NCBI RefSeq assembly: GCF_004210375.1
Contig: NC_134833.1
Coordinates: forward strand, 149,722,127 to 149,786,126
Direction of reading: 5' to 3'
Source: Tachypleus tridentatus
Lineage: Eukaryota; Arthropoda; Merostomata; Xiphosura; Limulidae
Length of the DNA: 64,000 bases
Position numbers and translations under genes: made by a program. The notes under the pieces are model-generated. The model ran no database searches. It was not told where the DNA came from and worked only from the letters and a program-made list of their open reading frames with translations. Below are positions 1 through 64,000 of the stretch, one piece after another. How positions within the stretch are numbered: position 1 is the first letter of the stretch; each line of letters begins with the position of its first letter.

Positions 1-480
1 TTACAGGTTAAATTTTTGGTATTTGGTATTCCATCAGAGCAGAATCTCATGTGTTCCTGTGTGAAACAGTTTGGTCCGAGATGCCTGGGAATCACGTCTA
101 CAACTTTCAAAAGTGACAAAACTGAAGGCAGCTAGATAGTAGCTTCATGTAACTCTTTAAATTGATTTTATAACATAGCTGAAACATGTTTAAAAGCATC
201 ACAGCTCAAACCACAAATCTCTGACCTATAACTAAACACTAAGTCACAACTGATCCTTAGTTATATTAAATGAAGAATGACTTAATTAAAATGAGAAGTA
301 TTATAAAAATATTATAGTAACATTACAGAGCTAACACTAGTCTTAGTTTAATTACTTAAAGAACTCAGTCAACTCTGAGAAACTAACATGTAAATGTAGA
401 AATATATGCATAAGCAAAACTAGAAGAAATTCAAAATACCTAATAAAGAAATGTTAGAAAATTTAACACAAAGATCTCAC
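1..480. other. Non-coding, no feature seen
   Basis: AT-rich sequence with no open frame, repeat or splice-site pair that I can support. Confidence 0.5.
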
Positions 481-560
481 CTTTACCTGAACACATATTG
501 AAATGAAAGATTTGATTCAGTAGGGGAAGAAAACTGTTGTTTTAGTACAAACATCAATAA

Positions 561-1044
561 CACATGTAACAACATTTTTACTTTTATTGTTCCTAGACAG
601 AAAGTGTTATTTCCCAATTGCTTATGCTTAAGGTAAATGGAAAAGACCTGTTTTAACTTCAAACTTTGCTTTTGTGACCTGGAAGCATATAATGAAAACA
701 TGATGGGAGACTATAATTATGGGCTGATACGTGAAGGTGATTTACATTACAGTCGCGAATCTCGAAAAACTACTCACTTCTAAACAGTTTTGCTCATTTC
801 TGTATAACGTTAGTATAAATACATGTAAATCTTGAATAATATGTTGTGTTATTCAGGCCTTATGTAAATGAAAATGTACAAATTTGCCCGTTTTACAAAG
901 AAAATAGGTTAATTTCTAAATTTCATTATCCAGGTCACAGAAGCAAAGTTTGAAAGGAATAATGGCTATTTTCTGTACTTTTACAACATAAGCAACTAAG
1001 AAATAACGCATACTATCCAGAAACAAAATCTGTGTTACATAGTG
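561..1044. mobile_element. Long-TIR MITE, copy 1 (CACTA-like ends)
   Basis: Ends are CACATGTAAC and GTTACATAGTG. The outer 130 or so bp on each side are inverted complements of each other with indels, for example the inner AACTTTGCTTTTGTGACCTG facing CAGGTCACAGAAGCAAAG. The flanks both read TAA, a possible 3-bp target duplication. No transposase frame is present. CACTATG ends with a 3-bp duplication suggest a CACTA/EnSpm-type element; this is tentative. Confidence 0.7.
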
Positions 1045-1800
1045 TAATGATAATATTTGTGAATCTAGTCATATAATCAAGTGTAATGAAAGTAATTTTA
1101 AAGTATTAAATAAGGATATAGGACCAGAGGAAAATATTGTTAATAAATAGCATGAAATTCTTTAAACTAATTGTAAGTAAATTTTATCATACAATTTCTG
1201 AAATTGTATACAGGTCTTAACTTGTACAAAGTTAACTCGATGACGAGGCAGTAAAACTTCAAAACATAGTGTATAAGACTGGTTCCAGTCTCACAGTATT
1301 TTGTCTTTGTACAGTAAAATGTTCTTGTATTTTGAGATGGGGACTGTCTCATTTCACATATTTATTGCATACTGTTAAACACAGTCTTCATTTGCTTCAT
1401 ACATCTCAATAAAACAGTATGGTAAATTGAGTAAAAATTGTGTTCAAACATGTGTACTTTAACAGTTTGTGCTGAATATCTTAAAAGTTATGTGAAAAAT
1501 AAATTCAAATACAATTTGTTCAAAATTTGCATTTGCATATGTTTTGAAAAATTATGTAATGAGCTAAATAAATACAATGCAAATATCAAAGAAACGAAAA
1601 GGGAAAAAGCTAGAAATATTTTATTTGGTAATTCATCATGTAAGCCAACTAGTTTTCTATTTTCTAGAGGAACTCATGTTCCAACTTAGCTGAAGTATCA
1701 GATTATGTTTTAAAATGCCATACATTCATAAATTGATTTGAAATATTTCTTTCAGTTAAAATGGAAACCATGTTCTTTGATGGATAGTTTAGGCAAATAT

Positions 1801-1959
1801 TCATGATGAAACTTTGTAAAATGGACAGCAACTGAATGTTGTGGAGACACAAGTGTAGAAGATGAAAGAGAAAAGGCAGAAGAATTTCGGAACATCATCC
1901 TTCACACTTGTGTCTCCACATCATGCAGTTGCTGTTCATTCTACAAAGTTTCATCATGA
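1801..1959. mobile_element. Fold-back element (65-bp arms, 30-bp loop)
   Basis: The left arm starts TCATGATGAAACTTTGTA and the right arm ends TACAAAGTTTCATCATGA. The arms pair almost throughout, including GGAGACACAAGTGT facing ACACTTGTGTCTCC. TAT on both sides may be a target duplication. It would form a strong hairpin and looks like a small fold-back MITE. Confidence 0.65.
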
Positions 1960-2243
1960 TATCATGTTTTTACCAGCGTTATAGACTTCTTAACTGACTC
2001 ATGCTGTCTCTAAAGTATTTAGTACATAAGAACTTATCATCTTGCATATTTCAGTCTGTATTTTAATATTTTCTTAATGGAATTATATTAATGAAAAACT
2101 GATTTTTTCCCACATTTTCTTGTGTTTTATCAGCATTATTTTTTTTGCGCACTTCTGATGTTCTTTACTAAATATTTCAATTGAAACGTTTTCACAAATA
2201 TTTTTGAATTATTGCAAAAAAATGTCTACATATTCTCCTATTT

Positions 2244-2299
2244 TTACACAGTTGGTTCTGGTTTCCTTTCTTCAGTGTTACCATCAGATGGTTCACTCT
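2244..2299 (-). CDS. Possible alternative terminal exon of the minus-strand gene
   Basis: On the minus strand GTTGTCCTACAG precedes two bases that complete a phase-1 codon, then SEPSDGNTEERKPEPTV and TAA. The phase is compatible with the donor at 5563, so a transcript skipping 3221-3402 could use it as an alternative acidic C-terminus. Evidence is limited to a modest acceptor, correct phase and coding-like composition. Confidence 0.3.
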
Positions 2300-2634
2300 C
2301 TGTAGGACAACTGAGATCCAAAAACCTATGGAAAAACAAACTATTTTACAGAGCCTTAAGATGTTTGTTTTGCTAACCAAATGTTCTTCATATAATATCC
2401 TGACCTCAATAAGGTTTAAAGCACCCTTCTCCAAACATCTCATTTAATTAAAGTAACTGGTGGTTCACAGAATTATAGAACTTATAGAAATATTCATTAA
2501 TGAGTCATTCCACAAAACATAAACAATAAGCTATGAAAATATCACATTGTGTTAACAAGACGATTAAATTGTTTTACTACTCGTGTTAATGGAGCATTTT
2601 GTGGCAAATTCATATAAAATGTGAAAACATTCTG

Positions 2635-2783
2635 TCACAACTGATTACACAAATGTGGCATATGGCACTGAACTCTTTCTCAGAACTGATTACACAAATG
2701 TGGCATATGGCACTGAACTCTTTCTCAGAACTGATTACACAAATGTGGCATATGTCACTGAACTCTTTCTCAGAACTGATTAA
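2635..2783. repeat. 45-bp tandem repeat, three copies
   Basis: The unit contains ACTGATTACACAAATGTGGC and CACTGAACTCTTTCTCAGA. Copies are nearly identical, and the 45-bp period keeps one plus frame open as a 15-residue repeat with no coding support. It lies about 440 bp beyond the stop of the minus-strand gene. Confidence 0.85.
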
Positions 2784-2903
2784 TAAAGCACTAACATAAC
2801 ACTACATTCATTCAAATCTGACTAAAGTATATAACTCAAGACCTAAAACAATAATTGTGTTTTAAACATTTACTGCATATTTGATTAGATTTTCAGATTA
2901 ACT

Positions 2904-2909
2904 TTTATT
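2904..2909 (-). terminator. Possible poly(A) signal of the minus-strand gene
   Basis: The plus-strand TTTATT reads AATAAA on the minus strand, about 310 nt after the TGA. In DNA this AT-rich the motif is common, so this is only the first plausible candidate. Confidence 0.3.
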
Positions 2910-3220
2910 TAATATTGGAACAGAATTTAAAATATCTTTATAAAAGTTAGCCATTAATAAAAAGATTCACATTTTATAAAATCAAAAAATAATAATAATT
3001 GGTGTAGCTTTCTTAAGATCAGAAGAAGGTTTAACTTATTAAAAATGACTTCTTCCAGCCTAAACAAAAACTTTATGTTAAATAACCCCGATTACAATAA
3101 TTGTGTTAAGTGTACAAAAACATACAACTTGTGCCACAAGAAAACCAAATACATTCCAACACTAATGAAGTGTTGTAATTAGTTTTTTTTTAATGCTGTA
3201 TTCTACAGGTTAACACATTC

Positions 3221-3402
3221 TCACATTGGTTGTAGTATGTCTTCTAATGGGACAACAGGCCATGCTACCATGGGTTTGGTTGAGAACAGTGAAGTACCTT
3301 CTTCTGGTTCTAATCCACATATTTTATCACTGTAGATGAAGTTAAGCATTGTATCTTCCACCTTGACACCAACTGTAGGGCTCTTTTCTTCACCTGTACT
3401 AT
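3221..3402 (-). CDS. C-terminal exon of the same unidentified minus-strand gene
   Basis: The acceptor CATACTTTTCAG precedes a frame that continues in phase from the exon at 5563-5659. It reads (D)STGEEKSPTVGVKVED, TMLNFIYSDKICGLEPEEGT and SLFSTKPMVAWPVVPLED, ending ILQPM and TGA at 3223-3221: 59 residues beyond the split codon. The shared phase and clean splice signals support a real two-exon 3' end. It is an acidic, soluble-looking C-terminus with no motif I can name. The intron between the two exons (3403-5562) is 2.16 kb, of which 1.56 kb is minisatellite. Upstream exons were not found with confidence. Confidence 0.7.
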
Positions 3403-4020
3403 CTGAAAAGTATGTAATTAATCAGATAATAATTAGAGAAACATCATGTTTACACCTTATCTTACAAGTCATGTGAAACAAATAACTTATCAAATGTTTC
3501 ATTTAACCCACAACAATACTGATTAACAAAAAGATACATTTACTTTAGAAAATAAATTATTTTTTGAAACAGACATACACACAAACACATTTCTTTTTTA
3601 TAAAATTCAAACTGGTTTGCAAAAATGTCAGTGGATCTTAAACAAGTTCATTAATATTCTGTTAATTCTCTTCAGTAACAAGATATCTAAGACAACTTAA
3701 TATCTATTTAATGTTACCTTCAAATTAGAGTAGGCTATGTACTTTTAATGAAACTAAACATCAAGCCAGCAATCAGTGTAGCTAATTAAACATACTCTTC
3801 TCATATTCAACTGTTTCATCAGCTGCTTACTTGCCCTATTAACAACATTTTCGGCCATAATCCCAATAATATGTTACAAGGTTCAACCAGCTAAGTAAAT
3901 TTATATTAGTCCCAGAACAATACAAATCAATCTTTGTAACAAAACTATTATGATAAATAATAAATTGAAATAAAAACTAATGACACTTGTTATATCTACT
4001 TTTCTATATACAATAATGGG

Positions 4021-5584
4021 AATGAAAGTAACAATTATAATTTATATATTTGTAACTTACACAAACCTCGAGTGTCACCATGAATTTCAATGAAAGTAAC
4101 AATTATAATTTATATATTTGTAACTTACACAAACCTCGAGTGTCGCCATGACTTTCAATGAAAGTAACAATTATAATTTATATATTTGTAACTTACACAA
4201 ACCTCGAGTGTCACCATGACTTTCAATGAAAGTAACAATTATAATTTATATATTTGTAACTTACACAAACCTCGAGTGTCACCATGACTTTCAATGAAAG
4301 TAACAATTATAATTTATATATTTGTAACTTACACAAATCTCGAGTGTCACCATGACTTTCAATGAAAGTAACAATTATAATTTATATATTTGTAACTTAC
4401 ACAAACCTCGAGTGTCACCATGACTTTCAATGAAAGTAACAATTATAATTTATATATTTGTAACTTACACAAACCTCGAGTGTCGCCATGACTTTCAATG
4501 AAAGTAACAATTATAATTTATATATTTGTAACTTACACAAACCTCGAGTGTCACCATGACTTTCAATGAAAGTAACAATTATAATTTATATATTTGTAAC
4601 TTACACAAATCTCGAGTGTCACCATGACTTTCAATGAAAGTAACAATTATAATTTATATATTTGTAACTTACACAAACCTTGAGTGTCACCATGACTTTC
4701 AATGAAAGTAACAATTATAATTTATATATTTGTAACTTACACAAACCTTGAGTGTCACCATGACTTTCAATGAAAGTAACAATTATAATTTATATATTTG
4801 TAACTTACAAAAACCTCGAGTGTCGCCATGACTTTCAATGAAAGTAACAATTATAATTTATATACTTGTAACTTACACAAACCTTGAGTGTCGCCATGAC
4901 TTTCAATGAAAGTAACAATTATAATTTATATATTTGTAACTTACACAAACCTTGAGTGTCGCCATGACTTTCAATGAAAGTAACAATTATAATTTATATA
5001 TTTGTAACTTACACAAACCTTGAGTGTCGCCATGACTTTCAATGAAAGTAACAATTATAATTTATATATTTGTAACTTACACAAACCTTGAGTGTCACCA
5101 TGACTTTCAATGAAAGTAACAATTATAATTTATATATTTGTAACTTACACAAACCTTGAGTGTCACCATGACTTTCAATGAAAGTAACAATTATAATTTA
5201 TATATTTGTAACTTACACAAACCTTGAGTGTCACCATGACTTTCAATGAAAGTAACAATTATAATTTATATATTTGTAACTTACACAAACCTTGAGTGTC
5301 GCCATGACTTTCAATGAAAGTAACAATTATAATTTATATATTTGTAACTTACACAAACCTTGAGTGTCACCATGACTTTCAATGAAAGTAACAATTATAA
5401 TTTATATATTTGTAACTTACACAAACCTTGAGTGTCACCATGACTTTCAATGAAAGTAACAATTATAATTTATATATTTGTAACTTACACAAACCTTGAG
5501 TGTCACCATGACTTTCAATGAAAGTAACAATTATAATTTATATATTTGTAACTTACACAAACCTTGAGTATCGCCATGACTTTC
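4021..5584 (-). repeat. 68-bp minisatellite, 23 copies, each carrying a 5' splice site
   Basis: There are exactly 23 contiguous 68-bp units (1564 bp) with few substitutions. Read on the minus strand, each unit holds the exon end (ATTGAAAGTCATGG to CTCRAG) followed by GTTTGTGTAAGTTAC and about 30 bp of AT-rich intron. The unit next to the exon body supplies the inferred real donor at 5562, and the other 22 donors recur every 68 bp down to 4066. Variants are CTCGAG versus CTTGAG on the plus strand and CACC versus CGCC. CTCGAG variants predominate at the low-coordinate (intron-distal) end and CTTGAG near the exon. Confidence 0.93.
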
Positions 5585-5659
5585 AATGCCTAGTACTTCT
5601 TCTACACTATGGGACTGGAGACTTTTCGTAAATTCATCCCACTCAGAAAAACCTGGAGT
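5563..5659 (-). CDS. Internal coding exon of an unidentified minus-strand gene
   Basis: On the minus strand an acceptor TGTCTTTAAATTAG precedes 97 nt that read TPGFSEWDEFTKSLQ, then SHSVEEVLGIESHGDTQ plus one base, and end at CTCAAG|GTTTGTGTAAG. It enters in phase 0 and leaves in phase 1, which fits the next exon at 3402 exactly (the split codon is GAT, Asp). The other frames have stops. The peptide is acidic and hydrophilic with no membrane segment. I do not recognise the family. The last 25 nt and the donor are the seed of the 68-bp array immediately downstream. Confidence 0.7.
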
Positions 5660-6112
5660 CTAATTTAAAGACAGAACAAAACTGAAACTTGTAACAGGAT
5701 TCTACAATTAAGACATTTCACAGAAAGTTTAAAAAATTATGTTTATTAGAAGAAAAAAAAAGTTAAAAGGACATTTTGATGTAATATATGAAATACTAAA
5801 CAATGGTTAATAAAACAGATTAGTCACCACCTATTTCATTCAAAAACAATTATATTTTAATATCATAATGAATTTGGTTTTAAAAACCTCTGAATAATAA
5901 CTAAAGTTAAAACACACACATTAGTTTTACACTCATTCCAGTCTTTTAAACTCCACTTAATTGTCTTTGGCAGTTTGTTAACGACACTCTTCGCTTACGT
6001 CGATGCACTCTCTGTCAGTTACTGCATATAAGCATCTCATTCAGATAATGTTATCACTTTTTCAAGATTAATACCATCCCAGTCTCTAACACCAGCTCTT
6101 AGTGGGGAGGAT

Positions 6113-6388
6113 TTGGTTTTGTTTTGAACTTTGTTGCCAAAGCTACATGAGGGCTATCTGCACTAGCCATTCCTAATTTAGTAGTGTAAGACTAGAGGGA
6201 AGGCAGCTAGTCATCACCATCCACTGACAACTCTTGGGCTATTCATTTACCAATGAATAGTGTGATTGACTGCACATTATAATGCCCCCACAGCCGAAAA
6301 GGTGAGCACGTTTGGGATAACGGGGATTTGAACCCATTATCTTCAGTCCATGAGTCGAGTGCCGTAACCACATGATCATGCCGGGCCC
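6113..6388 (-). mobile_element. SINE family A (tRNA-Thr-like), diverged copy
   Basis: The tRNA-like head is at the right end (ATGCCGGGCCC) and the tail at the left. Body landmarks such as CTAATTTAGTAGTGTAAGAC and CTCTTGGGCTATT are present. Many substitutions indicate an old insertion. Confidence 0.8.
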
Positions 6389-6926
6389 AGAGGGTAAGGA
6401 AGGGTGGGAGATTGTGAAAGGAAGTTCTTATTTAAGCATCAAGAGTCTCACAAACAGTGAAACTTTTCAGTGTTACTGGAGTGGAGAACTGGGAACCAAC
6501 AAAAGAACCAAAATGTTCTTTCTCTTTCCTTCCTCCAAATTAGCACAAAAATGAGTGAAGTTTTTGCAATGGCTTTAGTACAACAGAAAAGTAGTTTAAG
6601 AGCATGTAGAAACGGGCTATCATTATTCACAGTACGTATGGATGGGCCTACATAAAAAATAGTCACCTCATTCATGCTATTACTCTGTGATGCTAAAGTT
6701 GATTTATAGCCTTATTTGAGAACCTAACTACATTATCAAGCATTTCACAGTTTCAAAAAAACAGTAATGTTATTCTGTTCTTCTACCACATGTATCCTTA
6801 CAGGGAAATAATTAAAAGAAAAACTATTACTTGGCAGTGTGTTTAGTTTATGAATGTGTTATTTCCATGTTTCATAAAAAACAGTTTCATTTCTAGACAC
6901 TGGATAACAACACAAACCGTTCTTAC

Positions 6927-6982
6927 ATAACAACCATTTGTAACTTTTCATTGCACAAACATGATATCTGCCAAAACAATTT
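6927..6982 (-). CDS. Exon-like 56-nt segment upstream of the minus-strand gene
   Basis: A long polypyrimidine tract ending CTATTTTTACAG is followed by 56 nt and a good donor GTTGTTAT|GTAAGAAC. One frame reads KLFWQISCLCNEKLQMVV. Splicing directly to the exon at 5659 would not keep the TPGFSEW frame, so an intervening exon would be needed or this is a chance pair of sites. Confidence 0.2.
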
Positions 6983-7942
6983 CTGTAAAAATAGAGAAAG
7001 AAAAAAAGAATAATCCAAATTAATATTAAAGGTATCGAAGAGTCCAAATATTTACACAACATACAAATCTGTATACATATTATTGAAATTTGAGTTTTAA
7101 AATATAAGTTTCTTAATAATCAAACATTATATAGCAATCTATATGACAGCTGTGTGGATATGCATGGCATTATACTTCATGGTTTGGGATGCATCTGACA
7201 TGTTCCCTATTATTTGGCATGACCCTAATATGTGGTGGAGTCAATTATATGTGCATGGAGTAAAGTTATTAGGCATGGATTCTGTAACTATCCCCTTAAT
7301 ATCAATCCAGCTCTCCAAGGTATTTGTACCATGCTGGAGAAATCATTCCAGCTTCACTGGCTTCTAATGTAATTCAAAATTAGAGGAATGATTATCATAT
7401 TAACAATATATATTACAATTGAATTATAGAAATAAAACAAATGCTCACTTATCTTCCTATTTAAAATAAATTGTTAAAAAAAAAAAGAAGAGAAATGAGT
7501 TATAAAATATGTTTTTGCAATAATTAAGTATGATGTAAGGATACCAATGTCAAACAAGTACAAAACAAGGTTAGGATAAACACATAAAAGTAAGTACAGA
7601 GTCAATCTTACAAGATCATGGTTATTAGCTACTGTAAGATTGTATAGAATTGTCCAGTTTAAATGCTTTTATTCAAACCTGAATTCAAGCAACTGACAGG
7701 AATTCAACATTCAACTGTAAATATATATTATTCTTGGAATGATTTGGCTGGTAACATAGGAAATGTTTTATATGGTTCTGTGTTTCCATGTTTCTATATT
7801 TTTATCACTGCTATTACTAACTCAGATATTTTTTTTAAATATTTTTTATTACTTGTTAATTTTACATCAGTGGTGGAAATGTTTTTGAAACTCTGATAAA
7901 AACATGGTTTGCAAAGTTTTCTATGAAATGTAAAATTTTACT

Positions 7943-8367
7943 GGATTCAATGGAAGAAAGTCTTGCCTTACTAGTCTGTTGACATTATTATTATTTGCAA
8001 GGTATGGATTTGGTGTATCCAGAATTTCAGAAAGCATTTAACAGTTTGTACATGAAAAGCTTGTTAAAAATAAAACAATAAACTCTTTTGGTGTGGGAGG
8101 CAAACTGACTCATTGGATGGAAAAAAAGCAGAGGATTGTTGTAAATGGAGTTCAATCAAACTGGATTAACGTAGCAAGTGGAATACTTCTGTATGCCGCG
8201 TGAAACAAGTTCAATCAAACTGGATTAACGTAGCAAGTGGAATACTTCTGTATGCAGCGTGAAACAATTTTGCTCATCATCAGTGGCACAGATGAAGAAA
8301 TGGTCAATGAATTACTTAAATTTGCTTATGATATTAGGGCTTTGGGTGGTCAGGTCAAGTCAGAATA
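7943..8367 (+). pseudogene. Non-LTR retrotransposon (LINE) reverse-transcriptase relic
   Basis: Pieces of one RT domain lie in order but in shifting frames: GRKSCLTSLLTLL, then DLVYPEFQKAFNS (usual form DVVYLDFQKAFD), then KTINSFGVGGKLTHWMEKKQ, RIVVNGVQSNWINVASG, and finally LLKFAYDIRALGG (usual form FADDTK). This is the CR1/jockey-like order of RT blocks. Frameshifts, stops and a 58-bp internal tandem duplication make it non-functional. Confidence 0.75.
8149..8268 (+). repeat. 58-bp tandem duplication inside the LINE relic
   Basis: The segment GTTCAATCAAACTGGATTAA through GCGTGAAACAA occurs twice back to back with one difference (GCCGCG versus GCAGCG). It duplicates the block encoding the NGVQSNW motif and is recent relative to the decay of the LINE. 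Confidence 0.85.
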
Positions 8368-8587
8368 ATAATAGTAAGGGGTGGTTATTGCTGGGAATTG
8401 CAAGGGACTCCCTTGATGGGCCAAAAAAATGATACAAAGTTACAATATCATCAAATTACATTATTTCAAAAACATACAATATATTTTATCAAGAAGGTTT
8501 CAACAGATATAAATGTGTTTCTATGAAACTACTTTTTTAATATAAAAATTAAGAAAATATGAAAAGCTGAAAGTAATACCTTTATAA

Positions 8588-9042
8588 CACTATGTAACAA
8601 AATTTTTACTTTTTCTTGTTCCTGGACAGAAAGTGTTATTTCCCAATTGCTTATGCTTAAAGTAAATGGAAAAGACCTATTTTTCTCTTCAAACTTTGCT
8701 TTTGTGGCCTGAGAGCATGTAACGAAAACACGATGTGAGACTATATTTTGGGGCTGATACACGAAAGTGATTTACATTACAGTCACAAATCTCGAAAAAC
8801 TACTCACTTCTAAACAGTTTTGCTCATTTCTGTATAACTTTAGTATAAATACATGTAAATCTTGATTCATATGTTGTTTTATTCAGACCTTATGTAAATG
8901 AAAATGTGCAAATTTGCCTGTTGTTATACAGAAAATAGGTTAATTTCTAAATTTCATTATCCAGGTCACAAAAGCAAAGTTTGAAATAAGCAATTAAGAA
9001 ATAACACAAACTATCCAGGAACAAAATTTGTGTTACATAGTA
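8588..9042. mobile_element. Long-TIR MITE, copy 2
   Basis: This is the same element as at 561-1044, in the same orientation, with roughly 85-90% identity by eye. Ends are CACTATGTAACA and TGTTACATAGT. The terminal inverted repeats include TTGTTCCTGGA facing TCCAGGAACAA. It is non-coding. Confidence 0.72.
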
Positions 9043-10843
9043 TATTTGAACCAAAGGCACTTGCAATAAAAGAGTTGCTAAGATACTGAAAATTCCTTAA
9101 GCCAATAAATAAGACATGTTTACAGAGGTTTTGTTAAGGGTTTGAGAAATTAGAAGCCAATCAAAGGTAATTATCCACACATATAAACAACAGAATCTTG
9201 ACTTTCTGTCTTAAAACTGTAAGCCAGTTCTTTTTAACCAGTGTTCCAGTTTGTCACTCAAAACCTTTGAAAGAATTCACTAATAGGTAAGAAATACAAA
9301 TTTTAAATATTTAAGAAAATATTTTACATACAACCATTTTGTTCATCTGTTTTCTAATAGAATCCACAGAATGTTTAGAAAAACAGAACTCCAGTAAAAT
9401 ACATATATACTAAAAGCTGAGTCTTTTCCCAATTTGTATATAACATATAAGCATTCTCAAAATCCTTGTTTGTTCAGTACAAAGAACAAAAGTTACCTAC
9501 ACTGTGTGAACCAATGGGAATTAACCCTCGAATGATCTTACAAATACTAGACTTGAAGCTGAACATTAGCAGGGGATGTTTTCAGGCTTTTGGGAATTTG
9601 TTTGAGTGAGACTTATACAAAAGTTAAATTTTAGCATGCAGTACAATTCTGTGACCACTGAAGACAGTTAGTTGTATTCTCTATCAGTATAGAAAACGAG
9701 TGAAATCTGGTACACTCCCCAACATACTTACCTGGAATCAGCCAGTTATTCAACCACAATGTATTATAGAAAGATGCTAATTTGACCAAAACGTGAGATT
9801 TGTTATTAATGTGTATATCAATAGGCTCAAGCTAAAAGTGAAATGCAAGTCTCTAACATGATTCTCGGTAGCTCTGAATTCTAAAGATAAGCGATGCATT
9901 ATAAACTAATTAGGTTTTGACTTAACATTATTTTAAACCTATAAGCACAATGAGGCTACATGTCAAAAGCTATACTTATTTCTATTGTAATCAGTAATAG
10001 TCACTACTGGTACAAAGAACCTGTTGAATTATTTCTTATACATATTTCTCATTATCTTCTTTTTCAGTTTTCGCGTTTAATGATTTCACATATTATTTGA
10101 TATAACTAAGTTTTTTATACGTCAGTATTTTTTTAAATACTGAAACAGTACTTTATTAGAATTTATATTTGAACCAAGGCATGTGAACCTGCTAGACACC
10201 AGTTACTCAACACTTACAGCCGATAAATCACTCATATTTGTTTGTTTACACTGTTACTTTCAGCCTTATTTCATTTGCTTGCTCTTGTAACATTTTCCAA
10301 GATAACATAAACAGTTCCAATGAAACAATTCACATAAAATGACACCGATAGGCACTACTTGTGGCTCCCCCTTACGCTTTGCAATTCATTACTAATAGTT
10401 GTGTAGTAAATCTAATTTAATATTATTAATTAACTGGCGAGCCTGTAGGCCTATAGTCCAATTTACAGAACAGATTTAATGCTTGAAATATTATCTGCAA
10501 TCTCTAATTATCCGTGTCATATTTAATAATGTTATAAAATTAACAATAAAACGACTTCAAACATACTAACATGCTATTTATGAACGCTTCTTTCACCCAT
10601 AAGGCGTGCGACTGGTAATAGCTTGTTTGATTTCATAACAATTTTCAAACAATCGAATTTTATTGTTGTATTTTTAATAGTTTTCAGTGCACACTGGAAG
10701 ATTTTAAACATTTTGACAATGAAGCTAAGCAAGCTGTTCTAAGCATTTCATAACCAGTGTTTCAGCTAAGCGTTATGTTACGTTTAGGTAGTAGTCTTAA
10801 CGCTTAAAGTAAACTATAAATAGGATTGCTATTACTGAAGTTG
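9043..10843. other. Non-coding, no feature seen
   Basis: AT-rich single-copy-looking DNA between the second MITE and the head-to-head SINE pair. It could be upstream intron of the minus-strand gene, but no exon was recognised. Confidence 0.45.
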
Positions 10844-10960
10844 CTCGGCATAGCTAGGTGGTTAAGGCGCTCGATTCCCTGTCACACCAAGCAGGCTCGC
10901 CCATTCAGCTGTGAGGACGTTACAACGTTACGATCAATCCCACTAATCGTTGGTAAAAAA
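10844..10960 (+). mobile_element. SINE family A, head half only, plus orientation
   Basis: It begins CTCGGCATAGCTAGGTGGTT (box A-like) and runs to the CGTTGGTAAAA block, then ends in an A-run where it meets an oppositely oriented copy. The head has lost part of its anticodon region. Confidence 0.75.
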
Positions 10961-10965
10961 AAAAA

Positions 10966-11204
10966 GCTACACGAGGACTATCTGCGCTAGTCATACCTAA
11001 TTTAGCAGTGTAAGACTAGAAGGAAGGTAACTAGTTATCACCACCCACAGCCAGCTCTTAGGCTATTCTTTTACCAACGAATAGTTGGACTAACCATAAC
11101 ATTATAACGTCCCCACGGCTGGGAGGGCGAGCATGTTTGGCGCGACTCGAGCGCGAACCCGCGACCCTCAGATTACGAGTCGAGTACTTTAACCACCTGG
11201 CCAT
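10966..11204 (-). mobile_element. SINE family A, minus orientation, partner of a head-to-head pair
   Basis: The body and tRNA head (GCGAACCCGCGACCCTCAG, reversed box B) are intact, but the poly-T tail side is cut at the A-run shared with the copy at 10844-10960. Confidence 0.8.
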
Positions 11205-11851
11205 TCAACAAACTGAACAATTCTTTCCCGTATCTATTGTGTAAAAGCAAAAATTAAAAAGAACGTGCAACTTTTATATTCGCACATAATAGCTCACACA
11301 CAATACGTTTGGGCATATTGAACAAAATACTTGTTATTTTAATAGTGTGTTTAAGAACTAGGTTATCTTTTAAAGTGATTATACTTATGGGGATTGTGTA
11401 TAATTTCAAAATTACTTAAGTGATCTCAAAGTTCATACGTTTTTATTACTGTTTTGTTTTGTGACAATGCCTGTTAACTTCAAGACAGTCCCGCAACAAC
11501 GTTGTGTCGTGGTCTTTATCAGTTTTATTTTATATTAATTCCATTTCCACCTCTAGGTGTGAATGATGTTAGTCATGCGAAATTTAGAAGCCAAATGCGA
11601 AAAACTTTTTATATCGATGTCTTGAGTCACATGACAGCATCATAGTTAAAATATATAGAATTAAAACTGACATGTTAACCCTTCTAGAGTGTTATACAGG
11701 GGGCGTCTTATAATGGTTAGGTAAACACCACTTTGGCTTAACCTAGTCTTATTTCATGCTATGCTCTGACACACAGTGAAGACGGAAATGATTTACCTAC
11801 CATAAATTATAAATACATTGGTAACAAGTGAAGTCATTCATAGTAGCGTTG

Positions 11852-11950
11852 AGCCCCTCGGTGGCATAGCGGTATTTCAGCATACTTATACTGTTAGAAA
11901 CCGGGTTTTCATACCCATGGTATGCAGAGCACAAGTAAACTTTTATGTAG
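11852..11950 (+). mobile_element. SINE family B fragment
   Basis: GAGCCCCTCGGTGGCATAGC carries a box A-like motif and GGGTTTTCATACCC a box B-like motif, followed by GCAGAGCACA. The tail is degraded. Confidence 0.65.
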
Positions 11951-12574
11951 TGTAATGGATTTACTATTATTTATTTGTTTAAATATCAGCGTTTCTGTAA
12001 GTTAAATTTTTATTTAAAATGCAAATAACTGTTGTTGTTAAATGTGTATAGCGAAATTCTTGTCTGTTCACTGAAATTCTAGAATGTAAGCACAGTATAC
12101 GTGCGTACGAAAGCATTAATTTATTATCAGTATTGTTGTGCAGGCTGAAATTTCTAGAAATTCGTCTCACACTTATAAAACGTAATCAACGCAACGCGAC
12201 AAGAGACAGTTTATTATATCGTTGGTTTGCTACATTTAGTATATTATAAACCTCAGAAGCTATAAATGTGATAAACGCTTATTAATCGGTAGACCAAAGA
12301 TACTTGGCCAGGAACGTTTATAGAATTCGAACATTACAAACCATTTAACTTCAACAGATCAACATCGGACATATAACTATTTTTACGAATACATTATATA
12401 ACTTCAGATGTGAGAAACTGACGTGTGATCAGCGAAGGGCTGGCTAACTCCCCTTGAAGTGAATTGTATCTATATCAACTCGAAATTAATTCACTTATCA
12501 TGAAATTTCGATAAGATATCATAGGAAGTTCTTAATCAGATAGTAGAATCAGTATTATTTGCAAACTTATAAAA
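11951..12574. other. Non-coding, no feature seen
   Basis: No coding, repeat or regulatory pattern recognised. A 63-codon minus frame at 11979-12170 has no support. Confidence 0.45.
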
Positions 12575-13700
12575 CTTTTCTATATAAATTATTATTTGTA
12601 ATAACTTTTTGTAGTAACGGCTATTATAAATCGTATATTGTTTGTATATTAAAGAATATTTGTGTTAAAAAGGAAAACTATTTGTATCAATTTTATTAAC
12701 AAATATCATAAAATTGACACATATCAACATTTAATTAACTTCTAAACCTAAATTATCATTTAACTCAATTTTATGCTATTTCAAATTGTAAAAACGCAGC
12801 ATAATAAATTGGGAGTTCGTCTGGAACCTCAATCAGAGAAAAAAATTGTTCTAAATTCAAATCATAACTCAATTTATATGTATCAGTGCCAACAACATTT
12901 GTTAAGTCTAAAAGATATTATTTATATTTAAGCATTATCACGTGCTATGTAATTTTATTATCATAAGGTTATTTTTATTGATTGTGTTATATACTGTTAT
13001 GATTATTGAAGTTATATAATTGTTTGGCAATGCGTTATACTTAATGTATTGTTCGCAATGTATATGTATAATATCTTAATTAAAAAACTGTCTAACGCCA
13101 TTTCTAGTTCTCTAAGAAGAAAAGTGTAACGAACTTACCATTATATATTTATTTTTAAAATCGATGTTTGTTTTAGTTTAATATATATTTAGAAATGCAT
13201 ACACATGATATTGTTAAACGTATGCTGCGAAAGCCCTACCTATCCCTTGGACGTTAGTATTTCTACGAGGACATTAGTTATTTTCGTCGGTAAAAAAAAT
13301 TCACTTGTGAAAATGCTACATTCTTTCCCGCTAAGAGAAGTGTACCTGTGTGTCAACGTAGAATTAATTCGCTCCTTGTGAGCCGTCGATAAAATATTCA
13401 TTTCCAGACCAAATAGAAGTCCGAGTATTGTTTGTGATGTTGGAAAAACTTATGTATATAAATCATTATTTGCAATAACCGTCAGAGTATATTTTATTGT
13501 TGTTTATATATTAAAATATATTCGTGTTAAGAAAGAAAATCGTGTGTATCAATTTTGTTGGTAAATATAATAAATTTAATACATATTAACAGTTAGTTAA
13601 CTTCTAAATTCAAAATATAATATCCATCTATCTGAAATCGTAATACGTTAACATACGTTAAAAACAAATCAAAGACTCGTCCGAGATAAATTATAATAAG
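12575..13700. repeat. Diverged direct repeat pair (about 280 bp each)
   Basis: 12575-12860 and 13450-13700 share TATATAAATCATTATTTGCA-like starts, GTTAAGAAAGAAAA and TTAATACATATTAACA blocks, perhaps 75-80% identical. No coding content is seen. Confidence 0.55.
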
Positions 13701-13724
13701 TAACACAGTGACAAAAATTACTTT

Positions 13725-14030
13725 CGTAGTAGGCTGTATGTGTAGAACACTATTCACCTTAAACATGTTTAAATGAACTGTTTTGTCAAGTTATATTATA
13801 AAGTAAAAATAATGAAAGTGTAAGTTTTAATTAATGCATAATGTCGTCCTTTATAGGACATAAATTAGTGTTAAGTGTCCTTTATAGGACTGTTTAAATG
13901 GTCAGGAAATATAGTTAACTAATGATTTAGTTTTTAAAACCGATTGCATGAAATATAGTAACGTCGAGACTTTTCAGGACGATTTAAACAGGTAGAAAGA
14001 TTAATTACCTAATGAATTAGTGTTTTATTT
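13725..14030. repeat. Dispersed repeat, copy 1
   Basis: TTCACCTTAAACATGTTTAA and ACTGTTTTGTCAAGTTATAT recur in the same orientation at 59525-59700, roughly 75-80% identical. The family is unknown. A GTCCTTTATAGGAC palindrome-like block is present here twice. Confidence 0.5.
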
Positions 14031-14096
14031 CTATTAAATTATATTGATGTTTAAATATATTATTTTGTCCTCCTATAAAGTTTTAAGTTGGTTTAA

Positions 14097-14230
14097 ATGT
14101 ATTTTATATTATTATATCCACTTTATGTATTTTATATTATTAAATCCCTCTTTATTTATTTGCTATATTATATTCCCTTTTATTTATTTGATATTACTGT
14201 GTCCCATTTTATTTATTTGATATTATTATG
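14097..14230. repeat. AT-rich tandem repeat of about 33-35 bp, four units
   Basis: Repeated TTTTATTTATTTGATATTAT blocks. Low complexity. Confidence 0.65.
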
Positions 14231-14231
14231 T

Positions 14232-14508
14232 ATGTTTGTCTGTTTTTTAATTTCGCACAAAGCTACTCGAGGGCGATCTGTCCTAGCCGTCCCTAATTTA
14301 GCAGTGTAAGACTAGAGGGAAGGCAGCTAGTCATCACCACCCACCGCCAACTCTTGGGCTACTCTTTTACCAACGAATAGTGGGATTAACCGTAAATTAT
14401 ATCTCCCCCACGGTTGGGAGAGCGAGTATGTTTAGCGCGACGCGGGCGTGAACCCGCGCCTCTCGGATTACGAGTCGCACGCCTTACGCGCTTGGCCATG
14501 CCAGGCCC
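14232..14508 (-). mobile_element. SINE family A, full length
   Basis: Reads from a T-rich tail (TGTTTGTCTG) through CGAGGGCGATCTG and the body to the reversed tRNA head ending CATGCCAGGCCC. It sits at the outer edge of inverted-duplication segment C, and the right-arm counterpart lacks it. Confidence 0.88.
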
Positions 14509-14514
14509 ACTTTA

Positions 14515-15205
14515 TATTTAAAACCACTTTATGATATATAGAGACATTAAAACAATGTTATTAAACATTAACAAATTTCCTTGTCCAGTTGTCATTGGTT
14601 ACCAACCTTCCTCAAAAAGTGTTCAGTACCAATACATCTCTTTAAAACTTGTTTAGCCCCCCAGTGGCTCAGCGGTATGTCTGCGGACTTACACGCTAAA
14701 ATCCGGGTTTCGATACCCGTGGTGGGCAGAGCACAGATAGCCCATTGTGTAGCTTTGTGCTTAATTCAAAACAACAACAACAAAACTTATTTATTCAAAT
14801 TCTCTCATATTTTTACCCATTTTTTTCCATCAGTAAGTTCTTGTCTCAAGTACGTATTACATTTCTCTGTTTTATTCAACCAGTTTGAAATATTTCACAC
14901 ACTATACTCTCGTTACCTTTAAACAAACCCAAGTATTTATCTTATTGTCTTTAAATATCTTTTCATCTACTTGATATGTAATTAGTAATCCCAGTATCAT
15001 GATTTTCTATCTTTATCTGGAATACTTTGTTAATTATCATTTCAATAATTACTTTCTTAGTTATGTTTCCCTTCTACCCTCATCTGACACATTTTACGAT
15101 CCATAATGGCTTCAAAGGTTCTCATCTCCAAGTCTCACAGTGATCTATTCCTTTTACAATAACTTTAAAACAATATCGAACTTCCCACATCTTTGATATA
15201 TCCAG
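14515..15205 (+). repeat. Inverted duplication segment C, left arm
   Basis: It matches the reverse complement of 58430-59235 with high identity by eye (for example ATATGTAATTAGTAATCCCA against TGGGATTACTAATTACATAT). Differences are a family B SINE in this arm and a direct duplication in the other. Confidence 0.9.
14655..14781 (+). mobile_element. SINE family B, full length, with matching empty site in the other arm
   Basis: Head AGCCCCCCAGTGGCTCAGCG, box B GGTTTCGATACC, then GCACAGATAGCCC, TGTAGCTTTGTGC and a CAA-rich tail. Flanking 11-bp duplications are AAAACTTGTTT (14644-14654) and AAAACTTATTT (14782-14792). The inverted copy at 59095-59105 has a single uninterrupted site. Confidence 0.9.
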
Positions 15206-17587
15206 TATATATGTGGGTATCTTCTATATAATGTTTACTGTTACATCCGTTCTTCCATCAACCAAACATAATATGGTGTATGTCGGTCTAAGCCCAATAA
15301 ACCCATTATATTTTTATATTAATCACTTTATTTTTATTATTCTATTCCATAACCCATGGCATAACTTATGAAGCTGTTAAACCAGCTTAACCATTTTGAC
15401 ATAGCTTATATATGTTAGCCACAATTCAAAAGACTGTAACTGTTTGTTACATATCTCGGTATGTGTTTGCTTTGTTCTTAATATTAAAATAATATTCCAA
15501 ACACTTCTATTATCTCCCATTTATATTTGTTGAGCTTTCCAAAACATGAGCTCTCATTTATTTTCAATACATTTTTCAAGTACTTTTATTTGGTCGATTA
15601 GTTTTACTTTAGCACAAGTCTCAACACTGGGCTAGGTGTGTTGTGCTCACCACGAGTATCACAAACCAACTTATTTGTTGAAAACTTTCAGTCACCGTGA
15701 TGACGTCAGCTACATTTGGAACTGAAGATATCAGTAAACCAGCAACGTGTGTTTAGATGTGTTATATATACATGATATTCATGGTTATCTTAGAACTGAA
15801 GTTAATAGTAAACCAACAACGTGTGTTTAAATGTGTTTACATATACATGGTATTCATAGTTACCTTAGAACTGAAGTTAATAGCATAGCAACAACGTGTG
15901 TTTATATGTGTTTATATACACATGATAATCGTGGTTACCTTTGAACTGAAGTTAATAGTAAAGCAACAATGTATATTTAGATGTGTTTACATATACGTCG
16001 TATTCATGGTTACCTTAGAACGGAAATTAATAGTAAACTAACACCGTGTGTTTAGATGTGTTTTATGCATATACATGATATTCATGGTTACGTTGGAACT
16101 GAGGCTTACAATAAACTAATAACGTGTGTTTAGATGTGTTATATATACATGATATTCATGGTTATCTTACAACTGAGGTTTATGCATGTTTCCACATGTA
16201 CAATTAACAAATGTTTTTCTCGAAACATGGGTGTTTAAATAACAATGATCGAGGAACGTTTAATATATTCAATAATGAAAGTGTTGCTAATAATAATTTT
16301 TTTTATTTTAAATTACTGTGTTTATTGATGTCCACATCATAAATGTGATTAACAGGTTTTATTGTTTTAACAAAACTTGAGTAATACAAGTGTGCCTGAC
16401 ATATCTGAAAGTTGTGACAAGAGATATAATTATCTTAGGAGACGGGACGAACTCACATTGAAATGTAGGAAATGATGGAGGACGAAATTAAAAAACAAAT
16501 TCCTCCAAGTGTATTTTCAGGAAACCAAACAAAACTTCTTGAAAATAATGGATAAGGTAACATGACAATCAATGTAAAATTGGGCAACAAATCTTATGTT
16601 TCTCATGAGGCCTGACCCATATCATTCATGCAGTACGACTTAACCCACTTTACTTATGGAGTGCAATCTGGCTCACTTCTTTATTATGTAAACATGTCCT
16701 TGAGTTTCATTTTATCAAGTGTTAAAGTAAAATGAAAGTTAGTCCCTAGAACAAATCGTATCGTTTGTCCAAGTTTGAAGAGAACAAAGTTTCTATCTGT
16801 GAACAGAAATTCTATGTAAAGTTAATTACCGTTATTACTAAAATTCACATATCTTCAAAATTTGTCTGACCAATTTTCTATTACCAATGTTATTAAAATG
16901 TCATTTATCTTCCATTTTTTCACTCACCAGTTCTCTACTACTAATGTTATTAAAATGTCATATATCTTCCATTTCTTTTCTCACCAGTTAAGTTCTCTGT
17001 ATCCACGTATCATCGTATTTTGTTTGTTTTAGTCCTGAAGAAACGTTAGCTCATAATTTTGCTGATGTTTATTAATAACTTTTGACACACCAGTGATGCA
17101 TGTCTTATTCAACGCCTGTCAAATGTGTTTTGATATGATTTAAAATAATAAATAGTGAAAAGTAAATTCAAATGAGCATGACAGCATGCAGTGAACACCT
17201 GCAGGTGTAATGTAATAATATTCAACGTTCACACGAAATCACTGATAAATGAACTAGTGTATCAAATGAGTCACAGAAACTATGATTTAGTTATCAAGCG
17301 TAACTCTTTCATTACCTCGATTACAGATAAACTTCCCCTAGTGCTAGGCCTATTTGTAGATTCACACACACACACACAGAACTATAATAAAGTATTTTAA
17401 TACTGAATGACTTATGTAATGCTGGTAAACTTTGTGAAGTTTTAAAGAATGCCTTTCCTAAATGCATTGTAAAGTGCTTTGGATAGTTTAAATAATACGT
17501 TCAAGTTATTACACCACATACTTTATGACTCTCGTATCCATCACAAGTTACGTCATGTGGTTCTATCTAATAATAACACATCCGGTG
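15206..17587. other. Left-arm-only spacer between segments C and B
   Basis: Apart from the 75-bp repeat at 15719-16180 and a possible SINE B fragment near 15613-15668, this is plain AT-rich DNA without a match in the right arm. The short stretch 16258-16302 resembles the 45-bp insert at 58611-58656 in reverse. Confidence 0.5.
15719..16180. repeat. About 75-bp diverged tandem repeat, six copies
   Basis: Each unit holds GAACTGAAGTTAATAGTAAA, CAACGTGTGTTTAGATGTG and a TACATGATATTCATGGTTAC-type end. Copies differ from each other at many sites, unlike the younger arrays. Confidence 0.8.
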
Positions 17588-17706
17588 TTCCCAGCTGGTT
17601 CATCGTTAAGCTTACGGATTTACAACACTAAAATCAGGGGTTCGATTCCTTCTCGGTAGACTCAGTAAACAGCGTGATGTTGGTTTGTTAGAAGAAAACA
17701 CACACC
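17588..17706 (+). mobile_element. SINE family C
   Basis: A tRNA-like head (box A-like CAGCTGGTTCATCGTTAAG and box B GGGGTTCGATTCC) is followed by a short tail containing CGTGATGTTGG and an A/C-rich end. Confidence 0.65.
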
Positions 17707-17953
17707 CCCATCCAGTAAATGTTAAAATTAGAATATGCCATGGCATTCTTGTGCCTGATTGGTTCTAATATCTCACATATTTAATTATGTGTAATATAAG
17801 TTAAATTCTCAATGATGTAGATGTGTGCGACATTCAGCACAAACTAATCAAATACTAAATGATATCGTTTACCCAGATTTTGCCCTCTGGTGAGTAAGCG
17901 GTAAATTACAATGTTAAATCTGTGAAGACGAGAAATCCAGTTGAAGTAAAAAT

Positions 17954-18099
17954 GTATTATCAAGACGGCTGGTACGGATGTTATCACTTTAATTAAAAAC
18001 TTCAAGTGAAATAAAGTACAGAACAATGAAGATCAAAACGTTGTTCTGTACTTGATTTTAATTAAAGTTTTAATACCCATACCAGCCGTATTGAGAATA
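17954..18099. mobile_element. Fold-back element with about 60-bp arms
   Basis: CGGCTGGTACGGATGTTA on the left pairs with TAATACCCATACCAGCCG on the right. The arms continue inward through TTTAATTAAA and GTACAGAACAA / TTGTTCTGTAC around a short loop. It is non-coding. Confidence 0.65.
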
Positions 18100-18172
18100 C
18101 AATGTTAAATCCCATATTCTCTATGGTAGGTTTCTCACCACAAACTAAGTAACAATAAGAGCGTCTGAATCT

Positions 18173-18384
18173 TTTGTTTGTTTGTTTGGGAATTTCGCAC
18201 AAAGCTACTCGAGGGCTATCTGTGCTAGCCGTCCCTAATTTAGCAGTGTAAGACTAGAGGGAAGGCAGCTAGTCATCACCACCGACCGCCAACTCTTGGG
18301 CTACTCTTTTACCAACGAATAATGGGATTGACCGTCACATTATAACGCCTTCACGGCTGAAAGGGCGAGCATATTTAGTGAGAT
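18173..18384 (-). mobile_element. SINE family A, head truncated; left-arm copy of a shared insertion
   Basis: The tail and body are intact, but the tRNA head stops after GGGCGAGCATATTTAG and runs into GTGGAACGAGTTATGTC. The reversed right-arm copy (56984-57190) is cut at the same place, so the insertion predates the duplication. Confidence 0.85.
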
Positions 18385-19422
18385 GTGGAACGAGTTATGT
18401 CATACTAAGTGTAGGTTGTAACAAACCTTACTGAATAAACTAATTTAATTAATGTCGTTGCATAGACTGGACTTAGCATTATTTCTACCAAGTAATCCGA
18501 AAGAAACCAAACAACGATAGAACACGCTAAAACAATATCTTTGGTTATATATAAATAGTAAGGTTATAAATTATTATTTTTTTTCATATATTTGTAAACT
18601 TGAAACAAAACTAAACATTATTTTAGTTCAGATTCAATATTTTCACAAGAAACATTCCAAGTCCTTTGGTTAAAGTATTTGTAAACGGTTTTGTATTTCA
18701 AAGTAGTTATTTTCTTCAGTTTTAATTTGTTAACATTTTGAACTTTCCAGCTTGTCTTTCGCATTCGATAACTATTCGATGACAAACAGTTATCCCATGT
18801 TAATCAAATGGTGAACGTAATTAGATCTTTAAAAGTTTATTTTAGTTTATCTATGTGATATCGTGTGCTGCCTTCATAAGTTCTACTATATCAAGTTAAA
18901 GAACGAACAGAAAAGTTCATTATACCTTTTTGTTAGCAGGCAGATGATATAAAGCTACTGGTTGGTAGATGATGAAACCTATTAGATAAAACTGGCTTCA
19001 TACATCATAAAAGTGGCTCCACCTGACTATATCATTCACCAAAACGATAAAAATCATTGTTGATTTAACAACAATAAACTGGTAATTTATAAACCTTGTT
19101 GCATTGCACAACAATGATTTAATAACTTTATAAAATATGATACACGATACAACAAGAACTTCATTATTTGTAAGAAGTGTTACAACATCCAACCTTCTTC
19201 TGGTAACATAAAACATGTTATATCATCCAACAACAATCACGTAATTTATTTTTAAAAAGTTTATTCAAATATTTCTATCAGTTTAGAAAATTAATTTACA
19301 TTTTCGTCGGGTACAACGGAAAAGATAATATAATAATTCTTTTATATTGGTCTAAATGCTGAAAGTGATTTTATAATAAACAGATGTGATCAAAATTTTT
19401 TGAGGATAAGGAGATATAATAA

Positions 19423-19553
19423 CGTCAGAGTAACATTGTGACTGTGTTTGTTTATAGCAGAGTCACATCGGGTTATCTGTTGAGCCCGCCTAGGGAATCG
19501 AACCCTAATTTTAGCGTTTTAAATCAATAGACTTACCGCAGTACTAGCGGGGA
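19423..19553 (-). mobile_element. SINE family C, left-arm copy with single tail unit
   Basis: Reverse orientation: GGGAATCGAACCC is the box B complement and GTACTAGCGGGGAC the head end. The tail region (TCACATCGGGTTATCTG) is present once, whereas its right-arm counterpart has three 60-bp copies. Confidence 0.75.
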
Positions 19554-21548
19554 CGTTATGACTGAAACATTCGAAGATAAAATACAGTGTGGTATGGTTG
19601 AAAACTGTATTTCTTTTATTATACAACATTATCACGTAAAGACCGTTGTTGTTATAATAGAAATATAATTTTTAAAATCTATTTCTCTTTAGGAAAAGGA
19701 ATGCCAGGCTTATGTAGACAGATCTACAGAAAACATGGTATGAAATAGGACGTCGCTTAGTCCATGGGTAAATCGTTTCAGATGTTGTTAATCTACTCAC
19801 ATCGTGTGACCCTGAGTGTGAGAATATAGTTTTTATACATTGATATTCATCATAGTCCTGAGTTGGAGAATAAATTTAACATTTTGTTACATATTTTAAC
19901 AATGAGTTTGAAAATAGAAGTTTTTTAAATCTCAACATTCATGTAGCCCTAAATTTCAGTATGTAGGTTTCGATATGAAAACAACCAGGTAGCCCTGAGT
20001 TTTAGAATTCATGTTTTAATATATTGATTTGCAGAGTTGTCTTAGGCTTAAGAATACAGCAATTAATATCTTGAAGCGCAGCGTGGCCCTGGCTTTGAGA
20101 ATTCAAATTTTAATATTTCCACACTTTAGTATACTTGGCTCCCAGAAAGCTGAGGCAGAAACTAATAACCCGGATGTGAGTGATTAAGACTCCTACTGGT
20201 GGCTTTTAGCCTCGTTTCTGGAAAATAGTAGTTTACATTAATTACATAACAATAAGTTCTGTTATACTTTAAAAGAAAAACAATTTAATATGTTATATAC
20301 TTTATCAAAATTTTGTAGATGTAGTTAACAATCGTATTTTCTAAGCGCCATTAAAGTTTATGAATTTCATTCATGGTCACGTGAGAAAATGAACATTAAA
20401 AAAGTTAACTTAAATAAACTGTTATAATTATTTAGTTTATTTAAAGTTTGCATATTTGAGAATTTGACGTAAATTTAGGACAAAGACTAGCTGTATATAA
20501 CTGTTCCTAGTAGATAGAAAAAAGGAAAGATGGAAATCCACAAATACAGCAGCACGTAGACTATTTTTATATAGTCGAAAAGTGAGACTTGACTATTACT
20601 CTTATAGCAAGCTCTTTGGCTCTAAAGTTTAGACATGTTTCTGTGACAACAAGTCATGAAATATGGATCTAGAGATTCACAGCTGAAGCACACTAAAGAA
20701 CAGACCACATCTATCCTCCTAACTAAGCTAGTTTTGAAAAAATAACAACGTATTATCAACGTACAGTCACAAACTTTTAACAATACAATCAAACAAGCTA
20801 GCTGTCTTTAAAACATTTCCGCTCAGTGTTAGGTAAATAAACTTTATCTTACAAAATGTTCATTTCGTGAAACAGGTTTATATTTCAAATGCTGCAGCAG
20901 GTGTCTTACTCTGGATCAAACTACTAAAATGTTTCTTCATTTCAGTATATTTTTACCAATCAAATTATTCTACGATTTATCTGAGCCCTAATGGGCCAAA
21001 ATGTAACATAACACTCATCATCATCAACAAGTTTCAAGAGGTTTGAGCCGGGAGTGGGAAGGGGTGACGTTAACAGAGCTGAGGTAAATGTGTTGTTGAA
21101 CGTTGTGAATATAAATATATGTGTTTGGACTGTGAATACATAAACATAAAGTTTCTGTTATAAAACCTCGTTTCGCACCTTTGGACCATGAGTGAATTAT
21201 AAGGGTGACAGTCAGATCCAACTATTCGTTCATACAGGAGTAGCTCAAGAGTTGCCTTCTCTGTAGTCAGTCAGCTCAGAGTTAAGGACTAGTATGAGAA
21301 AATATCAGTTTGTGTAGCTTCACTTGACAGTTTAAAAACAAACAAACAAATATCAGAAGCAATGAAATCTCAATATTCACTCAGTTTGAATCTGACACCA
21401 GGAGTGATTTCTCACAGTAATATTATCTACTCAGGAGATCAGCCAAGTGAGAAAAGAACTAATGAACATTCATGTTGGCTTTTATGAACCACGCCGTCAA
21501 AACTCACGACGGGAACCGATTGGTTTTACTCCTTATAAACTTGTTTTT

Positions 21549-22079
21549 GTATTCAACGTTTTGGAAAACAAATTAATTATACGCACAACTTAGCTAAACG
21601 TATGTTTACGCTGTCCATGACGTAAGTATGATCGAGAAATCTAAACATAAAGAACTTCGTGTTCTCTCCTGTTCAGTCTGTTTAAACAGTCGTTTCTTTG
21701 CTGAATAATCAGTTACTATTTTTGTTGTTGCTATTTCTCAGTTGGAATATGAAATGGACTATTGCTTAGAGGAGATAAGTCCAATAACATAACTCAAATA
21801 TCAAAATACAGTGTTTATAGTAATTTGGTATAAACTTATTTACCACATATTGAATTCAGTTAGTGATGAGAAGATGGTTTAAAAATGTGGTATTAATTAT
21901 TCAAATGTAGCCGCAAAAATCATTGAAGAGAGCCAACATTATGTAACATTTTGACGTCATTCTTTATTGTAATAGATGATTTTACTTAAAAAATGAATAT
22001 TTTATTCTGCTTTTAATATTAATTTAAAGTCAGCGTCATCCTAACACTGTGTACTTAAATTTATTAAAAAGATATATTA
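21549..22079. other. Left-arm-only spacer before the 34-bp array
   Basis: No feature. The right arm passes directly from segment B to the decayed repeat units, so this stretch was inserted here or lost there. Confidence 0.5.
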
Positions 22080-24822
22080 CAGATGAAGATGGATAGGGTA
22101 GTAAAAATGGATTAGATGAAGGTGGAGAGTATAATAAATTATAGTGTATATGAAGATGGACAGGGTAGTAAAGGATGGTTTAGATGAGGATGGACAGTGT
22201 AGCAAAGGATGGTTCATATGGAGATGGACAGGGTAGTAAAAGATGGTTTATATGGAGATGGACAGAGTAGTAAAGGATGGTTTAGATGAGGATGGGCAGG
22301 GTAGTAAAAATTGATTAGATAAAGGTGGACATTGTAATAAATTATAGTTTATATGGAGATGGACAGTGTAATAAATTATAGTTTATATGGAGCTGGACAG
22401 GGTAGTAAAGGATGGTTTAAATGAGGATAGACAGGATAGTAAAGGATGATTTAGATGGAGATGGACAGGGTAGTAAAGGATGGTTTAGATGAGGATAGTA
22501 AAGGATGGTTTAGATGGAAATGGACATGGTAGTAAAGGATGGTTTAGATGAGGATGTACAAGGTAGTAAAGGATGGTTTAGATGAGGATAGACAGGGTAG
22601 TAAAGGATGGTTTATATGGAGATGGACAGAGTAGTAAAGGATGGTTTAGATGAGGATGGGCAGGGTAGTAAAAATTGATTAGATAAAGGTGGACATTGTA
22701 ATAAATTATAGTTTATATGGAGATGGACAGGGTAGTAAAGGATGGTTTAAATGAGGATAGACAGGATAGTAAAGGATGATTTAGATGGAGATGGACAGGG
22801 TAGTAAAGGATGGTTTAGATGAGGATAGTAAAGGATGGTTTAGATGGAAATGGACATGGTAGTAAAGGATGGTTTAGATGAGGATGTACAAGGTAGTAAA
22901 GGATGGTTTAGATGAGATATAGAAACAAGGGTAATAAGATGGTTTATATGAGATGGACAGAGTAGTAAGATGGTTTAGATGAGATGAGCAGGAAGTAGTA
23001 AAATTTATTAGATAAAAGGTGTGGACATTATAATAAATTATAGTTTATATGGAGATGAACAGTGTAATAAATTATAGTTTATATGGAGATGGACAGGGTA
23101 GTAAAGGATGGTTTAAATGAGGATAGACAGGATAGTAAAGGATGATTTAGATGGAGATGTACAGGGTAGTAAAGGATGGTTTAGATGAGGATGTACAGGG
23201 TAGTAAAGGATGGTTTAGATGAGGATAGTAAAGGATGGTTTAGATGGAGATGGACAGAGTAGTAAAGGATGGTTTAGATGAGGATGGGCAGGGTAGTAAA
23301 ATTTGATTAGATAAAGGTGGACATTGTAATAAATTATAGTTTATATGGAGAATGGACAGTATAATAAAATATAGTTTATATGGAGACTGGACAGGAAGTA
23401 GTAAGAGATAGTTTAAATGAGATAGAACAGAGATAATAAGAGATGATTTAGATAGAGATAGACAGGAGTAGTAAGAATGGTTTAGATGAGATAATAAAAA
23501 GATGGTTTAAATGAGGGAGGTACAGAGTAATAAGAGATAGTTTAGATAAGATAATAAGATGGTTTAGATGAAATAGACATAGTAGTAAGATGATAGTTTA
23601 GATGAGATGCACAAGAAGTAGTAAGAATGGTTTAGATGAGAGATAAACAGGGTAATAAGAATGGTTTATATGAGAATGGACAGAGTAGTAAGAATGGATT
23701 TAAATGAGAGATGCAGCAGGTAGTAAAAAAAATCAAATAAAGTGAACATTATAATAAAATTATAGTTTTATATAGAGATGGACAGTATAATAAAATATAG
23801 ATTTATATAAGAGATGGACAGGGTAGTAAAAGGATAGTTTAAATAAGGATGAACAAGAGATAGTAAGAATGAATTTAGATAAGAATGGACAGGGGTAGTA
23901 AGAATGGATTTAGATGAGAGATAGCAAGAAAAGAGATGGTTTAGATGAAATAGACATAGTAGTAAGAGATGGTTTAGATGAGAGATGTACAAGGTAGTAA
24001 GAATATGGTTTAGATGAGAGATAAACAGGGTAGTAAGAGATGGTTTATATAGAGATGGACAGAGTAGTAAGAATGGTTTAGATGAGATGGGCAGAGGTAG
24101 TAAAATGAATTAGAAATAAAGGTGAGACATTATAATAAATTATAGTTTATATAGAGATGAACAGTGTAATAAATATAATTTATATAGAGATGAACAGGAA
24201 GTAATAAGATGGTTTAAATAAAGATAAACAAGAGATAGTAAGAATGATTTAGATAGAGATGAACACAAGTAGTAAGATAGTTTAAAATGAAGAGATGTAC
24301 AGGAAGGTAATAAGAGATGGTTTTAAATAAAGAGATGTACAGGAGTAATAAGATGATTTTAGAATAAAGAATAATAAAGAATGGTTTAGATAGAGAATGA
24401 CATAGTAGTAAGGATAGTTTAAAATGAGATGTACAAAGTAGTAAGAATGGTTTAGATAGAGATAATAAGAATAGTTTAGATAGAGATGAACATAGTAGTA
24501 AGAATGGTTTAGATGAGATGTACAAAGTAATAAAGAATGGTTTAGATGAGATAAACAAGGTAGTAAGGATGGTTTATATGGAGATGGACAGGGTAGTAAA
24601 GGATGGTTTGGATGAGGATGGACAGGGTAGTAAAGGATGGTTTATATGGCGATGGACAGGATAGTAAAGGATGGTTTAGATGAGGATGGGCAGAGTAGTA
24701 AAGGATGGATTATATGGAGATGGACAGGGTAGTAAAGGATGGTTTGGATGAGGATGGACAGGGTAGTAAAGGATGGTTTATATGACGATGGACAGGGTAG
24801 TAAAGGATGGACAGGGTAGTAT
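22080..24822. repeat. 34-bp minisatellite (GGATGGTTTAGATGAGGATG type), about 80 copies
   Basis: The unit continues GACAGGGTAGTAAA. Two subtypes alternate (TTTAGATGAGGATG and TTTATATGGAGATG), plus occasional TAATAAATTATAG units. Units are clean to about 22915 and again from about 24560, but noisy between. The right arm has only about two decayed units in the equivalent place (53640-53700). Confidence 0.9.
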
Positions 24823-25291
24823 CATTAGAGTTAGGGTAACGGTACAGAAACTAGTATTAGTATGGTTAACTATTTCCAGTAGTGTTAATACGACGTTTTA
24901 TGCTGGAGTTAACTTCAGCATGGCTGATTTCAAGATGCGTGTGGATGACGTCAGTAGAGCCAGTGTTGTAAACGTAAATATTGTGAATTGGTCGGTTGTT
25001 GCCAAGCCTGAAACTACAGAATGCGCGGTCTGTGCTAGGTTCACCATAGACATTGAAACCTCATTTTTAACGTCGTAAAACTCTAGAATTAATACTTGGT
25101 CACTAATGGGGGGGGGGACTATTTTATAAAATATATAAAAAATACACTCAATGAATCCTTTGTCGTAATATGTTACACTAAAACAAATTCATTGTTAATT
25201 GTACCGTAAAACATTCAACGAAATTAACAATAGCATTGCAAACTATATTCATAATACACAAAAATACTGTAAAAGTACATTATCATAAATA

Positions 25292-26575
25292 ACTACAGTG
25301 AGTGTACAGTGAAACAAACTTGTTAACTACAGTGAGTGTACAGTGAAACAAACTTGTTAACTACAGTGAGTGTACAGTGAAACAAACTTGTTAACTACAG
25401 TGAGTGTACAGTGAAACAAACTTATTAACTACAGTGAGTGTACAGTGAAACAAACTTGTTAACTACAGTAGGTGTACAGTAAAACAAACTTGTTAACTAC
25501 AGTGAGTGTACAGTGAAACAAACTTGTTAACTACAGTGAGTGTACAGTGAAAAAACTTGTTAACTACAGTGAGTGTACAGTGAAACAAACTTGTTAACTA
25601 CAGTGAGTGTACAGTGAAACAAACTTGTTAACTACAGTGAGTGTACAGTGAAACAAACTTGTTAACTACAGTGAGTGTACAGTGAAACAAACTTGTTAAC
25701 TACAGTGAGTGTACAGTGAAACAAACTTGTTAACTACAGTGAGTGTACAGTGAAACAAACTTGTTAACTACAGTGAGTGTACAGTGAAACAAACTTGTTA
25801 ACTACAGTGAGTGTACAGTGAAACAAACTTGTTAACTACAGTGAGTGTACAGTGAAACAAACTTGTTAACTACAGTGAGTGTACAGTAAAACAAACTTGT
25901 TAACTACAGTGAGTGTACAGTGAAACAAACTTGTTAACTACAGTGAGTGTACAGTGAAACAAACTTGTTAACTACAGTGAGTGTACAGTGAAACAAACTT
26001 GTTAACTACAGTAGGTGTACAGTAAAACAAACTTGTTAACTACAGTGAGTGTACAGTGAAACAAACTTGTTAACTACAGTGAGTGTACAGTGAAACAAAC
26101 TTATTAACTACAGTGAGTGTACAGTGAAACAAACTTGTTAACTACAGTGAGTGTACAGTGAAACAAACTTGTTAACTACAGTAGGTGTACAGTAAAACAA
26201 ACTTATTAACTACAGTGAGTGTACAGTGAAACAAACTTGTTAACTACAGTGAGTGTACAGTGAAACAAACTTGTTAACTACAGTAGGTGTACAGTAAAAC
26301 AAACTTGTTAACTACAGTGAGTGTACAGTGAAACAAACTTGTTAACTACAGTGAGTGTACAGTAAAACAAACTTATTAACTACAGTGAGTGCACAGTGAA
26401 ACAAACTTGTTAACTACAGTGAGTGTACAGTGAAACAAACTTGTTAACTACAGTGAGTGTACAGTGAAACAAACTTGTTAACTACAGTAGGTGTACAGTA
26501 AAACAAACTTATTAACTACAGTAAGTTTACAGTAAAACAAACTTATCAACTACAGTAAGTTTACAGTGAAATATA
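25292..26575. repeat. 34-bp minisatellite (ACTACAGTGAGTGTACAGTG type), about 38 copies
   Basis: The unit continues AAACAAACTTGTTA and is highly uniform, with subtypes CAGTAGGTGT and TTATTAACT. Its reverse complement, also with a 34-bp period, forms the array at 51990-53605 in the right arm. Each unit contains GTGAGT on the plus strand. Confidence 0.93.
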
Positions 26576-26671
26576 TTCATTATTATTATTTACAGTACTG
26601 TGTTATTTATACATCCATATAGCACAAATTCGTACATTTCAGAATATCTTTTTCTCATGTAATGTAATAAT

Positions 26672-28221
26672 AGTATTAATTATAGTTAATTAAGTATCTA
26701 GGTTACCAAGCTGTAATAGATTCTTCTGTAAATAGTATTAATTATAGTTAATTAAGTATCTAGGTTACCAAGCTGTAATAGATTCTTCTGTAAATAGTAT
26801 TAATTATAGTTAATTAAGTATCTAGGTTACCAAGCTGTAATAGATTCTTCTGTAAATAGTATTAATTATAGTTAATTAAGTATCTAGGTTACCAAGCTGT
26901 AATAGTTTCTTCTGTAAATAGTATTAATTATAGTTAATTAAGTATCTAGGTTACCAAGCTGAAATAGATTCTTCTGTAAATAGAATTAATTATAGTTAAT
27001 TAAGTATCTAGGTTATCAAGCTGTAATAGATTATTCTGTAAATAGAATTAATTATAGTTAATTAAGTATCTAGGTTATCAAGCTGTAATAGATTCTTCTG
27101 TAAATAGTATTAATTATAGTTAATTAAGTATCTAGGTTACCAAGCTGAAATAGATTCTTCTGTAAATAGTATTAATTATAGTTAATTAAGTATCTAGGTT
27201 ACCAAGCTGTAATAGATTTTTCTGTAAATAGTATTAATTATAGTTAATTAAGTATCTGGGTTACCAAACTGTAATAGATTCTTCTGTAAATAGTATTAAT
27301 TATAGTTAATTAAGTATCTAGGTTACCAAGCTGAAATAGATTCTTCTGTAAATAGTATTAATTATAGTTAATTAAGTATCTAGGTTACCAAGCTGTAATA
27401 GATTCTTCAGTAAATAGTATTAATTATAGTTAATTAAGTATCTAGGTTACCAAGCTGTAATAGATTTTTCTGTAAATAGTATTAATTATAGTTAATTAAG
27501 TATCTAGGTTACCAAGCTGTAATAGATTCTTCAGTAAATAGTATTAATTATAGTTAATTAAGTATCTAGGTTACCAAGCTGTAATAGATTCTTCTGTAAA
27601 TAGTATTAATTATAGTTAATTAAGTATCTAGGTTATCAAGCTGTAATAGATTCTTCTGTAAATAGTATTAATTATAGTTAATTAAGTATCTAGGTTACCA
27701 AGCTGTAATAGATTTTTCTGTAAATAGTATTAATTATAGTTAATTAAGTATCTAGGTTATCAAGCTGTAATAGATTCTTCTGTAAATAGTATTAATTATA
27801 GTTAATTAAGTATCTAGGTTACCAAGCTGTAATAGATTTTTCTGTAAATAGTATTAATTATAGTTAATTAAGTATCTAGGTTACCAAGCTGTAATAGATT
27901 CTTCAGTAAATAGTATTAATTATAGTTAATTAAGTATCTAGGTTACCAAGCTGTAATAGATTTTTCTGTAAATAGTATTAATTATAGTTAATTAAGTATC
28001 TAGGTTACCAAGCTGTAATAGATTCTTCAGTAAATAGTATTAATTATAGTTAATTAAGTATCTAGGTTACCAAGCTGTAATAGATTCTTCTATAAATAGT
28101 ATTAATTATAGTTAATTAAGTATCTAGGTTACCAAGCTGAAATAGATTCTTCTGTAAATAGTATTAATTATAGTTAATTAAGTATCTAGGTTACCAAGCT
28201 GTAATAGATTCTTCTGTAAAT
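26672..28221. repeat. 62-bp minisatellite, 25 copies
   Basis: Exactly 25 units with no length variation. The unit begins AGTATTAATTATAGTTAATT and ends AGATTCTTCTGTAAAT. Substitution variants (TTCAG, TTTTTCTG, GGTTATC) are partly arranged as alternating pairs. It ends about 490 bp before transporter exon 1 and is absent from the right arm. Confidence 0.94.
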
Positions 28222-28690
28222 CGCTGAACAATACCATGAACATTTTATTTCAACAAGTAATATTACAAGTACTACACCAACTAACTCTACTGATCATATT
28301 GTTTTTAACATGCACGTGAAACCTTTGTTCGTAGGTTGTCCAATGCTGTTTGAAAGTGCCCTTCTGAATGCTGTTTGATAACATAGAAAAATAATTCACT
28401 GAAACGTTTTAATGACTGTTAGAATATGTTGTTCAGTAGATGAAGACGTCATGGTTTTGTCAAATATATATTTCGTCTCTGTGCGATGTTCTAAAATTAC
28501 ATAACTTGAATGGTTGTACACTGACATTACGTTTCAAGGGCACATCACCTCAATTTAATCACGTGTTTATCCCGTTCAACTATAATCAAATCAGTTTTAA
28601 TTTCATATGCAAGTTTAGTCTTTGATTGGTCGTGATTGAATATGACGTCGTGCTATCAAAGTTACAAAACCACCTATCCTGTCTTTGTAG
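28222..28690. other. Upstream flank of transporter exon 1
   Basis: The presumed 5' region or upstream intron of the transporter. A CCTATCCTGTCTTTGTAG acceptor-like sequence ends at 28690. No TATA box or initiator stands out. A 61-codon frame at 28440 has no support. Confidence 0.4.
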
Positions 28691-28708
28691 ATTAGAATAA
28701 TCTGTAAA

Positions 28709-28910
28709 ATGCTGGGTAAACCACTTCTACACGGTCCAATCAGGTGGGAATGGATCGTTGCGATCTCCTGCTTCTGGATTAATATGTGTCTTTTTGGCGC
28801 GTTCCGTTCTTCTGGACTATTGTATGTTGCTCTGGTGGACACCTATCATTGTACCCACGCCTACGCTGCATGGTCCACTGCACTATCTTCTGCCATAATG
28901 AATTTATCTG
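28709..28910 (+). CDS. Transporter coding exon 1 (start codon, TM1 and start of TM2)
   Basis: This exon encodes residues 1-67 and the first base of Gly68. ATG has A at -3, and an in-frame TAG ends at 28690, so this is the first usable Met. The sequence CCTATCCTGTCTTTGTAG ending at 28690 looks like a 3' splice site, so the exon may start at 28691 and an upstream non-coding exon may exist. The donor is TCTG|GTGAGTGA at 28911. TM1 is about residues 15-32 and is followed by R33, and A53-S67 begins TM2. The usual family entry motif [DE]G[GS][WF][GA]W is replaced by GPIRWEW (residues 9-15). Confidence 0.88.
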
Positions 28911-31900
28911 GTGAGTGATGATAAAAGAAATTATAACTGTTCTATCTTTCTTACCTCACCTTCTCTCGGCTCACTCAACCAAACTCGTAAAATTATTAAC
29001 TTATTTAGTAAATTCCAACTAACGTCTGACTACCATTCTCATAAACTTACATACTGGAAGAAGTCTTCAAATATATAACTTTAGAAAATGAGTTTCGAGA
29101 TCTGTGGTGCATATTTTGTAGTTTTGAGCGTTACTAATAACAAAGAAATAAATTTCTTACATAAACGTTTGAGTTCAATTTAACTTACGCCACGCGCTGT
29201 GCTTCTCTCATCGGAGAGATGATTGTCCAACTTGCATGTTGAGTACCTTAACGGAAAAATCACATTTGGTTGGTCGTCAGTTCGATTACTCCCCATTTTA
29301 GAAAGTCATCTCACATGAGATAAGCACTCATTTTGATTGTTCTATATTTCAAAAGGTCTTATCCAATAAGATAAGTGCTATCTTCTCTTAGTTCTGGTAT
29401 TGTGCGATAGGCTTCGTCGGCACTAAATATAGCAGATATAGTAAGAATGACGAACTGTTCTTATTTACTTTTAGTCGTAAGTTTCTAGACTTGTAAGATA
29501 TAACCCGTATTCAATACACGTACTACCACTTGATACGAGCAGTTATCTACAATCACACGTACACGAAGTAAAGCCGAATTAACTTTCTGTCCAAATGTGT
29601 TTCATCACAACTCATGACGTGCAAGCAGAACATCCTGTGTCTCATTTGTCGACAGAATAAACGTTCTACTTCCTCATCTATTTTACAACCTTTGTAACGT
29701 GATTTCCCGCCAAAGTTAAGTAACTGAATATATTACAGTATTTTGTATCATTCAATAATAAATAATAGTCAGTAAACATCAATCAGAAAGTTAGGCGAGT
29801 TTTTAAAATAACTAACATCGTTAGCTTTTTCAGAAACACAGTTTATGTTCTTAGCAACATATGCCTTCAAGGTGCTTTATCTTAAAGTAAGTTATCTGAT
29901 TTATTTTAAGACAGTAATGGTGTATTTTGTTTTCACCAATATCCATCTACCCAGAGATCATAACTGTGTATCATAAACTGTGTCCCTTCGTCAAGTGCGC
30001 TAAAAAGGATTAAATAAAGAAAGCTAAAATAATTAAGCAGAAAGCCAGCGCAGCTTAGTGTTTAGCTTACTCAAACTGTAAGTCCGAGAGTTCATGGTTC
30101 GCGACCCGCTTCCATAAAATTGCGATTAGCACTTTGAGACTATGGCTGAGCTGTAAGAATAGCTGTCAAATCCGACTATTCAGTCAAGCATGGAAAAGTC
30201 AACAGTTAGCTGTGACTGTTGTTGACTAGTTGTCTTCCATTTTGTTTATTAGCTCAAGTTTAAGAGTGGCTACACGTTTAAAGACCCAGGTGTGACTTGG
30301 AACAAAACTTGTAAAACAAATACATAGGTTACAGGAGCTTAGCAATCTAAATTTTAACAAAAGAAGGAAGAAAACAGAGCAATATTATGAATTATAACTT
30401 GAGATATATAATGAATATTTTGAACGTTAAATCAAATCTTCCTTTGATTAACACTTTCTGTTACAATGTTCAATATTTCTAGTTTTCTTCAAGGTTAATT
30501 CTTTTATCATTATACTTACATTATAGATATTGTTTTACATTGATAAGTTAATACATGAATTTAGAACTAATATAGGCCTTCTAGACTCGCAGAACCACAC
30601 GAGATATTTTTGGGATTGTGGTCGAAACTATCGTTAGTAGCGAGGGTAACCAACTGATGAAGCAATGTATTATAATATTTATAAAAAAAAAACATCAAAG
30701 CATATTGTTAGCTCTGTTACTGGATTGATATTTAGTCTTAGTATATATAGATAGGTTTCTTTGTTCGAAATTTAATACATGTTTCTATGAAATTTGTTCA
30801 ATTTTCTTAGAATTAAATTACAGCAGATAAATTATTCTAGGTCATATGACCTGCACTGGTTTAAAATTTTTCCATGGACTTTTTCTTAGAAAATCACATC
30901 GCATGTTTGCACAGATATTTGCTGGACCTTTATTTAATAATATATTTTTTAGTGTTTAATTATATTCAAGAATTCTGGAATATTATTAGTTATAATATAT
31001 TTTGGTTCAGCTAATATTACAGTTCTCTTCCCAAAATCTCCAATACCGTATGTTGAGTTTCATTTGTATGTTCCACCACGGTTCAACTTTCAGTTTTTTT
31101 ATTTCTTACAGTTCCTTTATGTTCCATTAAACGATATTGTAAACTACGTTCAGTTTATCCAATATTAATCTCTCCACAGTCACATTCAACTGTATAGAGT
31201 CCTGTTTACCTGAATTAACTCTGTATTATCTTTTGTAATACCTAAAATTTCTTTTATGTTAGTAATCGTTTTAAACATAGATTAAAATATTTATTGTTTA
31301 GAAACTTTAAATAAATAATTAATAAAACCTGAGATATGGGGCAAAATTAAATCTTTCTTTAAATTTTTCATATCTTGGTTTAATACAAAACTTTAAACTA
31401 TTTAATTAAAGAAAAATATAAATATGTTTGTTTCTGAATTTTGAGTCGTCCCTAATTTAGTAGTGTAAGAGTGGAGGGAAGACAGCTAGTCATCACCACC
31501 CACCGCCAGTTGAACCAGTTTAACATTTGTAGCTACCTCAACAACCGATAAATCAAACCAAAACAGCCCTCCCAAAGAGACGGCCAATCAGTATCAGACA
31601 CAATGTCTATCCAAAACTGATGTGATACGTGAGAAGGAAAATAATTCTGCAATCCACAAAATATCCTCCTCAAAGAAAGCCTCTGAAATAAAGTAAAATC
31701 CAAACCATAACTGTGTGTAAAATATAAAACAAGTGTAGAAAAACACGCAGCTGAAAGTAATCAGACGTAACTAAAGATATCTCACCTGAGGATAAGGCCG
31801 TATAAAACTGACGGAAATGTTTTGTAATAAATCCTGTAGGTAGCGCTCTGTTGTTGGATGAAACCAATTCAACAGCGACCGATTCTCTGAGAAAACGAAG

Positions 31901-34900
31901 TACAACTCCATGATGTATATGTCGTAGTCGATGGTTTCCACAGCAACAAATTTATAAAATTGTTTGTTTGTTTTGAATTTCGCGCAAAGCTACACGAGGG
32001 CCATCTATCTGCGCTGACCGTCCCTAATTTAGCAGTGTAAGACTAGAGGAAAGGCAGCTAGTCATCACCACCCACCACCAACTCTTGGGCTACTCTTTTA
32101 ACAACGAATAGTGGGATTGACAGTCAAATTATAACGCCCCCACGGCTGAAAGGGGCGAGCATCTTTGGTGCGACCGGGATTTGAACCCGCGACCCTCAGA
32201 TTACGAGTCGAACGCCTTTACCCACCTGCCGGGCCATGCAATGTTTGCAGTATACTAGCACTAACATCTGTCAACAAGATGAATGGAATGGTTGTAATGA
32301 AAATCAGCGCATTATATTTCATATGGCTGCAGTATTTTTATTGAAATCTGAAGCTAAACACGTGAGTTATAGTAATACTAAAGTAATAGATAAACATTAC
32401 ATAGCAAATATGTAAAATTCATGTCCTGGTTTTTACACAAATCTTGTTATAAGAAAGAAATCAGTGAATACTTTAACTCGAAATTAAATTCTCTATGCAT
32501 GAGTGCATGTATAATGTAGACCAAATAAATTAATAGGTCTTAAAATTGCTTGAAAATTTGTCCCAACAAGTACTTGGTGACAGCGTCTGTCATGAAAGCC
32601 TATCAGTTACAGTTTAATACAACTAAGAAGAGAGGGTGCAAGATATGCTTGGGTATAAACGTGTAAGAGGTGATAGAACTACAAAATATGCTAATGTACA
32701 ATTGTGAAATATATATGTAATGAAATGTGTTTATTTATCTGAAGCACAAATCATTATAGATGCTTCTACCAAACAACCTTGAACGGAGTAGATAGTCTTT
32801 CATCTGATATAGCAGTTTAGGTAGAGGTTATGCGAGTTATGTCAGCACGAAGCATATTTTCAGTAGTTCAGTAGCGTGTAGCACAGCCTTTACTGATTAA
32901 AGTCCATGCCGATGGTTTTGTTTGTCCGTGTGTGTGTGTGACCGCCAAAACTTCAGGAGGAAAAAACCTAGAAGCCTAAAATTTTGCACATTATCTAAAT
33001 GGACCCTGAGGGTGTGCGCCTGTGTATTATTACTAACCCATATGCATCGTTTTACGAAGAGTGGAAGCGAAAAACTCATATAGAGAGGAATATGTGACTA
33101 CCATAGTTCTAGGAGCAAAGAGCCTGGTAACCTGTAATTTTGCACCCATTCTAATTGGACCCTGGGTGACCTGGGTATTATTATTTATCAACGTGAGTGA
33201 AAAACCGCATACAAAAGAAATGTGATCGCCATAGCTCAACGAGCTAAGAACCTAGAAACCTGAAGTTTTGCACTCATACTCAGATTTTCACCTAGGTATT
33301 ATTACTTATCTTATCCACGTGCGTGCGATCATGCGCTTGCCCATGTGGTGTTTATATAACACTTTCTAATATATAGAAAAAGCTGTATGTTCTGGAAGCA
33401 ATGCGTTCCAACAATGAGTTTCATATCACACTGCTTAGCAATAAAAGCATAGCCTGATATTGTTGTAGTAGGCTACGTGTTGAAAGTATAAAATGAAATA
33501 CATAAAGAATGAAATAAATATTGTTTTGTAATTTAGAGGCTCTGTTAATTAAAGAAGTTTTTTTTATTATTATTAAAGTTTAAAATTGGAAGACAAGTCA
33601 GAATGAAGAGATCGTTACAAACAGGTCACAACCAGTAAATAAACAACAAAAGTGCATATGTTACACTTTTATTTTGAAATGAGCTCAGAATACACACACA
33701 TTAATATAAATCAACCTAATAACCCAAACAAATCAGGTTACGTTTGACAGTATACAATACAATTTCGACGTGATAGAAGTCAGCACGAAGGATATATTTC
33801 GTAGTGTGTAACACATAAACTAAAATACAATATTGGCTTGGCAACTGTCGGCTCAAAACATATCTTCAGTAGTTTGTTTGTTTTGAATTTCCGCAAAGCC
33901 ACTCAAGGGCTATACGCGCTAGCTGTCCATAATTTAGCAGTGTAATGTAAGATTAGAGGGAAGGCAGCTAGTCATCACCACCCACCACCAACTCTTGGGC
34001 TACTCTTTTACCAACGAATAATGTGACTTACCGTCACATTATAACGCCCCACAGCTGAAAGGGCGAGCATGTTTAGTGCGATAGGGATTCGAACTCTTTA
34101 ACCCACTGGCCATGCAGAGTCCTCTTCAGTAGCTTGTAACACAAAGTGTACAATAGTAAGTGTTAACAGCAGAGTCCTCTTCAGTAACTTGTAACACAAA
34201 GTGTACAATAGTAAGTGTTAACAGCAGAGTCCTCTTCAGTAACTTGTCACACAAAGTGTACAATAGTAAGTGTTAACAGCAGAGTCCTCTTCAGTAGCTT
34301 GTAACACAAAGTGTACAATAGTAAGTGTTAACAGCAGAGTCCTCTTCAGTAACTTGTAACACAAAGTGTACAATAGTAAGTGTTAACAGCACAGTTCTCT
34401 TCAGTGGGTTGTAACACAAAGTGTACAATAGTAAGTGTTAACAGCAGAGTCCTCTTCAGTAGCTTGTAACACAAAGTGTACAATAGTAAGTGTTAACAGC
34501 AGAGTCCTCTTCAGTAGCTTGTAACACAAAGTGTACAATAGTAAGTGTTAACACTGAGTAATTTTAATAATCTTAGTTTTCAGTTAATGAAACACGTTAC
34601 GCTGCAATTTCCATTACACAAACTGACAAAATTGTAAGTCGTCTAAGACTCACATCAGTTACAACGTTTATGCCACAAGTTATTTTCTAGTGGTTATTTG
34701 TTTTTGAACAGTTGTAACGTTTATTACACAACTTGTACCACTTCTGAGAATGTTTGTTAGTATTCTATGTCTCGCCAGTTCTATTGTTTCAGACATCACT
34801 TATATTAACAAACAAACTATCACAGTGTCAACTAGGATATCATTTATAGTAACAAACAAACTGTTACGATGTTAACTAGGACATCATTTATAGTAACGAA

Positions 34901-37900
34901 CAAACTGTTACGATGTTAACTAGGACATCATTTATAGTAACGAACAAACTGTTACATTGTTAACTAGGACATCATTTATAGTAACGAACAAACTGTTACG
35001 ATGTTAACTAGGACATCATTTATAGTAACGAACAAACTGTTACGATGTTAACTAGGACATCATTTATAGTAACGAACAAACTGTTACGATGTTAACTAGG
35101 ACATCATTTATAGTAACGAACAAACTATTACAGTGTCAATTAAGACTTTATTTATAGTGAGAATTTGTTTGTTTGTTTGTTTTGGAATTTCGCACAAAGC
35201 TACTCGAGGGCTATCTCTGCTAGCCATCCCTAATTTAGCAGTGTAAGACTAGAGGGATGGCAGCTAGTCATCACCACCCACCGCCAACTCTTGGGCTACT
35301 CTTTTACCAACGAAAAGTGAGATTGACCGTCACATTATAACGCTCCCACGGCTGGGAGGGCGAGCATGTTTGGCGCGACTCGGGCGCGAACCCGCGACCC
35401 TCAGATTACGAAGCGCACGCCTTAACGCGCTAGGCCATGCCAGGCCCTTATAGTGAGAAACAAACTGTTACGGTGTCAGTCAGGACATTATTTATAGTAA
35501 CAAACAAACTTTTACGGCAGTTGGGACATAATTTATATTAACAAACAAATCGTTACGGTGTCAGCTGGGACAATATTTATAGTAACAAACTGTTACCGTG
35601 TCAGTCAAGACATAATTTACATTAACAAACAAATCGTTATGGTGTCACTCAGGACATTATTTATAGTAACAAACCAACTGTTACGGTGTCAACTGGAGTA
35701 ACTGGGTAATATTTAAGTTCTAACCAGTTTTCTTTATGCTGGAACACATCATAATGAGGACAAGACATTTTAACGTTACATTATTTATTAGGTTAAACCC
35801 ACATACCATTAGTTAATATTACCTCTAAGAACAGCAGGGCAAGACGCGACAAGCGAAATAAATACATGAAAGTTCGACTGTAGTTTAAACTCGACGTTTA
35901 ACATTCATACCTTTATATATCGGTTTTAAGTTGGAAAAAAAATCCACAATTTTTTATAATCTCTTCCCACCAGGGGGAGTTCAAGAAACGTAGTACATTC
36001 ATACATGTCTTGCAAGGTAAAGCTAGATTTCGTATTGTCAGCGTTAGCCAAATTTTATACAAATATTACGAATGTCAGAATAAGCGTACCTTTAAAGCTC
36101 CTATATACTTAACATTCTGACCATCTATAACCTTGAATAGCTGTTGGTGGCCTGAGAACGAGGGTATAGCTAGAACTGAGTTGACAACTGTTCAATGTTA
36201 AATTTTATGATGGTGTAAGTTACAAGAAAACACGTAGTTTGTTTTATTTTTAATTTTGCACAGAACTACACGAAGGCTGTCTGCACCAGCCGTCCCTAAT
36301 TTAGAAGCGATACACTATACAGGGAAGGGAACCTGTCTTTTTATGGTTTTTGTTTTTTTTTAATTTCGCGCAAAGCTACACGAGGGCTACCTGTATTAGC
36401 CATCCCTAATTTAGCAGTGAAAGACTAGAGGGAAGACAGCAAGCTAGTCATCACCACCCACCGCCATTTCTTGGGCTACTATTTTACCAACGAATAGTGG
36501 GATTGACCGTCACATTATAACGCCCACACGGCTGAAAGGGCAAGCATGTTTGGTGCGACGGGAGTTCAAAACCGCGACCCTCAGATTACGAGTCGAACGC
36601 CTTAACTCACCTAGCCATGCTGTGTCGGAAGGGAACCGATTGACATCAGCTACTGCCCACTCTTGAGATAATCTTTTAACAACAAATTATTGGATTGAGA
36701 ATGACGTTATAAATCCCCCTATGGGCAAAAGGGAATCGAATCCGCAACCCACTGATTGCGAGTCGAGCGTCCTAACCACTAGGTGGTGCACACGGAGAAA
36801 ACTGTTTGTTTTGTAAAACTTTTTTTTTAAATTATTATTGACTATTTATTAATACCTTTTAGGAGGTCTACGAACGTAGCCTAAGACTTTCATAGACTCT
36901 TGGAAAAGGCGTATGTTGAATCATCGAGTAGAATAAGTTAATACTTATCTGAAGTTGTTTGTCATTGTACCTCGTTATATTTACTGCTTATTGTGCATTT
37001 TACTTATTAAAGTAATACACTTGAATTGTTCAAATTAAAGCTTTATTTGTACATAATACGTTTAATTGTATTTTGTCGAAACCCAATTACATCAAATATC
37101 TTTAAAATATTTAATTATTTTTTGTTCTTCTCTATAGGAGAAGGAAATAACTAAAGTAATATTTTGGCCAAACACGTGCGATATAAATCATTTAAAATAA
37201 TGTTTTCTATCTTTCTTTTGTCTCTCATAAGTCAGTAACCCAACAGATTTGTTGTTCATTATAAGAACTCATCAATCGTGATGGACGATGAGAAATAAAA
37301 CATTCTGTAAAAACACTATTTACATGTTCAGTTTAATACTTTTAAAAAATGAAATGATATTTTGTTTGTTCTTAGGTCCACTGGTTGGTTTATTGACTCA
37401 TCTCCTCACCATTCGTGTTATCATTTTAATTGGTTCAGTGGTGTCCTCTAGTGCCGTTACTCTTTGTTATTTTGCAACTGATATTAAACACGTAATTCTT
37501 CTTCTTGGAGGTTTACAAGGTGAGACATATCTGTTGCTACAAGTTTTACTAGATGAAACACGTCTATTAGTTGAAGATTTACAAGGTGAGACATATCTGT
37601 TGCTACAAGGTTTACTAGATGAAACACATCTATTAGTTGAAGATTTACAAGGTGAGACATCTCCTGCACGGAGGTTTATAAGGTAAGATACAACTGCTAC
37701 TTGGAGGTTTACTAGATGAAACATATCTCTTTATTGAAGGTTTGCAAAGTGAGATACAACTGTTACTTGGAGATTTACAAGGTGAGACACAACTGTTACT
37801 TGGAGGTTTATAATGCGAGACATTAATTCATTAATTAATATGTTTATTAATTTTAAATGTTAGCAATTAACCCTCTCTTTGCTCTTATTTTCCACAACTC

Positions 37901-40900
37901 TATCAACCATTTTTTTTTTCATTCAGGGCTTGGCCTCGGACTTGTCACTAACCTCACGCCAGTAATTATCAGCCATTACTTTCAAGAACACAAAGCTACA
38001 GCGTGTGCAATATCCTACAGTGGCTCCACGGTAGGGACGTTCTTCTTTCCATTCATTATTGCAATATTTCTAGACGAGAGGGGTCTAAAGGATACCTTTT
38101 CCATCCTAGGATCCATTATGTTTTGCAGTGTTTTGGGGGCAGTTTTCCTTCGGCTAGCGACTCTAAACAAGGACTCTTCAAGAAACATTGACGATCTTCG
38201 TGAGGTTTGTAGCCACGAAGATGCCGAAAGAGTGGTAAAGAAAAGAGAAACAAGTCTGTCTGATTCATTGGAGACACAGGTTATACCAGAACCTCTTACG
38301 TCATCATCTTTGAAAGTAGATCCGAAGAACCGGATCACCGTCAAAAGCAAGGCTTCTGGTCAGTTTCAGAGATCTACAGTATTTGTAATAGTTGAAAGTA
38401 CAAACTTTGTTCGGAAGCCTTTTATCAATATCAATTCTTTCGTCAAAGATCAGGTACCTTGTAGCCTAAAAGATGGTTCAGTCGACGTCAAAACCACTGA
38501 TCTTAACTCAGTAAAACGTCTCTCAGTTTCATTGGCTAATGACTTTGAAAGACATCTATCAGGAGAACAAGACACGAGCAGGTTCTGTCCCCCTAAATAT
38601 GTTCCCCCATTCAACTCCGTACTGCACAAACTTAATGAGGCCCTCAATAAATACATGAATCCCCACCTTTCCTTCTTATTTAACTATTACTTTATATTAT
38701 TATCGGTCTCTTCTGTTAGCTTTGTGGTAACCTTCTGGTCTATACTCACTGTTCTGCCCGATCATGCCAGGGATCAGAATATCGGAACACGTCATGCTGC
38801 CTTCCTTATATCCTCTCTCTCCATCACAGATATCGTAGGAAAGTTCATACCATCAGTTTTACAGTATTTCAAGCTTGCTGATCACAGAACAGTGTTATCT
38901 GTCAGCCTCGCTCTTCTTGGATTTCTTTCTCTCCTACTTCCTATTCCAAACCAAAGTTTCTACTCGCTCTTGGCTATATCTTTAGGTTTTGGTGGGGTAA
39001 GCGGCTCTTTACAGATTCTAATTCCAGTTCTCATCTCTGACTACTTTGGTCCTGACCAAACTGCTGTCGTATTTGGATTTTCTAATTTTTTCAATGGACT
39101 TGCAACTCTTGGGCGGCCAGCAATGATAGGTGAGTGAATGATAATAACTAGTATTTGACATTAAAGACCCCGGCATGGCCAGGTGATCAGGCTGCTCGAT
39201 TCGTACTCTGAGGGCAGCGGGCTCGAATCCTCGTCACACCAAACATGCTCGTCCTTTCAGTCGTGGGGGCGTTATAATGGTGACGGTCAATCCCACTATT
39301 CGTTAATAAAAGAGTAGTCCAAGAGTCTACGGATTTAAAACGCTAAAATCAGGGGTTTGATTCCCTCGGTTGGCTCAGCAGAATGCCTGATTTGGCTTTG
39401 CTATTACAAACAAACAATACGATATTGTCCTGTAGTCCATAAATCTTGAATGAAGCGCACTGTTTTAAAAAGACTATGCTTTGAAGCAAAAAGATACACA
39501 ATGGGTTGTCTGGTCTGTACCCACCACAGGTATCGAAACCCGGTTTTTAGTGGTATGAGCCCTCAGGCTTGCAGCTCAGCTACAGAAGGGTGGGCAATGT
39601 TGTTTTATAATAATACAAACAAAATGCGCTATTTTCAAATATCGAAGACCCAAACGTTTCAAAGAACATATCTTCTTACAAAGACTTATTTTGAATTATT
39701 GTATTTCCGAGAATGTAGGTAAAAATACAAGGCTCCAAGCTCATAATTTATAATTTATTAATATATAGAAGTCTTCAGGAGGGAGAGTGACATAGATAGG
39801 GTCATAGGTGAACTCCGATATCTCCACCCCCATGTCGCTCCCTGCAGATGCTCTAAGGTTTCCTCTCACATTTGGCTGAGAGCAACCAAAATCTAAATGT
39901 GAAAGTGGATACAGAGATACACTTTTACTTTAGACATAACAGCGCCCCCCTTAACCGAAATTTCTTTCTATTTTCACATATAAAGTTAATGCAGTTTGAT
40001 AGGACTATTTAAATTCACTCTCATATCAAACTGTAACTCATGAAAAAGAGATGAAACGCAATCACACCACAAGCATCATATTACATTCGTTAAGGACTTT
40101 CGAACTCTCGTCTGTCACCAGGGCCTAGAATAGCACAAACGTTAAAGCCATAAAATTACATGCACATGTGCAGTGATGGTCTTCTTCTTAAAATAAAGAG
40201 TAAATTAAATTTATACAATTTCTTATAAGTATAAATGATCAATTATACTGAAATATTTCTCTGATTATTTTTCTTTTATTAAATTTTACAACGTTTTAAG
40301 GAAATTTTATCACACTGATACAGTGATACAGAGAACAAATAAGTTATGTTAAAATAATTTTGGACCCTCATCATTCTATTATCGTCCTAGTCGCGTGGCT
40401 GGTCATGCGCAATCTGGCAATCGTGCATTTTGAAAATAATCCTGCAGCGTTGTTTACATTAGAAATATCTTTAGTTGTAAAACTAAGATTGTCATGCCCA
40501 AAGAACACTACACCTTTCTGATACTTTCAATACCCCACCAAAGGTTTATTAACGATGGTTTCCAAGAGCCTATTGCTGATGTCTGATCTCACAGAAATAC
40601 ATAGGTGACTTGACTTTCATGTTTTCGTATAGAACTGGGTTAAAAAAAAACAACTTTTTCTTCTCCTGTACCTCGAGTGAATGAGCAGTAAATCTAAAGG
40701 TTTTTAACGCTACAAATATCATTTCAATAGCCATGGTGGTCACAGCACAAATAGCTCAGTTTATTACTTTGTTCTCAACAACAACAACAAAAAAAAAACA
40801 ATTTGTTGTTTGAGGCATTGATATAATAGGAAAACAACTTCTGTCCAAGTTATTTGTCTCACCTTTCCAGACAGAGGACCTTGTATATAATATTGTGGCC

Positions 40901-42135
40901 TTGCTATAAGAAAACGCACACACACACACACCTTTTTCCTACTGCAAGTACGTGACCTATTTTACAACAGAATAATGCACTGATATAAACAAGGAACTTC
41001 TGGGTCAATTAGACCGAGTACGGTATTTCACCTTCAGAAGGCAAACGTCTAGTAATTCCTGAACTCTCTACCATCTTCCAAACTTTACTAAATGTTTACT
41101 ATTGTATAGGGAGTGAGAACAGTATTGGAAACCTAAAAAACTGGGCAGAACTAGAGAATTTTAAGGAAATGGAAAAATGGTTTGCTAACCTTCCACTGAG
41201 GTCGTGGTTTTATTGTAAAACAGTATCTATAGAGATTATCGGGGTCGTGGTGTTTCATGCAATACTTATAGAGATATGTAGAGATAATCATGTGTCGTGA
41301 TGTTATCGTAATACAGTGGCTATAGACATTATCATGTGTCATGATGTTATTTTAATACAGTGTCTACAGAGATTATCATGTGTCGTGATGCTATTGTTAT
41401 AAAGTGGCTATAGAGATTATCATATTGCAAATTGTTGATTGCAAATGTCAACATGACAGAAGTCAATAACAAGCAAAAGTAACAAAAAAAGAGACTCATA
41501 CTAAATATATCAATAAACTTTTAGATATATATACTTCTTTGTTTGTTTTGAACTTCGCGTAAAGCTACACGAGGGCTATCTGCGCTAGCCATACCTAATT
41601 TAGTAGTGTAAGACAGAGGGAAGACAACTAGTTATCACCACCCACCACCAACTCTTAGGCTACTGTTTTACCAACAAATAGTGGGACTAACCGTCACATT
41701 ATAATGCCCCCACGGCTAAAAGGGCGAGCATTTTTGGTGTGACGGGGACTCGAACCCACGACCCTCAGGTTATGTGTCGAGTGCCTTAACCACCTGGCCA
41801 AAAAGAAACTGAATTTCTAGGGTAGCAAAAGTTTACTCAATGAAAATGGTTCGTATTGGACACTGCTTTAATGTTTTTTAAATAATGTTATTTATTTACA
41901 AATTTAAAATTATTTAACCTGATTATCGACTAGTATAATAATTAACACAGAATTATATAACTTAGTAAAATCTTGTTTCTACTGTCTGTGTGTCCCAACA
42001 GGTCACTTTAAAGACATCGCTGGAGATTACAATGGTCTGTTTTACACCTTAGGAGGTTTCAGTGTTGTGAGTGCAGCTTTGTGGACTGTGGAACTCGTAG
42101 TTCAGAGGAAGAAGCTGTTAAAAGAATTAACATGA
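28709..42135 (+). CDS. SLC16-like monocarboxylate transporter gene, four coding exons (560 aa)
   Basis: The coding sequence joins 28709-28910, 37376-37519, 37927-39129 and 42002-42135, which is 1683 nt or 560 residues plus TGA. All three introns are GT-AG and all are phase 1, each splitting a Gly codon, so the frame runs cleanly through. The product reads as a 12-TM major facilitator of the monocarboxylate transporter (SLC16) type, expected in the plasma membrane carrying small carboxylates or related solutes. Family marks are an N-terminal W-x-W entry to TM1 (residues 13-15), R33 after TM1, GLGLGL in TM4 (116-121), YF-x5-A with SGSTVG after it (133-152), a long hydrophilic TM6-TM7 loop (about 192-362), the TM8 motif TDIVGK with Asp417 and Lys421 where Arg is usual, and a C-terminal GHFKDIAGDYNGLFY. 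Length is typical of the family. Substrate cannot be predicted. A horseshoe-crab-type SINE load fills the introns. Confidence 0.9.
29175..31022 (+). repeat. Inverted duplication segment A, left arm, in transporter intron 1
   Basis: It is collinear in reverse complement with 50009-51985. The core 29357-31022 is close to identical (for example AATACCAGAACTAAGAGAAG in the reverse). The outer part 29175-29357 is recognisable but diverged. It begins only about 260 bp after exon 1. Confidence 0.92.
30040..30320 (+). mobile_element. Old tRNA-derived SINE (family D), left-arm copy
   Basis: A tRNA-like head (CAGCGCAGCTTAGTGTTTAG and TGGTTCGCGACCC) precedes a body with CCGACTATTCAGTCAAGCAT and TAGCTGTGACTGTTGTTGAC, arranged like family A but clearly different. 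The inverted copy is at about 50700-50990. Confidence 0.55.
31446..31508 (-). mobile_element. SINE family A body fragment
   Basis: Only the central block from GTCGTCCCTAATTTAG to CACCCACCGCCAG remains. Both ends are missing. Confidence 0.7.
31961..32238 (-). mobile_element. SINE family A in transporter intron 1
   Basis: T/G-rich tail TGTTTGTTTG, full body and a reversed tRNA head with GGATTTGAACCCGCGACC. A small duplication (CATCTATCTGCG) lies in the tail module. Confidence 0.88.
32940..33330. repeat. Diverged tandem repeat of about 130-150 bp, three units
   Basis: Recurring landmarks are ACCTAGAAGCCTAAAATTTTG, then GGTAACCTGTAATTTTGCAC, then AGAAACCTGAAGTTTTGCAC, each followed by a TATTATTACTTAT-like block. 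Copies are old and unequal. It lies in transporter intron 1. Confidence 0.65.
33873..34122 (-). mobile_element. SINE family A with deleted head, adjoining a minisatellite
   Basis: Target duplication TCTTCAGTAG occurs at 33863-33872 and 34123-34132. The tRNA head has lost the segment between box B and CTTTAACCCAC. The final bases ATGCAGAGTCC are a decayed head end and recur in every unit of the 55-bp array that follows. Confidence 0.78.
34114..34553. repeat. 55-bp minisatellite, eight copies, abutting a SINE end
   Basis: The unit begins GCAGAGTCCTCTTCAGTA and ends ACAATAGTAAGTGTTAACA. The first nine bases match the decayed end of the adjoining SINE head, and the next ten its target duplication. 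Confidence 0.92.
34780..35690. repeat. 44-bp minisatellite interrupted by a SINE
   Basis: The unit contains ACTAGGACATCATTTATAG and TAACGAACAAACTGTTACG. Central units (34860-35110) are nearly identical. Units after the SINE (35460-35690) are more diverged and irregular. Confidence 0.88.
35164..35447 (-). mobile_element. SINE family A inserted in a 44-bp minisatellite
   Basis: Perfect 12-bp target duplication TTATAGTGAGAA (35152-35163 and 35448-35459). The copy is nearly intact (CGCGACTCGGGCGCGAAC subtype), so it is young relative to the array it interrupts. Confidence 0.92.
35691..36235. other. Intron 1 sequence, no feature seen
   Basis: Non-repetitive AT-rich intron between the 44-bp array and the nested SINE pair. 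Confidence 0.5.
36236..36795 (-). mobile_element. Old SINE family A copy, split by a younger one
   Basis: The two halves (36236-36333 and 36638-36795) are strongly diverged but collinear with family A: CCGTCCCTAATTTAG on the left, then CCCACTCTTGAGATAATC and a reversed head GGGAATCGAATCCGC on the right. Confidence 0.72.
36334..36626 (-). mobile_element. Young SINE family A nested in the older copy
   Basis: Perfect 11-bp duplication GGAAGGGAACC at 36323-36333 and 36627-36637. The body is near consensus, with CAAG inserted in the GACAGCAAGCTAGTC block. Confidence 0.88.
37376..37519 (+). CDS. Transporter coding exon 2 (end of TM2, TM3, start of TM4)
   Basis: The acceptor is TTGTTCTTAG ending at 37375 and the donor is TTTACAAG|GTGAGACA at 37520. 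The exon is 144 nt, enters and leaves in phase 1, and encodes GPLVGLL...TIRVIILIG...LLLGGLQ. Those residues match the end of TM2, TM3 and the start of TM4 of SLC16 proteins. Its last 20 or so bases together with the start of the intron form the unit of a 33-bp tandem array. The same reading frame therefore continues open past the donor to a TAA at 37684-37686, as 11-residue repeats. Confidence 0.88.
37500..37820 (+). repeat. 33-bp minisatellite built from the exon 2 5' splice site
   Basis: About ten units of 33 bp (one of 31) run from the end of exon 2 through intron 2. The consensus is roughly ACTTGGAGGTTTACAAG followed by GTGAGACA and a variable CTGTTG-type end. Donor-type GT dinucleotides in register lie at 37520 (inferred real donor), 37586, 37652, 37683, 37749 and 37782. 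Units at about 37553, 37619 and 37716 have TAGAT in place of AAGGT and have lost the donor, and the last unit has GC at 37815. The unit is 11 codons, so the frame stays open through the first five units. Confidence 0.9.
37927..39129 (+). CDS. Transporter coding exon 3 (TM4-TM11 and cytoplasmic loop)
   Basis: The acceptor is a T-run ending TTCATTCAG at 37926 and the donor is GATAG|GTGAGTGA at 39130. The exon has 1203 nt in one open frame, residues 116-516. It contains the YF...GSTVG family segment, the long variable loop of about 170 residues rich in Ser, Lys and Asp, and TM7 to TM11 (for example FLISSLSITDIVGK and LLAISLGFGGVSGSL). The open frame could be extended upstream to an ATG at 37857, but that upstream part is intron: it crosses the polypyrimidine tract and acceptor. 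Confidence 0.92.
39168..39417 (+). mobile_element. Chimeric SINE: family A front half joined to family C
   Basis: From 39168 to about 39325 it is family A (CCCCGGCATGGCCAGGTGAT to AGAGTAGTCCAAGAG). It then switches directly to family C (GTCTACGGATTTAAAACGC, GGGGTTTGATTCCC, GGCTCAGCAGAATGCC) and its A/C-rich tail. It lies in transporter intron 3. Confidence 0.8.
39484..39595 (-). mobile_element. SINE family B, minus orientation
   Basis: ACCACAGGTATCGAAACCC is the reversed box B region and ACACAATGGGTTGTCTGG the reversed tail module. TGAGCCCTCAGGCTTGCAGC belongs to the head. Confidence 0.65.
40672..40796 (+). mobile_element. SINE family B, diverged
   Basis: TTTCAATAGCCATGGTGGTC and CACAGCACAAATAGC correspond to the box B to tail region, and the element ends in an ACAACAACAA run. 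Confidence 0.5.
41538..41800 (-). mobile_element. SINE family A in transporter intron 3
   Basis: Tail TTTGTTTGTTTTG, body with GCTACACGAGGGCTATCTGC, and a head with GGGGACTCGAACCCACGACC. Most of the head is intact, ending CACCTGGCC. Confidence 0.87.
42002..42135 (+). CDS. Transporter terminal coding exon 4 (TM12 and C-tail)
   Basis: The acceptor is TGTGTCCCAACAG ending at 42001. The frame continues as GHFKDIAGDYNGLFYTLGGF, then a final TM segment (SVVSAALWTVELVV) and a basic tail QRKKLLKELT before TGA at 42133-42135. The GxxxDxxGxYxxxF pattern is the usual start of TM12 in SLC16 proteins. It was found by frame and homology; the exon is too short to stand out as an ORF. Confidence 0.88.
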
Positions 42136-42360
42136 AAAATATCGGAAGTTTCAAAACTGAATTTTCAAAATAGAAAAAGAAACATTATTCTTTCTGATCA
42201 CGTATAAAACATGTCTTCTCATTACATGATAGGTAAAAAAGAACTTTCTTTGGCTCTAGATTATTATTATTGTCAGTTTGTTCAACATGATATGAAGTCA
42301 TCAAAATGTATTTAGTAATGAGAAATTCATGTTCTAAAAACAGTAATATTGATTCTGTAT

Positions 42361-42366
42361 AATAAA
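42361..42366 (+). terminator. Probable poly(A) signal of the transporter gene
   Basis: An AATAAA lies 226 nt after the stop codon, before the first unit of the downstream 40-bp minisatellite. This would give a 3' UTR of about 240-250 nt. It is placed by motif and position only. Confidence 0.45.
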
Positions 42367-42369
42367 TGT

Positions 42370-42862
42370 TGTAAACCAGTTACTAATATTTCATCCGTAT
42401 AAAAAAGGGTTGTACAGCAGTTACTAATATTTCTTCTGTATAAAAAAGGACTATATAGTATTTACTAACATTTCTTCCGTATAAAAAGGACTATATAGCA
42501 GTTATTAATATTTCTTCCGTATAAAAGGGACTACATAGCAGTTACTAATATTTCTTCTGTATAAAAAAGGACTATATAGCAGTTACTAATATTTCTTCCG
42601 TATAAAAAGGACTATATAGCAGTTACTAATATTTCTTCCGTATAAAAAAGAACTATATAGCAATTACTAATATTTTATCTGCATAAAAAAGGACTATATA
42701 GCAGTTACTAATATTTCTTCCGTATAAAAAGGACTATATAGCAGTTACTAATATTTCTTCCGTATAAAAAGGACTATATAGCAGTTCTAATATTTCTTCC
42801 ATATAAAAAGGACTATATAGCAGTATTAATATTTTTCCGTATAAAAAGGACTGTGCATCAAT
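42370..42862. repeat. 40-bp minisatellite after the transporter gene, about 12 copies
   Basis: The unit is ACTATATAGCAGTTACTAAT followed by ATTTCTTCCGTATAAAAAGG. It starts within about 10 bp of the presumed poly(A) signal. Confidence 0.9.
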
Positions 42863-42975
42863 TAGTGATATTTTTTTCTGTAGTCAGTAATATTTATTAC
42901 TTAATACCAAAAACACCATCGAGAATCTGATATTTTAGTTCTTTATGTCCTCTTGGGAGGAAGTAGTAAGTCTTA

Positions 42976-43543
42976 TGTTGTTGTAGTGTTTGGACACCAA
43001 GAATGATCATTGTTGTTGTGGTATTTAAACGTAAACAATGATTAAATGTAATTGTATAACTAATTGGAATAGATTGTTGTTGTAGTATTTGGACATAAAC
43101 AATGATTAAATGTAATTGTTTAACTAATTGAGAAATTTTGTTGTTGTGGTATTTAGACATAAACAACGATTAAATGTAATTGTTTAACTAATTGAGAAAT
43201 TTTGTTGTTGTGGTATTTAGACATAAACAACGATTAAATGTAATTGTTTAACTAATTGAGAAATTTTGTTGTTGTGGTATTTAGACATAAACAACGATTA
43301 AATGTAATTGTTTAACTAATTGAGAAATTTTGTTGTTGTGGTACTTGGATATAAACAATGATTAAATGTAATTGTTTAACTAATTGGAAGAGATTTTTGT
43401 TGTAGTATTTGGACATAAACAATGATTAAATGTAATTGTTTAACTAATTGAAAGAGATTGTTGTTGTAGTATTTGGACATAAACAATGATTAAATGTAAT
43501 TGTTTAACTAATTGAAAGAGATTGTTGTTGTAGTATTTGGACA
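42976..43543. repeat. 64-bp minisatellite, about nine copies
   Basis: The unit contains GGACATAAACAATGATTAAA, TGTAATTGTTTAACTAATTG and a TTGTTGTTGTAGTA block. Confidence 0.9.
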
Positions 43544-44020
43544 TCGAAGTGATCAGATTGTATCTTCAGTCACTAACAACATAATAGACGACACTTCGCT
43601 GTATTATATGTAGAAATACTATTTTGAATAATTTTATTTCCTTACACACTGCATACTCTTCTACACTTATTAAGATCTCTGTATTTATTCTTTGTTTCGT
43701 GCTAACAGAGTTAGTCACTCTGTTATATTTTACTTCGTCATTTATTAACCTTCCACATGTATTTCGTACTTACGAATCGTTATTTCTTTCAGTTGGAACG
43801 TCTCACGCTTTTAAAACAGTTTAAAATAAAACATTAACAAATTATGTTAACTACAGTTTGAAAAAGCAGGTAGGAAGAATGAGAGACAGGTAAGCAGTTT
43901 AACCTTCACTGAATTTTCTTTTAACGGCTATCCACGACTAGTGATAAGAAACGTGAAGTATGTTGGTATTTATTTACACTGTTGTTAATTGTTTCTTATT
44001 CTTTGGAAATTAATATAAGT

Positions 44021-44303
44021 TTTGTTTGTTTGTTTGTTTTGGAATTTCGCACAAAGCTACTCGAGGGCTATATGTGCTAGCAGTCCCTAATTTAGCAGTG
44101 TAAGACTAGAGGGAAGGCAGCTAGTCATCACCACCCACCGCCAACTCTTGGGCTACTCTTTTACCAACGAATAGTGGGATTGACCGTCACATTATAACGC
44201 CCCCACGGCTGGGAGGGCGAGCATGTTTAGCGCGACGCGGGCGCGAACCCGCGACCCTCAGATTACGAGTCGCACGCCTTACGCGCTTGGCCATGCCAGG
44301 CCC
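44021..44303 (-). mobile_element. SINE family A, intact, with perfect target duplication
   Basis: 12-bp duplication ATTAATATAAGT at 44009-44020 and 44304-44315. The head contains reversed CGCGGGTTCGCG and ends CATGCCAGGCCC. This is one of the least diverged copies in the window. Confidence 0.93.
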
Positions 44304-44460
44304 ATTAATATAAGTAAACAGAATCTTGTGAAGAAAACAGGCTCGTTTAAGTATAAACATACAAATGGCGATATAATTTTATGGCTCCTACAATACCAGG
44401 TGTGGTTAAAATGTTATAAGACTTCACTTTTATTCCTGACAATAAAGTATATACATCAGT

Positions 44461-45975
44461 ATTATATGCTGTCCCATTCAATGTAATCTCACCCAGCTGA
44501 TACACACTTGTTCTAAATATGCCATCCCATTCAATGTAATCTCACCCAGCTGATACACACTTGTTCTAAATATGCCATCCCATTCAATGTAATGTCCCCC
44601 AGCTGATACACACTTGTTCTAAATATGCTGTCCCATTCAATGTAATCTCCCCCAGCTGATACACACTTGTTCTAAATACGCTATCCCATTCAATGTAATC
44701 TCCCCCAGCTGATACACACTTGTTCTAAATACGCTATCCCATTCAATGTAATCTCCCCAGCTGATACATACTTGTTCTAAATATGCTATCCCATTCAATG
44801 TAATCTCCCCAAGCTGATACACACTTGTTCTAAATGTGCTATCCCATTCAATGTAATCTCTCCAAGCTGATACACACTTGTTCTAAATATGCTATCCCAT
44901 TCAATGTAATCTACTCAAGCTGATACACACTTGTTCTAAATATGCTATCTCATTCAATGTAATCTCCCCAAGCTGATACACACTTGTTCTAAATATGCTA
45001 TCTCATTCAATGTAATCTCCCATTCACACTTGTTCTAATATGCTATCCCATTCAATGTAATCTACTCAAGCTGATACACACTTGTTCTAAATATGCTATC
45101 CCATTCAATGTAATCTCCCCAAGCTGATACACACTTGTTCTAAATATGCTATCTCATTCAATGTAATCTCCCCAAGCTGATACACACTTGTTCTAAATGT
45201 GCTATCCCATTCAATGTAATCTCCCCCAGCTGATACACACTTGTTCTAAATGTGCTATCCCATTCAATGTAATCTACCCAAGTTGATACACACTTGTTCT
45301 AAATATGCTATCCCATTCAATGTAATCTCCCCAAGCTGATACACACTTGTTCTAAATATGCTATCTCATTCAATGTAATCTCCCCAAGCTGATACGAACT
45401 TGTTCTAAATATGCTATCCCATTCAATGTAATCTCCCCCAGCTGATACACACTTGTTCTAAATGTGCTATCCCATTCAATGTAATCTCTCCAAGCTGATA
45501 CACACTTGTTCTAAATATGCTATCCCATTCAATGTAATCTACCCAAGTTGATACACACTTGTTCTAAATATGCTATCCCATTCAATGTAATCTCCCCAGC
45601 TGATACACACTTGTTCTAAATATGCTGTCCCATTCAATGTAATCTCCCCAGCTGATACACACTTGTTCTAAATATGCTATCCCATTCAATGTAATCTCCC
45701 AAGCTGATACACACTTGTTCTAAATATGCTATCCCATTCAATGTAATCTACCCAAGTTGATACACACTTGTTCTAAATATGCTATCCCATTCAATGTAAT
45801 CTCTCCAAGCTGATACACACTTGTTCTAAATATGCTATCCCATTCAATGTAATCTCTCCAAGCTGATACACACTTGTTCTAAATATGCTATCCCATTCAA
45901 TGTAATCTCCCCAAGCTGATACACACTTGTTCTAAATATGCTATCCCATTCAATGTAATCTCTCCAAGCTGATAC
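44461..45975. repeat. 53-bp minisatellite, about 28 copies
   Basis: The unit contains CTGATACACACTTGTTCTAA, ATATGCTATCCCATTCAATG and TAATCTCCCCAAG. Small length changes in the C-run (CCCC, CCCCC, ACC) give 52-54 bp units. It ends at the mariner relic. Confidence 0.92.
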
Positions 45976-45999
45976 AACTGGAAGCAAAAACTCACACCG

Positions 46000-46485
46000 G
46001 CCAAAACCGAGAGAATTCGGACGTGGTTATGCTGGACACTTCCACTTGGATGACTATAGTTTCGTTTTAGGGATAGCCATACATCCATGACTCATCATCG
46101 TTGACAAGTGCGTGAGAATCTGAAAAGAAGGCTTGAAATTGATCCTAATTTCATATAAACGCCTTTATTACTGGTGACGAGTCATGGATGTTACAGGTGC
46201 CAGTATAGAGTCAGTCAGCTTCACTAATGTGTGTACAAAGTACGAGTAGTGATCTACACCATGAACAAGCCATTCCTCTAGACTTTATACTCGTTTTGCA
46301 AGAAACGTGTTCTAAGACAAACGTTCCTCTTGCCTCTGTCGTAATCAGAATGGACAGAAAAGAGCAACATGTTTGCATCATGTTTTGTGTAACAAATGGT
46401 AAAGGAGGAACAAAAATCCTTGAAATGTTAAAAACTGCCTTTGGTGATGATGGACTATTCCTTTGGATCGTTAAAATAGCCTGAC
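46000..46485 (+). pseudogene. Mariner-family transposase relics, two pieces in inverted order
   Basis: At about 46100-46195 the plus strand reads RENLKRRLEIDPNFI and, after a frameshift, ITGDESW, the catalytic-domain start of mariner transposases. At 46341-46470 it reads RMDRKEQHVCIMFCVTNGK and ILEMLKTAFGDD, the N-terminal HTH segment of mariner/SETMAR-type proteins. The N-terminal piece lies after the catalytic piece, so these are fragments of two copies or a rearranged one. Non-functional. Confidence 0.7.
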
Positions 46486-46793
46486 AGCTGTAACAGAAGA
46501 AGTCTTAGAACGTTTTGATCAAACCTCATATATTTAATTGTAGGCCTTTTTTTGAAAAACACTAATGCCTGCGAACAATGAACAGAGTAAAATGTACTGT
46601 TAACAATATTCAGTGAAACTAAAACAGCCTGAGAACAATGGCCATAGTGGGATCTACTATAAAAACTGTTGTAAGAATTATCATACCATGATAACAATAA
46701 ACTCAGTAGTTTTATTGTTAACAAAAGTCACTGAAACTGCCAAACCAATGCTCATGGTGGAATACATCATTAACAAGATTTACTAGAATTGTA

Positions 46794-47074
46794 TGTTTGT
46801 TTGTCTACTTTAGAATTTCGCATAAAGCTACATGAGGTCTATCTGTGCTAGCCGTTCCCTAATTTAGCAGTGTAAGACTAGAGGGAAGGCAGCTAGTCAT
46901 CACCACCCACCGCCAACTCTTGGGCTACTCTTTTACCAACGAATAGTGGGATTGACCGTCACGTTATAACGCCCCCACGGCTGGGAGGGCGAGCATGTTT
47001 GGGCGACGCGGATGCGAATCCGCAACCATCAGATTACGAGTCGCACGCCTTAAAGCGCTTGGCCATGCCGGACC
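46794..47074 (-). mobile_element. SINE family A with 14-bp target duplication
   Basis: TTACTAGAATTGTA occurs at 46780-46793 and again at 47075-47088. Body and head are close to consensus. Confidence 0.92.
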
Positions 47075-47499
47075 TTACTAGAATTGTAACTCCATACTTA
47101 TAATACACACAGTGGAATTTACTGTTAACAATAACCACTGAAGTCGTAAAACTATGAAGACAATACACATTGTGTGATCTGTTGTTAACAATAGTCACTG
47201 GAGTTATAAAATTATTTGGCAGTTATGTAATGTTTAATGTTAAGAAACACTGTGTGTATTGTTCTCACGGTGTTATAACCACATTGTTAAAAACTCAAGT
47301 ATTTAAAAAAACAACGATTATTTAATACATAATTGGCAATAAAACACCAGTAACGTATTATATAGGATTACAAACAGTAAAAAAAACTGTTGAGTTTTAC
47401 ATCATTTAAACAAAATGTTTTCATACACTTTACTTGTTTCAATGAGTCATCTTCAGGAGTATTTTTTTTTTCCAAATGCATCCTTTATTTATACAACTA

Positions 47500-47769
47500 G
47501 GCCCGGCATGGCCAGGTGGATAAGGCACTCAACTCGTAATCCAAGGGTCGCGGGCTCAAATCTCCGTCACAGCAAACATGCTTGCCCTTTAAGCCATGGG
47601 GTTGTTATAGTGTGACGGTCAATCCCACTATTCATTGGTAAAAGAGTAGCCCAAGAGTTGGCGGTGGTGGTGGTGACTAGCTGCCTTTCCTCTAGTCTTA
47701 CACAGCTAAATTAGGGACGGCTAGTGCAGATAGCCCTCGAGTAGCTTTGCGCGAAATTCAAAACAAACA
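47500..47769 (+). mobile_element. SINE family A, plus orientation, full length
   Basis: Head GGCCCGGCATGGCCAGGTGG, anticodon-loop region CTCGTAA (CGU, Thr-like), box B GGGCTCAAATCTC (decayed), body GGTGACTAGCTGCC and tail GTAGCTTTGCGCGAAATTC. It gives the sense reading of the family most clearly. Confidence 0.9.
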
Positions 47770-48519
47770 TTTACCAGAAGACCAATTCACGAATTTCATG
47801 CCATCTATTGACATTTTCGTCAGCTCCATCATCCTAATTTAATATTTTAAACTTATTTTTGATACGTAAGTGTCTCAATAAATTTACGTACACCCGTGCT
47901 AATTAAATTTCCAGATTGTGTTAAAGTAACAGTTCACGATCACACAGTTTACTGACAAAAACCACACCAATCTTGCAGCTTCTCACGACCACTTGTGTTG
48001 ATTGAGACCATGAGTATCTCTTTCCTCTGTTTATCACACTTCCAAGCTGTTCCGCTTATTCGGGTGGCAGCAGGCCGTCATTGTGGCAGAGCTGTAAACA
48101 GATTCGATAACTGTCAAACGTATTAACAAAGATTTTCTAGCTCCGCTTAGGCGACCCAAGTTGGCATTTGCCCATGTTAGAGCAATAACTTCTGAATAGA
48201 GGGGAGCCACGTACTTTTATATTCTCTTCTTATGTATCTTCACTAGACACAAAAAGATTCTGAGTACTTTTTATCCAAATCCGAAATAAAACAAAACAAA
48301 GAGATATACAACATTGACGAAACATGTTTATTACAAATACCACATGTAAACATTGCAAAGAAGTCGAAAAAAAGAATTTACAAAAAAAAAAAAACAGAAG
48401 AAAGTGACATTAACGAAACATACTAATGTTTGGTTGCACGAACGTAAAATAAAAATAATGAAGACACATGAACAAACTTAACAAAACTAGTTCTTGATAT
48501 TGTTTATGATTTCTCTGTT

Positions 48520-49310
48520 CCATACACTACTGATGACGTTTCGGATGAATAGCTGAGACAGCATAATCCATTTCTGAATAAGGGCCGTTTCGGGTGCTTG
48601 AGCAGCCGGAGGAACAGAGTGTCTGTCTCATAGTAAGTCCTACAAATGCTCAATAGGATTCAAGTCCGGTGACTTAACAGTCCATTACTTGTATTTATTC
48701 AACGACATTCATGTTGTTTCACAAATATATATCCAATAGTATCAGGAAATTGGTGAACACTTGATGGTAGGATCTCTCTCACGTCATTTCCTGCTGTCAA
48801 GGGTCCTCCATTTGTTCGCCCTCGCATGCATATGTCGTCCCGAGTCAAGATTAAGCCATGTAAGAGACATATAGACAATAGGCATATATCACTTATCTTG
48901 ATGTCTCCGAATCCTCATAAGTCAATGTCTTGAAAATACACAGAATCTTCTCTCATCAGTACAGGGGTCCAACTGCTGAATGGTCCAGATGCTCTTAATA
49001 GCATCCAGGACTTAAGTTTATTCTCGGAAACCTTTTTTAAGACTGTTGATAATGTATATATAACAATGACTTGTTATATATACAGCACTGTACCTAGTGC
49101 TGCTGGTACGATCTCTGAGGTCTAATACTTCTACGACCCTGGTCCGGACTCCTGTCTTATTTTCCTGTGGTCTGGTATCAGTACCACAATCTACTGACCA
49201 AAGATTGTGACAGCTCTTTGACCTGTGCCATCTGAATCTGAGTGCGATCCTCCTGACACAGTTTGATATCCTTCAATATTTGTTCACATTGATATAAACC
49301 AAACATATCG
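48520..49310 (-). pseudogene. Tc1-like transposase relic
   Basis: On the minus strand the segment near 48650 reads KSPDLNPIEHL, followed by PPAAQAPETALIQKWIML and LSQLFIRNVISS, the C-terminal end of Tc1 transposases. Upstream, weaker matches include VREILPSSVHQF and a REDRY-like region. Frameshifts and stops are frequent. GTGTCTCAATAAATTTACGT near 47868 resembles a Tc1-type end. Confidence 0.65.
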
Positions 49311-49359
49311 GGCTCACTCATTACTCACCATGTCTACTGTCCCATCTTCTCTTTCACAA

Positions 49360-49579
49360 GCCCACCATGGGCATTTAACTCACAATCTGAGGGTTGCGGG
49401 TTTGAATTCCCGTCACACCAGAAATTCTTGTCCTTTCAACCGTGAGAAAATTATAATGTAATGGTCAATCCCAATATTCGTTGGTAAAAGAGTATCTCAA
49501 GAGTTGGCGGTGGGTGGTGATGACTAGCTTCCTCCCCTCTAGCCTTGATGTAGCTTTGCGCGAAATTCAAGAAAACAAA
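49360..49579 (+). mobile_element. SINE family A, plus orientation, internally deleted
   Basis: 11-bp duplication CTCTTTCACAA at 49349-49359 and 49580-49590. The head start is shortened and the segment between CTCTAGCCTT and GATGTAGC (the TTAGGGACGG block) is missing. Confidence 0.87.
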
Positions 49580-49737
49580 CTCTTTCACAAATTTCAAATA
49601 CTTTTCCCTCAAATATAACATTATTTATATCTAACGGAAAGACAGTTTTAGTTTACCAAATAATGTACAATATTTCATTGTTCTCAGTACAGAGTTTTAG
49701 TTATTCCATAAAGTATTCAATAAAAATATTTCGAGAG

Positions 49738-50003
49738 TCTGTTTGTTTGTTTGTTTTGAATTTCGCGAAAAGCTACACGAGGGCTATCTACGCTAGCCGT
49801 CCCTAATTTAGCAGTGTAAGACCAGAGGGAATGCAACTAGTCATCACCACCCATCACCAACTCTTGGGCTACTCTTTTACCAACGAATAGTAGAATTGAC
49901 AGTCACATTATAACACCCCCATGGCTGAAAGGGCGGGCATGGTTGGTGCGACCGGGATTCGAACCCATGACCTTGAAATTACCAGTCGAACGCCTTAAAC
50001 CAA
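49738..50003 (-). mobile_element. SINE family A truncated at the inner edge of the right arm
   Basis: Tail GTTTGTTTGTTTG and body are intact. The head ends at CGCCTTAAACCAAC, within about 10 bp of the start of sequence homologous to the left arm. Confidence 0.85.
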
Positions 50004-50008
50004 CTATA

Positions 50009-51985
50009 ATATTAGCTAAACCAAAATATATTATAACTAATAATATTCCAGAATTCTTGAATATAATTAAACACTAAAAAATGTATTATTAAATAAAGGT
50101 CCAGCGAATATCTGTGCAAACATGCGATGTGATTTTCTACAAAAAAGTACATGGAGGAATTTTAAACCTGCACAGATCATATGACCTAGAATAATTTATC
50201 TGCTGTAATTTAATTCTAAGAAAACTGAACAAATTTCATAGAAACATGTATTAAATTTCGAACAAAGAAACCTATCTATATATACCAAGACTAAATATCA
50301 ATCCAGTAACAGAGCTAACAATATGCTTTGATGTTCTTTTTTATAAAGATTATAATACATTGCTTCATCAGTTGGTTACCCTCGCGACTAACGATAGTTT
50401 CGACCACAATCCCAAAAATATCTCGTATGGTTCTGCGAGTCTAGAAGGCCTATATTAGTTCTAAATTCATGTATTAACTTATCAATGTAAAACAGTATCT
50501 ATAATGTAAGTATAATGATAAAAGAATTAACCTTGAAGAAAACTAGAAATATTGAACATTGTAATAGAAAGTGTTAATCAAAGGAAGATTTGATTTAACG
50601 CTCAAAATATTCATTATATATCTCAAGTTATAATTCATAATATTGCTCTGTTTTCTTCCTTCTTTTGTTAAAATTTAGATTGCTAAGCTCCTGTAACCTA
50701 TGTATTTGTTTTACAAGTTTTGTTCCAAGTTACACCAAGATCTTTAAGCGTGTAGCCACTCCTAAACTTGAGCTAATAAACAAAATGGAAGACAACTAGT
50801 CAACAACAGTCACAGCTAACTCTTGACTTTTTCATGCTTGACCGAATAGTCGGATTTGGCAGCTACTCTTACAGCTCAGCCATAGTCTCAAAGTGCTAAT
50901 TGCAATTTTATGGAAGCGGGTCGCGAACCATGAACTCTCAGACTTACAGTTCGAGTAAGCTAAACGCTAAGCTGCGCTGGCTTTCTGCTTAATTATTTTA
51001 GCTTTCTTTATTTAATCGTATTTAGCGCACTTGACGAAGGGGCACAGCTTATGATACACAGTTATGATCCCTGGGTAGATGGATATTGGTGAAAACAAAA
51101 TACTGTCTTGAAATAAATCAGATAACTTACTTTAAGATAAAGCACCTTGAAGACATTTGTTGCTAAGAACATAAACTGTGTTTCTGAAAATTCTAACGAT
51201 GTTAGTTATTTTAAAACTCGCCTAACTTTCTGATTGATGTTTACTGACTATTATTTATTATTGAATGATACAAAATACTGTAATATATTCAGTTACTTAA
51301 CTTTGGCGGGAAATCACGTTACAAAGGTTGTAAAATAGATGAGGAAGTAGAACGTTTATTCTGTCGACAAATGAGACACAGGATGTTCTGCTTGCACGTC
51401 ATGAGTTGTGATGAAACACATTTGGACAGAAAGTTAATTCGGCTTTACTTCGTGTACGTGTGATTGTAGATAACTGCTCGTATCAAGTGGTAGTACGTGT
51501 ATTGAATACGGGTTATATCTTACAAGTCTAGAAACTTACGACTAAAAGTAAATAAGAACAGTTCGTCATTCTTACTATATCTGCTATATTTAGTGCCGAC
51601 GAAGCCTGTCGCACAATACCAGAACTAAGAGAAGAAAGCACTTATCTTATTGGATAAGACTTACTGAAACAGAGAAGAACGGAACTCAGTACTAATTCTA
51701 TTGTAGAGGTCTTATCATAACTTGAAATAACTGAAGTAAATACTTACTAAAACAGTGAGAAATCGAAAACAGCGCTTATACCATTAAAGAAGGCTTATTA
51801 CAACAGAGAAAAACCGAATTTTGTACTTATCCTATTGGAAAAGACTTATTAACATAGAGAAGGATCGAACTTAAGACCAATCGACTAATGTTCGCTTAAG
51901 CGTTAAAATATAAAAAATTGATTAATTCCTTGAAGTACTTAACATGACTCATCTCATCAATGAGAGAAACACAGTATATGTGTTA
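50009..51985 (-). repeat. Inverted duplication segment A, right arm
   Basis: Mirror of 29175-31022, lying beyond the 3' end of the transporter gene. Contains the family D SINE copy. The stretch 51660-51985 is the diverged outer part. Confidence 0.92.
50700..50990 (-). mobile_element. Old tRNA-derived SINE (family D), right-arm copy
   Basis: This is the reverse complement of the element at 30040-30320, with GGGTCGCGAACCATGAAC-like box B complement. It is shared by both arms, so it predates their duplication. Confidence 0.55.
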
Positions 51986-51989
51986 GTTA

Positions 51990-53605
51990 AACTGTAGTTA
52001 ATAAGTTTGTTTCACGGTAAACTTACTGTAGTTAGTAAGTTTGTTTCACAGTAAACTTACTGCAGTTAGTAGGTTTGTTTCACTGTAGACTTACTGGTAG
52101 GTTTGTTTCACTGTAAACTTACTGCAGTTAGTAAGTTTGTTTCACTGTAGACTTTCTGTAGTTAGTAAGTTTATTATTTATATAGCCCTACTTCAGGCCA
52201 CAGTTTGACCATGTCACCAGTTATTCAGCTTTTTAAGATATTTACCATATATTTTTACATCTCCGAATATGATCTACAAAAACAATCAGGATGATGTTCA
52301 ACCTACTTTTTGAGTTATAATTTTTTTAAATATCTTCTGACCATACGTTGTTGTTGGGTTGTCAAGTGATTTCACAGCCTCACTATGAAACTCCTAAGAG
52401 AGATAAACTTGGTTTGAGACCATTTTTGAATTCTGTGAGATTACTTCAGTCGGTGTAGCAAATTTCAGTCTTCTACCACCATTACTCTTGCAGCTTTAAG
52501 CAGCCAAAGTTGCCCAAAAATGAATTCACCAAAAATAACAAAAAATTAACTAAATTTTACAGGGCTGTAAATTAGAAACTATTAGAGATATTGATCTAGT
52601 CTTTGGTAGTTTTTCATTATATGGGTAGATGAGCACATGGGAAAATTTTCAAGGTATTCTGTGGGGATCACCTGGAAAATTTTTCAAAATCTGGATGATT
52701 TGACATGGAATGACCCTTTACTGTACATTCACTACTATTAATAAGTTTGTTTTACTGCACATTAACTACAGTTAATAAGTTTGTTTTACTGTACATTCAC
52801 TACAGTTAATAAGTTTTTTTACTGTACATTCACTACAGTTAATAAGTTTGTTTTACTGTACATTCACTACAGTTAATAAGTTTTTTACTGTACATTCACT
52901 ACAGTTAATAAGTTTTTTACTGTACATTCACTACAGTTAATAAGTTTTTTTACTGTACATTCACTACTATTAATAAGTTTGTTTTACTGCACATTAACTA
53001 CAGTTAATAAGATTGTTTTACTGTACATTCACTACAATTAATAAGTTTGTTTACTGTACATTCACTACAGTTAATAAGTTTGTTTTACTGTACATTCACT
53101 ACAGTTAATAAGTTTTTTTACTGTACATTCACTACAGTTAATAAGTTTGTTTTACTATACATTCACTACAATTAATAAGTTTTTAATGTACATTCACTAC
53201 AGTTAATAAGTTTGTTTTACTGTACATTCACTACAGTTAATAAGTTTGTTTTACTGTACATTCACTACAGTTAATAAGTTTTTTTACTGTACATTCACTA
53301 CAGTTAATAAGTTTGTTTTACTGTACATTCACTACAGTTAATAAGTTTTTTTACTGTACATTCACTACAGTTAATAAGTTTGTTTTACTGTACATTCACT
53401 ACAATTAATAAGTTTTTACTGTACATTCACTACAGTTAATAAGTTTTTTTACTGTACATTCACTACAATTAATAAGTTTTTTACTGTACAATCACTACAG
53501 TTAATAAGTTTGTTTTACTGTACATTCACTACAGTTAATAAGTTTGTTTTACTGTACATTCACTACAGTTAATAAGTTTGCTTTACTGTACATTCACTAC
53601 TGTTA
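51990..53605. repeat. 34-bp minisatellite of the right arm, split by a 550-bp insertion
   Basis: The unit is TAATAAGTTTGTTTTACTGT followed by ACATTCACTACAGT, with frequent loss of G in the TTTG run. It is the reverse-complement relative of the array at 25292-26575. Units lie at 51990-52175 and 52725-53605. Confidence 0.9.
52176..52724. mobile_element. Unclassified insertion inside the right-arm minisatellite
   Basis: About 550 bp of unique sequence from TAGCCCTACTTCAGGCC to GACATGGAATGACCC separates two blocks of the same array. No long open frame or clear terminal inverted repeats are visible. The left-arm array lacks it. Confidence 0.5.
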
Positions 53606-53639
53606 AACTTACTGGTAATACTTACTCTACCCTCGTCCC

Positions 53640-53700
53640 AACTTATCTTAATCTGAACTACCCTCTACTACACTTTCCATCTTCATCTAAACTGTCCACA
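53640..53700 (-). repeat. Unexpanded relic of the 34-bp GGATGG-type repeat
   Basis: Read in reverse it gives GTGGACAGTTTAGATGAAGA and TGGAAAGTGTAGTAGAGGGT, about two degenerate units of the array that spans 2.7 kb at the mirror position in the left arm. Confidence 0.65.
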
Positions 53701-55690
53701 AAAACAAGTTCATATGGAATAAAAACCAGTTGGCTCGTGTCGTGAGTTTTGACGGCGTGGTTTATAAAAAGCCAACATGAATGTTTTTAGTGTTTTTTTT
53801 CATTTGACTGATCTCCTGAGTAGATAATATTACTGTCAGAAATCACTCCTGGTGTCAGATTCAAACTGAGTGAATATTGAGATTTCATTGCTTCTGATAT
53901 TTGTTTGTTTGTTTTTTAAACTGTCAAGTGAAGCTACACAAACTGATATTTTCTCATACTAGTCCTTAACTCTGAGCTGACTGACTACAGGGAAGGCAAC
54001 TCTTGAGCTACTCCTGTATGAACGAATAGTTGGATCTGACTGTCACCCTTATAATTCACTCATGGTCCAAAGGTGCGAAACGAGGTTTTATAACAGGAAC
54101 TTTATGTTTATGGAGTCGCAGTCCAAACACATATATATATATTCACAACTTTCAACAACACATTCACCTCAGCTCTGTTAACGTAACCCCTTCCCACTCT
54201 CGGCTCAAACCTCTTGAAACTTGTTGATGATGATGAGTGTTATGTTACATTTTGGCCCATTAGGGCTCAGATAAATCGTAGAATAATTTGATTGGTAAAA
54301 AGATACTGAAGTGAAGAAACATTTTAGTAGTTTGATCCAGAGTAAGACACCTGCTGCAGCATTTGAAATATAAACCTGTTTCACGAAATGAACATTTTGT
54401 AAGATAAAGTTTATTTACCTAACACTGACCGGAAATGTTTTTAAGACAGCTAGCTTGTTTGATTGTATTGTTAGAAGTTTGTGACTGTACGTTAATAATA
54501 CGTTGTTATTTTTTCAAAACTAGCTTAGTTAGGAGAATAGGTGTGGCCTGTTCTTTAGTGTGCTTCAGCTGTGAATCTCTAGATCCATATTTCATGACCT
54601 GTTATCACAGAAACATGCCTAAACTTTAGAGCCAAAGAGCGTGCTATAAGAGTAATAGTCAAATCTCACTTTTCGACTATATAAAAATAGTCCACGTGCT
54701 GCTGTATTTGTGGATTTCCATCTTTCCTTTTTTTTATCTACTAGGAACAGTTATATACAGTTAGTCTTTGTCCTAGATTTACGTCAAATTCTCAAATATG
54801 CAAACTTTAAATAAACTAAATAATTATAACAGTTTATTTAAGTTAACTTTTTTAATGTTCATTTTCTCACGTGACCATGAATGAAATTCATAAACTTTAA
54901 TGGCGCTTAGAAAATACGATTGTTAACAACATCTACAAAATTTTGATAAAATATATAGCATATTAAATTGTTTTCTTTTAAAGTATAACAGAACGTATTG
55001 TTATGTAATTAATGTAAACTATTATTTTCCAGAAACGAGGCTAAAAGCCACCAGTAGGAGTCTTAATCACTCACACCCGGGTTATTAGTTTCTGTCTCAA
55101 CTTTCTGGGAGCCAAGTATACTAAAGTGTGGAAATATTAAAATTTGAATTCTCAACCCCAGGGCCACGCTGCGCTTCAAGGTATTAATAGCTGTATTCTT
55201 AAGCCTAGGACAACTCTGCAAATCAATATATTAAAACATGAATTATAAAACTCAGGGCTACCTGGTTGTTTTCATATCGAAACCTACATACTGAAATTTA
55301 GGGCTACATGAATGTTGAGATTTAAAAACTTCTATTTTCAAACTCATTGTTAAGATATGTAACAAAATGTTAAAATTTATTCTCCAACTCAGGACTACGA
55401 TGAATATCAATGTATAAAAACTATATTCTCACACTCAGGGTCACCCGATTTGAGTAGATTAACAACATCTGAAACGACTCACCCATGGATTTAACGACGT
55501 CCTATTTCATACCATGTTTTCTGTAGAACTGTCTACATAAGCCTGGCATTCCGTCTCAATAGAGATAGATTTTAAAATTATATTTTATAATAGCAACAAC
55601 ACCCTTTACGTCATAATGTTGTATAAGAAAAGAAATACTGTTTTCAACCATACCACACTGTATTTTATCTTCGAATGTTTCAGTCATAAC

Positions 55691-55757
55691 GTCCCCGCTA
55701 GTACTGCGGTAAGTCTGTTGATTTAAAACGCTAAAATTAGGGGTTCGATTCCCCTAG
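55691..55757 (+). mobile_element. SINE family C head, right-arm copy
   Basis: GTCCCCGCTAGTACTGCGGT (head) and GGGGTTCGATTCCCC (box B) mirror the element at 19423-19553. Its tail is expanded into the next feature. Confidence 0.75.
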
Positions 55758-55937
55758 GTTGGCTCAGCAGATAACCCGATGTGACTCTGCTATAAACAAA
55801 CACAGTCACAATGTTACGTGGGCTCAACAGATAACCCGATGTGACTCTGCTATAAACAAACACAGTCACAATGTTACGTGGGCATAGCAGATAACCCGAT
55901 GTGACTCTGCTATAAACAAACACAGTCACAATGTTAC
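55758..55937. repeat. 60-bp tandem triplication of a SINE C tail
   Basis: Three units of exactly 60 bp (AGATAACCCGATGTGACTCT, CAAACACAGTCACAATGTTA and so on), differing at a few positions. The left arm has the unit once, so the array arose or was lost after the duplication. Confidence 0.92.
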
Positions 55938-56983
55938 TCTGACATTATTATATCTCCTTATCCTCAAAAAATTTTGATCACATCTGTTTATTACAAAATC
56001 ACTTTCAGCATTTAGACCAATATAAAAGAATTATTATATTATCTTTTCCGTTGTACCCGACGAAAATGTAAATTAATTTTCTAAACTGATAGAAATATTT
56101 GAATAAACTTTTAAAAAATAAATTACGTGATTGTTGTTGGATGATATAACATGTTTTATGTAACCAGAAGAAGGTTGGATGTTGTAACACTTCTTACAAA
56201 TAATGAAGTTCTTGTTGTATCGTATATCATATTTTATAAAGTTATTAAATCATTGTTGTGCAATGCAACAAGGTTTATAAATTACCAGTTTATTGTTGTT
56301 AACATCAACAATGATGTTTTTCGTTTTGGTGAATGATATAGTCAGGTGGAGCCACTTTTATGATGTATGAAGCCAGTTTTATCTAATAGGTTTCATCATC
56401 TACCAACCAGTAGCTTTATATCATCTGCCTGCTAACAAAAAAGTATAATGAACTTTTCTGTTCGTTCTTTAACTTGATATAGTAGAACTTATAAAGGGAA
56501 CACACGATATCACATGGATAAACTAAAATAAACTTTTAAAGATCTAATTACGTTCACCATTTGATTAACATGGGATAACTGTTTATCATCGAATAGTTAC
56601 CGAATGCGAAAGACAAGCTGGAAAGTTCAAAATGTTAACAAATTAAAACTGAAGAAAATAACTACTTTGAAATACAAAACCGTTTACAAATACTTTAACC
56701 AAAGGACTTGGAATGTTTCTTGTGAAAATATTGAATCTGAACTAAAATAACGTTTATTTTTGTTTCAAGTTTACAAAATTATGAAAAAATTAATAATTTA
56801 TAACATTACTATTTATATATAACTAAAGATATTGTTCAGCGTGTTCTATAGTTGTGTGGTTTCTTTCGGATTACTTGGTAGAAATAATGCTAAGTCCAGT
56901 CTATGCAAAGACATTAGTTAAATTAGTTTCTTCAGTAAGGTTTGTTACAACCTACACTTAGTATGACATAACTCGTTCCACAT

Positions 56984-57190
56984 CTCACTAAACATGCTCG
57001 CCCTTTCAGTCGTGGAGGCGTTATAATGTGACAGTCAATCCCACTATTCGTTGGTAAAAGAGTAGCCCAAGAGTTGGCGATGGGTGGTGATGACTAGCTG
57101 CATTCCTTCTTGTTTTACACTGCTATATAAATGACGACTAGCACAGATAGCCCTCGTGTGGCTTTGCGCGAAATTAAGAAAGAAACAAAC
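56984..57190 (+). mobile_element. SINE family A, head truncated; right-arm copy of a shared insertion
   Basis: This is the reverse complement of the element at 18173-18384, truncated at the same point (CTCACTAAACATGCTCGCCC). Homology between the arms stops at the tail end of this SINE. Confidence 0.85.
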
Positions 57191-57915
57191 ATAACTCGTA
57201 GGCCTAACTAAATTTACAAACAATCTTTCCAACTTTGAGACTACTAGAGATTTAATACACTAATGACACTAACAGAATGATTGATCATTCACAAACTGAA
57301 TACTTTATTCAACTAACTAAAGAAAGAAGACATTAATAGTTTGTCCTGTGAAGTTAGCAGATATCAAAAAGCTTCTAGTATGAGATAAGTCAAAACTTAT
57401 CACAGTAATTAGAAGTGTGACAAGATCCATAGGTTTAGTTTACCATTAATATAAGGTCAAGATGATATGGAGATCTGTGCTTCGTCAAAACGTTTTGTTT
57501 TCATCACTTGTTGACCTTTGCATGTTTATTGTTAACCGATATTTAATATTGATTGCTTGCAACAGTCTTTCCTTGTAGACCTTCATAAAAGATACTTTAC
57601 AAACTCCGAGAAGAGAGACAGCCTTCTTAAGTAATAGTTCTTTCTTTAGAATTTAGGCGCTAATTGACAAAATGAAAAACTAATAAGTTGGGAAAGTAAA
57701 GGTTTTTATTACATATTTGTTCGTTTTAATGATCCAGTAAATAAGATACAAATTTGGTAGGTTCAGGATTGCTTTATCTAGATTATTAATATCTTTTGAT
57801 TTGGTAGTGGTGTTTTATCTACCGGACATATATGTAACTAAAAAATAATACACGGCGTTAATTGACAACAAATCATGTTCTTGTGATGTGATATGAATTC
57901 TCGTTAGATATGATA
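57191..57915. other. Right-arm-only spacer between segments B and C
   Basis: No coding or repeat feature and no counterpart at the mirror position in the left arm. Confidence 0.5.
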
Positions 57916-58279
57916 CCGTGTTTCTCCGATACTAAGACCTACCCATAAAATAAGGCCTAGTGTGATTTTTGGGGATAGTTTTAATATAAGCCCTACCCTT
58001 AAAATAAGCCCTAGTTAAAAGTGGCAGGAAGAGGAAAGAAGTTAAAAAAAATTAATTTATTAATTAGTTTAATAGTTAGTTCATTAGTTTGTTTAAGTAT
58101 TAATCAGTTAGTTTAATAGTTTAATAATAGTTTATTTTAAATGGTTAGTTTAATAGTTTTACTTTGTAACTTCATTTTTTTAATATATCAAAATAAGACA
58201 TCCCCCGAAAATAAGCCCCAGTGTCATATTTTGGAGTGAAAATTAATATAAGCCCTGTCTTATTTTCGGAGAAACACGG
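57916..58279. mobile_element. MITE with CCGTGTTTCTCCGA terminal inverted repeats
   Basis: Ends CCGTGTTTCTCCGA and TCGGAGAAACACGG are perfectly inverted and flanked by TA on both sides, a Tc1/mariner-type target. Subterminal AATAAGCCCTAGT-type repeats and an AT-rich TTAGTTTAATAG core lie inside. Similar elements occur in many animal genomes. Confidence 0.82.
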
Positions 58280-58429
58280 TAAGTGGTTATGTTGCACTGG
58301 GCTGCCATCTATTAGGACGCAGTGACATTTTAGAAGGTACACGAGATTCAAATAATACTAATTTCCAACAAAAAGAACAAATATATATTTCCAACATCTA
58401 TTTCTCAATAAAACGTATTTTGATATACT

Positions 58430-59235
58430 GGATATATCAAAGATGTCGGAAGTTCGATATTGTTTTAAAGTTATTGTAAAAGGAATAGATCACTGTGAGA
58501 CTTGGAGATGAGAACCTTTAAAGCCATTATGGATCGTAAAATGTGTCAGATGAGGGTAGAATGGAAACATAACTAAGAAAGTAATTATTGAAATGATAAT
58601 TAACAAAGTATTTGAAATAAAAAAAAAAGCAACACTTTCATTATTGAATATATTAAACCAGATAAAGATAGAAAATCATGATACTGGGATTACTAATTAC
58701 ATATCAAGTAGATGAAAAGATATTTAAAGACAATAAGATAAATACTGGGGTTTGTTTAAAGGTAACAAGAGTATAGTGTGTGAAATATGGATCGTAAAAT
58801 GTGTCAGATGAGGGTAGAATGGAAACATAACTAAGAAAGTAATTATTGAAATGATAATTAACAAAGTATTCCAGATAAAGATAGAAAATCATGATACTGG
58901 GATTACTAATTACATATCAAGTAGATGAAAAGATATTTAAAGACAATAAGATAAATACTGGGGTTTGTTTAAAGGTAACAAGAGTATAGTGTGTGAAATA
59001 TTCCAAACTGGTTGAATAAAACAGAGAAATGTAATACGTACTTGAGAGAACTTACTGATAGAAAAAATGGGTAAAAATATGAGAGAATTTGAATAAATAA
59101 GTTTTAAAGAGATGTATTGGTATTGAACACTTTTTGAGGAAGGTTGGTAACCAATGACAACTGGACAAGGAAATTTGTTAATGTTTAATAACATTTTTTT
59201 AATGTCTCTATATATCATAAAGTGGTTTTAAATAT
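58430..59235 (-). repeat. Inverted duplication segment C, right arm
   Basis: Mirror of 14515-15205. It lacks the family B SINE and carries an extra direct copy of about 210-260 bp (58531-58788 and 58789-59001). Confidence 0.9.
58531..59001. repeat. Direct duplication inside right-arm segment C
   Basis: Copy 1 (58531-58788) and copy 2 (58789-59001) share both ends. Copy 1 has an extra 45-bp insert near 58611-58656. The left arm has a single copy without the insert. Confidence 0.9.
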
Positions 59236-59524
59236 GAAGTGTAAACCATTTCTAAAATGTCGAGGTTGCAAATATATTTACTGACTGACAAAAAGATACT
59301 TTAAACCCTTTCCATAGATTACATATCTCATTTTGAGATTCGTAGGTTTACTTTGTTTAGAAAGAAAATAACATAATTTGTTTGAAGGCTAACTGAACTT
59401 TAAGCCGATCAGTAGTATAAATTTAAAAAATGGAAACGTAAGTTTAGTTATTGCATGATATTTAATAAACGTCTTGTTTATGACACGTGTTGACACATAT
59501 TGAAAAAGGATTTACTTTAGTTAC

Positions 59525-59940
59525 ACGATGTATATGTGGAACATAATTCACCTTAAGTATGTTTAAATTAACTGTTTTGTTAAGTTATATCATGAAGTAA
59601 AAACATTGAAAATGTAAGTTTCAAATATTGCATAATATCATCCTTTTTAAGACACATAAATAGTAAGAAATTCTAATTAATAATTTAATGACAAGTATTA
59701 TTTATAAGTCAGTGTAACTGAATAGGTGATGTAATTAACAAATTACTTAGCGTTTAGTGTCCATTTTAGTATAACTTGAGTGGTCAGAAAATATAATGAT
59801 TTTTTCTTTAAACCGGTTGTGTTAAATGTGGTCACCCTGAGACATCAGTTAGTAAGTTCTTTTACCATATCGTCGTGATTTAAGATGATTTAGATGATTA
59901 ATAAATATAATTAATAATTTAGTGATTTAGAAAAAAATTA
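59525..59940. repeat. Dispersed repeat, copy 2
   Basis: Direct-orientation relative of 13725-14030 (TTCACCTTAAGTATGTTTAA). Its orientation does not fit the mirror symmetry of the flanking arms, so it is probably an independent copy of a repeat family. Confidence 0.5.
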
Positions 59941-61163
59941 AATGCTTAGGAACATTAATTAACTAATGTAATAATCATTTATACTGATTAATTATGTTCA
60001 TGTTGAGACAAAATAAAGTACACTGAATCTGGAAAACTGATTAGATACGAAAGGGAAAATGTTCATTAAACACAAATATATTAAATGTAATTTTACTGCT
60101 GCAAGTAAAAGGTAAATAAATATTTATTTCAAACGTTGTAATTGTGATACAATTTCCAGCCCAGGTTGCACTTAAAGGAGTAATATCACATCACATGTGT
60201 AATAGAAGCAGAACATAAACGGTCATATTGAAAGCCAGAAGTGAATTAACTAAAACGCTTAATTACATGTCTTACTGATTATATGAATCACACATTATTA
60301 ACACTGTGTTACTGTTAATTTTTTGTCAGAGACCCATTTTCTAGGTAGTTAAAATGCATTGTTTTTGTCTCAGCTTGGGAAAGGTCAGTTTTAGTGTAAA
60401 CTCATGTTGTGTAACTGATATCTCAGCAAATGTTACTTTCAGTGTAAGTTCATATAACGCAACTAGATACACGTGACTTCGACATTCACTTATGAAAAGA
60501 AGGGTTATATTTTGTCCTACTAGTTGCTTATAATCGCGTAAGAAGCTCTACGATGCTTCTGGGCTATAGTTGTTTCTTTTCCTATTCCACATTAAACGAT
60601 AATTCTTCATGTATGATGGGTTTTTAACAGAGACATTGAATTGTGTATAAAGATGGCTGAATTTTGTCTTATCTTGAAAGTTTCTTTCTCTTCGCTTAAT
60701 TATAAAAAGCAACGTCGTCAACCCTTGAATATCAGATATCAAATAACAGTTTTACAAAGATCATTGCAAGTTTCTCAAGGCTCCCTGATGTTAAATAATA
60801 TTAAACTATCGTATATTAATTCACGTTCTCTGTTTGTCTCCAAGCAGTTTTAGTGTTGGCAGGACCAAACTCTAAACAGAAAAGGAACAAAAAGTGTCCA
60901 TCTTGTTATGACGTAGCTTTTCTGCTTATTAACGGAGGGTTAAAACACATTCCAAAGGTCAATCACACATGATGTGGTCTAGAAGGAGGTTTGCGAGGTC
61001 ACTAAACTCAAGTCTGGCATCGAATTTTTGTTTTGTTTTTTTCTTTTGGTTTCCTGTGAGATTTTGGGGTCATCATATTTGAAAATGTGTCCATACCAAC
61101 TCATAAGCTAGCGGGACCAAACATGGCATAGGAGCTGTTGTCATAACGGTTTTTATTGTTCAG
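59941..61163. other. Non-coding, little seen
   Basis: Short open frames on both strands near 60550-60850 overlap each other and lack coding character. No repeats were recognised. Confidence 0.4.
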
Positions 61164-61357
61164 ATATAGACCCCGATTGGGTAGTTACAGAAGTGATTGG
61201 GGAAACTGACAAACTTCATCGACAGCTCCTGAATCCTCCAGAACAGTGCTGCTATTTTATGCCAATAAATTCAATGGGAACAGATCTCTTCTCATTTCTA
61301 AAAATCAAACATATTCTCTCTTATAAATGTTTGAAGTTAATTATCGTGTGTGTTTAA
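61164..61357 (+). CDS. Possible orphan terminal exon
   Basis: After an acceptor GGTTTTTATTGTTCAG a frame runs IDPDWVVTEVIGETDKLH, RQLLNPPEQCCYFMPINS, MGTDLFSFLKIKHILS and then to TAA at 61355. The first 40 or so residues look protein-like (mixed charge, W, P, C) and the remainder is less convincing. No partner exon or donor was found and no family is recognised. It may be a 3' exon of a gene outside the window, a decayed exon or chance. Confidence 0.3.
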
Positions 61358-62560
61358 GTAGTTATATTTAGAAATATCTATATTTTAAATTCTCAAACCT
61401 ACAACACTGTAGTATAAATATTTCCAATCAAAAAATATATATATAACAATATGTCTGACATTCATACCTGAAGATAAAATTCGTTGATAAATAGACAATA
61501 CTGTGCAGGTTTTTATATTTAATTATTTCTTTTTAATCATTCCGATTCAGTAAAAAGTAATTGAAAGTCTAATCATTTTAACAATAATTAAATCTCTTTA
61601 TTTCTTCAAACGTAGCGCACAAATTTTGCAAATAAAAATTTTGACAGGCCTAACTATAAAACGACAGAATTACTTACGAGCGAGATTCCTACTTTGCTAA
61701 AAAATATATATATTCAAAATTTACAGCGCTGATCTAAATAACCAACTAAAACCTCACTGATTGATTAATTATGGTGTTATTATAAAATAATTTATTTTTT
61801 GCTGTTTTTTTAATGTAAACTCCAGACAATTTCTCGGTGTCAAACGTCTTCACTACGTCATATCAAAGTTTCCTCTAGCAAATAATACAAAACATCTGAG
61901 TAATTGGAAGTATTGTTACAACAATACTAACATATTACTATACTTACTAGAACTGAACATAAATTATTTAAAAACCAGGAAGGAAACTGTAGTTAATACA
62001 ACACAACATAAACAATAATAAGTGACAAAACTGGGTAAAACCCAGAATACTAGAGTAACAAGCCTAAACAAATTTCATAATGTTAATAAATTTGGTAATA
62101 TCTTCTTACCGCCCTATGAATATAATATAATCATAAAAGAGTTTATGTAATACATAATAATTAATAAGGAAACAAGACGCAAAACTGTAATATTAATCAC
62201 ACACGTGAGTTAAGTTAGAGTACTGAATAGTGTGCTAAAAAGGGCACAAACCCCATAAACTATCACAAAGTTCTGAAGTGGGCCTTTAATAAATTAGCAT
62301 GTGCTTTGATACATTTAGTTTCATTTTCATATCTTACCTGAATCCTGTTTACCAACAAAATTGGTCTTAGAATGGACCTCGTTAAATTAACAAATAGTTT
62401 ATTTTCGTAAATAGCTGTATACACGTTACAATAAATACCTCAGAACAAGTATAATTACAACTAATTTAATCAAAGTCAGGACGGTCAACTACCCTCTAAA
62501 CAAGCGCCATCTTGTGAATGATCTGTATAATAATATTACACCTGGAAACTGTTTCCACAG
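61358..62560. other. Non-coding, no feature seen
   Basis: AT-rich sequence with no supported feature. Confidence 0.45.
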
Positions 62561-62790
62561 GTTTATTTTGAATTTCACGCAAAGCTTCACGAGACTAATT
62601 TAGCAGTGTAAGACTAGAGGGAAGGAAGCTAGTCATCACCCCCCACCGCCAACTCTTGGGGTACTCTTTTACCAACGAATGGTTATAACCCCACCACGGC
62701 TGAAAGGGTGAGCATGTTTGGTGTGATGGGGATTCGAATCCCCGACCCTCAAATTACGAGTCGAGTGCCTTATCCACATGGTCATGGACC
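62561..62790 (-). mobile_element. SINE family A with internal deletions
   Basis: The tail block jumps from CTTCACGAG to ACTAATTTAGCAG and a second gap removes the GATTGACCGTC block. The head is intact with GGGGATTCGAATCCCCGACC. Confidence 0.85.
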
Positions 62791-63448
62791 TGTTTTTCTA
62801 GTATCTTTTCTGAGTTTTGATTAGTGTAGATTAAGTTTATACCAGAGAAATTTATAAAACGTTTAATAAGTTCATGTACCAAACTTTTCAGAAGTTTTGT
62901 TTTAATCGATTTCTCAACAAAGAAGAAACTTTTTAACATCAACAAATATTCAGTTTGTGCAATTTTAATGCTTTTAAAAATAAAAAAATACATGAAACAT
63001 GATCATTTTAACTTCATAAATTTATGTTGTTGTTGCTAAGCTCATAGCAACATAATGGGATATCTGTATTTTTAGTATAAGTTTGCTGACGCATTGTGGA
63101 GCAACCGTTGAGCTGCTTTATAAACAACAAATATTACTTATACAATGTACACACAGAATACAGCGCTGTGTAACGTATTCTATTGTTGCGCGACTTCCTC
63201 TTGATTATTTATAAAATATTACGCTAATTCTAGTTCACTTTACGTTAGAGAAAACGAATTATTTTGTTTCTTCAATAATGTTTCATACAGGCTGCGTTCA
63301 CTGGGAGGACTTACCGAAAAGAAATAAAAACATATTCAGCACGAATTCAGAAACTAATGAACGAATAAGTTACAAAATATAATTCACGTTATTTACACGC
63401 AAATGTTTCTTTCTAACTGATAAATAAAAAACATGCTGGCTACGTAAC
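62791..63448. other. Non-coding, no feature seen
   Basis: The 79-codon minus frame at 62754-62993 begins inside a SINE head and is not supported. Confidence 0.45.
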
Positions 63449-63568
63449 TTTGTTTGTTTGTAATTAAGCACAAAGCTACACATTGGGCTATCTATGCATT
63501 GCCCACCGTGGATATCAAAACCCATATTGTAGCGTTGTAAGTCCGCAAATATATCGCTGTGCCACTGG
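63449..63568 (-). mobile_element. SINE family B, minus orientation
   Basis: Reversed tail GTAATTAAGCACAAAGCTAC, then TTGGGCTATC, TGCCCACCGTGGATATC and a head ending GTGCCACTGGAG. Confidence 0.75.
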
Positions 63569-63888
63569 AGTCAATTAACTTTCTCACTGAATCAAAGACA
63601 AACAGAATCACTAACATTAACTACACCATGCAGTCCAGAATTTTTAACATCGATCTAGTTTGCTACATAATACAGGTAGTTCCATGATTCCACTGAAGCC
63701 TAAATTTTCTTGAAACTTCAAGACTTCATATAAACTCTTTCTAGTGAACAGAAAATTACAATATTAAAAATACAGGCCACAACATTAGAAACACTAAGTT
63801 AAATATGGACACTAAAAGAAGCGGAATGGTCAGACGTATATTTTATTGCTTTCTAATTTTTTGAAACATCTATATTACATAAAGTAAC

Positions 63889-64000
63889 GGCCCGGCATGG
63901 CTAGGTGGTTAAGGCACTCGACTCACAATCCGAGGGTTGCGGGTTCGAATACCCGTCACTCCAAATATGTTCGCCCTTTCAGCCGTGGGGGCGTTATAAT
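63889..64000 (+). mobile_element. SINE family A, cut by the window end
   Basis: Head GGCCCGGCATGGCTAGGTGG, box B GGGTTCGAATACCC, then the GTGGGGGCGTTATAAT block at the last base of the window. Confidence 0.88.

Follow-up and report, generated by a model that had tools for sequence, protein, structure and literature searches.

Two tandem arrays on opposite strands of a 64,000-nucleotide window of the horseshoe crab (Tachypleus tridentatus) genome repeat a unit composed of an exon end and its splice donor, and comparable arrays recur at exon borders elsewhere in the assembly. Frequent formation of short tandem repeats in this genome, and not an attraction to splice sites, most likely explains them. 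Very probably, they are minisatellites that arose through tandem duplication in an array-rich genome, with units that straddle exon-intron borders by chance. The model is based on the structure of the arrays, copy-number differences among near-identical copies, one pair of paralogues with and without an array, their occurrence at both types of border, and the depletion of arrays at the sampled splice borders. The arrangement described in a sequence-only reading of the window, namely two exon-border arrays on opposite strands whose unit joins exon end and donor and which grow into the intron, was confirmed by TRF and by a listing of the units; the interpretation that it attached to this arrangement is partly supported.

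Array 1 (4021-5588, minus strand; TRF period 68, 23.1 copies, 98% matches) is built of 68-bp units, in which 26 nt of exon end, finishing in CTCAAG, precede 42 nt of intron start. In the unit-by-unit listing, the first copy holds the last stretch of an open frame and then a GT donor, and the remaining copies extend into the intron. GGT stands at the putative junction in 21 of the 23 units, units 15 and 19 being the exceptions. The unit holds two candidate donors, AAG/GTTTGT (score 4.9 in a rough matrix; the slash marks the junction) and, 6 nt downstream, TGT/GTAAGT (5.0), and it is uncertain which of them is the donor. The host, gene 1, has a putative coding exon TPGFSEWDEFTKSLQSHSVEEVLGIESHGDTQ (5563..5659, minus strand), delineated from its open frame and donor scores and with an approximate acceptor, and a putative last exon, ...STGEEKSPTVGVKVEDT...DILQPM with a stop (3221..3402, minus strand), whose frame, following TACTTTTCAG, is open in each of the three segmental copies, copy B differing by one residue. 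Peptides of gene 1 gave nothing above the cut-off against Pfam (the best was GST_N_5, E 0.13) and no match at E 5 against the PDB, and a 32-residue peptide, searched in the genome, matched three copies only, all on C9, the contig on which the window occupies 149722127-149786126. As assembly sequence, not as alleles, the three segmental copies contain 23, 20 and 21 units of array 1. They span about 2.7 kb each (flank plus array) and align at 98.5-99.1%; several diagnostic variant units stand in a common order in all three, and a few units differ. Copy B has a T run of the exon shortened by one T, and the exonic copy in the window has GAT in place of the GAC found in the other units and in the exonic copies of B and C, a change that is synonymous. 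A 4-bp direct repeat, CATT, bounds the unit in exon and intron, a pattern that would fit slippage in this one case.

Array 2 (37504-37822, plus strand; TRF period 33, 9.7 copies, 68% matches, with alternate units diverged) consists of 33-bp units made of 16 nt of exon end (CTTGGAGGTTTACAAG, before GTGAGA) and 17 nt of intron start; here too, the unit listing shows a first copy that ends an open frame at a GT donor and later copies that extend into the intron. Judging from the predicted protein, the host gene is securely assigned to the MFS_1 transporters. According to sequence and translation, the array begins in an exon ending ...HVILLLGGLQ at the donor AAG/GTGAGA (37376..37519, plus strand). 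The next exon (GLGLGLVTNLTPVII..., 37927..39129, plus strand, ends placed from sequence) matches Pfam MFS_1 at 8.6e-18, and a putative first coding exon (28709..28910, plus strand) runs from the first ATG to the donor CTG/GTGAGT, as read from translation and donor context. The two shorter exons gave no Pfam match when searched singly, and the three exon peptides joined match MFS_1 at 8.3e-13. Seven donor-like GT sites (rough matrix score of at least 4) lie in the array, including strong ones (10.7) at 37520, 37586 and 37652, spaced by 66 nt. By eye, the junction GT is lost in about four of ten units, which suggests that the donors are decaying and not maintained. When array 2 and its exon were used as a genome query, one full-length match was obtained. 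Weak DNA matches on C11 (L091), considered as a sign of deep conservation, were rejected: they belong to a 34-bp array of 52 copies at which no exon was noticed, and the similarity was taken as chance.

Arrays of the same kind occur in unrelated genes. In a gene of the SNF (neurotransmitter-transporter) family, at locus L036, a 9 x 41 bp array offers ten CAG/GT sites after ...LGIDSQ. Its paralogue L035, 89.6% identical over 1509 bp, has the donor CAG/GTGAGC once and lacks the array, which fits a recent birth by tandem duplication at L036; alternatively, L035 could have lost an array instead of never having had one. In an arginine kinase gene (L046), exon end and donor are repeated 5.1 times with a unit of 56 bp, the outer copies decay, and six donor-like GT sites are present, some of them away from the junction. 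The arginine-kinase exons, in a query joined from two paralogues, are close to the structure 1bg0, the arginine kinase of Limulus. At L009, it is an acceptor that is repeated six times, along with 36 bp from the start of its exon, in units of 66 bp; most of these units have the acceptor and then, 28 nt on, a cryptic CAG/GTATTC, and no microhomology like CATT was seen by eye at this array. The contig holds a near-copy of L009 at a distance of 309 kb, L012, which carries this array too. The acceptor array at L009 means that the pattern is not donor-only.

Continuity of the encoded proteins, at LVT/AVD in arginine kinase, DSQ/F in the SNF transporter and GLQ/GLGLG in the MFS transporter, requires the exon-proximal donor and implies that this would be the site used. 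One alternative is that the arrays are functional, several of their donors being used so as to produce isoforms of graded length. Array 2 is the most suggestive case, as its unit is in frame and open: the reading frame is open over 37282-37683, across the donors at +66 and +132, and the transporter would gain 22 residues if the strong donor at 37586 were used, or 44 with the one at 37652. Moreover, the second-unit donor of a human array, in ABCA7, is used in some transcripts, according to PMC5954066. The extra residues would, however, interrupt one single MFS_1 match, the junction GT has gone from a good part of the array 2 units, and in array 1, L046 and L036, with units of 68, 56 and 41 bp, splicing from the next donor would put the protein out of frame. 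On balance, graded isoforms as the reason for the arrays appear quite unlikely.

Another alternative, which builds on the donor-site minisatellites proposed in the sequence-only reading, holds that these form a distinct class of element, in which AGGT seeds amplification and donors, but not acceptors, are hot spots. Arrays would then be expected at donors more often than by chance. Within the window, TRF arrays of period 10 or more occupy 13,539 bp (21.2%). Nine splice sites (four donors and five acceptors) were placed there by hand, the last acceptor (41968) probably about 35 nt early, with no array near either position. Two of the nine, both donors, are covered by arrays, against 1.9 predicted by random placement (P of two or more = 0.60), so that the window by itself shows no excess at splice sites. 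The window also contains an inverted duplication whose arms are 95-97% identical in their unique parts; a 34-bp array has 37.7 copies in one arm versus 26.7 in the other, and the arms differ further by about 3.6 kb, including a 2.7-kb array.

For a wider sample, the genome (2.17 Gb, 205 contigs) was searched with profiles of three conserved families. This yielded 224 exon rows, only 80 of which, those with loci, entered the sample as exon loci of about 3.2 kb each, some overlapping: SNF with 116 rows and 30 loci, ATP-gua_Ptrans with 22 rows and 20 loci, and Myosin_head with 86 rows and 30 loci. Nine Sugar_tr match rows stayed outside it. Eleven near-identical loci (L012, L016, L030, L034, L040, L043, L048, L050, L052, L056 and L086) were removed before counting, and terminal arginine-kinase exons and the L041 donor, a doubtful call, were further excluded from the donor count. 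Sites added by hand were the donors and acceptors of the second exons of L035 and L036 and the acceptor of the second exon of L009. The splice positions were mostly automatic picks from a rough matrix, and some of them are tens of bases out.

In the 80 loci, arrays with a period of at least 10 make up 8.8% of the 259,986 bases. Around the 3' end of the stretch of exon that was matched, coverage over 200 bp is 1-3%, versus about 7-12% at 200-1500 bp beyond; on the 5' side it is 0-1% near and about 6-18% farther away, in the same distance bins. Two of 66 sampled donors (L036 and L046) lie inside arrays, whereas 3000 rounds of random placement within those loci give an expected 6.5 (P of a simulated count this low or lower = 0.021). 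For acceptors, the count is 1 of 72 versus 7.0 expected (P = 0.0017), and even this is biased upward, as the single covered site, at L009, was added on account of its array, which had already been spotted; leaving it out gives 0 of 71. Raising the TRF score cut-off from 50 to 80 or 150 leaves the set of covered sites unchanged. A scan for second copies by local alignment gave 2/66 donors, 1/72 acceptors and 45/690 intronic controls at score 24, and 2/66, 2/72 (L041 reaching 21) and 52/690 at score 20. L068 was rejected as a border-spanning case and counted as adjacent, its 21-bp array stopping 5 nt short of the acceptor AG. Splice borders in the sample are depleted in arrays, not enriched, although the sample consists of conserved domains of three families and the depletion may therefore exceed that of average genes.

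Donors and acceptors do not differ significantly in these rates. Fisher's test gave P = 0.61 for 2/66 versus 1/72, P = 0.23 when the L009 acceptor was left out (2/66 versus 0/71), and P = 0.19 for sample and window pooled (4/70 donors versus 1/77 acceptors), a comparison that includes a window picked for the pattern. Both window cases and two of the three sampled ones (the near-copy L012 being uncounted) are donors, as a distinct donor class would have it. A genome-wide motif count may also point that way: tandem triples of AGGTAAGT gave 1340 plus at least 2000 matches, the latter being the reverse ones, versus 657 plus 756 for the motif read backwards, and this excess could be read as some surplus of donor sequence in arrays. 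Nevertheless, the count is per match and not per array, long arrays dominate it (among the matches listed, the donor triples on C1 belong to about 20 arrays, the backward controls to two long ones), and real single donors raise the AGGTAAGT background. The count was not taken as evidence for donor enrichment and decides in neither direction. Given donors that are covered less than intronic positions, acceptor arrays at L009 and L012, and the absence of a significant donor-acceptor difference, we hold a distinct donor class to be very unlikely. In the sample, arrays thus overlapped donors no more often than expected by chance, and neither the claimed donor enrichment nor the claimed donor specificity found support.

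Arrays that include splice sites have been described before. In amphioxus, 'mirages' are reported from Adh3 and from the globins BflGb6 and BflGb9, with imperfect similar repeats in PGBD5; they sit at 5' or 3' intron borders, their units measure 10-72 bp in Adh3 but about 150-160 bp in BflGb6 and BflGb9, copy number is variable, and undisturbed regular splicing counts among their traits (PMC3087553 and PMC3902484). The horseshoe crab arrays resemble them in several respects. The unit spans the exon-intron boundary (arrays 1 and 2, L036, L046 and L009, the array 1 exon being putative), many units retain splice signals (7 donor-like GT sites in array 2, 10 CAG/GT sites at L036, 6 donor-like GT sites at L046 and GGT in 21/23 units of array 1), and both 5' and 3' intron borders are affected in one genome (donors at L036 and L046, acceptors at L009 and L012). 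The copy-number differences between the segmental copies of array 1 may be comparable with the instability of mirages. Mirages were reported in cephalochordates, unlike the present arrays, but lineage is not a structural criterion. By this comparison, 3 of 138 sampled sites carry mirage arrays, or 2 of 137 without the hand-added site.

In humans, the VNTR in intron 18 of ABCA7 has 25-bp units that adjoin the exon and include the exon 18 donor, the donor GT itself forming the start of the unit (PMC5954066). According to that report, transcripts that keep one VNTR unit occur in addition to canonically spliced ones, skipping of exon 19 grows with VNTR length, and in 90% of BA10 cases the alternative transcripts combined outnumber the canonical one; such arrays can thus disturb splicing. 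The horseshoe crab arrays likewise adjoin an exon and take in its splice site, but their units include 11-36 nt of exon, whereas the ABCA7 array starts at the donor GT. Splicing consequences are known for ABCA7, and splicing and somatic instability were examined in amphioxus; the arrays described here are read from the genome alone. Splice-border minisatellites in chelicerates were not reported in the titles and abstract openings of the literature matches listed, most subscription papers being beyond the search, and a term search found neither 'tandem repeat' nor 'minisatellite' in the main text of the horseshoe crab genome papers PMC7011531 and PMC7210998. As for the idea of a recognisable element class, the recurrence of donor arrays at L036 and L046 bears it out, but the class is one already known from amphioxus and ABCA7. 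The horseshoe crab arrays are further members of this class of splice-border minisatellites, in another lineage.

Hellsten and others have reportedly observed cases in which introns were gained when AGGT-bearing sequence was duplicated in tandem. In the model of Rogers, as cited in PMC3087553, tandem genomic duplication leads to intron gain, and potato RdRp is a reported case (PMC4974935). The horseshoe crab arrays share the tandem duplication of AGGT-bearing sequence, with AGGT at unit junctions, and could represent intron gain under way, an idea that the sequence-only reading had brought up for comparison. How introns might be gained from mirages has been modelled in print (PMC3087553), and the L009 unit, with its acceptor and cryptic CAG/GTATTC, could serve as a micro-exon. 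On the other hand, the duplication in the Rogers model is proposed to create a new intron, whereas here existing introns appear to lengthen. No gained intron was seen among our loci; the exon ends appear to pre-exist, with the arrays within the following intron. Donor-side duplication inside an existing intron adds none unless a copy turns into an exon, and inspection by eye of the units of arrays 1 and 2 revealed no acceptor. Intron gain in progress is highly improbable as an explanation. We give least credence of all to copy numbers inflated by misassembly: tandem arrays are error-prone in assemblies, but the three copies of array 1 keep several diagnostic variant units in a common order with a few units differing, and array-bearing L036 differs cleanly from empty L035.

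Returning to minisatellites that straddle borders by chance, the proposed course of events would be as follows. Tandem duplication, through slippage or unequal exchange (we infer slippage), would give birth to arrays, some of whose units happen to straddle an exon-intron border. Such arrays would persist because exon end and splice site are preserved in their original form in the exon-proximal copy; the additional copies, being intronic, are presumably mostly skipped over by splicing. Acceptor-side arrays would arise by the same process, the exon-proximal copy there being the last. Purifying selection would probably account for the border depletion, which it predicts.

The avoidance of sampled borders argues against donors as hot spots and is expected if most such arrays harm splicing. 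The occurrence of splice-border arrays in unrelated horseshoe crab genes suggests that they may be found wherever minisatellite birth is frequent. It is rather unlikely, though less so than any of the alternatives above, that a few per cent of sites are array-bearing throughout the genome, which would yield thousands of exons with multiple donors or acceptors, some of them, such as that of the MFS gene, with length-graded isoforms. If that rate holds genome-wide, these exons would constitute a large ready test of spliceosome choice among identical tandem sites. With as many as 23 near-identical donors behind one exon, such genes amount to natural experiments on the choice between equal splice sites, and paralogues with and without an array are ready controls.

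A further locus of the same genome (L009) carries an array that repeats an acceptor together with the beginning of its exon in 66-bp units (L009 2149-2543). In the majority of these units, the acceptor is followed by 28 nt of exon and then by a cryptic CAG|GTATTC donor; two units read CAAGTATTC. Since a unit of this kind combines an acceptor, a short exonic stretch and a donor, it might in principle serve as a micro-exon. At a myosin exon locus (L068), a 21-bp x 12 array (L068 1251-1502) ends 5 nt upstream of the acceptor AG, so that any branch point for this exon would probably lie inside the array.

Within the window, a large inverted duplication has arms at 14782-31024 and 50002-59105, which share 95-97% identity in their unique parts. 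The arms differ by ~3.6 kb of sequence, a difference that takes in the 2.7-kb array at 22081-24810, and one 34-bp array is unequal between them (37.7 vs 26.7 copies). An interspersed repeat family of ~250-290 bp, with 79-86% identity among copies (for example 6118-6390, 36351-36620, 44031-44318 and 47484-47769), resembles a tRNA-derived SINE.

Gene 1, the putative minus-strand gene carrying the 68-bp-unit array, exists in three segmental copies, all on NC_134833.1 (C9), the further ones at C9:149646.4k and C9:147259.6k; in one of the three, copy B, the exon T run is one T shorter.
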